Positions 1-64,000 of a stretch of DNA of 64,000 bases are shown here, piece by piece. Each line of letters opens with the position of its first letter. Position 1 is the first letter of the stretch. The notes beneath the pieces are model-generated. The model was not told where the DNA came from. It worked only from the letters and a program-made list of their open reading frames with translations, and searched no databases. The position numbers and the translations under genes are program-made. This stretch comes from Xanthostigma xanthostigma (lineage: Eukaryota > Arthropoda > Insecta > Raphidioptera > Raphidiidae): NCBI GenBank assembly GCA_963575645.1, contig OY754466.1:10332001-10396000 (forward strand), read 5' to 3'.

Positions 1-940
1 TTTGCTTCAGAGAAAATTAGGCGTCAATAATTGAAAAGGTACATTGTCAAAATTGAAACTGTTTGATAAAAGAGTTCATATTATTGCTATTTTTATAATT
101 TTGGTTATTACAAATTTCGCTATTAAAATTTATTATTATCACTGATCTGTGTATTTTATTGCATTTTATTGCCTTTGATAATGTCTACCGCATGACACGT
201 ATAAATACCAATAGACCGCGGTCTAAAAGCTCTGAAGCCAAGATGATTTGGAGCAACGTCCTAGAAATTGTCTTAGGACTACTAACTGGGACCGGGTATA
301 ATTTTTTTAATGTCAATTTGATTAGGTTACCGAGAGAAATTGAACGAAAAACTCATAACACGTGATCAAAGAGGACACGATATTACATTACAAATTTACA
401 AATAATCCTAAGAAATAGTACGTTTATTTTACTTTACACGATCTTACTGCACTAGTGTTAAATGTCATGACCGCTATTCAGACATGAAAAGCAGTTTTAT
501 AATAGAGGATGGTGTTCAAAAATAAATTTACACAAATCTCGAATGAAACGAACTGTTTAGGTGCATTAATTATCGGAATGTTTGGGATACTTGAGGCAGA
601 CGACTATATCCGATACTGTTGCGCCGTGCCATGTAACGAACAAAAGGCATTATTTTATTCTGACAGGGGTCTGTTACACAACATTTACTAACACAGTGTT
701 TAAAAAAGGTAACTGATATTCACTCACTTGCCCATCTACAAAACGTGTACCTAACATGTAAGCCTACATGATATGCAACCCTTGTGCAGCATTATCTCAT
801 ATCCGCATTATACGCAAACACCAGGGAAATAGCACATCATTGTGATATCACAATAATACTGATGAACATGTAATTACACTCTTTTCGTGGAAAAAAAACA
901 TTTTATTATTAATTTATACTGACGTTTTTCATACTTACCA
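1..940. other. Gene-free AT-rich stretch
   Basis: No coding signal is supported; the open frames are short and unlike any protein I know. A roughly 70-base dispersed repeat lies at about 430-497. Its second copy is at about 5889-5966, and both end in the shared string CGCTATTCAGACATGAAAAG. Confidence 0.5.
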
Positions 941-1139
941 ATTCGGAGCCCAAAGAAATGCGCCGAACTGTCCTAAGGGGCGTTTTTGACAGGTGGACTA
1001 TGATTTAGAAAAGCATGATGGAGGTTAGGTTAGCCTCCATCATGCTTTTCTAAATCAATGTTTACCTGTCAAAAACCCGCCTTAGGACAGTTCGGCGCAT
1101 TTCTCACCAGAGGTCTCGCCATTCCTTTGGGTTCCGAAT
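941..1139. mobile_element. Foldback MITE, family A copy 1
   Basis: The element is an inverted repeat bounded by ATTCGGAGCCC and GGTTCCGAAT. The arms share GCGCCGAACTGTCCTAAG and TTTTTGACAGGT, and the centre is the palindrome GGAGGTTAGGTTAGCCTCC. Copies occur at 22766-23015 and 59691-60050. The left arm here lacks a segment (GGTGAGACCTCTGGTG) that the other copies keep. There is no coding capacity; it is non-autonomous and of unknown superfamily. Confidence 0.8.
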
Positions 1140-1194
1140 AACATAATCATACTGAAAATTTGTTTTCTTTTGTTGTCTCTGTTAATGATACTAA

Positions 1195-1330
1195 AAAAAT
1201 GCCAGCCAATTGGGCGACGGGACAACTTAAAAAATATTGACATTTGATATGATAAAAAAATAAAATTTCCGCTATCGTTTGCAGTGACGCGGGTAACAGC
1301 TAGTATTAAATATAATTATATATATTATAT
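1195..1330 (+). mobile_element. Fragment of dispersed repeat family J
   Basis: The string CCAATTGGGCGACGGGAC and the following 120 bases match the starts of longer copies at 14812, 32225 and (reverse) 38458. Only the first part of the element is present. Confidence 0.65.
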
Positions 1331-1339
1331 GTTTATATG

Positions 1340-1965
1340 TCGCAGTATTTAGTCGAGGTCAGGAGTCGGAAAGGGTACCTTTTTTTTGTCAGTGCGCTAA
1401 TCTATAACCTTCCCCCCCTCGTTTTTGAAGCTGCTGAACATGAGGGTGAGGTTCCACAATTTGTTTTCCACAGCAACCTCTTTAAATTAGCCCACCCTGA
1501 TTTCCACCCCTTGGAACAAAATTATAAAAAGTTTGAACATAACAATTTTGTAGGAAAATTAATTCTCTACAAATAATCTTTGTTTTTTTTTCTGTAAATG
1601 TGATACTTTAAGAAGAAAAAGATGATCATTTATGGAAATATTACGTAAAATTTCCATAAAGGATCATTTTTGAAGGCCAGTAATTCTTAAAGTATCACAT
1701 TTACAGAAAAGAAACAGGAGAGATTTTTTTGTAGAGAATAAATAATAAAACTACAAAAAAATTTTATAATTTTTTTCCAAGGTATGGAAATCAGGGAGGG
1801 TAATTTGAAGGGGTTGCCGAGAAAATAAATTGTGAGATCCTCACCATCGTGTTCAGCGATCTCGAAAACGGGGGGAGGAGTCTCTAGATTGCCGCTCTGG
1901 CAAAAAAAGCAATAATTCCCAAAAAATTCCGACTCCTGACCTCGATGAATTGTCAAACCCCTGAT
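1340..1965. repeat. Large inverted repeat with peptide-like arms
   Basis: Two arms of about 290 bases (about 1345-1640 and 1665-1960) face each other around an AT-rich centre. Shared pieces include CGAGGTCAGGAGTCGGAA, TGTAAATGTGATACTTTAAG and ATGATCATTTATGG-type blocks. Each arm holds an open frame with a similar peptide (PxVFExAEHxGE, then NxFKL), on opposite strands. The arms have diverged by many substitutions, so the foldback is old. It may be a palindromic transposon or an inverted duplication of a lost coding piece. Confidence 0.6.
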
Positions 1966-2952
1966 ATTATAATTTCACTAGTATAAATTTATAATTGCAC
2001 GATTGACAAAGTTTCGTGCAAATAATTATAATTTCACTAGTGAAAGTAAAATATCACAGGTGTCAGTTTTAGGAGGCGCCAAAATCATAATATAATATGG
2101 TTGAAAACCATCACCCAGTCTGTTCTTTTTCCGATTTACTCAATCTGATTGTTTTCTGACGATTTTACTTCCCATGAATGGCACCCTTACACGTTCACAA
2201 AAAGTGCCACCATTATATATTTGTGAGTTTATTTATCTCAAACGCTGGAGACAGGGGGCGCTATTATCAAGTTTCTGCCCTGGTTCGAAAAAATCGTAGA
2301 TCCGGTACTGTCACAATCTAGTGTCATCGTCCAATCAAATATTTTGTGCAACCCAGCATTAATCGTGCTGGCCTTAAAGTTTAAATTCGTTCATCCCATC
2401 ATCGGTCATGAAGGAACCATCTTAAATGTTTGACTTTCTAAGTTCCACTTTGAGGTTATGCGAGTATGATGTAGCAAATTAACATAGAGCTGAACGAACG
2501 TAGAGATATTTTCAGTGGTGCAATACGGTTGCATGTACCGATAGGCGATATGGATTACACATATATATGTACCCGCCATTATGCGCGATAGAAACGGTAC
2601 AAAAAAACGTCAACAAATCACAGATGTGTCGACACCACCATTGCAATGTTTGTTCTTTCTCTCTCTCTCTTTTTGTTAGTCCGATGTCGTCTCACTTTAG
2701 TGGTATCAAAACAACACCGCAAAGCACATCCATTCAAAAACACACCCCCACACCACCTAGACAAGAATTATAGTCGCACCCCCAGAGGGCCCAATCCTGC
2801 TTCTAATGTTACCTTCACCACAGTTTTAGCACAATTGTGCGTTCGTAGTTGACCTTTGATAACCCTTTGGGATCATTTTGTTAGAGAACTAGCATGAATT
2901 TAAGGGCTAATCTCCAAATATGCACAAGTTTTCAGTGGATTGTCCGTATTTT
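1966..2952. other. No recognisable feature
   Basis: Mixed AT-rich sequence. A CT-rich patch lies near 2655-2690. No coding exon, RNA gene or terminal repeat could be supported. Confidence 0.45.
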
Positions 2953-2954
2953 AA

Positions 2955-3007
2955 TGTTTTAAGGAGTTTAACGTTATATAGAGTGACGTTAAATGGAGTT
3001 TACACTG
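2955..3007 (-). mobile_element. Pogo/Tigger-like terminal fragment
   Basis: The end reads, on the minus strand, CAGTGTAAACTCCATTTAAC, followed by further sequence shared with 6727-6779, and is flanked by TA. The CAGTG start, the TA and this sequence style fit pogo-type (Tc1/mariner superfamily) terminal repeats. The partner end was not found. Confidence 0.45.
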
Positions 3008-3149
3008 TATTTTGTAATGTTAAAATTGATTTTTGATTAAAGTCACCATATTACTTCCTCTTTTCGTTGATAGTGTGGACCCAAGCTCTTCTTTTTTTCC
3101 TGATTTATCATTCTTTTCCTCCTCTTCACACAACATTGTCAAAACAAAA

Positions 3150-4222
3150 AATTCTTCTAAAATCACTGCTTGAACTTCTATTGGCCACTAGGCAGGGTAC
3201 GAAACTGGAAATGACGTCACTGAGGGCTCGTCTGCTAGCTCACAAGATAGATTTTAAAATTAGAACGAAGGGGCTATTTTTTTAGCTAGGTTCGCTGCTA
3301 GGTATGAGCAAGAACCAATCAGGAAGCAGTATCTTGTCACTTTGACGATACTTGAACAAACGCCCACAAACAAACACTATGCCATAGCGTGCGTTCTGTT
3401 TAGAGACAATAAACATGCACTTTTATTACCGTTCTATCACTGCGCGCGCACCGAATCTACCTGCAGAGCAAGCTTGTAAAGACATCTTGTGTGAAGCGAA
3501 CACATAATAGAAATCAAGACAACCAGAGCTAGAAAACTATGTTGCGCCTCCCAGTTGGGATGGCTATGAACTCTAAAGAATTATGTTGCGCATTTCCCCC
3601 CTAGTGATGCGCCTATGGAGTTTCTAGAAAAGACTATACAATACCCGAAGGTCAACCAACAACAATGAAAACAGGAAACGAACACACCCGACCTTGGACA
3701 CACATGTAAAGGAAAGGAACTCGATTCGTCCCGAACATTCTAGAAGATTGGACCGAAAAACTATATAAGGAATCAGAGTGAGCAAGTCAGTCAGTTATTG
3801 GAGCTGTTGTGTTGACACAGTGTTCTGGCATTACGACATAAATTCAGTTAATCTGTGGAAATTAATTAGCTCTAGTGAATGCAATTATAAATCCGGTTTT
3901 AAATAAATGACTTATAGTGAATAGACAAGTATGCTGATAAACTTTGTGTTGTGTTCCTGTGTGTTGTAAATATTTCTTTGTACATAATTTAGTGACTCTT
4001 TATTCTCTGTTACTTAGTCTTTTATTTTATAATTTAGAACTATTAGTTTTGTTAACGTTATTATTCGTTAAGTTAAAGAAGTACGCTTTCGTTTGTGTGT
4101 TTAACCGTTTTGTTAAACAATTATTCTTGTGTAAATAAATAATTTCCGCCACGGACTACAGCAGTTTTGTTACAACTAGTAGTGAAATCTAACAATGAAT
4201 CTAGCCTCGTGTGCAGCGGACT
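3150..4222 (+). mobile_element. Harbinger-type MITE (family H1), split by a solo LTR
   Basis: Positions about 3150-3539 plus 4179-4222 together form one copy of the family seen whole at 58788-59222 and 18498-18942. Shared internal strings include CTGCTAGGTATGAGCAAGAA and AACAAACGCCCACAAAC. The right end is the family terminal repeat (CGTGTGCAGCGGACT) followed by TTA. The left terminal repeat is no longer recognisable. The body is interrupted exactly at ACTA by the LTR at 3540-4174. Confidence 0.8.
3540..4174 (+). mobile_element. Solo LTR of an LTR retrotransposon (fossil)
   Basis: A 635-base unit starts TGTTGCG and ends GTTACA, with a 4-base target duplication ACTA at 3536-3539 and 4175-4178. 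It has a TATATAAGG box near 3760, and AATAAA-type signals near its 3' end. A relative lies in reverse at 33589-34241. There is no internal region, so this is a recombined solo LTR. The 4-base duplication suits a Ty3/gypsy-like family. It is younger than the Harbinger element it interrupts. Confidence 0.85.
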
Positions 4223-4710
4223 TTAATCACCGATAGCGAAGTATCTAGTTTGTAATCGTCGGTGGTGTCTTTTTTTTATTGCATCTGAAAATGGAGGAGT
4301 GACTCGTTTAATGAACTGGATGATTAAATCGTCGTTAATCTTATTTTTGGCGGAACACCATTATGTGACGTGAAAGATTTTTAACATTAGATAACAAAAA
4401 TACCCTAGCAAAACTAGCAAGTGTTGCGAACACGACAAAATTGCGCGTGGTAATCTATATCTACTTTTCAATTCTTTGAATTGATAGCGTTCAGAGGCGA
4501 TTGACAAAGACTGATAGTGTGTTACGGTTGGTAATAGAGGTTGGGGCAAACACACACGTGTGAGTGGTGGTAGCATTGCCGTGAAAGAAACAAATTGACT
4601 GGCGTGTGTTATATTGTGGTTGGTACTACTGGAGAAATCGCTCTGTTGTGCTGTGAAGGAACGTTATACCGGTTGCTAAGGTAAACAACGGAACTATTTG
4701 TCACTTTTAA

Positions 4711-5182
4711 GGGTGCGTTCCGATATACACTGGGAGCACTGTACAGTGTGACGTCAATTCAGTATACTGTGAAGCCGTTCCTTTATAGCCAGTAATACTG
4801 GTTACTATTTAAAACGGAACGCACTCCAGTATACTGTCAGCATCGTTTTTTGACGCAGTTTTCAAATGAGCGTATTAAAGATTTCTAATTAAATAAGCTC
4901 AATTTTTGCAAATTTTCCATTATTGTCAGAAGTCCAAAATAATTTCAGAATTTTTAATGTCAACTGTTTAGCACTCAAGCGGCTTTGACTGATCACGTGA
5001 TCAAAGTACTGGCGAGTACCTTACCTCGAAAACGCCAGTGCTCGCAGTAGAAATATATGGTTATTTATGACGTCATATATTTCCCTAGTGTACTGCGGCA
5101 GTATACTGGCGTTCATAACGGAACGAATTTTTCTACAGTAAGAGCATTGGGCAGTGCTCCCAGTGTATATCGGAACGCACCC
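4711..5182. mobile_element. Harbinger-type MITE with TAA duplication
   Basis: The terminal inverted repeats are about 30 bases (GGGTGCGTTCCGATATACAC at the left and its complement at the right). The target duplication TAA lies at 4708-4710 and 5183-5185. The interior repeats the motif CAGTATACTG several times and has no coding capacity. The TWA duplication and GGG start fit PIF/Harbinger non-autonomous elements. Confidence 0.85.
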
Positions 5183-5185
5183 TAA

Positions 5186-6726
5186 ATAAATAAATAGCCG
5201 CAAGAGCAACACAATTTTCTTGTTATTTCTTTTTTCGACGACAATCTTTTATTTTATAATAACACTCTTCCGCACCACCAAAACTCCTTACAAAGATTGC
5301 CTATATAAATCAGAGACGTTGTATTACAGAGCTTATATGGAAAAATCAAAAATTCATTAGAAACAGAAGTATCCACAGAAATTTCCCGTATCCGCGGATG
5401 TTGGTTCCACCTTCCTCTGCAGATAACTAAAACATTTGCAATCTATTTGAGTTACTTACGAAAACTACGCTTGCTCCATATATTTATTAACTTCTATATT
5501 GCTAGTGGCCGTAAGTGGAAGCGTGGTCCATGAAGTGTGACAGCAAATTACTGTTTCTATCTCTTTCTTTTTATTTGGCCCGTTGTGATGCAAGTGTCGC
5601 GCCTGTATGTAGTGGGGCAATTAGTAAGTGGAAAGAGCAAGCCACCTCCCTTTCACAGCTTAGTTCCAAGCGCAAACTGGCTCTGCAACCCATCCATTCA
5701 CGGACATGCGCATAAGACTCAGTGAGACAGACGTATATGCCTGCACCGTAGTGTTTAAGTCTTTCTCCCGATCTTTACTAGCAATATAGAGGGTATTAAA
5801 TATATGGCTTAATCTGTTGTTCACCTTATAGTGTTAAATGATAACTGACCCGTCGCTCTTGGAAATTACTGTTGGATTGGTAAAATAGCGTTTACTTATT
5901 TTAATTCATAGCAGCAGTGTTAAATTTGATATTTTTACTATCGCTATTCAGACATGAAAAGCAGCTAAAAATTTATTTGTAGGATTAAGATCGTTCTGAT
6001 TTGTTTATGTAACTCTGCTGTCATGAAAACCCGTTTTTATAGCTGGTAAGTGAAAGCTTATATAGTATATGCCCCGAGGAATAAAAGGGGAAAAGAAGAT
6101 ATCGATAGAAATTGCTCTTTAAGATTATGTCTACTGTATTTTATATGAAATTAAGCTTCAAGGAAAAGAAATTGAAGTTTACTTACCTCCAAATCTTTCT
6201 CGTATCGTACATTAGATTAAACTGTCACCAACAGCTAATAACCACGATAGTTCGGTTACTTATCAACAAATATAATTGTTAACAATTTTGGTCACCTAAG
6301 TTACGCCAATAATATCAGATCTATAAATACTTATCAGCGTTTTGAATGAAATACTCAAGGGACTGTGCACTTTGTGGCGTTATTGGGAGTTGTCGTTAAA
6401 CGGAGAGAGGAATATTGCGCGTATTAATAAAACTTTTACGTCAATACACAAAGATTTTCTTTTACTCGCCATGTTCACAGTTTGCAAGTTTGTGGGCAGC
6501 TAAGAATATGATAACCAGCTGAGCTAAACATATGAAAAATAATCCCAACAAACAAAAGAACGAATTTCTTAGAATCTTAGTTACGCATGATGCCGACAAC
6601 AAAGCAACAAAATAACAAACATGTACTGTTTATTGCTTAATGATGACGTATTGTTGTCGTGTGTCGTTATTTAGTGTACCATTGTATGAGCAACAAGGTA
6701 AACCAACTAGAGTTAAGTAATTTCGA
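5186..6726. other. No gene recognised
   Basis: AT-rich sequence with only short open frames. The sole repeat noted is the dispersed piece at about 5889-5966, which pairs with 430-497. Confidence 0.45.
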
Positions 6727-6779
6727 CGTTTTAAGGAGTTTGTCGTTATATCGAGTGACGTTAAATGGAGTTAACACTG
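6727..6779 (-). mobile_element. Pogo/Tigger-like terminal fragment, copy 2
   Basis: This is the same end sequence as 2955-3007 with few differences, and again abuts TA after CACTG. It is an isolated terminal fragment. Confidence 0.45.
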
Positions 6780-7079
6780 TATAGTTGAGGGAATCAAAAA
6801 ACTAGAGAGACGCACTCAAAATATAAAGTGACTTAGATTGACTCCGAATTCCGTTGCACTTCAAATTTGATTCAATAAAACTGGTTTCTACGAATGATCG
6901 TGTTGTTTAGCTACAATTTCTTTTCTCATTAGCAAGAGTAAAAGTTGAGTCAGTTGTAATTTGTTATTCCTGTTTTGTATTTAATTCTAGCCGTGAGTCG
7001 AATTAACAATGACGCGTATTCTGCCCGAGGTAAAGCATTTCCCGACGTACGGTGCCAGCTTTATGTATGATGTACTATA

Positions 7080-7834
7080 CAGGCTGTCCCATTAAGAATG
7101 GGACATAGAACAACCGCAGATTCTCCAATTCAAAATAAAACGATTAAGCGAAATATGCTTAGATAAAATGTTACTCGTTTCCGAAATACGGGGTGTTGAA
7201 GTTGAAAACTGAAAAATATTTTTTTTAATACACCGTATAATTTTAGGTACTCAAATCGGCACACTTGTTAAATATCATAAAATGCACCTAACAATAAAAA
7301 ATTAGTTCAGTACGCTCTACCAGTGACGTACGGCAGGAGTAAGTAATGCTTGTACCCCTTCTAAATTTTACGCCGCTGTCTAAATTTTAATTTTGACTAT
7401 AATTTTAATTTTTTTGATATTTTCTAAGTCAATAATGTATACTTGTTAGTTTGTTGTAAAGTCATTGGTTTTCGAGATATTCGCAGTTTTTTTAAGACAA
7501 ACTTGTAAAAATGAATATTATTAATAATAATACAAATAAAAAGTACATGTCTATCTATCTTTAACTGCGAATGTCTCGAAAACCAATGACTTTACAACAA
7601 ACTAACAAGTGTACATTATTGACTTAGAAAATATCAAAAAAATTAAAATTATAGTCAAAATTAAAATTTGGACAGCGGCGTAACATTTAGAAGGGGTACA
7701 AGCATTACTTACTCCTGCCGTACGCCACTGGTAGAGCGAGAAACATTTTATCTAAGCATATTTTGCTTAATCGTTTTATTTTGAATTGGAGAATCTGCGG
7801 TTGTTCTATGTCCCATTCTTAATGGGACACCCTG
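7080..7834. mobile_element. Palindromic TA-flanked element (755 bp)
   Basis: The ends are CAGGCTGTCCCATTAAGAAT and the complement of CAGGGTGTCCCATTAAGAAT, flanked by TA at 7078-7079 and 7835-7836. Nearly the whole element is two arms of about 330 bases that pair. Shared strings include GTACAAGCATTACTTACTCC and AACCAATGACTTTACAACAA. It is non-coding. The TA duplication points to the Tc1/mariner superfamily, but the superfamily call is inference. Confidence 0.8.
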
Positions 7835-7864
7835 TATATGTATAGAAGTATGTATGTTTGTATA

Positions 7865-8561
7865 GTCCAAGCTCCCATGACAAAAAAGTTACCCCATTGA
7901 ACACCTCAAAATTATAAAGTGAAAATGGCTGAAAAACATGTAAGAAACATGTTACGCCCGCCAGACTAGTAAAAATTTGTTAATTGTTATTTTTTATGAA
8001 TTTTTGATTTAAAAAAAACATGATATTTTTTCCAAAACACCTGCTTGAAATTTTTACAATTTGTAGTAAATAATGTACCATTTTTGAAAAAATTTGTCTG
8101 GCTGACAGTTTTTGTTAATTAACTTCTGACAGACCATTTGTTATAAATTATTTTTTTTATAAAAATGCACTTCATAACACCCCCTTGAATTTTTTTTAAA
8201 ATAAAGTTTAAGATCTCTTCTATCTAATACAACTTGTCTGGCTGACAATTTTTGTTAATTTACTTCTAACAGACCATTTGTTATAAATTATTTTTTTATA
8301 AAAATGCACTTCATAACACCCTCTTGAATTTTTTTTAAATAAAGTAAGATCTCTTCTATCTAATACAACTTGTCTGGCTGACAATTTTTGTTAATAAAAT
8401 CATGTTTTTTTTTTAAATTCAAAAATTCATAAAAAATAACAATTAACAAATTTTTACTAGTCTGGCGGGCGTAACATATTTCTTAGATGTTTTTCAGCCA
8501 TTTTCACTTTATAATTTTGAGATGTACGATGGGGTAACTTTTTTGTCATGGGAGCTTGGAC
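7865..8561. mobile_element. Palindromic TA-flanked element with internal tandem repeat
   Basis: The terminal arms of about 165 bases start GTCCAAGCTCCCATGACAAA, and TA flanks both ends. The arms share TTACGCCCGCCAGACTAGTA. The centre carries about 2.3 tandem copies of a roughly 145-base unit that begins TGTCTGGCTGACA. It is non-coding and begins only 30 bases after the preceding element. Confidence 0.8.
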
Positions 8562-8603
8562 TAGTAGGATAGGGTAAGGTATCTGTTACGAAACTTGAAA
8601 TAA

Positions 8604-8665
8604 AGGCCGCTGCACACGAGGCTAGAAACGCTGCTAGATTCCTTGCTAGATTTGCAACTATAAAT
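8604..8665 (+). mobile_element. Harbinger MITE family H1, left-end fragment
   Basis: AGGCCGCTGCACACGAGGCT and the following CTAGAAACGCTGCTAG match the intact family terminus, after TAA. Only about 60 bases survive. Confidence 0.7.
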
Positions 8666-8854
8666 TTCACTTCTGTAATGCGTTCTCGTAACACATTTTT
8701 AATTTTTTTCGCAGGTTTACTGCAAATAATATTTATAACTCCATGGTTTGAAAAATTAATCGTATATTTTTTTATATATAATAGGATTATTAAACAAAAA
8801 TTAATCGTATGATTTGCAACTCAAAAAAAAAAACAAAACAAAACAAATTGTAAC

Positions 8855-8926
8855 GCGTACCTGGCAGTAATCGAACTCGGACCGGCCGCGTGGGAGGCCG
8901 GGATTGTACCACTGAGCTACGGATGC
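8855..8926 (-). pseudogene. tRNA-Gly(CCC)-like sequence
   Basis: The minus strand reads GCATCCGTAGCTCAGTGGTA, has CTCCCAC in the anticodon region and GAGTTCGATTAC in the T-arm region. The D-arm and A/B-box-like motifs are clear. The T stem does not pair, and the anticodon stem closes only with an oversized loop, so it is not a working tRNA. An A-rich stretch ((A)n with AAAAC repeats) follows its 3' side, as in tRNA-derived SINE heads. Confidence 0.6.
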
Positions 8927-8929
8927 TCG

Positions 8930-9465
8930 CTGAGAACTACTGTTCATACAGGGTTACTAAGTACAGTTTTGTGACAAATTCAGTTACATAGGTTTCGTTA
9001 CATAGGAAACGAGTTTACCCCCGTTTTTAAAGAAGTATTCACTTCAAAAAACGTATGATTTTTTTAATTAATCTTTACTTCTAGTTATGCCTGTATTTTG
9101 CTCTGAAAATATACACTGCAGAAGAGCCAATATATGCAAATATTTAATTTTACGTAATTTCCCATGTCCTAAATATTAAGCAACGCGGTGTAGGTATGCG
9201 TAGTAATGTAGGTCTGATGTTAAAATGCGATACCAAATGTTTTTTTAAACAGTTGGGAAACTCAGCAGCTGTCACACTGGGAAATGTTTCCTATGTATGT
9301 GTATAGGTACCTACACTTCACCTCTCTAACTACACCAGTTCAGCGCCGCTTGATATTTTCTGTGCATCTGATTTTTTCCCTTTGAATCAGCGATATTGGA
9401 AAATGAACCAATCAGTGCCAAAATATTCAAACAAAAAATATTAAAGTAACGTTTTGGAATTTATA
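8930..9465. other. No recognisable feature
   Basis: AT-rich sequence between a tRNA-like relic and a Helitron-like repeat. No reading frame or repeat end could be supported. Confidence 0.45.
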
Positions 9466-9469
9466 CTAA

Positions 9470-9960
9470 ACTAGCGACCCGCTCCGGTGTCACTCGTAAG
9501 ATTTATTAATACGCACTAGCGGCCCGTTCCGACCTCCCTCGAATTTGTAGATTAACACCGTTTTGACGTGATAACGTCTTATAAATTGATGAAACACCGG
9601 CTGCATGCACGAAAAAGTGTCACGTTCCGAAATGGGTCACGTTCCGCCTGACAGCTACTAAAATTTAGGTTATGTATTATTAAATATGATATTCGAGCGG
9701 AATACGTTATCACGTAAAACTATCGTCCGTAAACCGACTTTTCAGACAACCAATTTTTTTTTCGTCGACTAACGTTGCAAAATGGGTCTCTACATAAAGC
9801 GCTTTTATTTTAACGCGATAATATATAGCCTCTGTCCATCCTGATGGTTCATTCTAAATAGTGGTGAAATAATTTTTCAAATAGGTGCAGTGGTTTCAGA
9901 GATTATCCTCCTTCAAAAGTCGCAGGCCTTCTTTATAATATTAGTATAAATAGTCTCTCT
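9470..9960 (-). mobile_element. Helitron- or RTE-like non-autonomous repeat
   Basis: On the minus strand it starts near TATACTAATATTATAAAG and ends AACGGGCCGCTAGT. The ending occurs twice, as AGCGGGTCGCTAGT and ACGGGCCGCTAGT. The inner CTCTGAAACCACTGCACC is a motif common to insect repeats of this kind. The CTAG(T) end with no inverted repeat fits Helitrons. RTE tails in insects look similar, so the class is unresolved. Confidence 0.55.
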
Positions 9961-10490
9961 TTTCCCCCCTCTGTCTGGAAATATTATATTGACCTTATTG
10001 TTAAGCTTTTATTATACTTTATAGTTTATCCGAAATGCGAATAATATAAGATCAGTATCATATTAAAATGAGATCAGAGCTGAGTGTGTATTGCGCTGTG
10101 CAATGCTTCGTGACTCCTGAGCAATGAGCATGCATGATGACAGTTCACACCTCTGCAGTATGCACTCTTGTGTAGTGCGTACTGTCTAGTGTCACTCCTT
10201 TGAACGACTCCCTCTGAGCGACTCTTTATAGTGAGCGGAGCGCACGGAGCCAGCTCCCAATAAAGAGTCATGTGGACACATCTCTTACCCACAGTTCGTA
10301 ATGTAACATTAGCGATATATAGTTCACATGCATGGAACGGGCATGCTTTGCACTGTTTCATTGATGTGCCGCCTCATTAAGCGAATCATACTATAACGAT
10401 GACTAAACTCCTGCTATTTTAGTACCTTACTGTAGATGTCTATATATAGGTACGTAAAATCGATTTTCCGTTATTTTATTAGTGTATTTG
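9961..10490. other. No gene; slightly GC-richer patch
   Basis: A less AT-rich patch at about 10075-10360 contains GAGTC-rich sequence (ACGACTCCCTCTGAGCGACT) of the kind found near hAT element ends. No terminal repeats could be paired. Confidence 0.35.
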
Positions 10491-10493
10491 CCA

Positions 10494-11160
10494 TAAGGCA
10501 CTTACACTATTGGCGTCGGTCGGATGGCGGGACCTAGGGGTCGGACCAAAATTTCTCAACGTTTCATAACCTTCTAAGAAGTTTGGCACCATTTTTGTAA
10601 AAGTATGTTTATATATGTATATATATATATATTTATATATATATATATATATGTGTTAGCACGATAACTCTCGACAGACTTAATCGATTTAAACGAAATT
10701 TGGGCCACATGTTGGAATCTATCACCGCACGAAGCCTATTTAAAATGGGCCCAATCGGGCCACGTTAAGGGTGGTATTTAGGGGTTGAAAACATTTTTCG
10801 GGCCCAAAAATACCGAAAAAAATTTCGGAATCGTTTCAAATTTGAAATTTAACCCTTTAGTAATTATTAAAATATGCTGCTAAAATTTTAAAAACATCGG
10901 CCCGACAGGACCGGACTTACAAATTTTATGAAAACACAAGTTTACTGATATAGATTTACATACTGAAGGGTGTATATAATTTGGTACAGATGTTGAATTG
11001 ATATGTAGTATTGAAATTTAGTAAAAATTGTTGTTTTAAGGGGTGTATTAAGGGGTAATTTTTTTTATTTTGTCCAAAAACAAAGTTAAGTTCATACAAT
11101 AGAGCCACACTGCCTATAAAAGCAAATACACTATATTGTCGGCAGGGTTTGGCACTGCGA
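10494..11160 (+). repeat. Dispersed repeat family K, copy 1
   Basis: It opens with a motif around GTCGGATGGCGGGACCTAGG. It continues through a (TA)n tract at about 10605-10655 and AATCGATTTAAACGAAATTT. A second long copy lies at 63266-63910 and a short piece at 59645-59680. No terminal inverted repeats and no ORF were seen; its class is unknown. Confidence 0.6.
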
Positions 11161-11189
11161 CCCGAGTTTTTTTATGTATGACAACAGTT

Positions 11190-12480
11190 TGGAAATTCTA
11201 GTTGTATTAATTATTTAAAATCAATTTAATGATTAATTAAACACGTAGATGATACGCGTAATGCTTTTGGTTAAAATTTAAAAGCTTTAATTAAAAAAGT
11301 AAAATGGTAATATTAAAAAAAAGTAGAAAAATCATTAAATATTTTGCGAGGATTATTTGAACCTATTTAATGCTAGAATTTGTTTTTAACTCTGTTAAAT
11401 TTTAACAAGCGTTCCGGTCTGTGGTCGTAATTCATTCCGCTATTATTTTACAGTGTATGAACGTAAACAATGAATAATTTTTTCTGAACATCTGTTTTAT
11501 TTTATTTAATTTAATGTATTTGTAGCACATACTACTATACGTAAACTTTATTTTTCTCCACTCCTTCTCCTTGTGAACTTTAACTGTGCCAAATCTCATA
11601 CTCCTCCGTGCGTGCAATGTGCTTAAAAAAGGATAGACAGTTTTTTCGTCACGTATTAATACATGTAGGTCTATCCAATAATTTTCGAAAATTTCAGTTC
11701 TCCATGAAAACGGCAAATTGTATCTTTATAAATTAAAAAAATCCTGTAAATAAGTTGCGGAAATTTCTTTCTTGAATAACTTTTTACCAATTTAATCGCC
11801 GAGAAAAAATACACTTTCATAATAAACGATTGGTTACGAGGTGGTATTTATTGGACAGTGGACTAACTCCCAGCCAACATTTTTGTTGTTAATTTAAAGC
11901 TATAATTTTATTATTTAAAATATCGACCTTTAATTTCTCTCAATTAAACAAATTGAAAAAGATATTTACTTATAAATAACATTGAAGAAATGTTTTATCA
12001 GACTTAAATCAAACAAAAGAAATGATGGACGCTTTAAAGTCATCTTTTGTGTAATAAAAGTTTTTATTCATTCAGTACACTTTTACACGTTAAAATAATG
12101 CTTGAAGTATTGAGCTACCATCTAAAATCTGAATAGAAACAGAAAATGCGAACAGGGGTGGAGTAAGATAAAGAGAGACAGAGAGAGGCTTCCGCGGACA
12201 AGTTCAGTTTCAAAATAAAAAGTTAAAGCTGCGTCAGCTAAGATCTGACGTTTCTCAACCATTGCAGCGTATCATTGTAAGGATTGGAAGAACTGATATT
12301 GGCATATGTCTTTATTTAGGGCGTTCTTTTGTAAGTTCCCTCAGACATTAATATGAAACTGATCGACCATTTAGAAGCTATAAGTTTCTAACAAACAGGG
12401 AGACGAGACTTTTAGTGTTAAGACATTGAATCATAAAACACCATTTAAAACTGGTTATTTAATCATCTCCTGAGGATGTT
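11190..12480. other. No recognisable feature
   Basis: AT-rich sequence. The open frame on the minus strand at about 11432-11716 resembles no protein I recognise. Confidence 0.4.
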
Positions 12481-12536
12481 AACTCGCTAGTCTTTAATTA
12501 AAAAAGAACTCCGCGTATTGGTCGGCCATAAGTAGC

Positions 12537-12880
12537 TTGTGATTTCTGATTGGTCATCACGATAAGACACAACCGAGGAAAGACACTGCCATTATTGGAG
12601 CTTTTGACGATTTACCCAACTCGGAAAGCATTTCTCATTTAGAAAGAGACAACGAGTTAAAGACGAGAGAGCACAGGTTCCAGATTTCTGATTGGTCGTC
12701 GGGATAAGTCACAACCTGAGGAAAGACACTGGGACTATTGGCGCTCTTCCAAGCCGTGATGATGCATCTGTAATGTTTGCGAAACGTCGACAAAAATGTC
12801 TTAACGGATGCGGCTCCAACCCGGACACCGCTTCTCATTTAGAAAGAGAGAACGAGTTAAAGAAGAGAGAGCAGAGGCTC
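12537..12880 (+). repeat. Tandem duplication with a Penelope-type tail
   Basis: Two direct units start GATTTCTGATTGGTC (about 12541 and 12683) and end in similar AGAAAGAGA-AACGAGTTAAAG blocks. The second unit contains GTGATGATGCATCTGTAATG, then TTGCGAAACGTCGAC and AACCCGGACACCG, which the first lacks. That insert matches the GAAACGT core seen in other palindromes of this window. Confidence 0.6.
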
Positions 12881-13149
12881 TAAGTGACGTTACAGTTTAT
12901 GTTCAACAATACATCATATCGAAATGAAGTCTACATACACCGAGTTCTCTCTGTGTAGGCTCTGTATGCGTGTTTAATAAATAGGTAATTTTAAAATATT
13001 TGACCTGAGAGAGAAGACGAGTATTCTAGAGTTGTAGGCACGGCATATGGTAAATTCACATAAGAGCTCATCCTTTGCACTTAATGTGTTCAATAAATTT
13101 ATGCAACGATCACGGACTTTAGTAAATATTAGCGGTTTGCCTGCGACTT

Positions 13150-13500
13150 CGTCCGCCTGGTATATTGTAGCCAATTGAATTCTTTTATTTGAAAACCATC
13201 CCCACCCCGTTTAGGTAGTGTGTTTAAAAGACCGTCGAACGTGTATTTCTTATTTTCTAAGAAGAGTATTTTATCCCAAGTCTCCCATTTTTAGCTTAAG
13301 CGATTTCAAAACTTTATGAAGGTTTCCACCCCACGTTTCACTCCCTTAAGAGTTATTTTCGGGATAAAATGTAGCCTAGATCACTCTTGGCATGGCCTTT
13401 TTTCCTGTCTGTGAAGTACCGTCTCTATCGGTTCACCCGTTTTGAGGATCAGCTCGCACAGACAGACAGACACTTCAATTTTATTTATATGCATCTAATA
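13150..13500 (+). mobile_element. LINE-like 3' tail
   Basis: It reads like the 3' region of an insect non-LTR element: a TCGGTTCACCCGTTTTGAGG-type phrase is followed by GCACAGACAGACAGACAC and an AT-rich end. No coding remnant was seen. Confidence 0.4.
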
Positions 13501-13547
13501 TTGCGATGATTAAACGGTGCTTGACTGTACTTGTTAAATTCAATTAA

Positions 13548-14056
13548 GGTAGTACGAGCACCAAGGCAATTTTAAATAAAAGGCTTGATTTTTTTTTATA
13601 TGAAGTTGGAGTAAGTTTAAACCAATTCTGATAATTTTAGAGCGGTTGCCCGATTATTTAAATAAATAAATGACTTCAAAAGTAGGCATATTTAACATTG
13701 GCTTTATGGTAAAACGGTAGAATGATGATATGTTTTCATCGATTTCTCCAAAACTAGTCGGTGGAAATTAAAAAAAAAACTATTTAAATTAAAGTTAAAA
13801 CCTTAATAAATTATTAAAAACAAAAAAAAAAGTTGTGCCCGACTAATTAAAAAGATATTTAATTAAAAAGATTAAATATCTTTTTAATTAGTAGTCGGGC
13901 ACAACGGGTTTTTTTGTTTTCAATAATTTATTAAGGTTTGAACTTTAAATTAAATAGTTTTTTTTAATTTCCACCGATTAGTTTGGAGAATCCATGAAAA
14001 CATATCATCCATCTACCGAAATATAAAAAAAATCATGCCTTGGTACTCGTACTACC
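13548..14056. mobile_element. Palindromic element flanked by TTAA
   Basis: The terminal repeats GGTAGTACGAGCACCAAGGC and their complement lie between TTAA at 13544-13547 and 14057-14060. The inner arms share GTTGTGCCCGACTAATTAAA, so nearly the whole 509 bases fold back. It is non-coding. TTAA duplications suit piggyBac-like elements, but the ends lack the usual CCC start. Confidence 0.75.
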
Positions 14057-14439
14057 TTAAATTGATATCTTAACCGCGATTATGATCAACGTACAGATTA
14101 GGAAGGTGGTCAAATTTTGTGAGCATAACAGCAATTTTGATATCGATCGCGTTAGAAAAACATGTTTTTTTAATTTAGCTAAACAACAAATGCTTGTGGC
14201 TAGATATTACTTTAGGAGTAAAATGTTGCTGTTATAATGCTATAAACTTTAAATTTTTTGAAAAATTAAAGAAACTAAATTAAACAGTGAAGATATTTTT
14301 GAAATAACTCGGTTGTACTATTGGCCAATCTTTTCGACACTTCCATTGAATGATTTATAATTTGGTAACACAAACACTTCACTAAATGTAAATATTTGTA
14401 ATGGAATCACGTAATTGTAGAAAATAAGATCGGAACTTG

Positions 14440-14700
14440 TCGGACGGGACCTCTGCTTCTAATGGATTCATATTTGTACAATATGATGAATGTTGCAAGC
14501 ACCTGGTGGCGTGGCGGGTGGATCTCCTTAGGGAAAGACGGAATGCCAGAGGTGATGAGGTGGTTCGGTATCGGTGGGACGGTACGACGTCGGAGAGGAT
14601 CTGATGCATACCGTGAAACGCTTGACGTGTTGCCATACCGTCGGGATGGAGCATCACCGTCATAGCACAGGCACAGCTGCCAGAATATGTGCGATAACAG
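14440..14700. other. GC-richer island, unknown
   Basis: This stretch is clearly richer in G and C than its surroundings. It is open on both strands, with a 67-residue frame on + (14462-14665) and one on - (14382-14663). Neither translation matches a family I know, and no splice signals frame an exon. It may be a fragment of a captured gene or of a transposon coding region. Confidence 0.35.
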
Positions 14701-14811
14701 CCCTTGATTCTTTTATTTCAAACTGGTTTATGTTTTAAAAAAATGTCAGAAAATCTGAGTTAACAGCAAACACTAAACTTAAATTGTCATCAAATATAAT
14801 TACATTGAATA

Positions 14812-15460
14812 AAAAATTCCAGCCAATTGGGCGACGGGACCATGCCAACTTCAAAAATGTTGACATTTGATTATAATAAAGAAAATAAAATTTCTGATAT
14901 CGCGTGAGGTGACGCGGGTAATGGCTAGTATTCAATATGATATTAACTATTCGTTGCCATGGTTGCCTAGATAGTATGTTCCACGTCATGTAAAAATTAA
15001 TCAAAGCATCCTGACAAGTTTATTTCTGACAGATCCATAAAACAAAAGAGCGGATGATTTTTCTTTATTTTCAAAATATTTCCGAAACTATAAAGTTTAG
15101 AAAAAAATTTGTTTAACACAACTTTCTTGAAAAAATAAATAGTATAATAATCCGTTATGAAAAATATACCATTATTATATAAAAAACACGTTTTGGCATA
15201 TATCTCTTCTGCGCATCCGCCGATTTTCCCTAAAAACAACAGGGCTTTTCATATTTGCATACCAAACATCCTCCCAAAATTTGGTTTCAATCTGTTCATC
15301 CGTTTGACCTGTATCGTGATCACAGACAAACAGACTCACAGAGTTTTTTTCCAAAAATATGTTTTTTGGACTCGGGGGACTTCAAAACGAAAAGATATTG
15401 GAAATTTTGAAAATGATTTTAGGCCTAATCTAGTACCAATCTAGTGGGTTGGATTGGTAA
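14812..15460 (+). mobile_element. Repeat family J, full-length copy 1
   Basis: It begins CCAGCCAATTGGGCGACGGG, passes TTGCATACCAAACATCCTCC and ends near AGTGGGTTGGATTGGTAAAA. Copies lie at 32225-32885 (+) and 37930-38458 (-), with a fragment at 1195. No inverted termini, poly-A tail or ORF are evident. The constant ends make a mobile repeat certain, but its class is not clear. Confidence 0.7.
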
Positions 15461-16605
15461 AAAGAGATCGTCCACTACGAAAAATTAAAATTCTACTCAC
15501 GTCGACTATACACACACATCCATACGTACAACGTACACACCCACATCCATACGCCATTGATGCAGAGGAATAGTAGTCCAAACCGCAGCGTGTCGTTATG
15601 TCTTTTCGTCGTACGTTCAATCACATGAATCGGAATCACTATATCGTGGGTAAGGAAAATTAAAAAAAAGAGAGTGCCTGTGTAAAAACCACACAGTTAC
15701 TAAAAACAATGCAAACAGTTGAATATAAGCGTCATATATCTATAGGATAATTTATTACAACAGAGGAAACGCCGTTCATTTTTTTTTACTGCCATCTGTT
15801 ATCGGGTAAACAAAATCCTCTGTACTAATATTCTTTTTTGTCACCCACTTTCATCACGCCTTTCACATTTCCGATCGGAATCACTTCTACCTATCGCGCC
15901 TAAAGAAAATCAATTACAAAATTCCACCCGGATAGACATACAAGAAAGCAGGTTATTAAAAAGTGGTAAAATCATATACTTTTATTCTCTACTGAGCATA
16001 GGAATAAAATCGCAATCGAACCATTAGGGTGCAAACATATACTTCTGTCTTTTTTTACGCCGTAAGCACTGGCGTATCCAGGAGGGCAAAACAAGCACGG
16101 GGGACCCGGCTTAAGAAATTTTTAATTTGATCCCTCCTAGGCCAAAATCTGGGTACGCCCATGTTAACGTCATAGAAAAAGACAAAGTTTTTGAAACAGT
16201 GATACTTTATTCAGAGTGAATGCAAGTACATCAACCAATCCTATCATCGGAGAAATCAGGGAACTACATCGAAGAAATAGACGCAGATATATTTTCGATA
16301 CGCTTTGTTGCCTTCGCTCACCGCACATTGAGTAGATAGACAATGATTCATATAGTAAATTATAAAATATGTTTTCGTATGAGAAAATATGTGCGGTCAC
16401 ACTCTACTTTTAAGGTTATTGTCAAATAAGATATTTTAACAATGGTTTCTTCCATCAGGCCTCGGCTTATTCAAATGCCACCTTTTTTCAATTACTTCCA
16501 AGGATGAACTCATAGATGGCGCTGAAACTTCTATATATGCCTTTTTTAGCATTGGCCCTTTTGTGAACCGTCTCCTCTATTCAATCTTCTTTACTTAGTA
16601 AGTAA
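15461..16605. other. No recognisable feature
   Basis: AT-rich sequence with a small CACACACATCCATAC repeat near 15510-15555. No exon or transposon end could be supported. Confidence 0.4.
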
Positions 16606-16609
16606 GTAA

Positions 16610-16855
16610 AGGCCGCTGCAGACGATGCTAGTTTTGCCGCTGAAATCGTTGCTAGGACGTTGCTCTGGCTGGCGCGCTAACTGCGAAGATGGAAATGCCG
16701 TCACTGCGGGCTCGCTTGCGTGGTCACAAGATGAATTTCAAAATTAGAACCGGGGCTATTATTCGTGCTTGTTTGTCTGCTTGTTTTGAGCAAGAGCCAG
16801 TATATCTTGTCACATGTGCGACAAACAAACGTGACGTCATGGTATGTGTTCTATT
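16610..16855 (+). mobile_element. Harbinger MITE family H1, 3'-truncated copy
   Basis: It starts AGGCCGCTGCAGACGATGCT after TAA and carries the family interior (GCCGTCACTGCGGGCTCGC; GAGCAAGAGCCAGTATATCT). It stops where Penelope-like sequence begins. Confidence 0.7.
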
Positions 16856-16859
16856 GCAG

Positions 16860-17325
16860 ATTTTTCGATGTATCAGAGCACAAGAGAAGTTGTAGAATGG
16901 GACACATCGAAAAATCTGCAATAGCTGAGCGTACGTTGACTCTAGACAACCGTAAGATCATTTTTGAAGAAACCAAAGTTATAGACAGAACATCGAGTTA
17001 CTACCCACGCATATACAGAGAGGCCATAGAAATACACAAACACAAATAATTTCAACCGCAAAGACGAAAGTTTGACTCTAAATAAAACCTGGACACTAGC
17101 ACTGTGCAATACCAACCCACTGAATGGAATGATTAATCACAGAAGAGCATACTACGACCGAGTAGAGAACACGAGCACGTTGACTATAAAAGGCGGAAGT
17201 GCCACACTTGTCGACACACTTACCTGTGAGCAGCCTAGAAGGACACTTCGCCCGCTACCACATCGCCTTTCTACCGCAGTTGTAAACGAAACGGCACACA
17301 AACCCGGAAACCAAAAATAATTATT
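16860..17325 (+). pseudogene. Penelope-like element, C-terminal fragment and 3' tail
   Basis: The translated region contains SAIAERTLTLDNRKIIFEET, then YYPRIYREAIEIHKH and NNFNRKDESLTLNKTW. This is the arrangement that follows the GIY-YIG endonuclease in Penelope-like retroelements (an xRxxREAIEIxxHxNNxNRxDG pattern, then W). Downstream sequence to 17325 includes AAACGAAACGGCACAC and AACCCGGAAACC, like the tail at 12820. The fragment is broken and lacks the reverse transcriptase. Confidence 0.65.
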
Positions 17326-17334
17326 CCTTTAGTT

Positions 17335-17721
17335 ATATCTATATAATAATATATAAAAATTCTCATGTCTCAATTTTGGCCTCGATAATCTCCGAAACCA
17401 CTGAACCGATTTTAATGAAATTTTGTAAACTTTTCTTGGTGCAATTTACGCTATAGGATAGTTTTTGTTAAATATTTTGTACAAAATTACGGTGTTTTGT
17501 GAAAAAAAAACTGTTTTAGTAACATGTAACGACATCTGACAGCATTTACTCAAAGCTATTAGTTCAGAAGCAAACAAAATAAACTGTTTTAGTACCAAGT
17601 AGCGACATCTGATAGAATTCGCTCAAAGCTATTAGTTCAGACGCCGGGCTGCAGACGAAATACATTTTCTAGAATTATATTTATCGAACCTGGGTGAAAC
17701 CGGGACGGACCACTAGTATAT
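17335..17721 (+). mobile_element. Helitron- or RTE-like repeat, copy ending CTAGT
   Basis: It contains CCGAAACCACTGAACCGATT and GCTATTAGTTCAGA twice, and ends CTGGGTGAAACCGGGACGGA, then CCACTAGTAT. A sister copy is at 50850-51252. The interior is partly duplicated (GTAACGACATCTGACAGCA and GTAGCGACATCTGATAGAA). Confidence 0.55.
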
Positions 17722-17733
17722 AATAATAATAAT

Positions 17734-18076
17734 AATTTTCAATAATTATGAATAACGGGAATGCGGACACATAGGTATAATTCTTTTTTTTTATTGCTTA
17801 CGTTTCGTCAAAAATATTGACTTTGTCAAAGCTGTGAAAATATGGATATAACAAAATTATTAATTACAAAACAAATTTAAATAAAAATTATAAAAAATAT
17901 GCATTACCAAAAAATTATATATTTTTTATAATTTTTATTTAAATTTGTTTTGTAATTAATAATTTTGTTATATCCATATGTTCAGAGCTTTGACAAAATC
18001 AATATTTTTGACGAAACGTAAGCAATAAAAGAAAAGAATTATACCTATGTGTCCGTTATTCATAATTATTGAAAAT
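17734..18076. repeat. Foldback repeat with GAAACGTAAGC core
   Basis: Arms of about 150 bases run from ATTTTCAATAATTATGAATA to its complement. Each arm carries ATTTTTGACGAAACGTAAGC facing inward. On the strand of the core a hairpin (GTCAA...TTGAC) immediately precedes GAAACGT. It is non-coding and probably belongs with the GAAACGT palindromes listed elsewhere. Confidence 0.7.
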
Positions 18077-18099
18077 AAATACTACGGACTTTAAATGGA

Positions 18100-18100
18100 A

Positions 18101-18131
<31 letters not shown>

Positions 18132-18440
18132 TCTTTATTGATTCAAAAGGGTTTTGATCAAATCGTAAAGTTCAGCGTAAACTTAAATTACAAAAAAGAG
18201 AAAGTTAATAATAAAATTACGTTGGTATATAAATAATATTTTACTGAGTTCGACTCTGAAACGAAATGAGGATGCGGACGGACGACTACGAGAAACGCGA
18301 GCGTTTTCTTGACGTTGCGACGAGACTTGAGGCTTAACGCACGACCTTCATTAATATTATTTATAAGTGCTGTTCTATTAATTAAACAGCATAATATAAT
18401 ATGTGGTGCCTGTGTATATATTACACACATATAGCATCAT
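18100..18440 (-). mobile_element. Possible LINE 3' end with (ATT)n tail
   Basis: On the minus strand the sequence ends GAATCAATAAAGACATT and then runs into (ATT)n at about 18106-18130. That is the style of a non-LTR 3' end with a microsatellite tail. No coding domain was recognised. Confidence 0.3.
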
Positions 18441-18497
18441 CCTACCCACACTACTCTAGGTAAATATCACACCCACATATAATTATACGGCGTCTTA

Positions 18498-18942
18498 AGA
18501 CCGCTGTACACGAGGCTGGAAACACTGCTTGGTTTTCCGCTGGCTGGCAGGCTGGGTACGAGGTTGTCACTGCGGGTTCGCCTGCTAGCTCACAAGATAG
18601 ATTTTAAAATTAGAACAGTGGCTATTTTTTTTGCTAAGCCCGTTGTTAGGTATGAGCAAGAACCAATCAGGAAGCAGTATCTTGTCACGCAAGCGACATG
18701 AACAAACGCCCACAAACCAACACAGCGTCATTCTGCTCAGAGTCGGACAATGGACACGTTTTGCTCTGTGTTTATGTTTGAACTGTCACTGCGCGCGCAC
18801 CAGATCTAACCACAAAACAAGCTTGAAAGGACATCTCGTGTGAAGCGAGTACATAAAAACAAGGAAAAACCAGCGCTAGAAAACTAATAGTCAAATCTAG
18901 GAAGGGTTCTAGCGGCAAATTCAGTCTCGTGTGAAGCGGTCT
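18498..18942 (+). mobile_element. Harbinger MITE family H1, intact copy
   Basis: The terminal repeats AGACCGCTGTACACGAGGCT and the complement at the right end are flanked by TTA (18495-18497 and 18943-18945). The inside matches 58788-59222. There is no ORF of its own; a family-wide non-autonomous element moved by a Harbinger transposase is inferred. Confidence 0.85.
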
Positions 18943-19168
18943 TTATATGCATCAACTCTGCAGTATGTTGATGAAACGTGTTTATATTATATCAGATATT
19001 TACGTCCTGAAAATATGTTAATTAATTACTGTTTTATAGAAAATCAAACATCGTGCTAAAAAAATCGAAAGTGCAATTCGTGACTCAATTTGTTTTGTAA
19101 TAAACTGCGCTCTCCGTCTCACCATTTCCCTTGCCAAAAAACGATTACAGTTATTTTTAAAGCTTAAC

Positions 19169-19460
19169 CGAGCGGAGTGGCGTAGTGGTGAGGGCACTAG
19201 ACTCGCATTCGGGAGGTACCGGGCCAAATCCCGGCGGGGGCAGATGTGGCTGGGACTTTTCCTGCTGCCTCTCGCCGAGAAACGGTAATTCCTGTACCGG
19301 CATTCGTGTTGAGGTTTTCTATGGTTTCCTTCAATAATTCCAGATAAATTTCTAAATGGTTCCTTAGTCAAAGCCATGACCGATTACCTGTCAAACTCCT
19401 ATGCTCAAAATTTGCCCACCTTATCCTAAAAACAATCTTTCATTCGCCCATTGCTATTAA
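19169..19460 (+). mobile_element. tRNA-headed SINE, copy 1
   Basis: The head GAGCGGAGTGGCGTAGTGG carries an A-box-like GTGGCGTAGTGGTGAGG and a B-box-like GGGCCAAATCCC. The body continues CGAGAAACGGTAATTCCTGT, then TGTTGAGGTTTTC. A second copy is at 28189. This style of SINE is widespread in insects. Confidence 0.75.
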
Positions 19461-19479
19461 TTAAGTGGAAGTTAACAGT

Positions 19480-20755
19480 AACGCCATTTCTTGGTGCACA
19501 AATGAAATACCAAAATGCATTTGTATTCTTGTAAATAAGGATTTTTGACACATCGTCTGTCTCGTGAACTTGGAAATATGCTAATCACCAAGACTGGTAT
19601 GGGAGTTCTTTCACGCAAGCGAAGCTAGATATTTGATTAGTCTCTCCCCTTTAAGTCAAGGAATCCTATTTCAATTAACATCCGATTGAGGATTCAAAAG
19701 TGCAGACATAATATACACAGACACTCTCTTGACAGCTGTTTTATTGTTAGTATAGATTATGCCAAGTTGTTTACTTATTCACTCTCTTTGAATATAACGT
19801 CAAAATATTATTCGAATGTGTTGTTTTGTGTACAATTGTTACGATTTGTAAACTGATAAACTAACTTTATTAAATATTAAGCCAGGAGAATAATTGAACA
19901 CGTCAAAATGATTAAAAGGTATAATTTGAACAAACTCTCTAATCGAGGAAATATTTTGATGACAAATGATGGAAATTATATTTTCTTCATCACGACCAAC
20001 GTATAATAGGTTTTATGTTTTAAACTACTATTTATCAGTGTCCGTGGAGGTACCTAAATACAAATTGTAGTTTTATTGGTATAAAAACGTTCGTAAAATT
20101 ATACAAACTAAGTATGCTTGAGCGAACAACTGGATAATTCATTTATTAATTGCTTCGCGTTCTTTACAGGATTTTGGTTACCACTGTTTTTCACGCAAGC
20201 TATTATTTCAGCAACATATTTTTAATTCTATTTTAGTCTTAATACTATAATTAAATAAATATTGCATTCAGTCCGAAATATTTTTATTCGATATTTTAAT
20301 AAATCTCTCTCTCTCTCCCTCTTTGTGTGTGTTCACTGTATTATGTAAATGTGGTAAAATTTTTCTCCTTCGATATTGTTAAAAAGAAACGTTTTACAGC
20401 TTTTTTTGTTGTTGTATTTGATTAGATTTTGAGCAGAAGCGATTCAGCGAATTCTAAAATATTTAAAAAAAATCTGTATGTGATTTTTTTAAGACGAAAG
20501 AAAAATAAATTAATTAAAGATGATAAAATATACATGAAACTTTATTGATTTTCTTTATTTATACAAGTTTCGAGAAAAACGTGATCCCTAAACATATTAT
20601 TGTAAAAAATTGCACAGCTTTCGACAGTCACCGAAATTAGAAAACAATAATAAAATTTTTATTAACGAAATAAAAATATTTTATTATTATTGTATGTATT
20701 ATATATATATAAAAATATTATTATTTACAAGAAACCCGACTACACAAAAATGAAA
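19480..20755. other. No recognisable feature
   Basis: Very AT-rich sequence with a short CTCTCTCTCC tract near 20305. No coding exon or transposon end could be supported. Confidence 0.4.
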
Positions 20756-20758
20756 TTG

Positions 20759-20876
20759 ATAACTAAATGGAGGAAAATAAGTCGAAAAATCTCAACATGC
20801 AGCTGGTGAAGACTCGTTTTTGCTTTCTTTTGTTTTTGTTGAGATTTTCCGACTTCTTCTCCTCTTTTTAGTTATT
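20759..20876. repeat. Small inverted repeat
   Basis: The arms TAAATGGAGGAAAATAAGTC and AAAATCTCAACA pair with TGTTGAGATTTTCCGACTTC and the following CTCCTCTTTTTAGTTA. The loop is about 40 bases. Confidence 0.6.
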
Positions 20877-20879
20877 AGA

Positions 20880-21205
20880 TATAGATAGATATAGATACTT
20901 TATTTCTCAAGAGACCTATTACAGGTGTAGAATCGTCAATACAAAAGTAAATACAAAGAATACCCAACAATATAGTTGTACATCATCAATTTTTAAAATT
21001 TAAATATTCTGATATGTCATAGAAACTATTATTTGCCAAAAAGGTTTTTAATTTTCTTTTGAGAATGCATTTGAATTTTTAATATGGTCAGGGAGTGCAT
21101 TATATAATATTATGCCAGCATGAGAAGGAGATTCTTTATGATAATAGTTGCAACATTGTGCCCTGCCTTGTATTATAAGTATGCAATTGAGTAACAGTCC
21201 TGAAA
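20880..21205 (-). pseudogene. LINE 3' end with reverse-transcriptase C-terminal relic
   Basis: The minus strand encodes a TRQGTMLQ-like phrase, then YNALPDHIKNSNAFSKEN and a SFYDISEYLNF-like end. This is the C-terminal signature of insect CR1/Jockey-type non-LTR elements (LYNxLPxxIK ... FYSIxEFL). It is followed by GAGAAATAAAGTATCTATAT and a TATCTA-rich tail. Frames are interrupted by an in-frame stop after the KEN segment, and the rest of the element is absent. Confidence 0.6.
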
Positions 21206-22080
21206 TTATTTAGTTACATAAAAGAAACAAATTAATATTTTTAATGACTAAAGTGTTTACTTTTCTGTATTATTATTAATATTTCTTCATAACATTTAAT
21301 ATTAATAATATCGGAAAGTTGAACCGCGTGGACCTCGAGGGTGACACTTTTCCGAATACACGACCCACCCCACGCCTTGTTTATGATTCGAGTAATTTTT
21401 TTTAATTTTCCACTTACGAACAATGAGCATCCAAAATTATAACTACGATGGGCGGAGGAAAGGGGGAGAGCACGTAGTTGTTATTTGCCCCGAATGTCAT
21501 TCTGCTGACGCGACGGGTTTACTTAGAATTTAAATTCAATAGAATATAATTTTTAATTGAAATAATATTTAAGTAGTTAATAACTAAGTAATAACTCTAA
21601 GGTACATGTATAGATGGTGCTGTGTGTCAGACTGTATATGTGTGTGTACGTAACACTGATAAATGTTATAAAAGCTACAGAGGTTATATAAGGTTATATA
21701 ATACATTTCTCATATTCACATACATCTACAACGTTTTTCTTCTCTAAAAACGCGTAGAGGTTCCGACACAAAAACCTTTTGAGTTGGTATAGAACTCTGG
21801 AACATCAAATTAGTATTGAACTTATAAAAAGCTATTTCAAAATTATTCTCAGCGGACTCAAAATAATTTTGAAATAGTTTTTACTATAGTGAAAGTGTGG
21901 CGGTGACAGTTATTAAATAATCATATAATTTTATTTATTAAATAATCACGCACGAGATGCTACCCGCGGTTCCGCATGCGATTGAGATGAAACGGCACAG
22001 CGACCACAGTAGTGAAGCCGTACCACTTTAAAAAACATTGTTTATACACTTTGATGTTTTCGCCGGCAGTTTTTGCGTGC
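21206..22080. other. No recognisable feature
   Basis: AT-rich sequence with a small inverted piece (TATTTCAAAATTATTCTCAG facing AATAATTTTGAAATAG) near 21830-21880. No gene. Confidence 0.4.
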
Positions 22081-22084
22081 TATA

Positions 22085-22425
22085 GGTATATATATGTTAC
22101 GTGTGAATTTTAAAACCATCCCCTATTTTACCCTCTTAAGGGATGATTTTGCAGAAACGCTGAAATACGTTATCCTTTATTTCTTACCAAAAGCCTAAAT
22201 ATGAATTTTCATATCCATAACTTGAAAATTGAGAAATGATGAGTTCCCCATACAAACTTTCATCCCCTATGTCACTCTCTTCAGATTTTTTTTAGACAAA
22301 AGGTACCCTATGTCCCTTCCTCGAGATGCAATTTATCTCCTTGCCAAATTTTAACGAAATCTGTTCAGCGGTATACGCGTGAAAGCGTAACAAACAAACT
22401 CACATTCGTATTTATAATAGTAGCG
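22085..22425 (+). mobile_element. LINE-like 3' tail
   Basis: The phrase AACGAAATCTGTTCAGCGGT, then GCGTGAAAGCGTAACAAAC and CATTCGTATTTATAATAGTA, is characteristic of 3' ends of insect non-LTR elements and their derivatives. No coding part remains. Confidence 0.5.
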
Positions 22426-22429
22426 GTCC

Positions 22430-22762
22430 CGCTCGTTTTCGCCCAGGTGCAAAAGAACGAATGGGGGAGGGACATGAGTAAGCACGTTCATCTTTGTTTA
22501 CCGAGATGACTGTTGTGTCCAAATTTCATGATGATCGAAGTTACCGTTAAAAAGTTTTTGTCGAACGGACAATTTTTTAGTTACATTTTGCAACATTTTT
22601 CATTGATGCTCCGCTTCTATTGGTCGTAGCTTGATATTATAATATAGTCTATAGCCTTCCTCGATAAATGGATTATCCAGCAAAAAAAATCAATTCGAAC
22701 CAGTAGTTCCTGAGATTAGCGCGTTCAACTAAACAAACAAACAAACTCTTCAGCTTATTCGA
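22430..22762 (-). mobile_element. Helitron- or RTE-like repeat without tRNA cargo
   Basis: The minus strand reads CTGAAGAGTTTGTTTGTTTG, then GAACGCGCTAATCTCAGGAA, and ends near GGGCGAAAACGAGCGGGACC. It is colinear with 42020-42560 and 57340-57985, but the segment that carries the tRNA-Lys-like sequence in those copies is missing here. It therefore gives the empty version of the repeat. Confidence 0.65.
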
Positions 22763-22765
22763 GTT

Positions 22766-23015
22766 TTCGAAACCCAAATGAATGGTGAGACCTCTGGTGA
22801 GAAATGCGCCGAACTGTCCTAAGAGGGATTTTTGACAGGTAAACATTGATTTCGAAAAGCATGGTGGAGGTTAGGTTAGCCTCCATCATGCTTTTCTAAA
22901 TCAATGTTTACCTTATGAAGGGTAGAGGTCCATAGTTTACCTGTCAAAAACCTCCCTTTAGGACAGTTTGGCGCATTTCTCACCAGAGGTCTCACCATTC
23001 CTTTGGGTTCCGAAT
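22766..23015. mobile_element. Foldback MITE, family A copy 2
   Basis: TTCGAAACCCAAATGAATGG at the left faces CCATTCCTTTGGGTTCCGAA at the right. The internal GCGCCGAACTGTCCTAAG and GACAGGTAAAC arms match copies at 941 and 59691. It abuts the preceding Helitron-like repeat. Confidence 0.8.
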
Positions 23016-23019
23016 AGAT

Positions 23020-23900
23020 TAGTTAGGATATATAGACGTATTTTTTGTATGTCCTATGAAGTCAGATTTTAACTTCATAATGTGTATGTAGGTATTTTTA
23101 TCTGGCGATTGAGATTTGGATGTTTTATGAAGATAACGCCTAGTTTGCCTTCTCTTTTATCCCTGTGCCAAATTTCAAATTTTTACGTCAAATGGTTTCA
23201 GAGAAAATCGCCCATGACAGACGGACATCGAATTGATTCCATATGTGTTCCATTTTGCACGCGGAACACTAAAAATATTTTCGAATGTAACATATCGTCG
23301 TCGGTTCTGTAATAGCTCTTAATATGTACATAGTTGGCAGATTTTACGTTTTTTAGATGAAAAGATTCAGAAAACGGAGCTCTATACACTAGTAATACCA
23401 CCAAATTAATTTTACAGTAACCAACAAATCAAATAATTCTGAATTGCTGAAATAACCACTTTTTGGCCTTTCCTGCAAATTTTACTTTTTGAGGTATTAC
23501 AGAACCAACGACGATATTCTATAGTGATGCGATAAGACAGTGTAAAGTTCGGCGACAAATCAGCTAGGCGTGCGTATACCTTGTTAGATATAATTTAGTT
23601 GAAATATTATCACGTCATTATTTACTGAAAAACATATTTCTCCAGAGAAAATCCCTAATGATTCCGCAAATAAAACCTCTCCCTTGTTTTAAGCTTCCCT
23701 GTATGAATACATACATTCGTATGTTACAAGTTAGTGTAGCGTGTTGTGCATGCATAGCATACGTACTTACAGAGTTATCATGTTTTCTTGCTACCTATCC
23801 TGTGTGCAATAATATAATAGGTAACTCTCTCTGTCACTGCTTTACTTTTACGTAACATATCTGTGACGAAATGGCAAAACTGCTTATGTCCAGGAACGTC
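23020..23900. other. Mostly unassigned; LINE-tail-like patch
   Basis: At 23150-23235 the phrase TGTGCCAAATTTCAAATTTT, then GGTTTCAGAGAAAATCGCCC and GACAGACGGAC, reads like a non-LTR element 3' tail. The remainder shows nothing I can name. Confidence 0.35.
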
Positions 23901-23904
23901 TATA

Positions 23905-24455
23905 CAGTATGTAAACAGGTAAGCTGCACATAGGAAAATTTGCATTGGGAAAAAATGACTGGATCAGAGTTAGCCGTGACTCGAAAAACCTGAAATCATG
24001 TTTTTCATTTTGACAGATAATATTCTTTTGCAAAATGAATTTGTATACTACCGAAGACAAAATTTAAATGATTACAATATAATTGGACTTTTTTATTAAT
24101 GGGGAATTAAATGCCCAAAAGTATTTAAATGTGTTGCGAGATCAAATATCTCCGCCTATTCGTGTTGAACCTAAAGACATTGGGTCGCTGATTACGCGCA
24201 TAACGTCATGCCTGTCAGACAGTTTTTGAATGTAATGTTTACAAACAGATGGAGTTACTTTTTTGTTCTATTTTTGTAAAAAAATAAAAATAATGATTCC
24301 TAAGAGCATTTTATTATTAAAGAAGAATTAAATCCTCAAGATTACCATGGTACCGCAATAGAAATATGCAATTAATGTAGTGACGGCTAACTCTGATCCG
24401 CTCATTTTTTCCCAATGCTAATTTCCCTATGTGCACCTTACCTGTTTACATACTG
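23905..24455 (+). mobile_element. Mariner-type MITE (family M1), copy 1
   Basis: The terminal inverted repeats start CAGTATGTAAACAGGTAAGC and extend about 75 bases, through GGATCAGAGTTAGCCGTGAC. TA flanks the left end. The right flank is TTA, with one extra T. The second copy, in the other orientation, is at 48277-48806, and TA flanks both of its ends. It is non-coding. Confidence 0.85.
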
Positions 24456-25000
24456 TTATAGTAAACATAAGCAGTTTAAGCTTTAAGCTGTTGCATTTTT
24501 TACAACCCAGTACATTGAGAATTTATCTTAAATAGGTCAGAAAATAGAAACATTTTTTTTTTATGTTTCAAAGTCAGTACATTATTTTTATACTATATTT
24601 ATTCGACTTCGAAAAAAGGGGGAGGTTCGCTATTCGACTGTGTTTTTTTATTTATTTATTTTTTTGTATGTTTGTCAGTATTTTGTACATATTTTACTTC
24701 AATCGCGCGTAAAGGTTGCACACACACTTTTTTTTTCTAGAAAAACACATAACGGTTCGAAGACTCCTTTGTTTTCGTTCCGATTTTTAAAACATTGAAA
24801 CCGAGTGGCTGGAATACGAAGATATTAAAGTTAGAAAATAAATTGCAATAAATATAACATTGAAAGAAATATTGTCAACCTACCTTTAACAATTAATGAA
24901 ATATTAAATTACTCGGATTCCAATGTAAAAAAAGTGTTACAATATCTGGAAATCACTCAAACAAAAGCTCTGATTTCAAAAATACCTAAAAAAAGATAAA
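24456..25000. other. No recognisable feature
   Basis: AT-rich sequence; no reading frame or repeat terminus could be supported. Confidence 0.4.
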
Positions 25001-25004
25001 TTGT

Positions 25005-25190
25005 AACAAATATTATTATTTTATTCAACATATTTATTAACGTAAGTTTGTAACATGAATATTATTTAATTCAGCACATTTATTAATTTGAACACCACTT
25101 TCTAGTTCATACGCTTCGCTGCCATCTTGCCTCTGTTTTCCCACATGACCATCAGGGTACACCAGTGGCGGCGTGGTTTTTAAGACGCGG
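25005..25190 (+). repeat. Dispersed repeat with internal minisatellite, short copy
   Basis: About two tandem units containing TATTTATTAACGTAAGTTTG precede a single-copy end (TGCCATCTTGCCTCTG, then CCAGTGGCGGCGTGGTTTT). The relative at 62385-62690 has about four units before the same end. Confidence 0.65.
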
Positions 25191-25720
25191 TGTTAAATAA
25201 ATAAATAAACAAATTAAAAAAAAATAAATAAAATTAAATATACAAAGTGATGTGTACCTGTTCGATATATAAACTTACCTAATAATAAACTTGCCTGATA
25301 ACGATATCTTCACGCAAATAGCCTTAGCTGTTGTATTAAAATATTTGAAAAAACTGACATGAGCGTTTTCGTCTTTTGACCTCAGATATCTATGTACGCG
25401 TATCCATTATAGATGCCACCATTTATCATACAACTGACGTACAACTACAATTGGCTTCTTACGGAGGAAATAGAATGGGAATCTTTTAATCAAATTTGAA
25501 ATATTTTCTTGAAAATTGAACAGTGCTGTGATGAAAATTTCAAGGTAATACATTTAAGGCCCTATATGCACATGGAGTTATTCAAAAGGAACGGAACTGA
25601 TTACTAATTTATTAGTGATGCTGTCTGTCTGTCCGTCTGGTATCTACTAGTCAAACGTTGCAATATAGAGGCTTGAGGTTTGGTATAGTCAAAGCTTGTC
25701 ATGGCTCAGTTAGTCTAATT
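25191..25720. other. No recognisable feature
   Basis: AT-rich sequence. A TGTCTGTCTGTCCGTCTGG tract near 25625 is probably part of a decayed non-LTR tail. Confidence 0.35.
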
Positions 25721-25727
25721 CATAATA

Positions 25728-26272
25728 TGTTCCTTTTTGATGAATTCCAGTACTCCTTCACCGAAAATTATGATCATGGTGTCATTCGATTCGGAATGAC
25801 ATCTAGACATTTTTTTGAAACAATTGGAGTGGAGGACGAAAAAATTGCAAGAGTTATAAACATTTTAGTAAAAGAAAAAAGAGGGGTTTTGTTTTTGAGA
25901 ATATTTCAAAAACTATACCACCAATATTTCTTATTTTAATTTAGAGATGAAAATAGGGCTAAAAATTGTTTTTCTATTTTTATACAACAAGCTAAAAGAC
26001 ACGAAAATATTGAAAATTATATAAAAAATAGAAAAAAAATGTTAGCCCTATTTTCACCTTTAAATTAAAATTGGAGATGGGCCTTTTTTGTATGACATTT
26101 CCTGCTCTTTCGAAATCTTTTTTGTGATTATCTGTAATATTCTTAAAAAAGCAAACCTCTCAATTCCCCTTCATTTTTTTCAAAAAGTTTCTAGATGTCA
26201 TTCTGAATCGAATAACACCATGATAACAATTTTCGGTGAAGTAATCCTGGAATTCATCAAAAAGGGACATGT
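25728..26272. repeat. Large inverted repeat (about 545 bp)
   Basis: The outer arms TGTTCCTTTTTGATGAATTC and its relative complement GGAATTCATCAAAAAGGGAC, plus inner arms (AATGACATCTAGA; AGGGCTAA near the loop), show arms of about 200 bases. The left arm has an open frame and the right arm its mirror. These reflect the palindrome, not a gene. Confidence 0.7.
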
Positions 26273-27240
26273 GATCTAGACAGCATTTGATATGAAAAAA
26301 CAATTCTATTAATTATTACGGGTAATTTAGGGTCATGAAAAAAAAATCATTCACATCGAGTGACAGCTAGTTACCCTTGGAAATCAATATTTTTTTTAAA
26401 ATTATCTTGTGTTTGTTTAGGAAACAGAACTTAAAAATGTCAGTAGTTTCTTGTCCTACCCCATTTATTTAACCATAATACAAACTAGTACAGTATCATA
26501 TTTTTAATTGATTTAACTGTATCAATGCTCGTATTTTCTGCGTATGAACCATTTGGTGTGAAACATATTTTGTGTCGTGAAATTATGAAAATTACCTAAA
26601 GTCAAAATTAATTAATCATTGTTAGCAATGTTATAAAATAGAAGTTGAATGTATTAGTAATATTTATATAGTAGAACACTTATGAAAAAGAAAAACGTGA
26701 ATTATACGCTGAATTAATGACAAATTATAATGAATTGAAAAGAAAGAAAATAATATGCATATCAATCTGAATATTTTTTTCATTTCACAGATCATTTATA
26801 ATGTTGGTAATGATGTACATAAAATGTATGTTATATGCTATTCAACTACATTTACACGTAGTTTAATTTTATACAAGTGGCAGCCATGGTACAGAACTAA
26901 TTTCTGTATTAACTAAATCAAATTACTTACTAACATTTACATTCTTTCCTATTACAGAGAAGATCTACTGTATAGAAGTTTATTTGCTCATGTTAAATTC
27001 ATAAACGAACAATAATATGCAGTCGGTTCGTCTCAAAGTTTAACCTCACTCTGTAGCACATATCTACAAAATATAATTTTTGATTAATTAATAGGCAAAA
27101 TATGTATATATATTTATTAGCATAATTTATAATACATTTAAAAGAATTCATTAACTAACCTACATTATTTCGCGTTACAAAATGAAGCAAAATTCGATAA
27201 AATGTATTTTTGATACAAAAAAAACAGTTGTTTTCATTTT
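26273..27240. other. No recognisable feature
   Basis: Very AT-rich; nothing could be supported on either strand. Confidence 0.4.
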
Positions 27241-27244
27241 AAAC

Positions 27245-27580
27245 GTCAAATAGTTGTATTAATGCTTCTTTGTCGCACTCACTAATTTATATCTTCCTCC
27301 CAACTTAATTCTCCGTCTTTGTAGCACTCAGAAACTTATATCTCCCTCTCAACTCCGATGATGCACTTCCGTAAACGATTTCGTCAGACATCGCGATATG
27401 ATGCACTTCCGTAAAAGATTTCGTCAGACATCGCGATATGATGCACTTCCGTGAACGATTGCGTCAGGCATCGCGATGATGCACTTCCGTAAACGATTTC
27501 CTTAGGCATTTATCAGCTTACTCCCCAAGTCAAGCGTGCCCAAAGAAGTTTTACTTCAAAAAATGTCAAATTTTGGGCAC
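27245..27580 (+). repeat. Dispersed repeat L with 45-bp minisatellite
   Basis: Nearly four tandem units built on GATGCACTTCCGTAAACGAT, then TTCGTCAGACATCGCGATAT, occupy about 27356-27510. They sit between a TTATATCTCCCTCTCAACT block and AGCTTACTCCCCAAGTCAAG, then AAGAAGTTTTACTTCAA. The relative at 31660-31815 has the same flanks but only a single divergent unit. Confidence 0.7.
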
Positions 27581-28185
27581 ATCGAGTTATCGTACTGGAT
27601 TCAATATACACATGCTAGAATTTCCATCGAAGTAAGTTTCGGACACTAATTTTACGTTGGACTACAAAAAAACAATAATGTCATCATTCATTTTCTATCA
27701 GGTTAGTTCTGAACGATTACAACTCGCAGTTATCATGAAACGAAACAGCCACAAAATGTGTTTTAATTGAAAAATAAATCATCTCGAACAAGATAATACA
27801 AACAATACATAATGGTGTGTGAGATGAATGGCCGCTCGTCGAGTAGAATGAGACGGACGGGGGACGGCCGTGGAAGCTATACGTACTCACGACTCGTACA
27901 TATTCATCCATCTTGGTAAAGTGACATCGGACTGTTACTCGCACGATGCTTTTTTATTTATCAAGGCGTATAGCAATAAAGCATTGCACGATAATGCCTG
28001 ACAATTCTGTTGATTTCAGTATGCTTGTTTATTTGATATCGTTGTTATCGTTCGTTTTTTTTTAACGCTAAGAATAACAAGGTAAAATATGTTTTGTTTC
28101 ATCATATTATTATGTCTGAAGTGATTTTTTTAAATCGTACATTTAGGATGGTCACCACGGTAACATGATGTAATTATTTTAGGCA
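27581..28185. other. No recognisable feature
   Basis: Mixed sequence. The open frame on the minus strand at about 27717-27944 resembles no known protein. Confidence 0.35.
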
Positions 28186-28188
28186 AAC

Positions 28189-28572
28189 AGAGCGGGGTGG
28201 CGTAGCGGTGAGAGTACTAGACTCGAATTCTGGAGGTACCGGATTCTACGGCGGGGGCAGTTTTTCCCACTGCCTCTCTCCGAGAAACGGTAATTCCTGT
28301 ACCGGCCATCCTGTTGAGGTTTTCCATGGTTTCCCTCAACAGTTCTAGATAAATATCGAGATGGTTCCTTATTCAAGGTCATGGCCAATTACCTGTCAAA
28401 CTCCTATGCGCAAAATTTGCCTACCTTATCCTAGTTTCCTAAAAATTCCTTCATTCGTCCATTGTAGAAAATAACGGGAAGTGTGGTAGAAAAAAAATAG
28501 TAATGGTGCGAATGGCGTCTGTTATGACATAAAGTCGAGAAACGGACGTTAAACGCATTATTGTTGTTATTA

Positions 28573-28576
<4 letters not shown>
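28189..28576 (+). mobile_element. tRNA-headed SINE, copy 2
   Basis: GAGCGGGGTGGCGTAGCGG heads the element, and the body matches the copy at 19169. It extends further, to GAGAAACGGACGTTAAACGC, which is a typical SINE 3' end before an ATT-type tail. Parts of the B-box region are lost. Confidence 0.75.
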
Positions 28577-28615
<39 letters not shown>

Positions 28616-28652
28616 CATTATCATTATCATTATCATTATCATTATCATTATC

Positions 28653-28697
<45 letters not shown>
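28577..28697 (+). repeat. (ATT)n / (ATTATC)n microsatellite tail
   Basis: Pure ATT repeats lead into a long run of six-base CATTAT units (about 28591-28678) and back to ATT. It sits directly at the 3' end of the SINE, so the tail has expanded by slippage. The long Met-Ile frame on the minus strand is an artefact of it. Confidence 0.85.
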
Positions 28698-28698
<1 letters not shown>

Positions 28699-28773
28699 AG
28701 TATTATTTTAGGCTAAAAATCTTCTAATAAACGTTTGAGGTTATAACATTCTGCATCTAAATTATTATCTATA

Positions 28774-29299
28774 CAGGATGATTTTTGAGTTGATTCTTTT
28801 TTTTTAACAGCATGTAGAAATCAAATAGATGAACAAATATTTCAAGTAACTTTTTTATCGAAACTCAAAAATGAAAGATACGGGCTTTCAAAGTTTTATT
28901 AAATTTTATCAAACTTTGAGGTCGGTCCTGGCGTTATGTTATGTCACTATGGAAATATGTAATGTCATTATCAAGTATTCGCAGAAATTGTTCGAAGTTG
29001 TCCCCGTTTTGTTGGACACAAAGATGCGTGCATCGTAGCCATGCTTCTGTACATGCTTTTAGTAGCGATAAAGGCCTTCCGCGAATTATTTGCGATGCAT
29101 TTTCGATTCGTGCTATCATTTCTTCGAGTCTATTAACCGGGTTTTTGAATTAATTAAATAAAATTTAAAAATATTAATTAGACTTTGAAAGGGTGTTTCT
29201 CTCTTATTTTTCGATAAAAAAAGTTACTTAAAATATTTGTTCGTCTATTTGATTTCTACACGCTGTTAAAAAAGAAGAATCAACTTAAAAATCACTCTG
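28774..29299. mobile_element. TA-flanked internally deleted transposon
   Basis: The terminal inverted repeats of about 100 bases start CAGGATGATTTTTGAGTTGA. TA lies at 28772-28773 and 29300-29301. The middle holds a transposase C-terminal relic on the minus strand (28934-29119), so this is a deletion derivative of an autonomous Tc1/mariner-superfamily element. Confidence 0.8.
28934..29119 (-). pseudogene. Tc1/mariner-superfamily transposase C-terminal relic
   Basis: The frame reads RIENASQIIRGRPLSLLKAC, then CTHLCVQQNGDNFEQFL. The last part matches the C-terminal pattern of many insect transposases of this superfamily (a run of R, then xRxxxCxxxxGxHFExL). The DDE catalytic residues lie upstream in such proteins and are absent, so it cannot be functional. 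Confidence 0.55.
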
Positions 29300-29301
29300 T
29301 A

Positions 29302-31485
29302 TAATATAACGACTAAAATTAGACATAAACATGTCGAAAATTTAAATAAAATGAAACCAGCCACGGATCAACCATAGTTAAAGTTCCCGACTATCTAAAA
29401 TTTGGTTAATTATTGTAACTAATTTCTGTCTTTTTCTTTGTTCTAGGTAAGTCGCAAAATCAATCTTATGTTAGCAAATATTTGTGTAAGTATTAAATAT
29501 TTCACTTTTTGAAAAAAGCGTTTTGCAAATGATAAAGTTCACAATACGAGCTATTTTATACATTTAAGCGAAACAGCAGCAATTGCTTTCAAAGTAAGCA
29601 AAACTTTTCACAGATCTTTATTTCTGTGGTTGACGACTTTATTGTCTATGCGTGGGAGGAATAAAATACGTTGATCGAACATTCATAGATGTATTAATTA
29701 TAGCTACAATGACGTAATTACTTTTGCTTTAATGGACAAATTTTTCAACCCTAGAGTAATTTGCATGGTATTTAATTTTAAGTTTACATACTGCGATATG
29801 AATTATACAGAGTTCAATTGATACAAATAAATAAAATAATAACTTTTTCTGTAATTGTAAAGTTTTAAAGATTCTCAAAGCGAATTTTCAGTTTTTATTA
29901 TTTTTTGCCTATCTACACTTAGGTATAATAAAAATCCATGTTGATGAAGGATAAGTGATAAAATGCATTAAGGTCATTTTTATCTGTTGAAGTAAAACTT
30001 CTTTAGACGCATTTTGTGAATTATGCGAACGCAACTCCGTGAGTTGCTGTCACAGTATATTATAGTATAAGCTATAAGTAACTATTTAAGTACTATTAAA
30101 TAGTAGGTATAAAATTTTAGTCTGAGAACCGGAAATAATTGAAGTAAATATTTTCGGTAATCCGGTTATGGCTACTCCTAGCCGCTAACAACGTATGTCT
30201 TGTTTACTGGTTTTACTTTAGCTACGTGTAAATGTTACGCGAATACTTTTTTTAAGTAAAAAATAAACATGTCTTTAACAGTAAACATTTTGGAACAGCC
30301 AGTATATTTGAAATTCAACGTCTTTGTAAAAGAACAGCTAACGATTTTAAAACAAACTTTTGGAACATATTATCGAATTTTTAATTTTCTGTGGAGTAAA
30401 ATTTTTTATTAAAAAAAAAGATGTTTCAATAAATTACGTACTGTGAATTGAATCTTTTTGAGTAACTAAACGAAATAAGATTTTTTGGTATTTGTTTCCA
30501 TATTAAATTGTATTTGAGTTGTCAAATTTAATGGATGTATCATTAAAGAGGATTTTGAAACATTTAAGATTCGAATGTGTTGTGATGAAAAACAGCACAT
30601 CTCCTTTATTCTCTCGTAAAATATTTTATGGCATTTTGGTTACAGCCAACAATTTAGGATTGTGATGAAGTAAGCAAAATGACTTTCGTTATATTTCATA
30701 TATTTATTCCTGCACTTAGTTCCAGAAAATGCGTTTTGCTCTTTGACTCGAACATATGGACTACCAGTTACCCCCACTGTTTCCATGGAAGCAATGAACA
30801 AACACAGAAACCTACATATTCTTAGTTCAGAGACCACAAAAAGCATAAATTCCAAAAATTAAACACACCTAATTCGCCACGAATTTTATATAGGTATACG
30901 TGTGTTATATTTTTTAAATACCACACAATTTTATTTCAAGTCGAAAATGAACAGGACCGCAATTTTAGTTCTTAGATCTTAAATGCGAAAGTGAACTTAG
31001 AGGTGAAAGTCCACCTTGATAAAATGAACAATTTTATCACTACGTATTATAAATAAAACAAAGTTCCTCCGCCGCGTCTGCCTGTCTATCTGAACGCGAT
31101 AAACTTAAAAACTGCTGAACAGATTTTTATACGTTTTCAGTCGTAATGTTACCGTAACGAGGAACTGTCATTCCCAAAAAAACGAGTGTGCTTTAGACCA
31201 CACGACTGAAGTAAAACTTCTTCCTGTCATAATTTGTTATTATTTACCCGAAAATTCACAAAATATGAACTTTAAAATGAATTTACAATTTTATTCACTT
31301 TAAACGTAGAATATTTAATGTATTGAACAAAATATTAATTTATAAAATTGTTTAAGAACGAAATGAATAGACTAATGTAAGAAGAAAGAAATATAAACAT
31401 AAAGATAATGAAAAATAAATAATATATTGCAATTACTTAGCTCTCGTTGAATTTTAAGCGTAAATCTTTATAAAATATTATATAG
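29302..31485. other. Mostly unassigned, AT-rich
   Basis: No exon is supported. At 31060-31200 a CTGAACGCGATAAACTTAAA, then AACTGCTGAACAGATTTTTA phrase resembles a Helitron/RTE-like repeat start. Short AAGTAAAACTTCTT pieces at about 29993 and 31210 recall the end of repeat L. Confidence 0.4.
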
Positions 31486-31489
31486 CTCT

Positions 31490-31815
31490 TTCTGTCACCC
31501 GATAGCGCCACTGACAAGTAAAGTATGTGTCATTCTATTGTTAGTACTGCTTATATTTTCGGCCACCTGATGGCGCCATTAGCTAGTGAAGTATATTTGT
31601 TGAGGAAGAGAGAAAGAAAATGTGCGCGCGCACCTCTCTTTCTTGTCCCTACAGTAATATACGAAAATTAACTCTCTCTCTCTTTCTATCTTCACTAACT
31701 TATATCTCCCTCTCAACTTCCGTTCGCCTCGCCCGATCACACTTTTCGTCATGCATTCACCAGCTTACTCCCCAAATCAAGCGTGCCTAAAGAAGTTTTA
31801 CTTCAACAACGCTAG
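31490..31815 (+). repeat. Dispersed repeat L, copy with single unit
   Basis: TTATATCTCCCTCTCAACTT, then AGCTTACTCCCCAAATCAAG and AAGAAGTTTTACTTCAA match 27320-27580. A duplicated inner phrase (GATAGCGCCACTGACAAGTA and GATGGCGCCATTAGCTAGTG) lies at 31500-31605. Confidence 0.55.
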
Positions 31816-32222
31816 ATAAATACGGCCATTAGTACCATAAAATTGTAATTATAAACTTTCGGATGAATTAAAGGAATGTTCTTACGTTAAATAAAATTAT
31901 GTGTGCGTTTTAGTATAATTCGCATTGAGATTAGGTACCTACTTTATATTTTCCTAATGAGTTTATGAATATTGATTCTTTAGTTTATTATGGAACTGAG
32001 TATATATAAATGCACATGAGTCTATTCTCCATAGGTACAGGAACGTATACTAACAATAATATGAAACCATGCACTGTTTTAATTAAAATTGGTCGCACCA
32101 GTTTCAAACCGGTCTCAAACCGCTGTAAAATAAGGAAACCTGTGCGATTATTGTACGCATGGAGTTTATCTACATACACCATCTAAAGATATGTTAGCAT
32201 CGCGCGGTATCATTATTGAACA
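31816..32222. other. No recognisable feature
   Basis: AT-rich sequence without supported features. Confidence 0.4.
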
Positions 32223-32224
32223 GT

Positions 32225-32885
32225 TAAAAAATTCCAACCAATTGGGCGACGGGATCATCCCAACTTCAAAAATGTTGACATTTGATTATAATAAAGAAAA
32301 GAAAATATCTGATATTGTGTGAGGTGACGCGGGTAATGGCTAGTATTCAATATGATATTTGCTATTCGTTGCCATGGTTACCTACATAATATGTTCCACG
32401 TCATGTAAAAATTAATCAAAGCATGCCGAACTAGTTTATTTCTGACAGATCCATAAAACAAAAGAGAAGCTGATTTTTTTTTATTTTCAAAATATTTCCG
32501 AAACTATTAAGTTTAGAAAAAAAAAATTAACGAAACTTTCTTGAAAAAATAAATATAATAATAAGCTGTTATGAAAAGTATACCATAATTGTATAAAAAA
32601 CACCGTTATAGCATATATCTCTTCTGCGCATGCGCCAGTTTTCCCCAAAAACAATAGGGCTCTTCATATTTGCATACCAAACATCCTCTCAAAATTTTGT
32701 TTCAATCCGCTTATCCGTTTGACCTGTATTGTGTTCACAGACAAACAGATTAACAGACGCACTTTTTTTCTAAAAATATGTTTTTTTGGATTCGGGGGAC
32801 CTCAAAACGGAAAGATATTGTAGAATTTTTGAAAAGTGATTTTTGACCTAAACTAGTAGGTACTTACCTTGTGGGTTGTAATGGT
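32225..32885 (+). mobile_element. Repeat family J, copy 2
   Basis: It is colinear with 14812-15460 from CCAACCAATTGGGCGACGGG to TTGTGGGTTGTAATGGTAAA. It differs by scattered substitutions and small indels only. Confidence 0.7.
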
Positions 32886-33584
32886 AAAAGTATATGTAGC
32901 TGTTTTTACTAGTATCTAAAACCGTTGCGTTATGAAATTTGGCAAAATGATAATAAGGAAACGAGTGCAAAAAAAACAAAGCCAAATGTAAAACCAAATG
33001 TACCTATAATCTATTATTATTGCCTATAGTTTTGATTAATGTAAAATACAAAATTAAAAATTTTTAAAAAACCCACGACATAAATGTAATAGAAACACAA
33101 TTAAATAAAATTCTAAAATCCCCCGACTTAACGCAGGTTAGTAACCAAAGAAAATCCGTCAGGGGCTGCCTGGACTTGATTTTAGCTAAAGCCGAGTGTT
33201 TTGCCGAAGGTTAAACTTTTGGCCGAACGAGACCGAAGCCAAAGCTTCGCTCGGACTATAGTTGTAATTACTAATTTAATTAAAATTGGGTTTGTAATTA
33301 TATCTTCCTTGAGCTAAGACTGATGTAAATGCGGCTTAACTCCCGATTGCAACCGACTACCCGGTACGCCTCCCTTGGCAATATTGGAGGTGTGCTCTTA
33401 ATGTATCTGTGTTATTATAGACTGCGGTATTCGTGTACTCAAGATTTTAATATTTATTAGGCCGAATAATATATTTAAATTTAGTTTGTTTATGACGTTT
33501 TCTAATTTCAAATTTATTCAGAATGTTCCAAAATTACCTACCGTTTTAAGTTTTTTATAGTCGTTTGCCCTTTTGTTATTTAAC
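32886..33584. other. Mostly unassigned
   Basis: A short patch at 33185-33255 (GCCGAAGGTTAAACTTTTGG, then ACCGAAGCCAAAGCTTCG) is rich in GCCGAA motifs and looks like a repeat end. Otherwise nothing was seen. Confidence 0.35.
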
Positions 33585-33588
33585 ATAT

Positions 33589-34241
33589 TGTAACAAAACT
33601 GTTTTAGTCCGTGGTGGGAATTATTTATTTACAATAATAAACGTTTAACAAAACAGTTAAACACACAACGAAAGCGTACTTCTTTAACAAACAGTAATAA
33701 TAACGTTAACAGAAATAAAACTAATAGTTCTAAATAATAAAATAGAAAACTAAGTAACAGAAATATATTAAGTCCTAATTATGTAGTACACAAAATATTC
33801 ACAACACACAAACACATCGAAGTTTATCTAGTTCACTTATTCGCACTTGTCTATTAACTATATTCACACGATTATTTACAACACAGAAGCCATTTATGTA
33901 GAACCAGATTTATATAATTGCACTCAATGGCTTACACAGCTCATTTATCTTCTATCTTAGCAGCTACCTTGGTCTTGCTGTACCGACACTGAACAATTTA
34001 TGTCACACAGTTATCTGTAATCTATTGTACGTACGCGCTGCAACTAACCAACTGACTGACCGACGTGCCAACCACTCCGCTCGCATTTTATAGCTTCGTC
34101 ACCCACTTGTCGAATGTTCTCGAAGCATCTCAACCTTTCTTTTCATGCAAGAAGGTCGGGTTTTTACCTGCTTTCTATTGTTGTTGTTGTGGTCTGGAAC
34201 ATTATGGAACACATTATCGTCCCAACAGGGAGCACGCAACA
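33589..34241 (-). mobile_element. Solo LTR, same family as 3540-4174 (fossil)
   Basis: Read on the minus strand it starts TGTTGCGTGCTCCCTGTTGG and ends CAGTTTTGTTACA. It is 653 bases long, with the 4-base target duplication ATAT at 33585-33588 and 34242-34245. A CTATAAAATG box and GTCGGTCAGTCAGTTGG parallel the promoter region of the other copy. No internal region remains. The two LTRs differ clearly, so they are separate, not recent insertions. Confidence 0.85.
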
Positions 34242-34374
34242 ATATAATATCGCAAAGCACTGGGCATTATTATATTTACACGAACTATTTCGAGCCGTTT
34301 TTCGACATCCTCTGTCTGCGAAGCTAGTTACGTTATAGAACTGAATTTTTTCAAAGGGGTTAAGATTCCAACAT

Positions 34375-34580
34375 ACGTCTAGGCGAAATAGTATCCAATA
34401 TACGAGTGTTCAAAAATCACGATTTTGTGTTCTCACTGATCGATAGATCGTCATAATTCATAAACGTCTAGCCGGTTACAGGAGCATCGACCCGAATGCA
34501 TATAAAGACTACCCGCGTCCAGTCAGTGCTGATATTATGAGATATACATTACGTGTGATATAATAAAGTACATTATTATA
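34375..34580 (+). other. LTR- or promoter-like fragment
   Basis: GCATATAAAGACTACCCGCG, then CCAGTCAGTGCTG and a TAATAAAGTAC signal about 60 bases later, looks like the TATA, start and polyadenylation sequence of an LTR. No LTR borders could be found, so the call is weak. Confidence 0.25.
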
Positions 34581-34602
34581 ACTATAGAAAAAGTATTGAA
34601 CT

Positions 34603-34829
34603 CCCACTAGAAACATAAATGTGAAAAAAGGGCCAAGTTCGATACAAGGAACAAGTGGGTTTGCTGGCTTCGCCGAAAAAAAAATAAGATCTAAAATGAC
34701 AAGTTTTTATAAATGACTCGTGTGTGTGATAACTTGGCATCTTCTTAGATCGCACATCTTTTTTCGGCAAAGCCGGCAAACCCACTTGTTCTTTGTATCG
34801 ATTTTTTTCACATTTATGTTTTTGGTGGA
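34603..34829. repeat. Inverted repeat MITE-like element
   Basis: Arms of about 80 bases share CATAAATGTGAAAAAA, then CAAGTGGGTTTGC and TTCGCCGAAAAA with their complements. A short fragment with CATCAAAAAATATAAACGTG near 41925 is distantly similar. It is non-coding. Confidence 0.65.
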
Positions 34830-35866
34830 ATTATGTCTTCTCGTTATAGTTCATATTTTATTTCGGTTTTTATGACCATATTTATAGTGTGTACAATAAG
34901 TACACATAATATTTTGTAAATTTGTGTCTTTTTTAACTTTACACAAAAAAAGTTTTGTGCTGAAAAACTGGCTATGATAATTAATAAATATGATTGTGCC
35001 AGTGATTTACGATTTTACTGAAAGAAAAAAAATGTTGCGTTGAATATTTTTTATTGGCTTCACTATATTATACTGATATGACGTCAATGTCATTAATAAA
35101 AATTATGCATTCTGCAACTGTACATTTTAGTTATGTTTTTTTTCATAGTATAGTAGAATCAGGAATATAATATGAGCGATTGTGGATGATACGAACTTTT
35201 TAATGATTAAAAAAAAACATTTACTTATTAAAATATTTACTCAGATAATTCGGACTCTCAGGAAGTAAAAAGATGTAACCTCGGATGAAACGGACTCGGT
35301 TAATCCAACTTTTACTACATTGCATTGGTAGATAAAAAATTAATAACTGTAAGCATAATAAAAGCTGTAAAAGTAAATACTGAAATGAAATTCGGTGGCT
35401 TTGAAAACTAAAAGTTTTAAATGCAGTCTTTTATCTGCTAGCTTCTTCACTGCGACTTGAGTTGTTTATTTTCTTAGAATATAATCTTGATTAAGGTAAA
35501 ATGGGGCAAGTGTATTCCCGGGGCAAGTTCAGTCATTGCTATTATATTTCATATATTGTACTGCCATCTATGAACTACACAGATACCTAACTAACGCATG
35601 CTTTTATTCCTTGTGATTTTTGTGAAAATATATGTGATATTTTCGGTTAGTAACCGAATTATTGATAAATGGTTTTCTATTTAGTGTACTAGAATAGGTC
35701 ATATGCATGTATTTTTTAAAATATTTTTTTTATTTATTCAACCATAATACGGAAAAAATGATAATTATTTAAAAATGTAATACCTATTATCATAAGCAAA
35801 AAAATATTAAATTTCACATTCAAAAATAGAGAGTTTAAACCATGTTGGCGGGCTTATGTGACGTCA
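34830..35866. other. No recognisable feature
   Basis: AT-rich sequence. The phrase AAAATGGGGCAAGTGTATTC near 35500 is reminiscent of an insect repeat end, but no partner was found. Confidence 0.35.
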
Positions 35867-35874
35867 TGATATAC

Positions 35875-36099
35875 CAGGCCTGGGCAAATGGCGGCCCGCA
35901 GCGCAATTTTATCCGGCCCGCGAAGCATTTTAGAAAATTTTAGAAAAATAGTAGCGGAAATAGAATGCAGAAATAGAATGTGAGGATCTTTTTTTCTGCA
36001 AATTTTTGGCCCGCGGTGAAAATTTCGTCAGCCATCCGGCCCGCGGTCAAATTTTCATCAGCTATGTGGCCCGCCGATCAAAAGATTTGCCCGCCCCTG
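35875..36099. mobile_element. hAT-type MITE
   Basis: The ends CAGGCCTGGGCAAATGGCGG and, on the other strand, CAGGGGCGGGCAAATC form imperfect terminal repeats. The flanks TGATATAC (35867-35874) and TGATAGAC (36100-36107) are an 8-base target duplication with one mismatch, as hAT transposases make. The interior repeats GGCCCGC motifs. It is 225 bases long and non-coding. Confidence 0.8.
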
Positions 36100-36404
36100 T
36101 GATAGACGATGCATGTCAACCTTGATGTCAAATTGTCAAATATTCTAAATGAAGTTTGTTGTTTTCTCTAAATACTGACAATCTTACTGTGAGACGTTAT
36201 AGTCGTCATGGAAACTGTTGTTGATATATACTCTGACGTCACGCTGCGTTTTGAAAATTCGAAAATAGCGCGTATTTTCTACATTTCTTTTTTATTATTT
36301 GTATTTTTTTCAGTGATTAGATTAATAAAATAACCATTACGATATGATGAGGACCTAAAATATATTTCGAAATTAAAATTTAAACCAATTTGGAGTCTCA
36401 CGCA

Positions 36405-36838
36405 TATGACCTATTGGTCGTATTCCTCTTGGGAGAAGAAACTATGACTTATTTTGAATGATTTAACCTTATCAGTTGGAAGTCGAAAATTCGTCATTTT
36501 TTATGATAATGACACTTCTGTGAAGAATTTTTATTTTACTTTTTTTTATTTATTGTAAGTTTTGACACACAACATAAAAACTAACAGTAAAATTCGTGGT
36601 TTTTAGCTTAAAAGGAAGGTTGACCAATTAGAAGCTATCAGATCATGGAAAAATTCAGACTAAAAAGTAAGAATATTTTTTTTTTTAATTTTAACTTCCA
36701 AAATTCGGATTTTTGTAAAAAGAAAACCGAAGTAGATTTTCTCGAAAATGACGCATTTCCGACCACCAAGTAATAGATGTTAAATCATTCCAAATTAGTC
36801 ATAGTTTCTTCTTCCGAGAGGAATTACCTGTTACTTGT
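36405..36838 (+). mobile_element. MITE family G, copy 1
   Basis: The terminal inverted repeats are built on ATTCCTCTTGGGAGAAGAAA and TGAATGATTTAAC. The interior includes GGTTGACCAATTAGAAGCTA. The second copy, at 60477-60877 in the reverse orientation, has clearer TA-flanked ends. Confidence 0.7.
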
Positions 36839-37004
36839 ATATTGTGTTATACAAAGTATGCGATTGTAAATTTAACTTTTCATTTTTACACGCTTAATAT
36901 TAACTTTACTTGTAAGTTTGTATGTATGTATGTATGTTTGTTTGTAACCTTCGTTTGGACTACAAGTGGTTTATTACTGTAATATAATATGCCAGCACTG
37001 TAAC

Positions 37005-37095
37005 TACAGTGGTTAGCCGTGCGATCTAAGGCACGGGTCTTCGCTGACATCAACTCTTGGAATCACGGGTCGTGGGTTCTAATCCCGTCCACGCC
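37005..37095 (+). pseudogene. tRNA-Leu/Ser-like sequence with long variable arm
   Basis: ACAGTGGTTAGCCGTGCG, then ATCTAAGGCACGGGTC, a long variable region and GTGGGTTCTAATCCCGTCCA give an A box and B box of a class II tRNA. The acceptor stem pairs only in its inner half. It runs into A(9) and an AT-rich palindrome, so it looks like a repeat head rather than a working gene. Confidence 0.5.
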
Positions 37096-37440
37096 AAAAA
37101 AAAAATTGTTTTTTTTCGGCAAATTTTCGACAATAAATCGAACTAAAAAGTGGAAAATAAATATAGTTTTAAAAAAAACTAAAAAACACGCTTTATATCG
37201 AACTAAAAAGTAAAAAATATTTTTTTTAAACAAGCATAAAACAATGAATAAAAAATACTAGTTTTATTGTGAAAAAGCGTGGGGTGCTCGATGTACGAAA
37301 ATGTGGAACAAAGCGCCCCACGCTTTTTTCACAATAATATTAGTATTTTTTATTCATTATTGTTTTAAGCTTATTTAAAAAAAATATATTTTTTACTTTT
37401 TAGTTTGATATAAAGCGTGTGTTTTAGTTTTTTTTAAACT
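37096..37440. repeat. AT-rich palindrome downstream of tRNA-like head
   Basis: The arms share ATCGAACTAAAAAGTAAAAA, ATGAATAAAAAATACTAG and TGTGAAAAAGCGTGGGG, and the centre is about GATGTACGAAAATGTGGA. The AAGCGTGGGG and GAACTAAAAAGTA motifs recur in the palindrome after the tRNA-Ile-like sequence at 40652, so the two are related. Confidence 0.65.
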
Positions 37441-37928
37441 AAATTTATTTGAATAGCACTTGGCCCACTCACCTTATTGAAGTGTATCACGAATTTTGGA
37501 GTGATATTTCCTCATGTTTACTATTAGCAATGCAATTATGAAAGGGCGTTAAGCATCACTCACACATTTCTCCATCATGTATTCGTCAGATTCTAATGTG
37601 TAATAGTTGATACGACGTGCTGTCATACTTATAATATGGGGCGTGGGAGATTTTACACACGTAAATACATTAGACTGAGGAAGCGCTGCCTATAGGTATG
37701 CTGATATTAATATGCCGGCCTGGATCTCTAGTCGCCAGGTGCATCTGAGGTCTTCTCTCTACACATTCGTATATGAGATCTATGTACATGTAACCACCCT
37801 CGCTTAATATGCTGTACCGTCAGTTCACTCGCAAAATCAACTAAAGGCCGATTCCCATCTGAGTAGCATCGAGCAGCGATTCGCAACGCAGCGCAACAGA
37901 AAAATATTTACGTGTTTTATCATTCCAA
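37441..37928. other. No recognisable feature
   Basis: Ordinary AT-rich sequence; nothing could be supported. Confidence 0.4.
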
Positions 37929-37929
37929 T

Positions 37930-38458
37930 CCACAAGTGGGGAATGGTACAAGTTTAGGTCAAAAATCACTTTTCAAAAATTTTACAATATCTTTCCGTTT
38001 TTAGGTCCCCCGAATCCAAAAAACATATTTTTGGAAAAACTCTGTGCGTCTGTTAGTCTATGAACACTATACAGGTCTAACAGATGAGCGGATCGAAACC
38101 AAATTTTGGGAGGATGTTTGGTATGCAAATATGAGGAGCCCTATTGTTTTGGGGGAAAATTGGCGCATGCGCAGAAGAGATATATGCTAAAACGGTGTTG
38201 TTATATAATAATGGTATACTTTTCATAAAGGCTTATTATTCTATTTATTTATGAAAGAAACTAGTTAGGCATGCTTTGATTAATTTTTACATGACGTGGA
38301 ACATATTATGTAGGTAACCATGGCAACGAATAGCAAATATCATATTGAATACTAGCCATTACCTGCGCCACCTCACGCGATATCAGAAATGTTATTTTCT
38401 TTATTATAATCAAATGTCAACATTTTTTAAGTTGGAATGGTCCCGTCACGCATTGGCT
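37930..38458 (-). mobile_element. Repeat family J, copy 3
   Basis: This is the reverse complement of the 14812 and 32225 copies, somewhat shorter. It ends at the family start (CCAATGCGTGACGGGACC on the minus strand), where unrelated sequence begins. Confidence 0.65.
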
Positions 38459-38545
38459 AGCAGAGTTGCTTCTTACCAGTCTTGCTCGTTGATGGACAAA
38501 TGGAAATTACGAAACGTCAAAGCAGACAACGACTTGCAAGAAATT
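38459..38545 (+). mobile_element. Possible Penelope-type terminal fragment
   Basis: GTTGATGGACAAATGG, then AAATTACGAAACGTCAAAG is another occurrence of GATG, a short spacer and GAAACGTC. It directly abuts repeat J. It is only a fragment and no arms were found. Confidence 0.35.
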
Positions 38546-40430
38546 TTATGATATTCTATAAGTTGACTTCGGGAACTCAATGCAGACAAGGAAAAAATTG
38601 AAAAATAAATTTATTTATTTTTATTCATTTTCATTATTGGGTATTCGACAATAGTAACAGCATCGTTGAATAGGCGGAATACAAAATAGTTACATCAATT
38701 GATTGATTTATAATAACGTGACTTTCAGACCACCTTTAGTTCATAAAATGTTGATAAACACTATAAATTTTAATACTTTATACATTGTAATTGTCATCAC
38801 TCTGAACAGTTTATAAAAATAAATATTGGCATTTTAAATTTATGGTTTATAAGAATTATTTTTTGCTTTATTTATAAAAACGAACAGTTTTATTTCACGC
38901 TATGGAAATATTTATCTCTAACGTAGAAGTCTTAGACATTAAGCGTCTATAATCTACAGTCCTTTTCTACTTCTCCTATTCGCTTGGTGCGTGACGGCAG
39001 CACCGCATACCGTCCGCAATTTCTCGTTCTTTTATAACATTGTGTCAAATAAGCATTCGTCAAATAGCTCTGTAAGAATAATTATATCGAAATCCAGTTA
39101 AGGAGATGTAGTGTTTATGCTGTTGCACTGAAAAAAAACATATTGAATGTAATGATTATTTGGAATAATATAAAAAAAATATATATTATTCGACGTTTAC
39201 TTCCATGAAGATTACTAGCGCTGCTAGCGGGCAATAGAGCCGGATTGAACTGCCTTGTTATTATTGTTTTAAGCCGTGAAGCTTCTTTTATGGCAGGGAG
39301 CGCGACGAAAGCGACATATGACGGCGACATGAAATCATACACTATAACCGTTGCATTTAGTTCACAGCTCACGCTGCGATCGATTCAGTTGTCCCCACTC
39401 TATACTCTGCACCCGGCCAATAATTAATTAATAGTTTAAAAAAATTCTGCAATATGGGGCACTATACAACTTGGTTTCACAATTGCACAATTCCTATAGA
39501 GATCAGTGGTCGCAATCATCTCGTAGAACTAGATATATTTCAAGGAAAGTCTAGACAATCATAAATTGTTCAGACAATGTCATGAAATAATATAACTCAG
39601 CAATTATTTCAGACGGTTCGTAAAAAATCTCGTTTTCTGACTTTCTGTTTTAGACAGTTACAGATGGAATACTGAATGACATTGCAGAGCAATACTTTTT
39701 CATGATAAGAAACTTGTGGTAATAAATGAGGAGAGCAATTAGGAAGTTACTACTTGACGAAAATACTGAAAATGATTCAGCATAAGATGTCTGCTAGTGG
39801 TAACCCTTTTAGTACGACACTCAAATACCAAACTTTACACTTTTGTATAACAATAGCAACGGTGTTAAAAGTGCTTTTAGTGTTTACACTAGAATAGGAT
39901 GCCAAGCACACTTACCCTTTACAACCGGCGAAACTGTTTTTGTTTTTGATTATTTAGGGACCAACGAACCCTAGAAATATTAATAAAAAAAATGGTGTAC
40001 CCCTGCTTAACAGTAAAAATAATCCACACGAAATAACCGTGCGAAGCCGACTGCGATCAGAAAAATTAATCTGTTCGCGGCAAAAAAAAATTGTTGATAG
40101 TCAAACCCGTGTAGAATCGATTGTAAAGAATATTATCTCAAAATGAAGGGGAACTTTTCGTATTCGATTCGGACGTTCGGTCATTTTAGCGGTATCTGAA
40201 TTTTTAAAAAAATGATATCTCCACCTCTATTTAATAAAAAATCAAAAAAATTGAAATAACCGTTTTTATTGTCTGAATATAAATTAATTAATGATTGATA
40301 TAAATTATTTTGTTAAAATGTAGGCGCTAGTGGCTCAAAATATATTTATACAAAATTTTGCCGTTCGACGTTTCGTACATCAAATGTATTCTAACTACAT
40401 TTTTTGTGATAATTGTTTCGTTTCATTCAA
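38546..40430. other. No gene recognised
   Basis: AT-rich sequence. A GC-richer patch at 39235-39420 contains CTCACGCTGCGATCGATTCA; its complement reappears at the very end of the window (about 63980-64000), so it is a dispersed repeat. No exon could be supported. Confidence 0.4.
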
Positions 40431-40434
40431 ATTA

Positions 40435-41130
40435 ATTATGCAAATTGTTTATATTAACTTGCTTTTCGTGTATGTTGGGCGGAATTTTGTAATAGATTTT
40501 AAACTAACTTCCTGATGAGATAGAGACTTGAAATTAGATGACAATACGAAAAAATACTAAAATAAAGAAGAAAATAAATGAAATAAAGACATTTTAATAA
40601 ATACATATAATTCATTCTTACTTATTTACCATTGTAAGACAAATCTACTTAGTGATCTATATCTCAATTAGAGCGTCTGGCTAATAACACGATGGTCGCG
40701 GGTTCGATTCTCCATGGATTATATTATTTTTGTTTTTTACGATGTATTTTTGTTTTTTTTTTTACTAAAAAGTATAAAATTAATAATAGAAATAAAAAAT
40801 ATTTTTAATATACCACGTTTTTAAATCGAACTAAAAAGTATAAAGTAATTTCTTTACAGACAAATTTTTAATTTTTTAGAAACGAAAAACGTGGGGCCCA
40901 TGCGACAATTAATATATAAGTATTGTAGAGAGTAGCTATCAATGAAAAAATCTATTTATGTGATCAAATAAATAATGCACCCCACGTTTTTCGTTACAAA
41001 TCCTACAAGTTAAAAATCTGCCTGTAAAGACATTATTTTATACTTTTTAGTTCGATTGAAAAACGCGGTATATTAAAAATGTTTTTTATTTTGTACCTAC
41101 TTTGGTTCGACTTCGGGTGTTTAGTTCCTG
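40435..41130 (+). repeat. tRNA-Ile-carrying repeat, copy 1
   Basis: About 210 bases (GGGCGGAATTTTGTAAT, then GATGAGATAGAGACTTGAAA) precede a tRNA-Ile-like sequence at 40652-40722. After it come TTTTTACGATGTATTTTTGT and an AT-rich palindrome with AAACGTGGGG arms (about 40815-41090). The whole order recurs in reverse at 53030-54510. The repeat ends near GTCGTATCTCAATTAGG, which echoes the start of its own tRNA part. Confidence 0.7.
40652..40722 (+). pseudogene. tRNA-Ile(AAT)-like sequence
   Basis: GCTAATAACACGATGGTCGC and GGGTTCGATTC match the anticodon and T-arm region of insect tRNA-Ile(AAT). The D-arm is shortened, the T stem no longer pairs and the acceptor arms do not match. It is therefore repeat cargo rather than a gene. 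Confidence 0.6.
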
Positions 41131-41530
41131 TAAAGACGTCGTATCTCAATTAGGGAATTATTAATCTGAAATGTTAATCAAAGTTTAATTGATAATTAAG
41201 AATAGCTATCATTAAGTAAATTCTTGGTGTGATTAAAATGTTAACGAATAAGTAATTTGAAATTAAAGTAGGCAGGTACAAGCATGCCGTAGACATATTG
41301 GAGCATTTATTTTGAAGCATTCAATTAATTCTGGGCGCGATAAAATCTGAGAAGCGTGCAAAATGAGTAAATGGGAGTAAACAGATATGTGTGTACGTAC
41401 GTATGTACGTTATGTACGACACCTTATGTAAAGTAGGTTGCGTTGCAAAGCGTACCGTCTCGTTGCCTTACACTGTGCGGTCATAAGCGATGGAACGTGT
41501 GCCTGTCGTTTTTTTGGATTTTCTCGTTTT
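41131..41530. other. No recognisable feature
   Basis: AT-rich sequence with a GTACGTACGTATGTACGT tract near 41390-41410. No gene. Confidence 0.4.
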
Positions 41531-41547
41531 CCATCAAAAATATAAAC

Positions 41548-41920
41548 TAAAATAAGACACCTTGGTATTTTGTTATGATGAAATTAACGGGATACAAGGC
41601 TAAATATAAAAACAATTTTTATTCACTAGAACTTCATTAAATCTTAAAATTTTTACAAAGTAAGGATATATTGTTATAATTTTTTTAAAATAGATCTTTT
41701 AAAGTTTTTATTATTTTTATGAAGTTTTTTTTTTTAAAAAAGTTTTTAAATGCTGGACAGTAATGTTTTTAAATTATTTTATGGGTTTAATGTTGTGACG
41801 TTTTACTAGACATTTTTAAGGTCCTGAAGAAGACAATAATTTTTGCCGAAACGTTGACATTAAATGAAGTTCTAGTGAATAAAAATTGTTTTTATATTTA
41901 GCCTTGTATCCCGTTAATTT
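41548..41920. repeat. Foldback repeat with CTGAAGA ... GAAACGTT core
   Basis: Arms of about 70 bases share GGGATACAAGGCTAAATATA and CACTAGAACTTCATTAA. The right arm is preceded by CTGAAGAAGACAATAATTTT, then TGCCGAAACGTTGAC. Direct repeats close to CATCAAAAATATAAAC flank the element at about 41532-41547 and 41921-41938. That flank is longer than DNA-transposon target duplications and suits retro-type insertion. Confidence 0.65.
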
Positions 41921-42019
41921 CATCAAAAAATATAAACGTGAAAAAGGGAGCCTAGTTCAATATTCAATACAAAAGAATTGAGATCTAAAAAGGTTTTCAT
42001 TTGGCAAGTGTTCGTGTTT

Positions 42020-42560
42020 TATATTATGTAAGCTGTCCCGCCCGGTTTCACTCGGGGTCAAAAGAACGAATAGGGGGAGGGACATGAGTACGCACATTCA
42101 TCTTAGTTTACCGAGATGAATGTTGTGTCCAAATTTCATGATGACCGGAGTTACCGTTCAAAAGCTTTTGTCGATAAAAAGCAGTATTTATAGATACTTT
42201 TATAAACTAATATTTTTTTTTTAATTAATTAAATAAAATGAAAATTTTAAATGTAAGCCTTAGAAGAAAGAAATGTAGAAAATAAAAAAAAAATAAAAAT
42301 ATTTTCGCCCAAGGTGGGGCTCGAACCCACGATCCTGATATTGACAGTCGCATGCTCTACCGATTGAGCCATCCAACGTTGTGTACTCACAACGCTATTT
42401 TGAGTATATTAAGTTAGTGCATTTCACCTGAATAGAAGCTTATTTTTGAGATACATTTTGCAACATTTTTCATTAATGCTCCGCTCCTGATGGTCGTAGC
42501 GTAATATAATATAGCCTTCCTCGATAAATGGGCTACCCAACAAAAAAAAAATCTTTTCAA
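42020..42560 (-). mobile_element. Helitron/RTE-like repeat carrying a tRNA-Lys-type insert, copy 1
   Basis: On the minus strand: GATAGCCC-like text, GGAGCGGAGCATTAATGAAA, the tRNA-like part, an A/T-rich stretch with TTCTTTCTTCTAAGG, then TGTTGTGTCC-type text and an end near GGGCGGGACAGCT. Copy 2 at 57340-57985 has the same order. The copy at 22430-22762 lacks the tRNA segment. Confidence 0.65.
42306..42377 (-). pseudogene. tRNA-Lys-derived sequence
   Basis: GGCTCAATCGGTAGAGCATG and GGATCGTGGGTTCGAGCCCC are nearly those of insect tRNA-Lys(CTT). The T arm pairs perfectly and both promoter boxes look good. The anticodon has become GTC and the acceptor arms no longer pair. It lies inside a mobile repeat. 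Confidence 0.6.
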
Positions 42561-42629
42561 TTTAGCGGACGCTTGTTTTGTTTTAGCACTGTTACTGTGT
42601 ACATGCGTAGCATATTGTTAGGGTTTAAA

Positions 42630-42803
42630 ACATTTATTTTTGTGATATAACTACAAATTTACGGTTTTCGGATTTTTCCTTTTACTTGTGCTCTAAGACA
42701 TTACTTCTTGCCAAATTTCATGATTCTAGGTCAACGGGAAGTACCCTATAGGCTTTGATTCCCAAGAGTCTTGACAAACAGACAGACGGACAACGAAAGG
42801 TTT
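42630..42803 (+). mobile_element. Non-LTR-type 3' tail
   Basis: TTGCCAAATTTCATGATTCT, then AGGTCAACGGGAAGTACCCT and CAAACAGACAGACGGACAAC is a phrase I know from repeats that are very common in Lepidoptera and some other insects. No coding remnant. Confidence 0.5.
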
Positions 42804-42964
42804 GTTCCAAGCAGCCGTAAACGGTAATAAAACCGTACACAGTCTTGTCACTGCGCAAGACTAATTTGCGCACTAGCTCAAAAATCGATACAGCGCAAGA
42901 CAGTCTTGCGCAGTAACAAGACTGTGTACGGTTTTATTACCGTTCGCGGCTGCTTGAAACGAAC
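42804..42964. repeat. Near-perfect palindrome (161 bp)
   Basis: GTTCCAAGCAGCCGTAAACG, then GGTAATAAAACCGTACACAG and TCTTG face their complements around a short centre. The arms differ at few sites, so the element is recent or kept even by conversion. It sits at the end of the non-LTR tail and has no coding capacity. Confidence 0.8.
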
Positions 42965-43380
42965 TTAAAGTGATCCTATAAGGGTTCCTTTGATATATTA
43001 TATTCTGTTCATGTAAAGTACGTCACTCGTGTGTGAACGCATTTGTGTTACTCTTTTAATTTTCGTTTCCTTCATTTTACTCCCCCAATCGTCGAGTTTC
43101 ATTTAAAATAAAAAGAAACTTGTTACGGTTGGATTTCGTGAAGGAAACGTTTATGAAGTATATCCTGACGTTTGAGGAAGACAGGAAGGAGATTTTCGCT
43201 TATATTGCATGTATATAAGCGATACTATACTCCTAATTATAAATATTATGTTGTTATAGAATCAAGTTGATATTAAGCTGATGCCAAGGTAGGCGGCACC
43301 TTAATTTAATAAAATTAAAATGCGCGCCCTAAAATTCATGATTCAGTGACTTGACTTCGCTTCGTTGAGATCGTCACTCA
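42965..43380. other. No recognisable feature upstream of the gene
   Basis: Mixed AT-rich sequence directly 5' of the light-chain gene; it may hold regulatory sites that cannot be read by eye. Confidence 0.35.
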
Positions 43381-43382
43381 CT

Positions 43383-43643
43383 TATTTATATCTACATAAA
43401 AGTAACAGTGGAACGTCGCTATCGTTTCGCTTCTGTTTTATTCCATATATATACTACAAGTTGTATATATAGCTTCATTATTCTGTACTTTTACTGTGAT
43501 TTTCTGCTTTCCTCTTGTTTCTTTCTTCGCGTTCTTGTAAGCATTATAAAACGGACTTCTTTATTAAAATTTGCATTAAAACTGAGTAATTTGCACTTAG
43601 CTAATTAATCACAGTTATAAACAAATTATTATAGTTGTTCATA
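43383..43643 (+). promoter_or_regulatory. Putative promoter / 5' untranslated region
   Basis: TATTTATATC (43383) and GTATATATAG (about 43462) are TATA-like sites upstream of the first coding exon. Neither has a clear initiator at the right distance. The start site is inference only, and an unseen 5' non-coding exon is possible. Confidence 0.2.
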
Positions 43644-43703
43644 ATGGGTGATGTTGCTACCCCTACTAGTGAAGCTCAAGCTAAGGATCAGGGAAAAGAA
43701 AAG
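43644..43703 (+). CDS. Myosin light chain-like gene, exon 1
   Basis: It encodes residues 1-20 (MGDVATPTSEAQAKDQGKEK). The start is chosen because ATAATGG gives G at +4, and the frame runs into the donor AAG|GTGAGT in phase 0, continuing the Lys-rich style of exon 2. A shorter or longer N-terminus cannot be excluded without transcript data. Confidence 0.65.
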
Positions 43704-46700
43704 GTGAGTCAGTTTTATTGCTTTTTGTAACTATATGCGTTGACATAAAAGAGAAAGTTCCTTTACTTTTTATGTTCACCTGTTCTCTCTTTCTCTCGGT
43801 CTCTTTCTGGGAAATAACTCCATACAAAATAACGGTAAAGTCTAAAGCTTAACAAGAAAAACATTCATGTTCTTATTTTAAAATAATCCAGATTTATTTA
43901 TAAAGCTGGAAAAAAATTACATTTTACTTATATTTACATCGTTTCAGCGAAATTTTAATACGTATAAGTAGTATATTATTCAGTCCTTGGAGGACTCTTT
44001 TGAAATTTAAGTAATATGATATTTGAATAGATTTAAAAAAATGTAGGTAAACAATTTTATTGAAAAAAATATATATATATCTAATATTTTTGTAATACCG
44101 CCAAAGGTCAAAAGGGCTGTATAAAAACACAAAAAGAAAAATGTATTTTTTCAAAATAAAACTCTAATTTTTAAAAATTAACATTTTATTTTATTGGAAG
44201 ATTTAAAAGTAAGAATCCTGGTGGCATAGGATCGATGAAACAAAGCAAATACCTACTGAAGGTTTTTATTGCATTTTATTGTCTGACGTTTCGGCAATCT
44301 TTATGCCATCTTCGGAAAATCAATGCTGTCTGTTTTCTCAGTATTGTTGTTATGTATAAAATAAATTAAAATATAAAATGTCATCAAAAGGTATTAAAAT
44401 TACTATTTTTCTTAAAAAACGACTTGATTTTTACTAAAAACTGTATAAATGTGTCTATACTCTATGTTACTTGTTTAAAATCATACTAATTTTTATACCT
44501 TTTATATTTTAATTTATTTTATACATAACAACAATACTAAGAAAACAGAAAGTATTGCTCCGAAGATGACATAAAGATTGCCGAAACGTCAGACAATAAA
44601 ATGCAATAAAAGCTTTAGTATTTGCTTTGTTTCATCGATCCTATGCCATCAGGATTCTTCCTTTTTAATCTTCAAACATTGAAACATCACTCTAAATTAT
44701 TAGAGTTATTTTTCACAATTTTATTTTATGTGAATGATCCATAGAGAGTTGCTTACACTAGCCGTAAGTGAAAGTGTTCTCAGTTAAGAGAGAGAACGCT
44801 GCAGAAAAACAAAAATTTGTTTACTCAAATCAGCATTGTTTTGCATCGTTAGTTACCATAGAGATAAGGAACTGTTCTTTCGCTTAATTGCACACACTTT
44901 GCTCTCTCGCGTAATCTATTGTAATATCTCTATGGAATGATCCGTTATGCAATAATCAAACATTGTCGAAATCTTGGTTTGTTTTTGGACAATCTCGATT
45001 ATTTTGTCAAATTTGGCTGAAATCGATTATTCCAATCGAGCTTTACTTAAAAATAAGTCTTTTAAGCCTAATGCAAGTTTTTGTTATTAACAAATAAGTG
45101 TTTAAAAATCACCAGACCTTCAAAGATTTTAATTTTAATAATATATTGTTAAGAGTAAACTCTACCCAACGCTCTCTTTTACTCAAATGCCTTCTCTCTT
45201 TCCTCTTAAGTTTTGTAGATAGTTGATATGTCCCACTAATATGCGACACTTGATATATTAATTTATTAATTATCAACTTATTGAAGATGTAACGAGAAAA
45301 TGAAAATATTTTTTTAAATTTTGCGGTATTAATACTTAATTTTACAAACTAAGCTTCCATATTGTTGATCAATATAAATACTATAAATATAGTGCGAGAG
45401 CATATCTGTCAAACTTTGCACATTTTTATAGCAGTAAAAATGCATGAAAATGTAAAAACTTATTTTGTGACGTCAGATCGCATTACATCAAAAAATAATA
45501 TAAAAAAAATATAGATACGTATCACATTTGACAGCTCATGTTCTTTTTATGGATACATACCTAGCTATTTTATCTTTAAAATTCGAGTTTTCATTTCTCT
45601 GTTTCAAAATTCTGATAATAATCGTCACCTCGAAATGAAACGGAATAAGCTGAATATTTGTATAAACGTTTATTTTGGCATTCTAAATGCTGTCTCATAA
45701 GATCACGTGTGAGCGTCCTTAGATATTCAAAGTCAAAGGTCACGAAAATCACTTTTTGACAAATAACTTGTTTCCTTTGCCTCAAATTGTATTTGTAATT
45801 ATTATAAAATTTGTAGAGTATAAAACTCTCTACAAATTTCGTCTTAAATAATTTTTTATACGTTTTACTGTTTTTGAGATAGAGCGCTCAGCCATATACA
45901 TGCCATAGCGCAAAAGGTCAATTGTAAATCCCAGTCCATAGTACGGTTTTTTAACTTAATTATTCGTTAAATACTAGTTAATTAACTATTTAATCAAATA
46001 ATCATTTAATATTACTTACTTCTTTCATATAAATAATAAGTGAATTATTTCAAATATATTTTAATAATACTCTTATTAAGAATAATAATTTGTATTTTAA
46101 GTAGGAAAGAAATTAAGAAAATATTTTAAAAAATTATTTAAGACGAAATTTGTAGAGAATTTTATACTCTACAACTTTTATAATAAATGCAAATACGATT
46201 TGAGGCAAAGGAAGCTAGATATTTCCAAAAAAACTGATTTTCGCGACCTTTGACCTTGAATTTCCAAGGACGCTCACTCGTGGTCTTATGAGACTTTTGA
46301 GATAACATTTAGAATGCCAAAATAAAGGTTTATAGTTTATACAAATTTTCAGCTTATTCCGTTTCATTCCGAGGTTGTCCCCTTTTTTAGCTTATTTGAC
46401 TGCACTATAACTATTTTAGACGTGAATGTATGTCAAAATTGTATAATATAACAGAAAAAGCGTAAGAGCGGTGTAAAAAAGGGGAGTGAAGCGTCTCCAG
46501 CGAAAAATTCAAGTGGTAGAAAGTCATCATCGGGTACTGCAAATGACAGCAATGTCGAAGAAGAAGTGGTTGAAACACAGATTGCGCAAGCTGAACAAGG
46601 AGAATCGAACCAAGTAGACGACGGAGATAGATGTGAGACCACTGTTGCCAACGGTGTCGAGAAACAACCAGAGACAGAAGTAAAACCGCAAGCTACGGCA

Positions 46701-49700
46701 GTTGCGTCGCACCAAAACGAACAACAGACAATTCCAGCCGCCCCAAAGGAGATGTACAAAGCACCTCCAGCTGCTACAAAAAAAGACATTTCACTTTTAA
46801 GTGATATTGATGAGAAGAAGTTATTGGAACTGAAAGAGGTAAGATATAATACGAACTTAGTATGTCAAGTGATCGTTAGGTTTCTTTTTTTAAAACGTTC
46901 AACGCGTCTACCTACACCGACCTGCGCATAATAACATGTAAAATGGACGGGTCAAGTTCACTGTTATTTCTAAAGACTTGCAGTACAGCCAAACGCGCGG
47001 GAAAAGATCCACCGTGCAGCGATTTGACTTGACTATGTTGTATGTAAAAAATCTTGCAACTCGATTTTCACCCTCTTCCAAATGTTCAATTGAAGTGAAA
47101 TTTTGCTTTCATATGAAGTTCAGGTGACAATACAATATTCTGATATTTTGAAAATAATAATATTTATATAACAAGTTAAAAATAACAAAGTAGTGAGCGT
47201 GATTGTAGAGAAACGGTTTTTTTATAAGATTTACGTGCAAATTATGGAGCACGTATCTCCAACGTAATAATATTACGTTTCGTGCAGTGCCTGTTAAAAC
47301 TCGCTGACCCTCGTTACAACGTAATTTTATAGCTCGTACATAGAAAATTTCATTGCAGTGTAGATACTAAACTACTATTATTTTAAATCATAGTTTCAAT
47401 GTCGCAATCACGTTATTGAAAATGTTGTTATCAAACTGGAAAAACTTTAAATATATCACTGGTTACCATCAGGACTCAAACCTGAATCTTACAATTTCAG
47501 AAAAACAAAAAAAAAAACAATACAAAAAAAAAACAAAAAAAAAATAAAAAGTATTCTGTGATTTGATATTTCACAGCAAATTTGGTGGTCTGATTGTAAA
47601 TTATGATTTTTATTTTGATTCCGTAGGCGTTTTTCTTGTTCGATTTGAACAATGATGGAATTATTGATCGAAACGATCTTATCCTCACATATCAAACATT
47701 AGGACAAAATAATATTCCTGAGGAAGATATACAAAAAATGCTTTCTGAGGTAAAAGCAATACTCTTAATAAATAAATAAATCGCTGAAAATGTGACTCCA
47801 AAAAATCTATGCCAGAATTTCCGTATTTTTAGGCTCCAAATCCGTTAGACTTTGATGCATTCGTTGTATTGTTGGGTTATAAGACGATTGAACTGGATCC
47901 AGAGGAAACTCTTTTAGACGCGCTGTCACGATGGGATTACAATAATTCCGGATTAATTTCAGAAGAGCGGTAAGTTTTTTAATCAATAATACCAGAGAGA
48001 AGTAATCAATTGTATACTGTCTTATTAAAAAGCTTTAGCAGTTTTGGTAGATACGTTTTGCATAATTATACAATAGAATATATATTAGATATTGTGTCCA
48101 TCGATAATAGTTAATAAGAAAAAATTCTTATTATACAAATCTGAGTCACAGTGAAATCAAAAACGAAAAAATACATGAATATAATATGACTGAATTTTAC
48201 TAATAATTAATTATACTTAATTTATTAATCCAAAAATAGAAGGTGTGTTTTTTAATAGTAACTTAATTAATACATACAGTATGTAAACACGTAAGGTGCA
48301 CATAGGGAAATTAGCATTGAGAAAAAATACTTGGATCAGAGTTAGCTATGACTGCATTAATTGTTAATTCTATTGAATTATCATGGTAATCTTGAGGATT
48401 TCTATTTTATTTTGATTTATTTTTATTTTACTTGTTTTTTTCTATAATAAAAAGCTCTTATAAATCATTATTTTAATTTTTTTCAAAAATTGTCTGACTG
48501 GTATGACGTATGCGCGTTGGTAAATCAGTGACCCAATGTCTTTAGGTTCAACACGAATAGGCGGAGATATTTGATCTCGCACCATATTTAAGTATTTTTG
48601 GGAATATAATGTCCCATTAATAAAAAAAGTCCGATTATGTTGTAATCATTTGAATATTTTCTTCGGTAGTATACACATTCATTTTGCAAAAGAATATTAT
48701 CTGTCAATTTGTCAAATTGAAAAACAAGATTTCAAGGCTCACTCTGATCCAGTCATTTTTTCCCAATGTTAATTTCCCTATGTGCACCTTACGTGTTTAC
48801 ATACTGTATAGTGACTTAGGAATAATATCACTGCATAAAAACAAAACAATTTAGTCCGGTCAAAATAGCAAAAAAAATAGTTGTAGGTTTACAAAAATTC
48901 GCATAGAGCTGAAAATTGGTGCAAGTCTTACAAATAAAATATCAAAATTCCCTACCAACCTCTAAAATGTTTATTCAAGGCCACAAAGGTTAAAAGTATC
49001 AGTTTTTTTTGTACTTTTCTCGTAAACGGTAAATGTTATCTAAAAATAGGTCAGACAAAAGTTGTAGATCATGCAATTGTCTACAAGAATTGAGAATGGT
49101 ATTCGAGAAAATGTTTAAGAACAGCTGGCATCAATTTGAATAAACTGAACTGTTTCAGTCTTTGAAATAAAAAAGAGGAAAAGTCGAGAGTAGCTGCTGT
49201 ACTTTTTTATTTCAAGCGGATTAATTCAGGTAAATTAATAGCTTACAGTGGCATATAAGTAAGCTTCTTTAAGATGTACATGGTACACAAAACCATTTAA
49301 AAGATAAAAGAGACTTTAAAATCCACGTAATCGTCTCCGTTGCCATTCGCTCTTTTTTGCTAGTCGTTTTTTGTCATGTCCTCTATTGAGCACGTACCTC
49401 ATATATATGTCTATGTCCCGATTTTTTTAATTCTTTAAAGTGTAGTTTTATTTTATTAGTAGAAAATTGATGACACAGGCCTCACACTATTTTACACAGA
49501 TAACATACAGTAGGGTGTCCGTTATTTCTCAAGTTCGTTTTTTTACGCTCTCTCCCAAATTTTTAGTTTTTGTCCTAAATAAAGTTACAGATCAAAAAAA
49601 AGCGCTTAATTTTGATATTAAACCGTGCCGAAATCATGATACATTTCCTATTTAAATAACATGGGGTTTTTTCACTTTTTACATTTTTTGTCCTCCGAAA

Positions 49701-52700
49701 TAAATGAACGTAGGTACAGCAATGAGCAAAACATCTTTTGTAGGGACTAGAACGCTCTACAAAAAGGTCTTTTATGATTTTTTGACAAATTCATTCGGTC
49801 AATTAAATTTATTAAGAAAAGAAATAAAACGAAAATTATTTTTTTGACCGCGTTTTTTAAATGCGTCACTTCAAATTATGCCAGAAAATGCCTTTTATAC
49901 TCTATACTCAGGAATCTTTTCAATTTCTTCGAAGTGGTGGAACAATATGAAAAAAATAAAAACTATTCTTTTATAGCTTTGCTTTTAAACAAACTTTAAC
50001 TTTTTGTTTAAACACAAAGCTGTAAAAAGAAAATTATTTTTTATTTATTATTTTCGGAATTAATTGCATTTTAAAATTCTGGACAAATCATCATTTCTTT
50101 ACTGTTTTCATCTAAAATATAGACGAGGTGATTTAATTAACAAACTTTTTTTCTTATAATAGTATTGCGCATAAATTTTCGTTCTCACATGGTAAATATA
50201 TATATAAATATATATATGATAAAAACTGTTGATTGAAGGATGTGCTTATAAAAGTTTTTGTCTTGTGAAACATATTTTTAAAAACCGAAACTTACAGGGG
50301 AAACACCGATATAATAAAATATGCAAAATTTTCATTTTCAGCACAAAACTTTTTTGTGAGATGATATTTCTTTTGCAGTAACTAATTTGAATGTTTGAAA
50401 AGTAGTGTGGTAGGGCAATTTATAAGTTTTCTAGAGTTTTGTGTGCTTCACTCTTCAGCGATACTTGCATATCCTTTTTTCAGAGGCGTCCATACTGTTT
50501 CCACTGACAGATTATAATGCGGCTCTATGATTGAATTAGATCTGTCCTCTAGGAGTCACTAGATAGCTTGTTGATCTATTTCGGATAGTATTTAGACGTG
50601 TAGCAAGTTAATTATTGTTTTTATTATTTTGTTTCAAAATGGCGCCGTTTGATTATTGGAAAAAAAAAATCGTAACTTTCGGTGCCGAATTGTTTCGCTA
50701 ACTTCGAGAAGTTGCTAACAAAAATTGCATTCTGAAATTTTTTAGAAAAAAATTAACCGATTTCAAAATAGGGGTCAGAATGTTTTTGAAAGGGATAAAA
50801 TAATATTTTCCTCAGTCTTACAATCACCTTCCCTAACCTATTTTCCTGGGCACGCGATAAACTCAAAAACTACCAAACGAATTTTCATACAGTTTTCATT
50901 AATACAAAGAGCGATAAACGAGGAAGGTTTTTATATATAATTTGTAAATATTTTGTACAAAATAACGATATTTTTTCAAAGAAACAATGTCAGTACCTAT
51001 CATGTAGCTACATCAAGTAGGCGGGCGCAAGCTCCTGCAATTGGCTGCGATCAAATGGCGCGTCACTGCAGCGCACCAGGCGGGAACTAGCGACATGAGC
51101 TAGCGGGCTCGGCCACCAAGCTACATCAGCTCAAAGCTATTAGTTCAGACATTTTGGCGCTGTAGTAGTTTTTTAATGAAATACATTTTGCAGAATTTTC
51201 CCATAACACTAAATATATCGCACCCGGGTGAAACCGGGCCGGGCCGCTAGTATTGTACTATGTTTAGGGACCATTCATTAATTACGTAAGCGTCCCGAGA
51301 GGGAGTCGGAGTTTAATAAATCTTTACATGACCTTATCTCGGAGCGGAGGGGGGAAAATGCCATTCTTACGTTATATTTTATACTTATACGGGTTTTCTT
51401 ACTTTTAAAAAAATAAAAATCTCTGATTTATAGAGTAACTGAGCCTTTTCTAACAACATTTAACTATTTAGGAATACTAGGTAAATCTTACGTAAGAGAG
51501 AGGAGAGTCCGAGGACTTACAAATCCTGTCAAAAATGGCCAAAATCGTCCATACGTAATTAACGAATGATCCCTTAGCAAAATATGAAATATTTAAGTAA
51601 CTTTCACATAAACGAGCCGCCACTGGATTAGAAAGAGAGAGAAAGGGAGAGGGAGGGAAGGGGGAGAGAGAGAGACTGGCGGCTACGGTTCGTAATGGCA
51701 TGGTGCGGTATTGGAAAACAATCGTTTTTATTGGATTTGGCTAACAAACTTATACACAAACTTTAAAAAGTTTCGAACATTAATTTTAAATCGAAAACCT
51801 TTTTATACTAGAAGGAGCCTGCTTTCTGTGAACAAAGTAAATGCGTTCGTTTTTATGAGTGTGAATGTATTTATCATGTTTGTAAATGAATTTCAAGCTA
51901 CAATGAACAATCTGTTTCGCTTATGATCCAACACTTTTTTGGCTCGACTATATTAAATCCGTTTAAATTTAATTGGTACTTAACTTTTAAAAAAACGTGG
52001 GTTTGTTAACAATTAGGGCACAATAAAGATTGTTCCTGATTGTTTTCCCAATACAACCTAAAAAATTATTGCCTCCACTTTTTAAAGTAGGTAAATTAGT
52101 AATTTTTAGTTTTTTATTGGTTAATATGAGTCCCATCAAAAACATAAAATGTAAAAAAATTCCAAGTCTCGCAACGCAGTTCTTTCGCTAAAACCTACCA
52201 GTCGCGTCTTACCCGCACTCACGTATAATAGACAGTTTTGTAACCGCCCGACAGACATTTAAGGAGGTTGAGCCGTTTTACGAAGATAATGAAAAAAATC
52301 TGAAATAAAGTTTTTTTGATAGATATTTTTATGACAAAATTTTCTGTAAAAAATCCAAAATCATTAGGAGATTTATAAAGTCAAAAATTAAAAAAAACTT
52401 TTACATGTAGTCTTATGGAAAATATGTCAACCTAGCATACAAACGGTACATTTTAATTTTTTGCAAATAACCAAATAATGTCAGCAGTTCCGAAAACTAA
52501 CTATGTAAAGCATCAATGTCTTACGCATATTTTAATATTTTTTCCAATTTAATTAGGAGACTTTTAATCAATAAAAAAAATTATTAAACCTTAGCACTTT
52601 TCGATAATGGACTTTTATTTTTGACAGTTTTAACAATTTTAACTAAATTTTCAACTTTTTAATGATTTAATTTAAATTTCTATTACTTCTAATTTCTTTT

Positions 52701-55700
52701 TTTAATTATTTACTGTAAAAAAATATGTAAAGTACAGATATTTACATAAATTTATTTTTTTTAACCTAACTTTGTACAAAAAATTTAAAAGTTAGAAATA
52801 ATTAATAAATATTAAAAAAAAATATTTATTTATGCTTTCATGGCAATAATATTATTGGTATCATCGACTTATAACCTTTTGTAAAAAATTATTATGGAAA
52901 AGTGCCCATTTAGAATTCAACTTACTTTTGAATGGGACTGTAACGGATCAACCTCCTTAAATCCGACTAAATGATCTGGTTTATTTAGTTTTTATTTTAG
53001 ATACTAAATTTGAAGATATTGAAATTTCAAAATGCCACGTTTCTCGTTTCAAATCCTACAAGTTAAAAAAAATATTTTATACTTTTTAGTTCGTTTTAAA
53101 AACGTGGTATATTAATTTTTTTTTAATTTGTTATATAATTTTCTTCTTTTTACTTATAGACCAGTGAAGTTAGCTTTTGACAAGGACAAAATTAATAACA
53201 GAAAACGAATGATGAGGAAGGGAAGAAACTGCCGTCATAAATACAGAAACGAAAAATTCAAATGCCTAAAAGGCCGGAGGGCTGTGGGGGGCGCGTTTTA
53301 GGGGTCAAACGAGGTTTTTCGTTATTTCCGGCGAAAGCTGACCTCCAATCGAAAAATGTTGTGTGGCAATGTTGTAGGTAAAAGGATCTACAACTTTTAT
53401 AAATATAATTTTTTCACATAACCTTCAGAGAAATATCGAAAAAACCGTGTTTTTCGTTTTTAATTTTTTTCTCCTGCAAAAATGATTTTTCATTCATGAA
53501 ATTTTCAGGAGACTTACCTTTCTATGTCTTTAACAAGCTGTTAATCATTCATAAAAGGGGAATTCAATGTTACATTAACAAATGTATTACACCATCTGAA
53601 AGTAGACATTTTAACGAAGAAAACTCCATACTACGATTTTTGAAAATCTGAAATTTTTACGTTACTTTTTTAGGTTGAAGTTAGGGGTAATTTTTTTCGG
53701 TTTTTTGTTAACATTAAATTGGCAAATTAATTTTTTTATTCGAAAAAATTACAGCTTATTTAAGACATAGAAAGGTAAGTCTCCTGAAAATTTCATGAAA
53801 AAAAAAATCAATTTTGCAGGAGAAAAAAATAAATAACGAAAAATATGGTTTTTTCGATATTTCTCTGAATCTTTGAGGTTATGTGAAAAAATTATATTCA
53901 TAAAAGTTGTAGATCCTTTTAATATCTACAACATTGCCACACAACATTTTTCGATTGGAGGTCAACTTTCGCCGAAAATAACGAAAAACCTCGTTTGACC
54001 CCTAAAACGTGCCCCCCACAGCCCTCCGGCTTCTTACGCATTTGAATTTTTGGTTTCTGTATTTCTGACGGCAGTCTCTTCCCTTCCTCATCATTCGTTT
54101 TCTGTTATTAATTTTGTCCCTTTTTCACTTGATTTTGGGCTAACTGTATTGGTCTATTAATAAAAACGTGGAAAAACAAAAATACATCGTAAAAAAATAA
54201 AAATTTTATATGGGCCATGGTAGTCGAACTCGCGACCTTCGCGATATTAGCACGACGCTCTAACCAACTGAGCTACGACCAATGATTGCAAGATGTCGTA
54301 CAACGGTAAATAACTAACAATGAATTATATATATTTATTAAAATTTCTTTATTTCTTTTATTATTTTCTTCTTTATTTTCACGTATTATCATTTAATTCT
54401 GAGTTATGTTAAAAATTTCAAGTCTCTATCTCATCAGAAAGTTAGTTTAAAATGAATTACAAAGTTCCGCCCGATACACACGAAAATCAAGTTAATATAA
54501 ACGTGGTAATTAACGAAATCAACTGGTTGATGTGGCACACGTTACGGTGTCGTTACGTCAATGATTTACCACTATTGTAGAGCAAAATTTTATTTCATTA
54601 AAATGCTTCTACTTGGTTATGCAAGACATATCCGACTAATATCAATAAAATATTTTTCTAGCATGTAACTGTTGATTTATGGTGTAGCCACCGGTTGTTA
54701 TTTTTTTGTTATTGCGCTACGTTACCCGCTTGCAATATGATTTCGTAGCGTTTCCGTATTTTATTCTATTACTTCAGATTTCTATTATTAAATACCGTAT
54801 TGCTTTCACTTAAAATCATTTGATTTACATAGAAATTCGTTTTTAGTCTAGACTATGCTTTCAGGAAGTTCAGTAATACTAATACTTGGATATTAAATAT
54901 TAGAATTATTTGTGTTTTATTGATGACCAGGTTATGATTGTATCAGGGCTCGAGAATAGTCGAACGAGTAGAGATGCCGTTTTTTTATATAAGGTCTTTA
55001 TGACTTCTCTATTACAAGCCCTCAGTAAAATAACATACCTAATGCAATTTTGAGGTCAACAATTTAATTACTAGGTATAACTTTTTATGTAGCTATGTAG
55101 GTACTTCAATTATTATTTTGGCGTCGACCTTAAAATTTTATTATTTTACGCTTTTTACTAGCCTTTTTTGAAAGAGATTCAACTTTTTTGAAACTTTATT
55201 TTTTAGGGAGTAATTATAATACGTTTTTGGTACGGTACTAATCGCCTTCTTCTTTAACCGATTTAATTAAAATTTATGTAGAACGACTCTAACGGTATAT
55301 GCTCTACAGAAAATGAACCGTCAAAATCGGTCATCTAATGCTAGAGTTATGAGGTAACCTGGTAACATATATAAAAAAACATTATTTTTTGAAGACAGTT
55401 AAAAACGACTTAACCGATTTAGAAAAAAATATATGGGACTATTCTGTAAGTTTTCTGAATAAACTTGCGTCGAATTATTTTAAATCAATTAACCTTTGAA
55501 AAATTTATGGCTGAACGAACAAAAATATACATTTAGAATTGATAACCTCTTTTTTAATTAAAAAAAAACTAATACCGGGTTGCAGAAAGGTTTGTCAAAA
55601 AATTTGATTTGACAATTATCTTAATCATATAATAATTACAGTTTCCATGCATCAGGAGCAGTCTAAAGGCCGCTGCACACGAGGCTAGAAACGCTGCTAA

Positions 55701-58700
55701 ATTTGCCTACTAGTTTTCTAGCGCTGGTTTTCTCAATTGTTTTCATGTGCTCGCTTCACACAAGACTATTTTTCAAGCTTGTTTTGTGGATAGATCTTGT
55801 GTGCGCGCAGTGACACATAAACATAAACACAGAACAAAACGTGTCTGTTGTCTGAGTCCGAGCAGAATGACGCCATATGTTGGTTTGTGGGTGTTTGTTC
55901 AAGTGCCCACGTGAAAGATACTGCTTCCTGATTGCTTCTTGCTAATACCTACCAGGAAAAATAGCCCCTGTTTTAATTTTAAAACCTATCTTGTGAGCTA
56001 GCAGGCCAGTGACGTCATTTCTAGCTTCGTACCCAGCCTACCGGCTAGCAGAACTCCTAGCAGCGTTTCTAGCCTCGTGGTTATGTTATCCAAAAGGTGT
56101 GGCTTCTGTAAGAGAAAAATTGTACTATTCGTTCGACAAACATTTAATAGGCATAAATATTCCGTTGCCATGATTAAAATTGTAATTATGTTCGTATAAA
56201 ACAAATTCTGACAGAAATAATAAATAAGATTAGCGGCAAGCCTGGAAAATTAATTTTATTAGTGTTTATTTCGTTAACAGTAAATTTTACGATCCGTCAG
56301 AAAACCGTGTAAAACTATTTAATTAAACAATTCAAGCTACCAATTAGCATGAGTTACGTACACAACATATCACCTATGCATGTATTAATTAAATTTACAA
56401 ATGAGTGTTGCGGAGATTTTAAAACGACAGAATATAAAAAACAACTGCTTTAACATATATATCAGAAACTTTAGAATTCGTAATAAACATACACAAAAAC
56501 AGGCCAAGTGCGAGTCGGACTCGCGCAACGAGGGGTTCCGTACAAATTTGTATAGGTATGTAAATAGTTCGTCCATCACAGGAATCATCTCTCTAAGATT
56601 TTTTTACAATATGACACGAGACAGACCTATAAATTAGAATCAAGAAATTTTTAAAGAAATGTAAAGAAATTTTTATTAGAAAATCGTTTCTACAGCATAC
56701 AATAATTCTTTGACTGTCAACATGTACATTAATAAATAATAATATTGTACGAATGACAATAAACTTTATTATTATTTTAAAAATCATGATTATTTTCCAG
56801 TATATTATTTACTTTACCTTGAAATTAGTTCAAACTAGCTAGTCTATACAAGTTTATCCTGGAGTGTATATATTCATACTAGGACAAACTAGTTCAGCTT
56901 ACGCTAAACTGGTTTGTCCAATCGAACTTAGGCCAGACCAGTTTGGCCTAGGCTTTACCGGTTTATCCTATCGCATAGAGGTAGAACTAGTTTGGTCTAG
57001 GCCAGGGGTCGGCAACCTGCGGCTCGCGAGTCGCATGCGGCTCTTTCAATGTAAAGTTGCGGCTCTCCAGTTCCATACGCAAAACTTAATTATTTTATTA
57101 TTCTAGCAAAAATACTTTAATATGTTTTGTGCTAAAAACATTTGTGTTTTTATATGAATAAATATTATTTCGTATTTAAAGTCGTTTATTTTAAATAAAA
57201 AATCAAATATAATACCTATTGTAACATTGAAATGAAAATTTTTAACGGCTCTTTAAAAATTGAGAAATTTTAAAAATTGTAACTTTTGTGTATTAAACAC
57301 AGAAGGGTTAAGAGTAATTAGTCGCATATACCTATGAAATAACAACAATGTATCCGATCAACGGGACACGAGTACGCACATTCATCTTAGTTTACCGAGA
57401 TAAATGTTGTGTCCAAACTTCATAATGATCGGCGTTACAGCTCAAAAGTTTTTGTCGTTAAAAATCAGTATTTATACGTTTTTTAAGTAATCTTTTAATA
57501 TCTCTAATATAATTGAAAACACTGTAGGAAAATTATTTTTATATATAGGTGCGCTATAAATTAGATTTATTTAATTTTAATTAATCGTAATGAAATTTTA
57601 AAAAATTGAAATGTAAACCTTAGAAGAAAGCAATGTAGAAAATAAAAAAAAAAATAAAAATATATTCGCCGACGTGGGGCTTGAACCCTAGACCCTTGCA
57701 TTAAGAGTCTTACACTCTACCGACTGAGCTATCCGGGCTTGCACTCTTGAACGCTAATATTGCAGTATTTAGTTAAGGCATTTCACCTGATAATATTTCT
57801 CTGACGGACTAATTTTGAGACACAATTTGCAACATTTTTCATTTATGTTCCGCTCCAATTAGTCGTAGCGTAATATTATATAGCCTATAGCCTTCCTCGA
57901 TAAATGGGCTATCCAACAAAAAACAATTTTTTCAATTCAAACCAGTAGTTTCTGAGATTAGCGCGTTCAAACAACCTGAGTATAAGAACGAATCTTCTCC
58001 TAGCATTTCAGCAACCTTGACGTTCACGAGCCAATACTGTATTAGATACAGAAGGGTTAAGAGTAATTAGTCGCAAAATTGTATCTGTCTGACGTCCCGA
58101 CCATCCTGTAAATAGTTGTTCTGTTCAGTGTACGTAAATACTCGGTAATCTGACAGGCGAACTGGCAACATAACGATCATAGTATCATGTTGTGTGCAGA
58201 TGGTCAGTTTACTTAGAGCAGACAGACAGCGGAAATAGTTGCACCACGGTTTGGCTACGTGTTTCTGACACATGATATTCGTTTGTTAGTCTTAACAAGC
58301 AGTAAAATGGAGAAAAACATGTGTTGCTATTATTATTATTTCTCCCCGTCTTTTGTTTCTCAATGTTTTTGGCTCGCTCCAGTAGACGCTATTTCCTTTT
58401 TGTAAGTCTTCATACGCCAACATGGACACCAAAACTTACAGGAAATTGGATAGTGTTTTGTTTTTATTTTCACAGAGCGCTCTGCTTAGAAATTGAAATA
58501 CATGTAAACGTGTATGTTTTGTTTTAAATCGTTGCTAAATTGTTTTCAACGTACTGCTTATACTAATGAAATAGTTTATCTGGATGAAGGATCTGTAAAT
58601 TACTTTTAAAATAAATTTTATTGCATGCTTACTTTTTTTAAAACTATTTTCAGATGCCGACATTATTCTCTGTAATTTGAGATCTTGAATCTGTGGTCAC

Positions 58701-61223
58701 AAAGAAAACCTTTTGTCAGATTTTTATTGAAGTTCTCGTAATGTCTTTGCTAGTACATATAATGATAAGGTACGATTTTCTGTCTTAAGGCCGCTGCACA
58801 CGAGGCTAGAAACGCTACTAGGAGTTCTGCTAGCCGGTAGGCTGGATACGAAGCTGGAAATGACGTCACTGCGGGATCGTCTGCTAGCTCACAAGATAGG
58901 TTTTGAAATTAGAACAGGGGCTATTTTCCTTGCTAGGTCCGCTGCTAGGTATGGGTAAGAACCAATCAAGAGACAGATTCTTGTCACGTGGGCGACTTGA
59001 ACAAACGCCCACAAACCAACATGGCACCATTCTGCTCAGATGCTCTGTGTTTATATTTGAACTATCATTGCGCGCGCATCAGATTTATTCACAAAACAGC
59101 TTGAAAATAAGTCTCGTGTGAAGCGAGCACATAACAGCAATCAAGAAAATCAGCACTAGAAAACTAGTAGGCAAATTTAGCATGGAATCTAGCAGCGTTT
59201 TTAGCCTCGTGTGCAGCGGCCTTTAATTGCTATTATGTGCTCGCTTCACACGAGACGTCTTTAAAAGCTTGCTCTGCAGGTAGATTCGGTATGAGCTAGC
59301 AGTGACATTATTTCCAGCTTCGTGTCTGTAAACACAGTAGCTAATCTATAGTAAATGATGTTTAAATTGCAAGTTTATTTTCATATTTCATTATCTGCAA
59401 TCGGTACAAATCGTTAAACTCGATAATGCTAATATATAAATGCGAAGAAAACTGTCAGGAAAAATAAAACTTTTAATGGTCCATTATTTTCAAAGTATAT
59501 TCAAAATTTTCTTTTATTGAAGACATTACGAACTTTATATAGAAAGCATTGTTACTCATGCATATAATATTTTTATATCTTATAGATCGTTACAAAAATT
59601 CGTTAACTTTAAATGCTTACTTTATTACCATATTTGAGATGTGGCACGTACATTATTGGTCGGATGGTGGGACCTCTTTAAAATATTAGTATTCGAAACC
59701 CAAAGGAATGGTGAGACCTCTGGTGAGAAATGCGCCGAACTGTCCTAAGGGGGGTTTTTGACAGGTAAACTATGTAGGCATAAGGTAAACATTGATTTAG
59801 AAGAGTATGATGGAGACTAACCTAAGCTTTTCTAAATCAATGTTTACAAATTTAAATGCGCCGAACTGTCCTAAGGGGGGTTTTTGACAGGTGATTTAGA
59901 AAAGCATGATGAAGGCGAACCTAGCCTCCATCATGCTTTTCTAAATCAATGTTTACCTTATGCCTCCATAGTTTACCTGTCAAAAACTCCCCTTAGGACA
60001 GTTCGGCGCATTTATCACCAGAAGTGTCACCATTCCTTTGGGTTCCGAATAGATTTTTAATTGTATTCCAAATTACCAACAGTATCTCAAATACCATATG
60101 AAGGGTACACGGGAAGAAGGCGGTTTGTCAAAAAATGTAAATTGTACAGGAGAGCATTTTGAAGTGTTTAAGATCGTACCATTTACTTGCTGATGCATTT
60201 CTTTCAACGCTTATAACTTTTGACCTAGCGTATTCTTGTCTACAATGAATACACCAACAGAAAGGTACGACTTTTGACTACAAGATAAAAAAAATAATTT
60301 CGAATTTTTACTGAAAAAAAGCCTTCTTCACGTGTACCCTTCATATTCACTTTTTCGAAGTGTGAGCAGGCAGTAGGTATTCTTGTTTTGATAAAATTCA
60401 TTTTTTTCTTGTATGAAAATATGAAACTGATAATACTAAATATAAGATGTTTAAGTGAATCATATTTTAAAATATACGGGGTAACTGGTAATTGTTCGTA
60501 TTCCTTTAGGGAGAAGAAACTCATTTTGAATGATTAAACCTCTATCTAGGGATTCAAGAAAATCTGTTTCTGTTTTCTTTTTACAAAAATTCGAATTTTA
60601 GTTAATTGTGACTTTTTGGTCTGAATTTTTCCATGATCTGATAGCTTATTAATTGGCCAACCTTCCTAAAGCTAAAAACCACGAAATTTATTGTTAGATT
60701 TTATGTTGTGTGTTAAAACTTACAATAAATAAAAAAAGTAAAATAAAAATTCTTCTCAAAAGTGTTATTATCATAAAAAATGACGCATTTCCGACCCCCA
60801 AGTGATAAAGTTAAATCATTCCAAATTAGTCGTAGTTTCTTCTCCCGAGAGGAATACGAGCAATTACCGGTCACCCTATATAATATCTACTATAAAACAT
60901 TTCAAGATAGTATTAAGTTTCGAAACGAAGCACCAAAGTTGTAAATAAAAGTTTATTTCATTTGTGTTTGATGTGTTATGTAGTATGTATATTGGCAATA
61001 CTTGTTTGCTGACATTGTTTTGTTCTGATGCGCTTTCCACAGGATTCGTCACGATTTAATGACGTGGGGGGATCGATTCACTGCCAAAGAGGTGGATGTC
61101 GCATTGGAGGACGCCCCAGTGTACATCAATAAAGGAAAAGCTATGATTGATTACGTAAAGTTCTGTAAAGCTCTGTGCGGATTACGCAAGAAACCCAAAG
61201 TGTCACCTTCAGGAGAGCTTTAA
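43644..61223 (+). CDS. Regulatory myosin light chain-like EF-hand protein (gene span, five coding exons)
   Basis: Joining 43644-43703, 46455-46838, 47627-47749, 47833-47969 and 61043-61223 gives 294 residues. Residues 1 to about 140 are a Lys-rich, then Glu/Gln/Thr/Pro/Ala-rich, probably disordered extension. Residues 141-294 align end to end with regulatory myosin light chains: LKEAFFLFDLNNDGIIDRND holds the family's EF loop 1 (residues 154-165, D-x-N-x-D-G-x-I-D-x-x-D), then NPLDFDAFV, LDPEETLLDALSRWD and TWGDRFTAKEVD. Such chains bind the myosin heavy-chain neck and tune contraction. The usual myosin-kinase site (R-x-x-S just before the core) is not evident. Of the later EF loops, the one after LSRWD is degenerate (DYNNSGLISEER), so calcium probably binds only at loop 1. 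All junctions are GT-AG. It is a divergent member, not a plain Mlc2 or spaghetti-squash chain. Confidence 0.85.
44197..44673. repeat. Foldback repeat with CCGAAGATG ... GAAACGTC core
   Basis: Arms of about 190 bases share AAGAATCCTG, ATAGGATCGATGAAACAAAG, CAATCTTTATGCCATCTTCG and AATTTATTTTATACATAACA with their complements. Each arm carries the hairpin-plus-GAAACGTCAGAC core; the left arm's hairpin is perfect (GGCA...TGCC). It is non-coding and lies in intron 1. Confidence 0.75.
45622..46380. repeat. Large inverted repeat (about 760 bp) in intron 1
   Basis: Arms of about 250 bases begin CACCTCGAAATGAAACGGAA and end in its relative complement CCGTTTCATTCCGAGGTTG. They share TTTATTTTGGCATTCTAAAT and ATTTGTAGAGTATAAAACTC-like blocks. 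The arms have drifted apart, so the element is old. There is no ORF apart from arm-specific chance frames. Confidence 0.75.
46455..46838 (+). CDS. Myosin light chain-like gene, exon 2
   Basis: It encodes residues 21-148. The first part is basic (KKRKSGVKKGSEASPAKNSS). The middle is acidic and Gln/Thr-rich with ETEVKPQATAVASHQNEQQT, then a Pro/Ala piece (IPAAPKEMYKAPPAATKK). The end DISLLSDIDEKKLLELKE is the helix before EF-hand 1. An in-frame TAA lies just before the CAG acceptor, which supports the exon start; the donor is GAG|GTAAGA. Codon use and the long open frame agree with coding. Confidence 0.85.
46839..47626. other. Intron 2 of the light-chain gene
   Basis: This 788-base intron has donor GTAAGA and acceptor GATTCCGTAG. 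It contains an A-rich tract at about 47505-47548 next to a tRNA T-arm-like AGGTTTGAGTCCTGATGG (minus strand), possibly a SINE relic. Confidence 0.65.
47627..47749 (+). CDS. Myosin light chain-like gene, exon 3 (EF-hand 1)
   Basis: It encodes residues 149-189, AFFLFDLNNDGIIDRNDLIL, then TYQTLGQNNIPEEDIQKMLSE. The loop DLNNDGIIDRND has oxygen ligands at positions 1, 3, 5, 9 and 12, with Asp rather than Glu at 12, as in regulatory light chains. Both junctions are in phase 0, with donor GAG|GTAAAA. Confidence 0.9.
47750..47832. other. Intron 3 of the light-chain gene
   Basis: A compact 83-base intron with donor GTAAAA and a pyrimidine-rich acceptor (CCGTATTTTTAG). Confidence 0.8.
47833..47969 (+). 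CDS. Myosin light chain-like gene, exon 4
   Basis: It encodes residues 190-234 and two bases of codon 235: APNPLDFDAFVVLLGYKTIE, then LDPEETLLDALSRWDYNNSG and LISEE. This matches the EF-2/EF-3 span of regulatory light chains (xPxNFxxFLxxF ... DPEDxxxxAFxxFD). The donor CG|GTAAGT gives phase 2 and is strong. Confidence 0.9.
48277..48806 (-). mobile_element. Mariner-type MITE (family M1), copy 2
   Basis: The terminal repeats CAGTATGTAAACACGTAAGG, then GTGCACATAGGGAAATTAGC, are flanked by TA at 48275-48276 and 48807-48808. It is reversed relative to 23905-24455 and shares ATCTCCGCCTATTCGTGTTG with it. Confidence 0.85.
48830..50830. other. Unassigned intronic AT-rich sequence
   Basis: Several phrases (TACAGTAGGGTGTCCGTTAT near 49508; AGAACGCTCTACAAAAAGGT near 49750) look like repeat interiors. 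No paired ends could be found, and no exon signal. Confidence 0.35.
50850..51252 (+). mobile_element. Helitron- or RTE-like repeat ending GCTAGT
   Basis: It runs from CACGCGATAAACTCAAAAAC to CACCCGGGTGAAACCGGGCC, then GGGCCGCTAGT. It shares AGCTCAAAGCTATTAGTTCA and AAATACATTTTGCAGAATT-like text with 17335-17721. The hairpin-like CCGGGTGAAACCGG before CTAGT fits a Helitron 3' end. Confidence 0.55.
51267..51573. mobile_element. Harbinger-type MITE with TTA duplication
   Basis: The terminal repeats GGGACCATTCATTAATTACG and the near complement TACGTAATTAACGAATGATC lie between TTA at 51264-51266 and 51574-51576. It is 307 bases and non-coding. It landed 15 bases after the end of the preceding repeat. 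Confidence 0.85.
51577..52258. other. No recognisable feature (intronic)
   Basis: A GA-rich tract lies at 51628-51675 (GAGAGAGAAAGGGAGAGGGA). Otherwise it is ordinary AT-rich intron sequence. Confidence 0.4.
52263..52956. mobile_element. Inverted-repeat element flanked by TTAA
   Basis: GGAGGTTGAGCCGTTTTAC faces GTAACGGATCAACCTCC. TTAA lies on each side (52259-52262 and 52957-52960). The interior is very AT-rich and non-coding. Like 13548-14056, the TTAA suggests piggyBac-type mobilisation, but this is inference. Confidence 0.65.
53157..54156. mobile_element. 1000-bp foldback element with TTA duplication
   Basis: The ends TAGACCAGTGAAGTTAGC and TAGACCAATACAGTTAGC (other strand) lie between TTA at 53154-53156 and 54157-54159. 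The arms of about 400 bases share AACGAATGATGAGGAAGGGA, ATTTTTCGATTGGAGGTCA and AAGGTAAGTCTCCTGAAAAT with their complements. The TTA duplication suits Harbinger, but the very long arms are unusual for it. No transposase remains. Confidence 0.8.
54211..54283 (-). pseudogene. tRNA-Ile(AAT)-like sequence, copy 2
   Basis: TAGCTCAGTTGGTTAGAGCG, then TCGTGCTAATATCGCGAAGG matches insect tRNA-Ile(AAT) through the D and anticodon arms. The T stem is broken (GAGTTCGACTACCATGG), with the same kind of change as at 40652, so both descend from one mobile ancestor. Confidence 0.65.
54511..55664. other. No recognisable feature (intronic)
   Basis: AT-rich sequence. TTAACCGATTTAATTAAAATT-style phrases near 55255 and 55405 hint at decayed repeat sequence. 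Nothing firm. Confidence 0.35.
55667..56080 (-). mobile_element. Harbinger MITE family H1, reversed copy
   Basis: AGGCCGCTGCACACGAGGCT begins after TAA at 55664-55666. The interior is the reverse complement of 58788-59222. The far terminal repeat stops after AGCGTTTCTAGCCTCGTG, so that end is shortened. Confidence 0.8.
56081..56485. other. No recognisable feature (intronic)
   Basis: AT-rich intron sequence; nothing could be supported. Confidence 0.4.
56490..56560 (+). mobile_element. Fragment of a repeat widespread in Lepidoptera
   Basis: AACAGGCCAAGTGCGAGTCG, then GACTCGCGCAACGAGGGGTT and CCGTAC is, from memory, nearly identical to a motif found in very many lepidopteran genomes. Only about 70 bases can be recognised here. 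The class is unclear to me. Confidence 0.5.
56820..57002. repeat. Degenerate short tandem repeat (CTAGTTTGKCC-type)
   Basis: Units such as ACTAGTTCAGCTTACGC, AACTGGTTTGTCC, GACCAGTTTGGCCTAGGC and AACTAGTTTGGTCTAGGC recur every 15-30 bases, partly inverted. It ends at the hAT-like terminus at 57003. Confidence 0.55.
57003..57290 (+). mobile_element. hAT-type element fragment
   Basis: CAGGGGTCGGCAACCTGCGG, then CTCGCGAGTCGCATGCGGCT and GTTGCGGCTC is the style of a hAT terminal and subterminal region. The matching right terminus was not found before the next insertion. Confidence 0.5.
57327..58037 (-). mobile_element. Helitron/RTE-like repeat carrying a tRNA-Lys(CTT)-type insert, copy 2
   Basis: It is colinear with 42020-42560 (GCGCTAATCTCAGAAACTAC; GCGGAACATAAATGAAAAAT; tRNA; TTCTTCTAAGGTTTACATTT; TGAATGTGCGTACTCGTGTC, all on the minus strand). 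A 38-base direct repeat flanks the interval at 57289-57326 and 58038-58075 (core AGAAGGGTTAAGAGTAATTA), with two mismatches. That is far longer than usual target duplications. Confidence 0.6.
57667..57738 (-). pseudogene. tRNA-Lys(CTT)-like sequence
   Basis: GCCCGGATAGCTCAGTCGGT, then GACTCTTAATGC and GGTTCAAGCCCCACG closely follow insect tRNA-Lys(CTT), and the CTT anticodon is intact. The T stem is weakened and the acceptor 3' strand has lost pairs, so function is doubtful. It sits inside the mobile repeat. Confidence 0.6.
58076..58784. other. No recognisable feature (intronic)
   Basis: AT-rich sequence. The open frame at about 58321-58527 is hydrophobic but unlike a known protein, and no splice sites frame it. 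Confidence 0.35.
58788..59222 (+). mobile_element. Harbinger MITE family H1, most intact copy
   Basis: 435 bases with terminal repeats of about 35 bases (AGGCCGCTGCACACGAGGCT, then AGAAACGCTACTAG) and TTA at 58785-58787 and 59223-59225. The inside includes TGACGTCACTGCGGGATCGT and CTCACAAGATAGG. It has no coding capacity and serves here as the reference copy of the family. A short reversed relic follows at 59226-59335. Confidence 0.9.
59226..59335 (-). mobile_element. Harbinger MITE family H1, reversed relic
   Basis: ATTATGTGCTCGCTTCACAC, then GAGACGTCTTTAAAAGCTTG and CAGTGACATTATTTCCAGCT correspond to inner parts of the family read backwards, joined with an internal gap. Confidence 0.6.
59336..59690. 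other. No gene; short piece of repeat K
   Basis: AT-rich intron sequence. At 59645-59680 GGTCGGATGGTGGGACCT is a fragment of repeat family K. Confidence 0.4.
59691..60050. mobile_element. Foldback MITE, family A copy 3, internally duplicated
   Basis: The outer ends ATTCGAAACCCAAAGGAATG and CATTCCTTTGGGTTCCGAAT are as in the other copies. Inside, the GCGCCGAACTGTCCTAAG block appears twice in the left half and once, complemented, in the right. One family member has therefore inserted into or recombined with another. Confidence 0.75.
60099..60343. mobile_element. Mariner-type MITE (245 bp)
   Basis: TGAAGGGTACACGGGAAGAA faces TTCTTCACGTGTACCCTTCA, and TA flanks each end (60097-60098 and 60344-60345). 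It is non-coding. Confidence 0.75.
60477..60877 (-). mobile_element. MITE family G, copy 2
   Basis: The outer ends (GGGTAACTGGTAATTG and, on the other strand, GGGTGACCGGTAATTG) and inner CTCGGGAGAAGAAACTACGA-type arms match 36405-36838 in the opposite orientation. TA lies at both borders. Confidence 0.75.
61043..61223 (+). CDS. Myosin light chain-like gene, exon 5 (terminal)
   Basis: It completes codon 235 (CG|G, Arg) and encodes IRHDLMTWGDRFTAKEVDVA, then LEDAPVYINKGKAMIDYVKF and CKALCGLRKKPKVSPSGEL before TAA. TWGDRFTAKEVD matches the TMGDRFTxEEVD hallmark of regulatory light chains, and IDYVKF the final EF-hand helix. The basic Ser/Pro tail replaces the acidic or short tails of ordinary family members. 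The acceptor is TTTCCACAG. Confidence 0.92.
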
Positions 61224-61390
61224 GCATCATTTATTATATTGCTGTTTAAGTTTGGCGCAGAAATACACTAAATTTTAAAGTCTTATAGTATATAAAACAC
61301 ATTTTGCATCTTATAATATATTATGTAATATAATTGTAATTAAAATTGATTTTGTCCTTGATAGTAAATAAATAGTAGGATAATGATAAC
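61224..61390 (+). other. 3' untranslated region of the light-chain gene
   Basis: AT-rich sequence from the TAA stop to just past the AATAAA signal. Its end is set by that signal and by the start of a mobile element at 61400. Confidence 0.55.
61367..61372 (+). terminator. Polyadenylation signal AATAAA
   Basis: The canonical hexamer lies 144 bases after the stop codon, at a usual distance for an insect 3' end. The mRNA should end some 15-25 bases further on. Confidence 0.6.
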
Positions 61391-61399
61391 TTGGACTTA

Positions 61400-61969
61400 T
61401 GCCCATATTCACCGAACACTATTAAAGATAGAAGCTACTACTCTTGGAACTAATTTATTCGTTAGAATAAAATTTACTTTCTATTCACCAAGAAAATTAT
61501 AGTTAGTTGAAGAATAAATACTACACTACTTGCTCTTTTTGTTGAATAAATTGACGTTCACCTAAAAATCCGACCGATGGCGTTAGTGTAAACGTCAAAA
61601 AAAGTTTCACAAAATAATAATGTTTTATCCTAACCCAATGGCACACAAAACCTCCACTAACTTTAATGTTTTGATGCTATATACTTCACAAAAGGTTAAT
61701 AAACAACACATAAATAAATTCACAAGAGCAACTGTAGATATAATACTTCATGTTTATAGGTTAGGTATTATGATCTATGTAGCGGCCATTATTATTTGAT
61801 CAGGTGAATAAATATTTATACCCTTGAAGTAAACAATAGATTTATACCTATAGTAAACATAATTAGGTATGTACTCTGAATTGAATTATCGCTATTTATT
61901 CGGAGGAACAACTACCTGAAGAACAAATAAACCGAATAAATAACTACTTACGTTCGGTGAATATGGCCA
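61400..61969. mobile_element. Harbinger-type MITE with TTA duplication
   Basis: TGCCCATATTCACCGAAC faces GTTCGGTGAATATGGCCA. TTA lies at 61397-61399 and 61970-61972. The interior includes TGAAGAATAAATACTACACT and CTGAAGAACAAATAAACCGA as inexact inner repeats. It is non-coding and sits right at the 3' end of the gene. Confidence 0.8.
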
Positions 61970-61973
61970 TTAA

Positions 61974-62080
61974 TAAAGTAAATGTTTAATTTTACAAGGC
62001 AACGTTTCGTAGACTGCCTGATGAAGTAGATAAACAGTTCACGAAACGTTGGTTTGTAAAATTTAGCACTTTCTTTATTT
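61974..62080. repeat. Small foldback with CTGATGA ... GAAACGTT core
   Basis: The arms (AATAAAGTAAATG, TTTTACAAGGCAACGTTTCG and complements) pair across a centre. The centre reads CTGCCTGATGAAGTAGATAA, then ACAGTTCACGAAACGTTGG. The hairpin here is weak. It abuts the preceding Harbinger element. Confidence 0.6.
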
Positions 62081-62384
62081 AGTCCAACTTCCTAATAATC
62101 TCACTATTTATTGAAATATATAGGTAATTAAATTTCTGTGGAACTAAGCTACAACTAATAAATTTTTACAGATATATATGTTTGTGTATTTATTTCCTTT
62201 TATTAAAATGTGTTAATTACAAAGATGCGAAGAGAACTGAAATAGTACTTTTGTATCTCGTTCGTAAATGAAAGCATTATACGAGGAATCGATATGTTAA
62301 GACGAACGACCAACCACACAGTTTACAAATGCGCATTTTTTACGTCTGTCACTAAACGTGAATGTTGGTAAAATACTAAAATTG

Positions 62385-62690
62385 TAACAATTATTATTAT
62401 TTAATTCAGCATAATATTTATTAACGTAAGTTTGTAAAAATGAATATTATTTAATTTAACATATTTATTAACGTAAGTTTGTTACATGAATATTATTTAA
62501 TTCAACATATTTATTAACGTAACTTTGTAACATGAATATTATTTAATTCAACACATTTATTAATTTAAGTTTTTTAACATGAACACTACTTCCTAGAGTT
62601 CATACGCTCCGCTGCCATCTTGCCTCTGTTTCTCTACATGACCGCCAGGGTACACCAGTGGCGGCGTGGCTTTTTAAGACGTGGAGTTCC
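62385..62690 (+). repeat. Dispersed repeat with internal minisatellite, long copy
   Basis: Four tandem units of about 50 bases (each with TATTTATTAACGTAAGTTTG or a close form) lead to TGCCATCTTGCCTCTG, then CCAGTGGCGGCGTGGCTTTT. The same end follows two units at 25005-25190. Confidence 0.7.
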
Positions 62691-63262
62691 AAATTTATAT
62701 AAATCCATCTTTAAAAGACAAATATTTTTGCACGAGCCCTTATAAAATAGCTGCTTTTCATGCCTATTTAGTGGTTGTAAAAAGATCCTTTTCCACACTA
62801 GTGCGTAAAATAAAATAAAATAAATTCGATTTTACAAATCTAATAGTCTCTGTCAGTTACCATTTAAATTCACATGAGCAACAAAGACAAGCATAGTAGG
62901 CGTTGCCATCGTAAACAGTCCACATATAACTCTGAACTGTCAAAAATATTACAAATATACTCATTATGATGTGAAAATCAGCTATTTTATAGAAGGTACG
63001 TGCCAAAAATGTAGTATGTATGTCGACTGTAATGTTTTTATGAATCGTGTGACTGTTAAAACTTGCTAATCGCTCGTTATTACCTCAGTATCACACTAGT
63101 ACATAAAACGACGCATAACAATCTCGATATATAAACTAGTATTATGTAAATGTGACACTAAACAGTTTTATACCATGCAAACAGTTTCTACTTCGCTATA
63201 GACGTGTTATTTCGCCTCTACACTCGGATTTCTTTGCTTCTATCCTCCTTATCAGTATATTT
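62691..63262. other. No recognisable feature
   Basis: AT-rich sequence downstream of the gene; nothing could be supported. Confidence 0.4.
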
Positions 63263-63265
63263 GCC

Positions 63266-63910
63266 TGTACATAGTTATATGGCACATAAACTATTGACGT
63301 CAGTCGGATGGTGAGGCCTAGGGGCTAGCCTAAAAATCTCGCCTGAAAAATTTCACACAAATTTATGAAATGAAACTTTTGTTATAGCGCGATTACTCTC
63401 AAAAAATATAATCGATTTAAACTAAATTTGAAACACATGCTAAAATTTATTACCACAGTGCGATCATTTTTAGGGTTGTATTTAGTGATTGAAAAAAATT
63501 GGCCCAAAAACGCTGAGAAAATTTGTGGAATTGTTTAGAAATCTAGACTTATCCGTTTACATCAAAAATAAATGTTCAATAAATAAAATTATCGACCCAT
63601 TTTTTATACAATATATATTAACGAAAAAATATATAATTAATACATTAACGTTTCGATCCGGATTTGGATCTTCTTCAGAACTGATCTAAAAATCCGGATC
63701 GAAACGATAATGTATTAATTATATATTTTTTTGTTAATATATTGTCTGAAAAATTGGTCGAATATTTTATGTATTGAAGAGTTCTAATCAGACGTTAATC
63801 AAAGGTTTCAAAAACAAATGTGTCCATAAGATTTTTACACAATCGGACTCAAAAATTTTATGAAAGCACTAAAGTTTGAGGATAGGTATATTTAGTTTGA
63901 TGTATTAATT
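63266..63910 (+). repeat. Dispersed repeat family K, copy 2
   Basis: It begins around GTCAGTCGGATGGTGAGGCC and continues AATCGATTTAAACTAAATTT in the order seen at 10494-11160. A foldback at about 63600-63754 lies within it, absent from the first copy. Confidence 0.6.
63600..63754. repeat. Foldback repeat with CTGAAGA-GATCC hairpin-GAAACGTT core
   Basis: Arms of about 60 bases are built on AATATATTAACGAAAAAATA and TAATTAATACATTAACG. On the minus strand the centre reads TTCTGAAGAAGATCCAAATC, then CGGATCGAAACGTTAATG, with a perfect GATCC/GGATC stem. It is inserted in repeat K. Confidence 0.7.
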
Positions 63911-64000
63911 ATACAGATGCCAAATGTGGAAGCTACGGAAAATGAGGTGACATTTTTTATGTTGTTCAGAAATAATAACTGGATCGATCGCAGCGTGAGC

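Follow-up and report, generated by a model that had tools for sequence, protein, structure and literature searches.

The motif repeated in the analyzed DNA very probably represents a minimal type I hammerhead ribozyme located in the pseudo-LTRs (pLTRs) of Penelope-like elements (PLEs). The palindromes that contain it are head-to-head pLTR pairs, which are single insertions, many of them with target duplications of ~13 bp. Five such head-to-head insertions, representing different families, are present in the window, i.e., the whole 64,000-nucleotide stretch under study (Table 1). The motif reads in the order: stem I 5' strand, CUGANGA, one extra base, the stem II hairpin, GAAA, ACGU, H17, and the stem I 3' strand. 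The CUGANGA letters were retained in 95 of 101 covariance model (CM) matches across 76 loci, a proportion that is not independent because that pattern chose most of the loci; in the window they are intact at 41818, 62012, and 63641.

The strict pattern CTGANGAN{6,30}GAAACG matched the window three times (41824+, 62018+, and 63678-), against a mean of 0.08 in shuffled sequences and with none of 100 shuffles reaching three matches. GAAACGT by itself was weakly enriched (19 copies in the window versus 10.6 after shuffling, 1 of 100 shuffles being as high); alone it stays near chance and, therefore, it is the whole motif that holds the information. The CM was built from 21 genome copies, none of them from the window, and its search of the window at E<0.01 recovered eight sites, of which the first two (41818 and 63641) are partly non-independent because two window families have relatives in the model (L018; L009 and L057). 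A previous sequence-only reading had listed nine sites with a shared core, located in palindromes. Eight of the nine were confirmed by the CM, the one at 12757 marginally (E=0.003), and the ninth, the "weaker form" at 38490, was rejected as it gave no CM match even at E<=10. The palindromic context was found for five loci, but the site at 12750 lies in direct repeats. The mutually replacing hairpins of that reading (GATCC/GGATC, GGCA/TGCC, GTCAA/TTGAC, and GCA/TGC) proved real and belong to different families.

Across the 76 loci, 9 of 101 strict-pattern sites had no CM match at E<=0.05. L010, L021_2856, L028_2452, L051, L052, L062, L067, and L075 were discarded as chance-like pattern matches, whereas L035_+1511 also lacked a CM match at this threshold, yet is a family member. 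Target-site duplications were found at both window elements examined for them: 12-nt sharing as in the flanks of 41548-41925 was seen in 0 of ~4000 random 24-nt flank pairs, and the 13/14 match flanking 63576-63807 was equalled by 1 of ~4000 random pairs. The open frame 16735-17049 had no Pfam match; it resembles a PLE C terminus by eye and was kept out of the evidence.

Table 1. Positions of the pLTR pairs, hammerhead-like cores, and target-site duplications in the window.
Feature	Position	Strand	Basis and remarks
Marginal core-like site	12750-12794	+	CM E=0.003; G at position 3; within direct repeats, outside any palindrome
Head-to-head pair (foldback), U3-A8 family	17764-18055		Inverted-repeat search; family matches TTGACAA in 23/23
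Core UUGACAA (C3U and G8A), stem I GCU/AGC, stem II GUCAA/UUGAC	17793-17835	-	CM E=3e-5
Core UUGACAA, second arm, first stem II pair lost	17984-18026	+	CM E=0.007
Left target-site duplication AAAAATATAAAC	41536-41547		Identical 12 nt at 41926-41937
Head-to-head pLTR pair, left arm tailed, right short	41548-41925		Inverted arms; relatives L018, L073
Putative hammerhead core, letters intact (CUGAAGA-A-stem II-GAAACGU-U), stem I GUC/GAC	41818-41861	+	CM E=1.5e-10
Right target-site duplication AAAAATATAAAC	41926-41937		Identical 12 nt at 41536-41547
Head-to-head pair, 81% arms, U4-to-C family	44194-44676		Repeat comparison
Core CCGAAGA (U4C), GGCA/UGCC stem II	44279-44321	-	CM E=4.3e-7
Core CCGAAGA (U4C), second arm	44554-44596	+	CM E=4.2e-5
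Head-to-head pair, 75% arms, cut within core in left arm	61972-62079		Repeat comparison
Core, letters intact, both stems weakened	62012-62056	+	CM E=4.7e-4; stem I pairs broken 2/3
Left target-site duplication TCAAAAATAAATGT	63562-63575		13/14 identical to 63808-63821
Head-to-head pLTR pair, commonest family; + arm tailed, - arm short	63576-63807		91-93% to C6-copy pLTRs
Putative hammerhead core, letters intact, GATCC/GGATC stem II, weak stem I (UU/AA, G-U)	63641-63684	-	CM E=4.1e-10
5'-truncated second core of the 63576-63807 pair	63683-63706	+	Partial CM match, model 15-36, E=0.17
Right target-site duplication TCAAAAACAAATGT	63808-63821		13/14 identical to 63562-63575

The test across the genome copies revealed significant covariation. 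Among 21 cluster representatives, 93.9% of the stem I and stem II cells were paired versus 52.8% in shuffles, two-sided changes numbered 64 versus 19.0, and the covariation score reached 1.072 versus 0.225 (0.10-0.21 in the slide controls); pairs showing a two-sided change at all numbered six in this set, the same as in shuffles (5.8), which counts against the hammerhead reading. When no stem II filter was applied, 69 of 87 stem I cells were paired in 29 clusters (permutation mean 40.0, maximum 56, with 0 of 20,000 permutations reaching 69). Hence, stem I, whose ideal form was considered missing in the sequence-only reading, is present in most clusters. It is poor in the commonest family, whose representative L009 pairs at one of three positions. 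For stem II, 105 of 136 cells were paired in 34 unfiltered clusters (permutation mean 65.5, maximum 86) with the extra base skipped and 52 without skipping; the fit was better with the extra base in 27 of these clusters, without it in 4, and tied in 3. The extra base ahead of stem II, previously taken as a ground for doubting activity, is therefore a general feature, and a viroid hammerhead whose core has one additional nucleotide has reportedly been published. The sequence-only reading fared better in recognizing the hammerhead catalytic core (CUGANGA, stem II, and GAAA, to which a covarying stem I is now added) and selection on RNA structure, with stems I and II and the C3-G8 pair covarying.

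Across the genome, covariation in the core pair replaces C3-G8 by U3-A8. In one pattern frame, positions 3/8 were occupied by C/G in 18,233 matches and by U/A in 6,254, with the single changes U/G and C/A in 1,060 and 712, respectively, the genome copies not being independent events; cores with G3-C8 stayed at the control level genome-wide (52 versus 64). Among 100 U3/A8 matches listed, approximately one in ten appeared, by eye, to be out of register or due to chance. The U4C family comprised 236 exact matches and started with CCGA in 94 of 100 among the matches listed (counted by eye). More than 20,000 matches in at least 23 clusters were detected genome-wide, and it is this scale, the U3-A8 lineage, and the family-fixed U4C that stand out. 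Our literature search found no paper pairing the hammerhead with C3-G8. So many natural hammerhead-like matches (more than 20,000) make it possible to measure, from evolution, how much change the catalytic core tolerates, as in C3-G8 versus U3-A8 and in U4C.

The ACGU motif was present in 28 of 34 clusters, its ACG being imposed by the search pattern, and in one cluster, corresponding to one family, the 8-nt palindrome ACGAUCGU took its place. Because ACGU is its own palindrome, stem III is unable to close within one molecule; it could form between two RNAs. Position 17 conformed to the NUH rule, with G in 210 (control 45) of ~23,000 cores. The Rfam hammerhead models, applied to the window and to 10 short loci, gave no match even at E<=10, so that curated RNA models missed an abundant motif in the stretches scanned. 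Sub-threshold miRNA-type Rfam matches fell, by our reading, mostly on palindromes. The fold energy of the window core 41818 was no better than that of shuffles (z=+1.09), the core 63641 folded with stem II only and likewise no better than shuffles, and three genome copies folded better than shuffles (z from -2.0 to -3.6). These predictions, together with the U4C change in the 44 kb family, make activity of the window's own copies appear doubtful, in agreement with the sequence-only reading. The ribozyme fold might even be a fossil, needed by ancestral PLEs, with the present families spreading without it. The 236 exact matches of the U4C family, the weak stem I of the commonest family, and the Anolis PLE, whose catalytic mutants still insert in vitro (PMC11167929), speak for such a fossil state, but stem I, stem II, and C3-G8 still covary between families, and both U4C and U3-A8 have been described as natural hammerhead variants, with the activity of U4C sufficing for a viroid in vivo (PMC3088659); we consider it unlikely.

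The best repeat match of a core was its head-to-head partner for 65 of 104 cores and had the opposite polarity for two. One short and one tailed end were found in 29 of 32 scored pairs (28 of 31 with one row per locus, as L046 appears twice; partnerless rows, 18 in an earlier tabulation, were excluded, the "short" end of L071 is a borderline call, and both sides of L077 bear one and the same flank). Flanks shared at least 10 nt in 18 of 32 pairs versus 8 of 992 mismatched pairs, the remaining 14 of 32 sharing no stretch of this length, and the target duplications were most often of 13 bp. The short and tailed ends therefore favor two separate reverse-transcription starts, which we regard as likely, and such pairs let the second-strand priming of PLEs be tested in sequence. 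Alternatively, the palindromes might have formed when a single cDNA snapped back and primed itself, or on an antisense template, the route proposed for the rotifer Penelope in the part of the source considered (PMC3846280), and tight palindromes do occur at some junctions. However, snap-back priming predicts a second arm repeating the end of the first, which is at odds with the short and tailed ends, and, among the matches listed for one family, 3 of 17 pairs had arms with different A/C loop variants. We judge these routes rather improbable and prefer the two separate starts.

The carrier was recognized by its proteins. In L016 and L017, a GIY-YIG-like C-terminal frame lies ~190 nt upstream of a core on the same strand, and remnants of such frames are present in L064 and L039. 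A genome search with the GIY-YIG-like C-terminal piece, in which 150 of 2,870 candidates were scored, revealed open frames of 835 and 837 aa among the matches. The 835-aa frame (L129) is located between two pLTRs with identical cores, the tail continuing into the ORF start; its middle piece corresponds to RVT_1 (E=5e-10), and its end is GIY-YIG-like. The best Pfam match obtained for a C terminus is GIY-YIG (E=0.00066, 20.4 bits, under the cut-off of 22.6). The PLE hallmarks, i.e., pLTRs, an inverted pLTR, a one-sided tail, and a target duplication, are all present. The Penelope-like carrier proposed in the sequence-only reading is thus established with proteins in the commonest family alone. 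Shared core and end structure are what provisionally file the other window families with PLEs; this applies to the family of 41548-41925, whose ends were judged by eye against L018. A reading in which unrelated DNA transposons (MITE/foldback) have end hairpins that resemble hammerheads by chance, and in which the palindromes are terminal inverted repeats, fits short, palindromic elements mostly without recognizable coding sequence in the sample, but is scarcely credible given the covariation seen in both stems and at C3-G8, the GUH rule, the one-sided tails and 5' truncations, and the PLE frames adjoining the cores, and is refuted for the commonest family by the 835-aa copy.

Insertion may be pictured as follows. 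The PLE protein would cut both target strands, which would give rise to the ~13-bp duplications observed. Reverse transcription would begin at two points of the pLTR RNA downstream of the ribozyme, where the short ends are found 70-80 nt past GAAA and the tail ends ~28 nt further, and the two 5'-truncated copies would then be joined head to head. With stem III formable between two RNAs, cleavage after GUH would depend on a dimer or on assistance from a protein. We also put forward, as a speculation of low probability, that the palindromic stem III (ACGU or ACGAUCGU) is an RNA dimer contact, the hammerhead joining two pLTR RNAs, each templating one cut strand, so that one RNA would start at the short site and the other at the tail site; within this arrangement, a whole PLE lineage would have switched from C3-G8 to U3-A8. 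If true, the short/tailed head-to-head pairs, sometimes with differing arm variants, would be its footprint.

Minimal hammerheads in Penelope-like elements were reportedly described by Cervera and De la Pena in 2014. The association found here is of a known kind because hammerheads in PLEs have already been published. Our literature search found no paper on hammerheads in lepidopteran Penelope. Passages on the minimal PLE hammerheads (PMC6155905, PMC7229834) describe helices I and II with helix III missing or minimal, a location in pLTRs, and multiple copies in animals, all of which are shared by the motif presented here; as compared through such passages in citing papers, the large U3-A8 lineage, the U4C family, and the ACGAUCGU family appear to distinguish it. 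Animal retrozymes likewise carry type I hammerheads, acting as dimers where helix III is weak (axolotl), but in the passages considered they belong to the retrozyme class and consist of short repeats in tandem (PMC7229834), in contrast to the inverted pLTR pairs and PLE proteins found here.

Poseidon PAc of Anolis carolinensis carries a hammerhead in its pLTR, two reverse-transcription starts bound its tail, and both target strands are cut and extended (PMC11167929). The same features recur here, the two starts and the cutting and extension of both strands being presumed. Protein help for ribozyme cleavage has been published for the Anolis PLE (PMC11167929). In Poseidon PAc, C3 and G8 precede a start codon at stem II, an arrangement that by analogy may be compatible with the same extra base; the start codon lies within stem II, whereas the first methionine of the frame in the commonest family is downstream of the tail. 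Penelope of Adineta vaga, in the part of the source considered (PMC3846280), has head-to-head inverted pLTRs, an optional 31-bp tail on one of them, and, where seen, target duplications measuring 8-10 bp. The elements described here share inverted pLTRs placed head to head, the tail on one, and target duplications, but differ in that the duplications are mostly of 13 bp, the core matches exceed 20,000, and many of the elements were sampled as coding-free pLTR pairs.

The core noticed in the sequence-only reading, a minimal hammerhead motif (CUGANGA, an extra base, stem II, GAAA, ACGU, GUH and a short stem I), exceeded chance as a whole: three strict matches were found in the window against 0.08 expected. 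Strict matches in the 623 Mb genome numbered 11,434 + 11,587, copies that do not represent independent events; the reversed pattern gave 348 + 357. With one core per 27 kb genome-wide, the window is ordinary for X. xanthostigma. Its features are collected in the table.

Features of the window
Position	Strand	Feature
12541-12877		Marginal core-like site enclosed by direct repeats that are 86-87% alike and spaced by about 142 and 200 bp; no palindrome
16735-17128	+	Frames GHIEKSAIAERTLT...YYPRIYREAIEIHKHK and NNFNRKDESLTLNKTW, presumably like a decayed C terminus of a Penelope-like element (PLE); first frame without Pfam match
17764-18055		Core pair, member of the U3/A8 group
42314-42371	-	tRNA-like match, 30.3 bits; probably a tRNA-derived SINE
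44194-44676		Core pair, family of 236 matches
53184-54119		Large inverted repeat whose arms measure 197 nt (95%), plus nested arms
54216-54282	-	tRNA-like match, 26.2 bits, under the family cut-off; probably a tRNA-derived SINE
63576-63807		Member of the commonest core family; 91-93% identity to the pseudo-LTRs (pLTRs) of the PLE copy on contig C6

Pairing was analyzed in 128 strict cores forming 34 clusters: 100 from 74 stretches around the first-listed strict matches on contig C1, 24 from 20 places picked by eye for differing loops from the CTGAGGA list, three from the window and one from its flanks. Stem II was paired in 105 of 136 cells over all 34 clusters (permutation mean 65.5, maximum 86), falling to 52 when the extra base was kept in register instead of skipped. 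The same reading had considered an ideal stem I missing; this is contradicted by the data. Stem I exists, with 69 of 87 cells paired in the 29 clusters in which position 17 was readable (5 of 34 were not), against a permutation mean of 40.0 and a maximum of 56 in 20,000. Within the 23 of 34 clusters having at least three of four stem II pairs, the figure was 61/69 (mean 33.9, maximum 49).

An alignment was made of 21 of the 22 printed representatives, omitting the long-looped L038 and containing no window sequences. The paired share of 93.9% against 52.8% in shuffles is inflated for stem II, for which, unlike stem I, the representatives were filtered; sliding the partner strands lowered it to 27-48%. 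Pairs with any two-sided change numbered six, the same as in shuffles (5.8), and cells with such a change numbered 64 versus 19.0.

Hammerheads follow the GUH rule, by which position 17 is not G, and the near-absence of G there agrees with it. Positions 3 and 8 were strongly linked (hand-calculated odds ratio about 150): a single pattern frame gave 18,233 C3/G8 cores genome-wide (control 29), 6,254 U3/A8 (182), 1,060 U3/G8 (47) and 712 C3/A8 (46), with G3/C8 at the level of its control (52 vs 64). By eye, about one in ten of 100 listed U3/A8 places were out of register (two of them inside C3-G8 copies) or chance, and the others belonged to several stem II families. The window cores fold weakly, and no Rfam hammerhead model matched in the window or in the 10 short loci scanned. 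We regard the core as a hammerhead motif with putative cleavage activity, which is doubtful for the window's own copies.

Two window families carry altered cores. The pattern for the 17764-18055 family returned UUGACAA in all 23 matches, although it also permitted CTGACGA and both single changes; eight fetched copies kept stem I GCU/AGC, position 17 being A or U. Among 100 listed matches of the 44194-44676 family, we counted by eye 93 CCGAAGA, one CCGATGA, four TCGAAGA and two CTGAAGA, one of the last (L112) seemingly borrowing its CU from the arm junction. According to PMC3088659, U3-A8 covariation is known from natural hammerheads and U4C is considerably weaker in vitro, yet sufficient for a viroid in vivo; both family-wide changes thus correspond to natural variants described there. 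Elsewhere in the genome, one family (L025, L035, L042) has GAAACGAUCGUY replacing GAAACGUY, which lengthens the palindrome of stem III from 4 to 8 nt, its representative L025 retaining stem I CUC/GAG. At L096 118-131 CTGAAGA is immediately followed by CTGAGGA ahead of one core, resembling a duplicated core start.

The link to PLE proteins holds for the commonest family only, the source of 50 among the 128 cores. In two stretches (L016, L017), GIY-YIG-like frames lie upstream of a same-strand core and stop about 190 nt short of it, and remnants occur in L064 and L039, the latter flanked by two direct pLTRs. A genome search with the GIY-YIG-like piece, in which 150 of 2,870 candidates were scored, placed seven in open frames of 728-1249 aa. 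The pieces read of the C6 copy ran from one pLTR and its tail through the start of the ORF and a reverse transcriptase (RVT_1, E 5e-10) to the end of the frame and another pLTR, and the two pLTRs share an identical core. In a copy on contig C9, only the 3' pLTR carries the core, and the 5' end is a truncated head-to-head junction.

The best repeat match of 104 cores, a tally counting a pair twice if both arms retain the core and including a few short matches, was an inverted partner upstream in 65, whose cores therefore face outward, an inverted partner downstream in 2, a direct repeat in 5 and none in 32. In the two largest families, both ends were scorable in 32 head-to-head pairs. Of these, 29 combined a short end with a tailed one reaching about 28 nt further (binomial 1.3e-6 against a coin toss; 28/31 with one row per locus), one had two tails and two had none. 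Flanks shared at least 10 nt in 18 of these 32 pairs versus 8 of 992 mismatched pairs, most commonly 13 nt, and two window elements have target duplications of 12 and 14 nt. In a family of 2,369 copies, a hand count among the matches listed gave 17 close minus/plus pairs, of which three differed between arms at an A/C loop position (one, L077, with an odd flank) and none mixed the two main subfamilies; with so small a count, two template RNAs per pair are only a lead. Inverted pLTRs, one with an optional tail, are described in PMC3846280, where self-priming is proposed. PMC11167929 reports two start sites bounding the tail, with both strands cut and extended, and the end asymmetry seen here fits two such separate starts better than copy-back.
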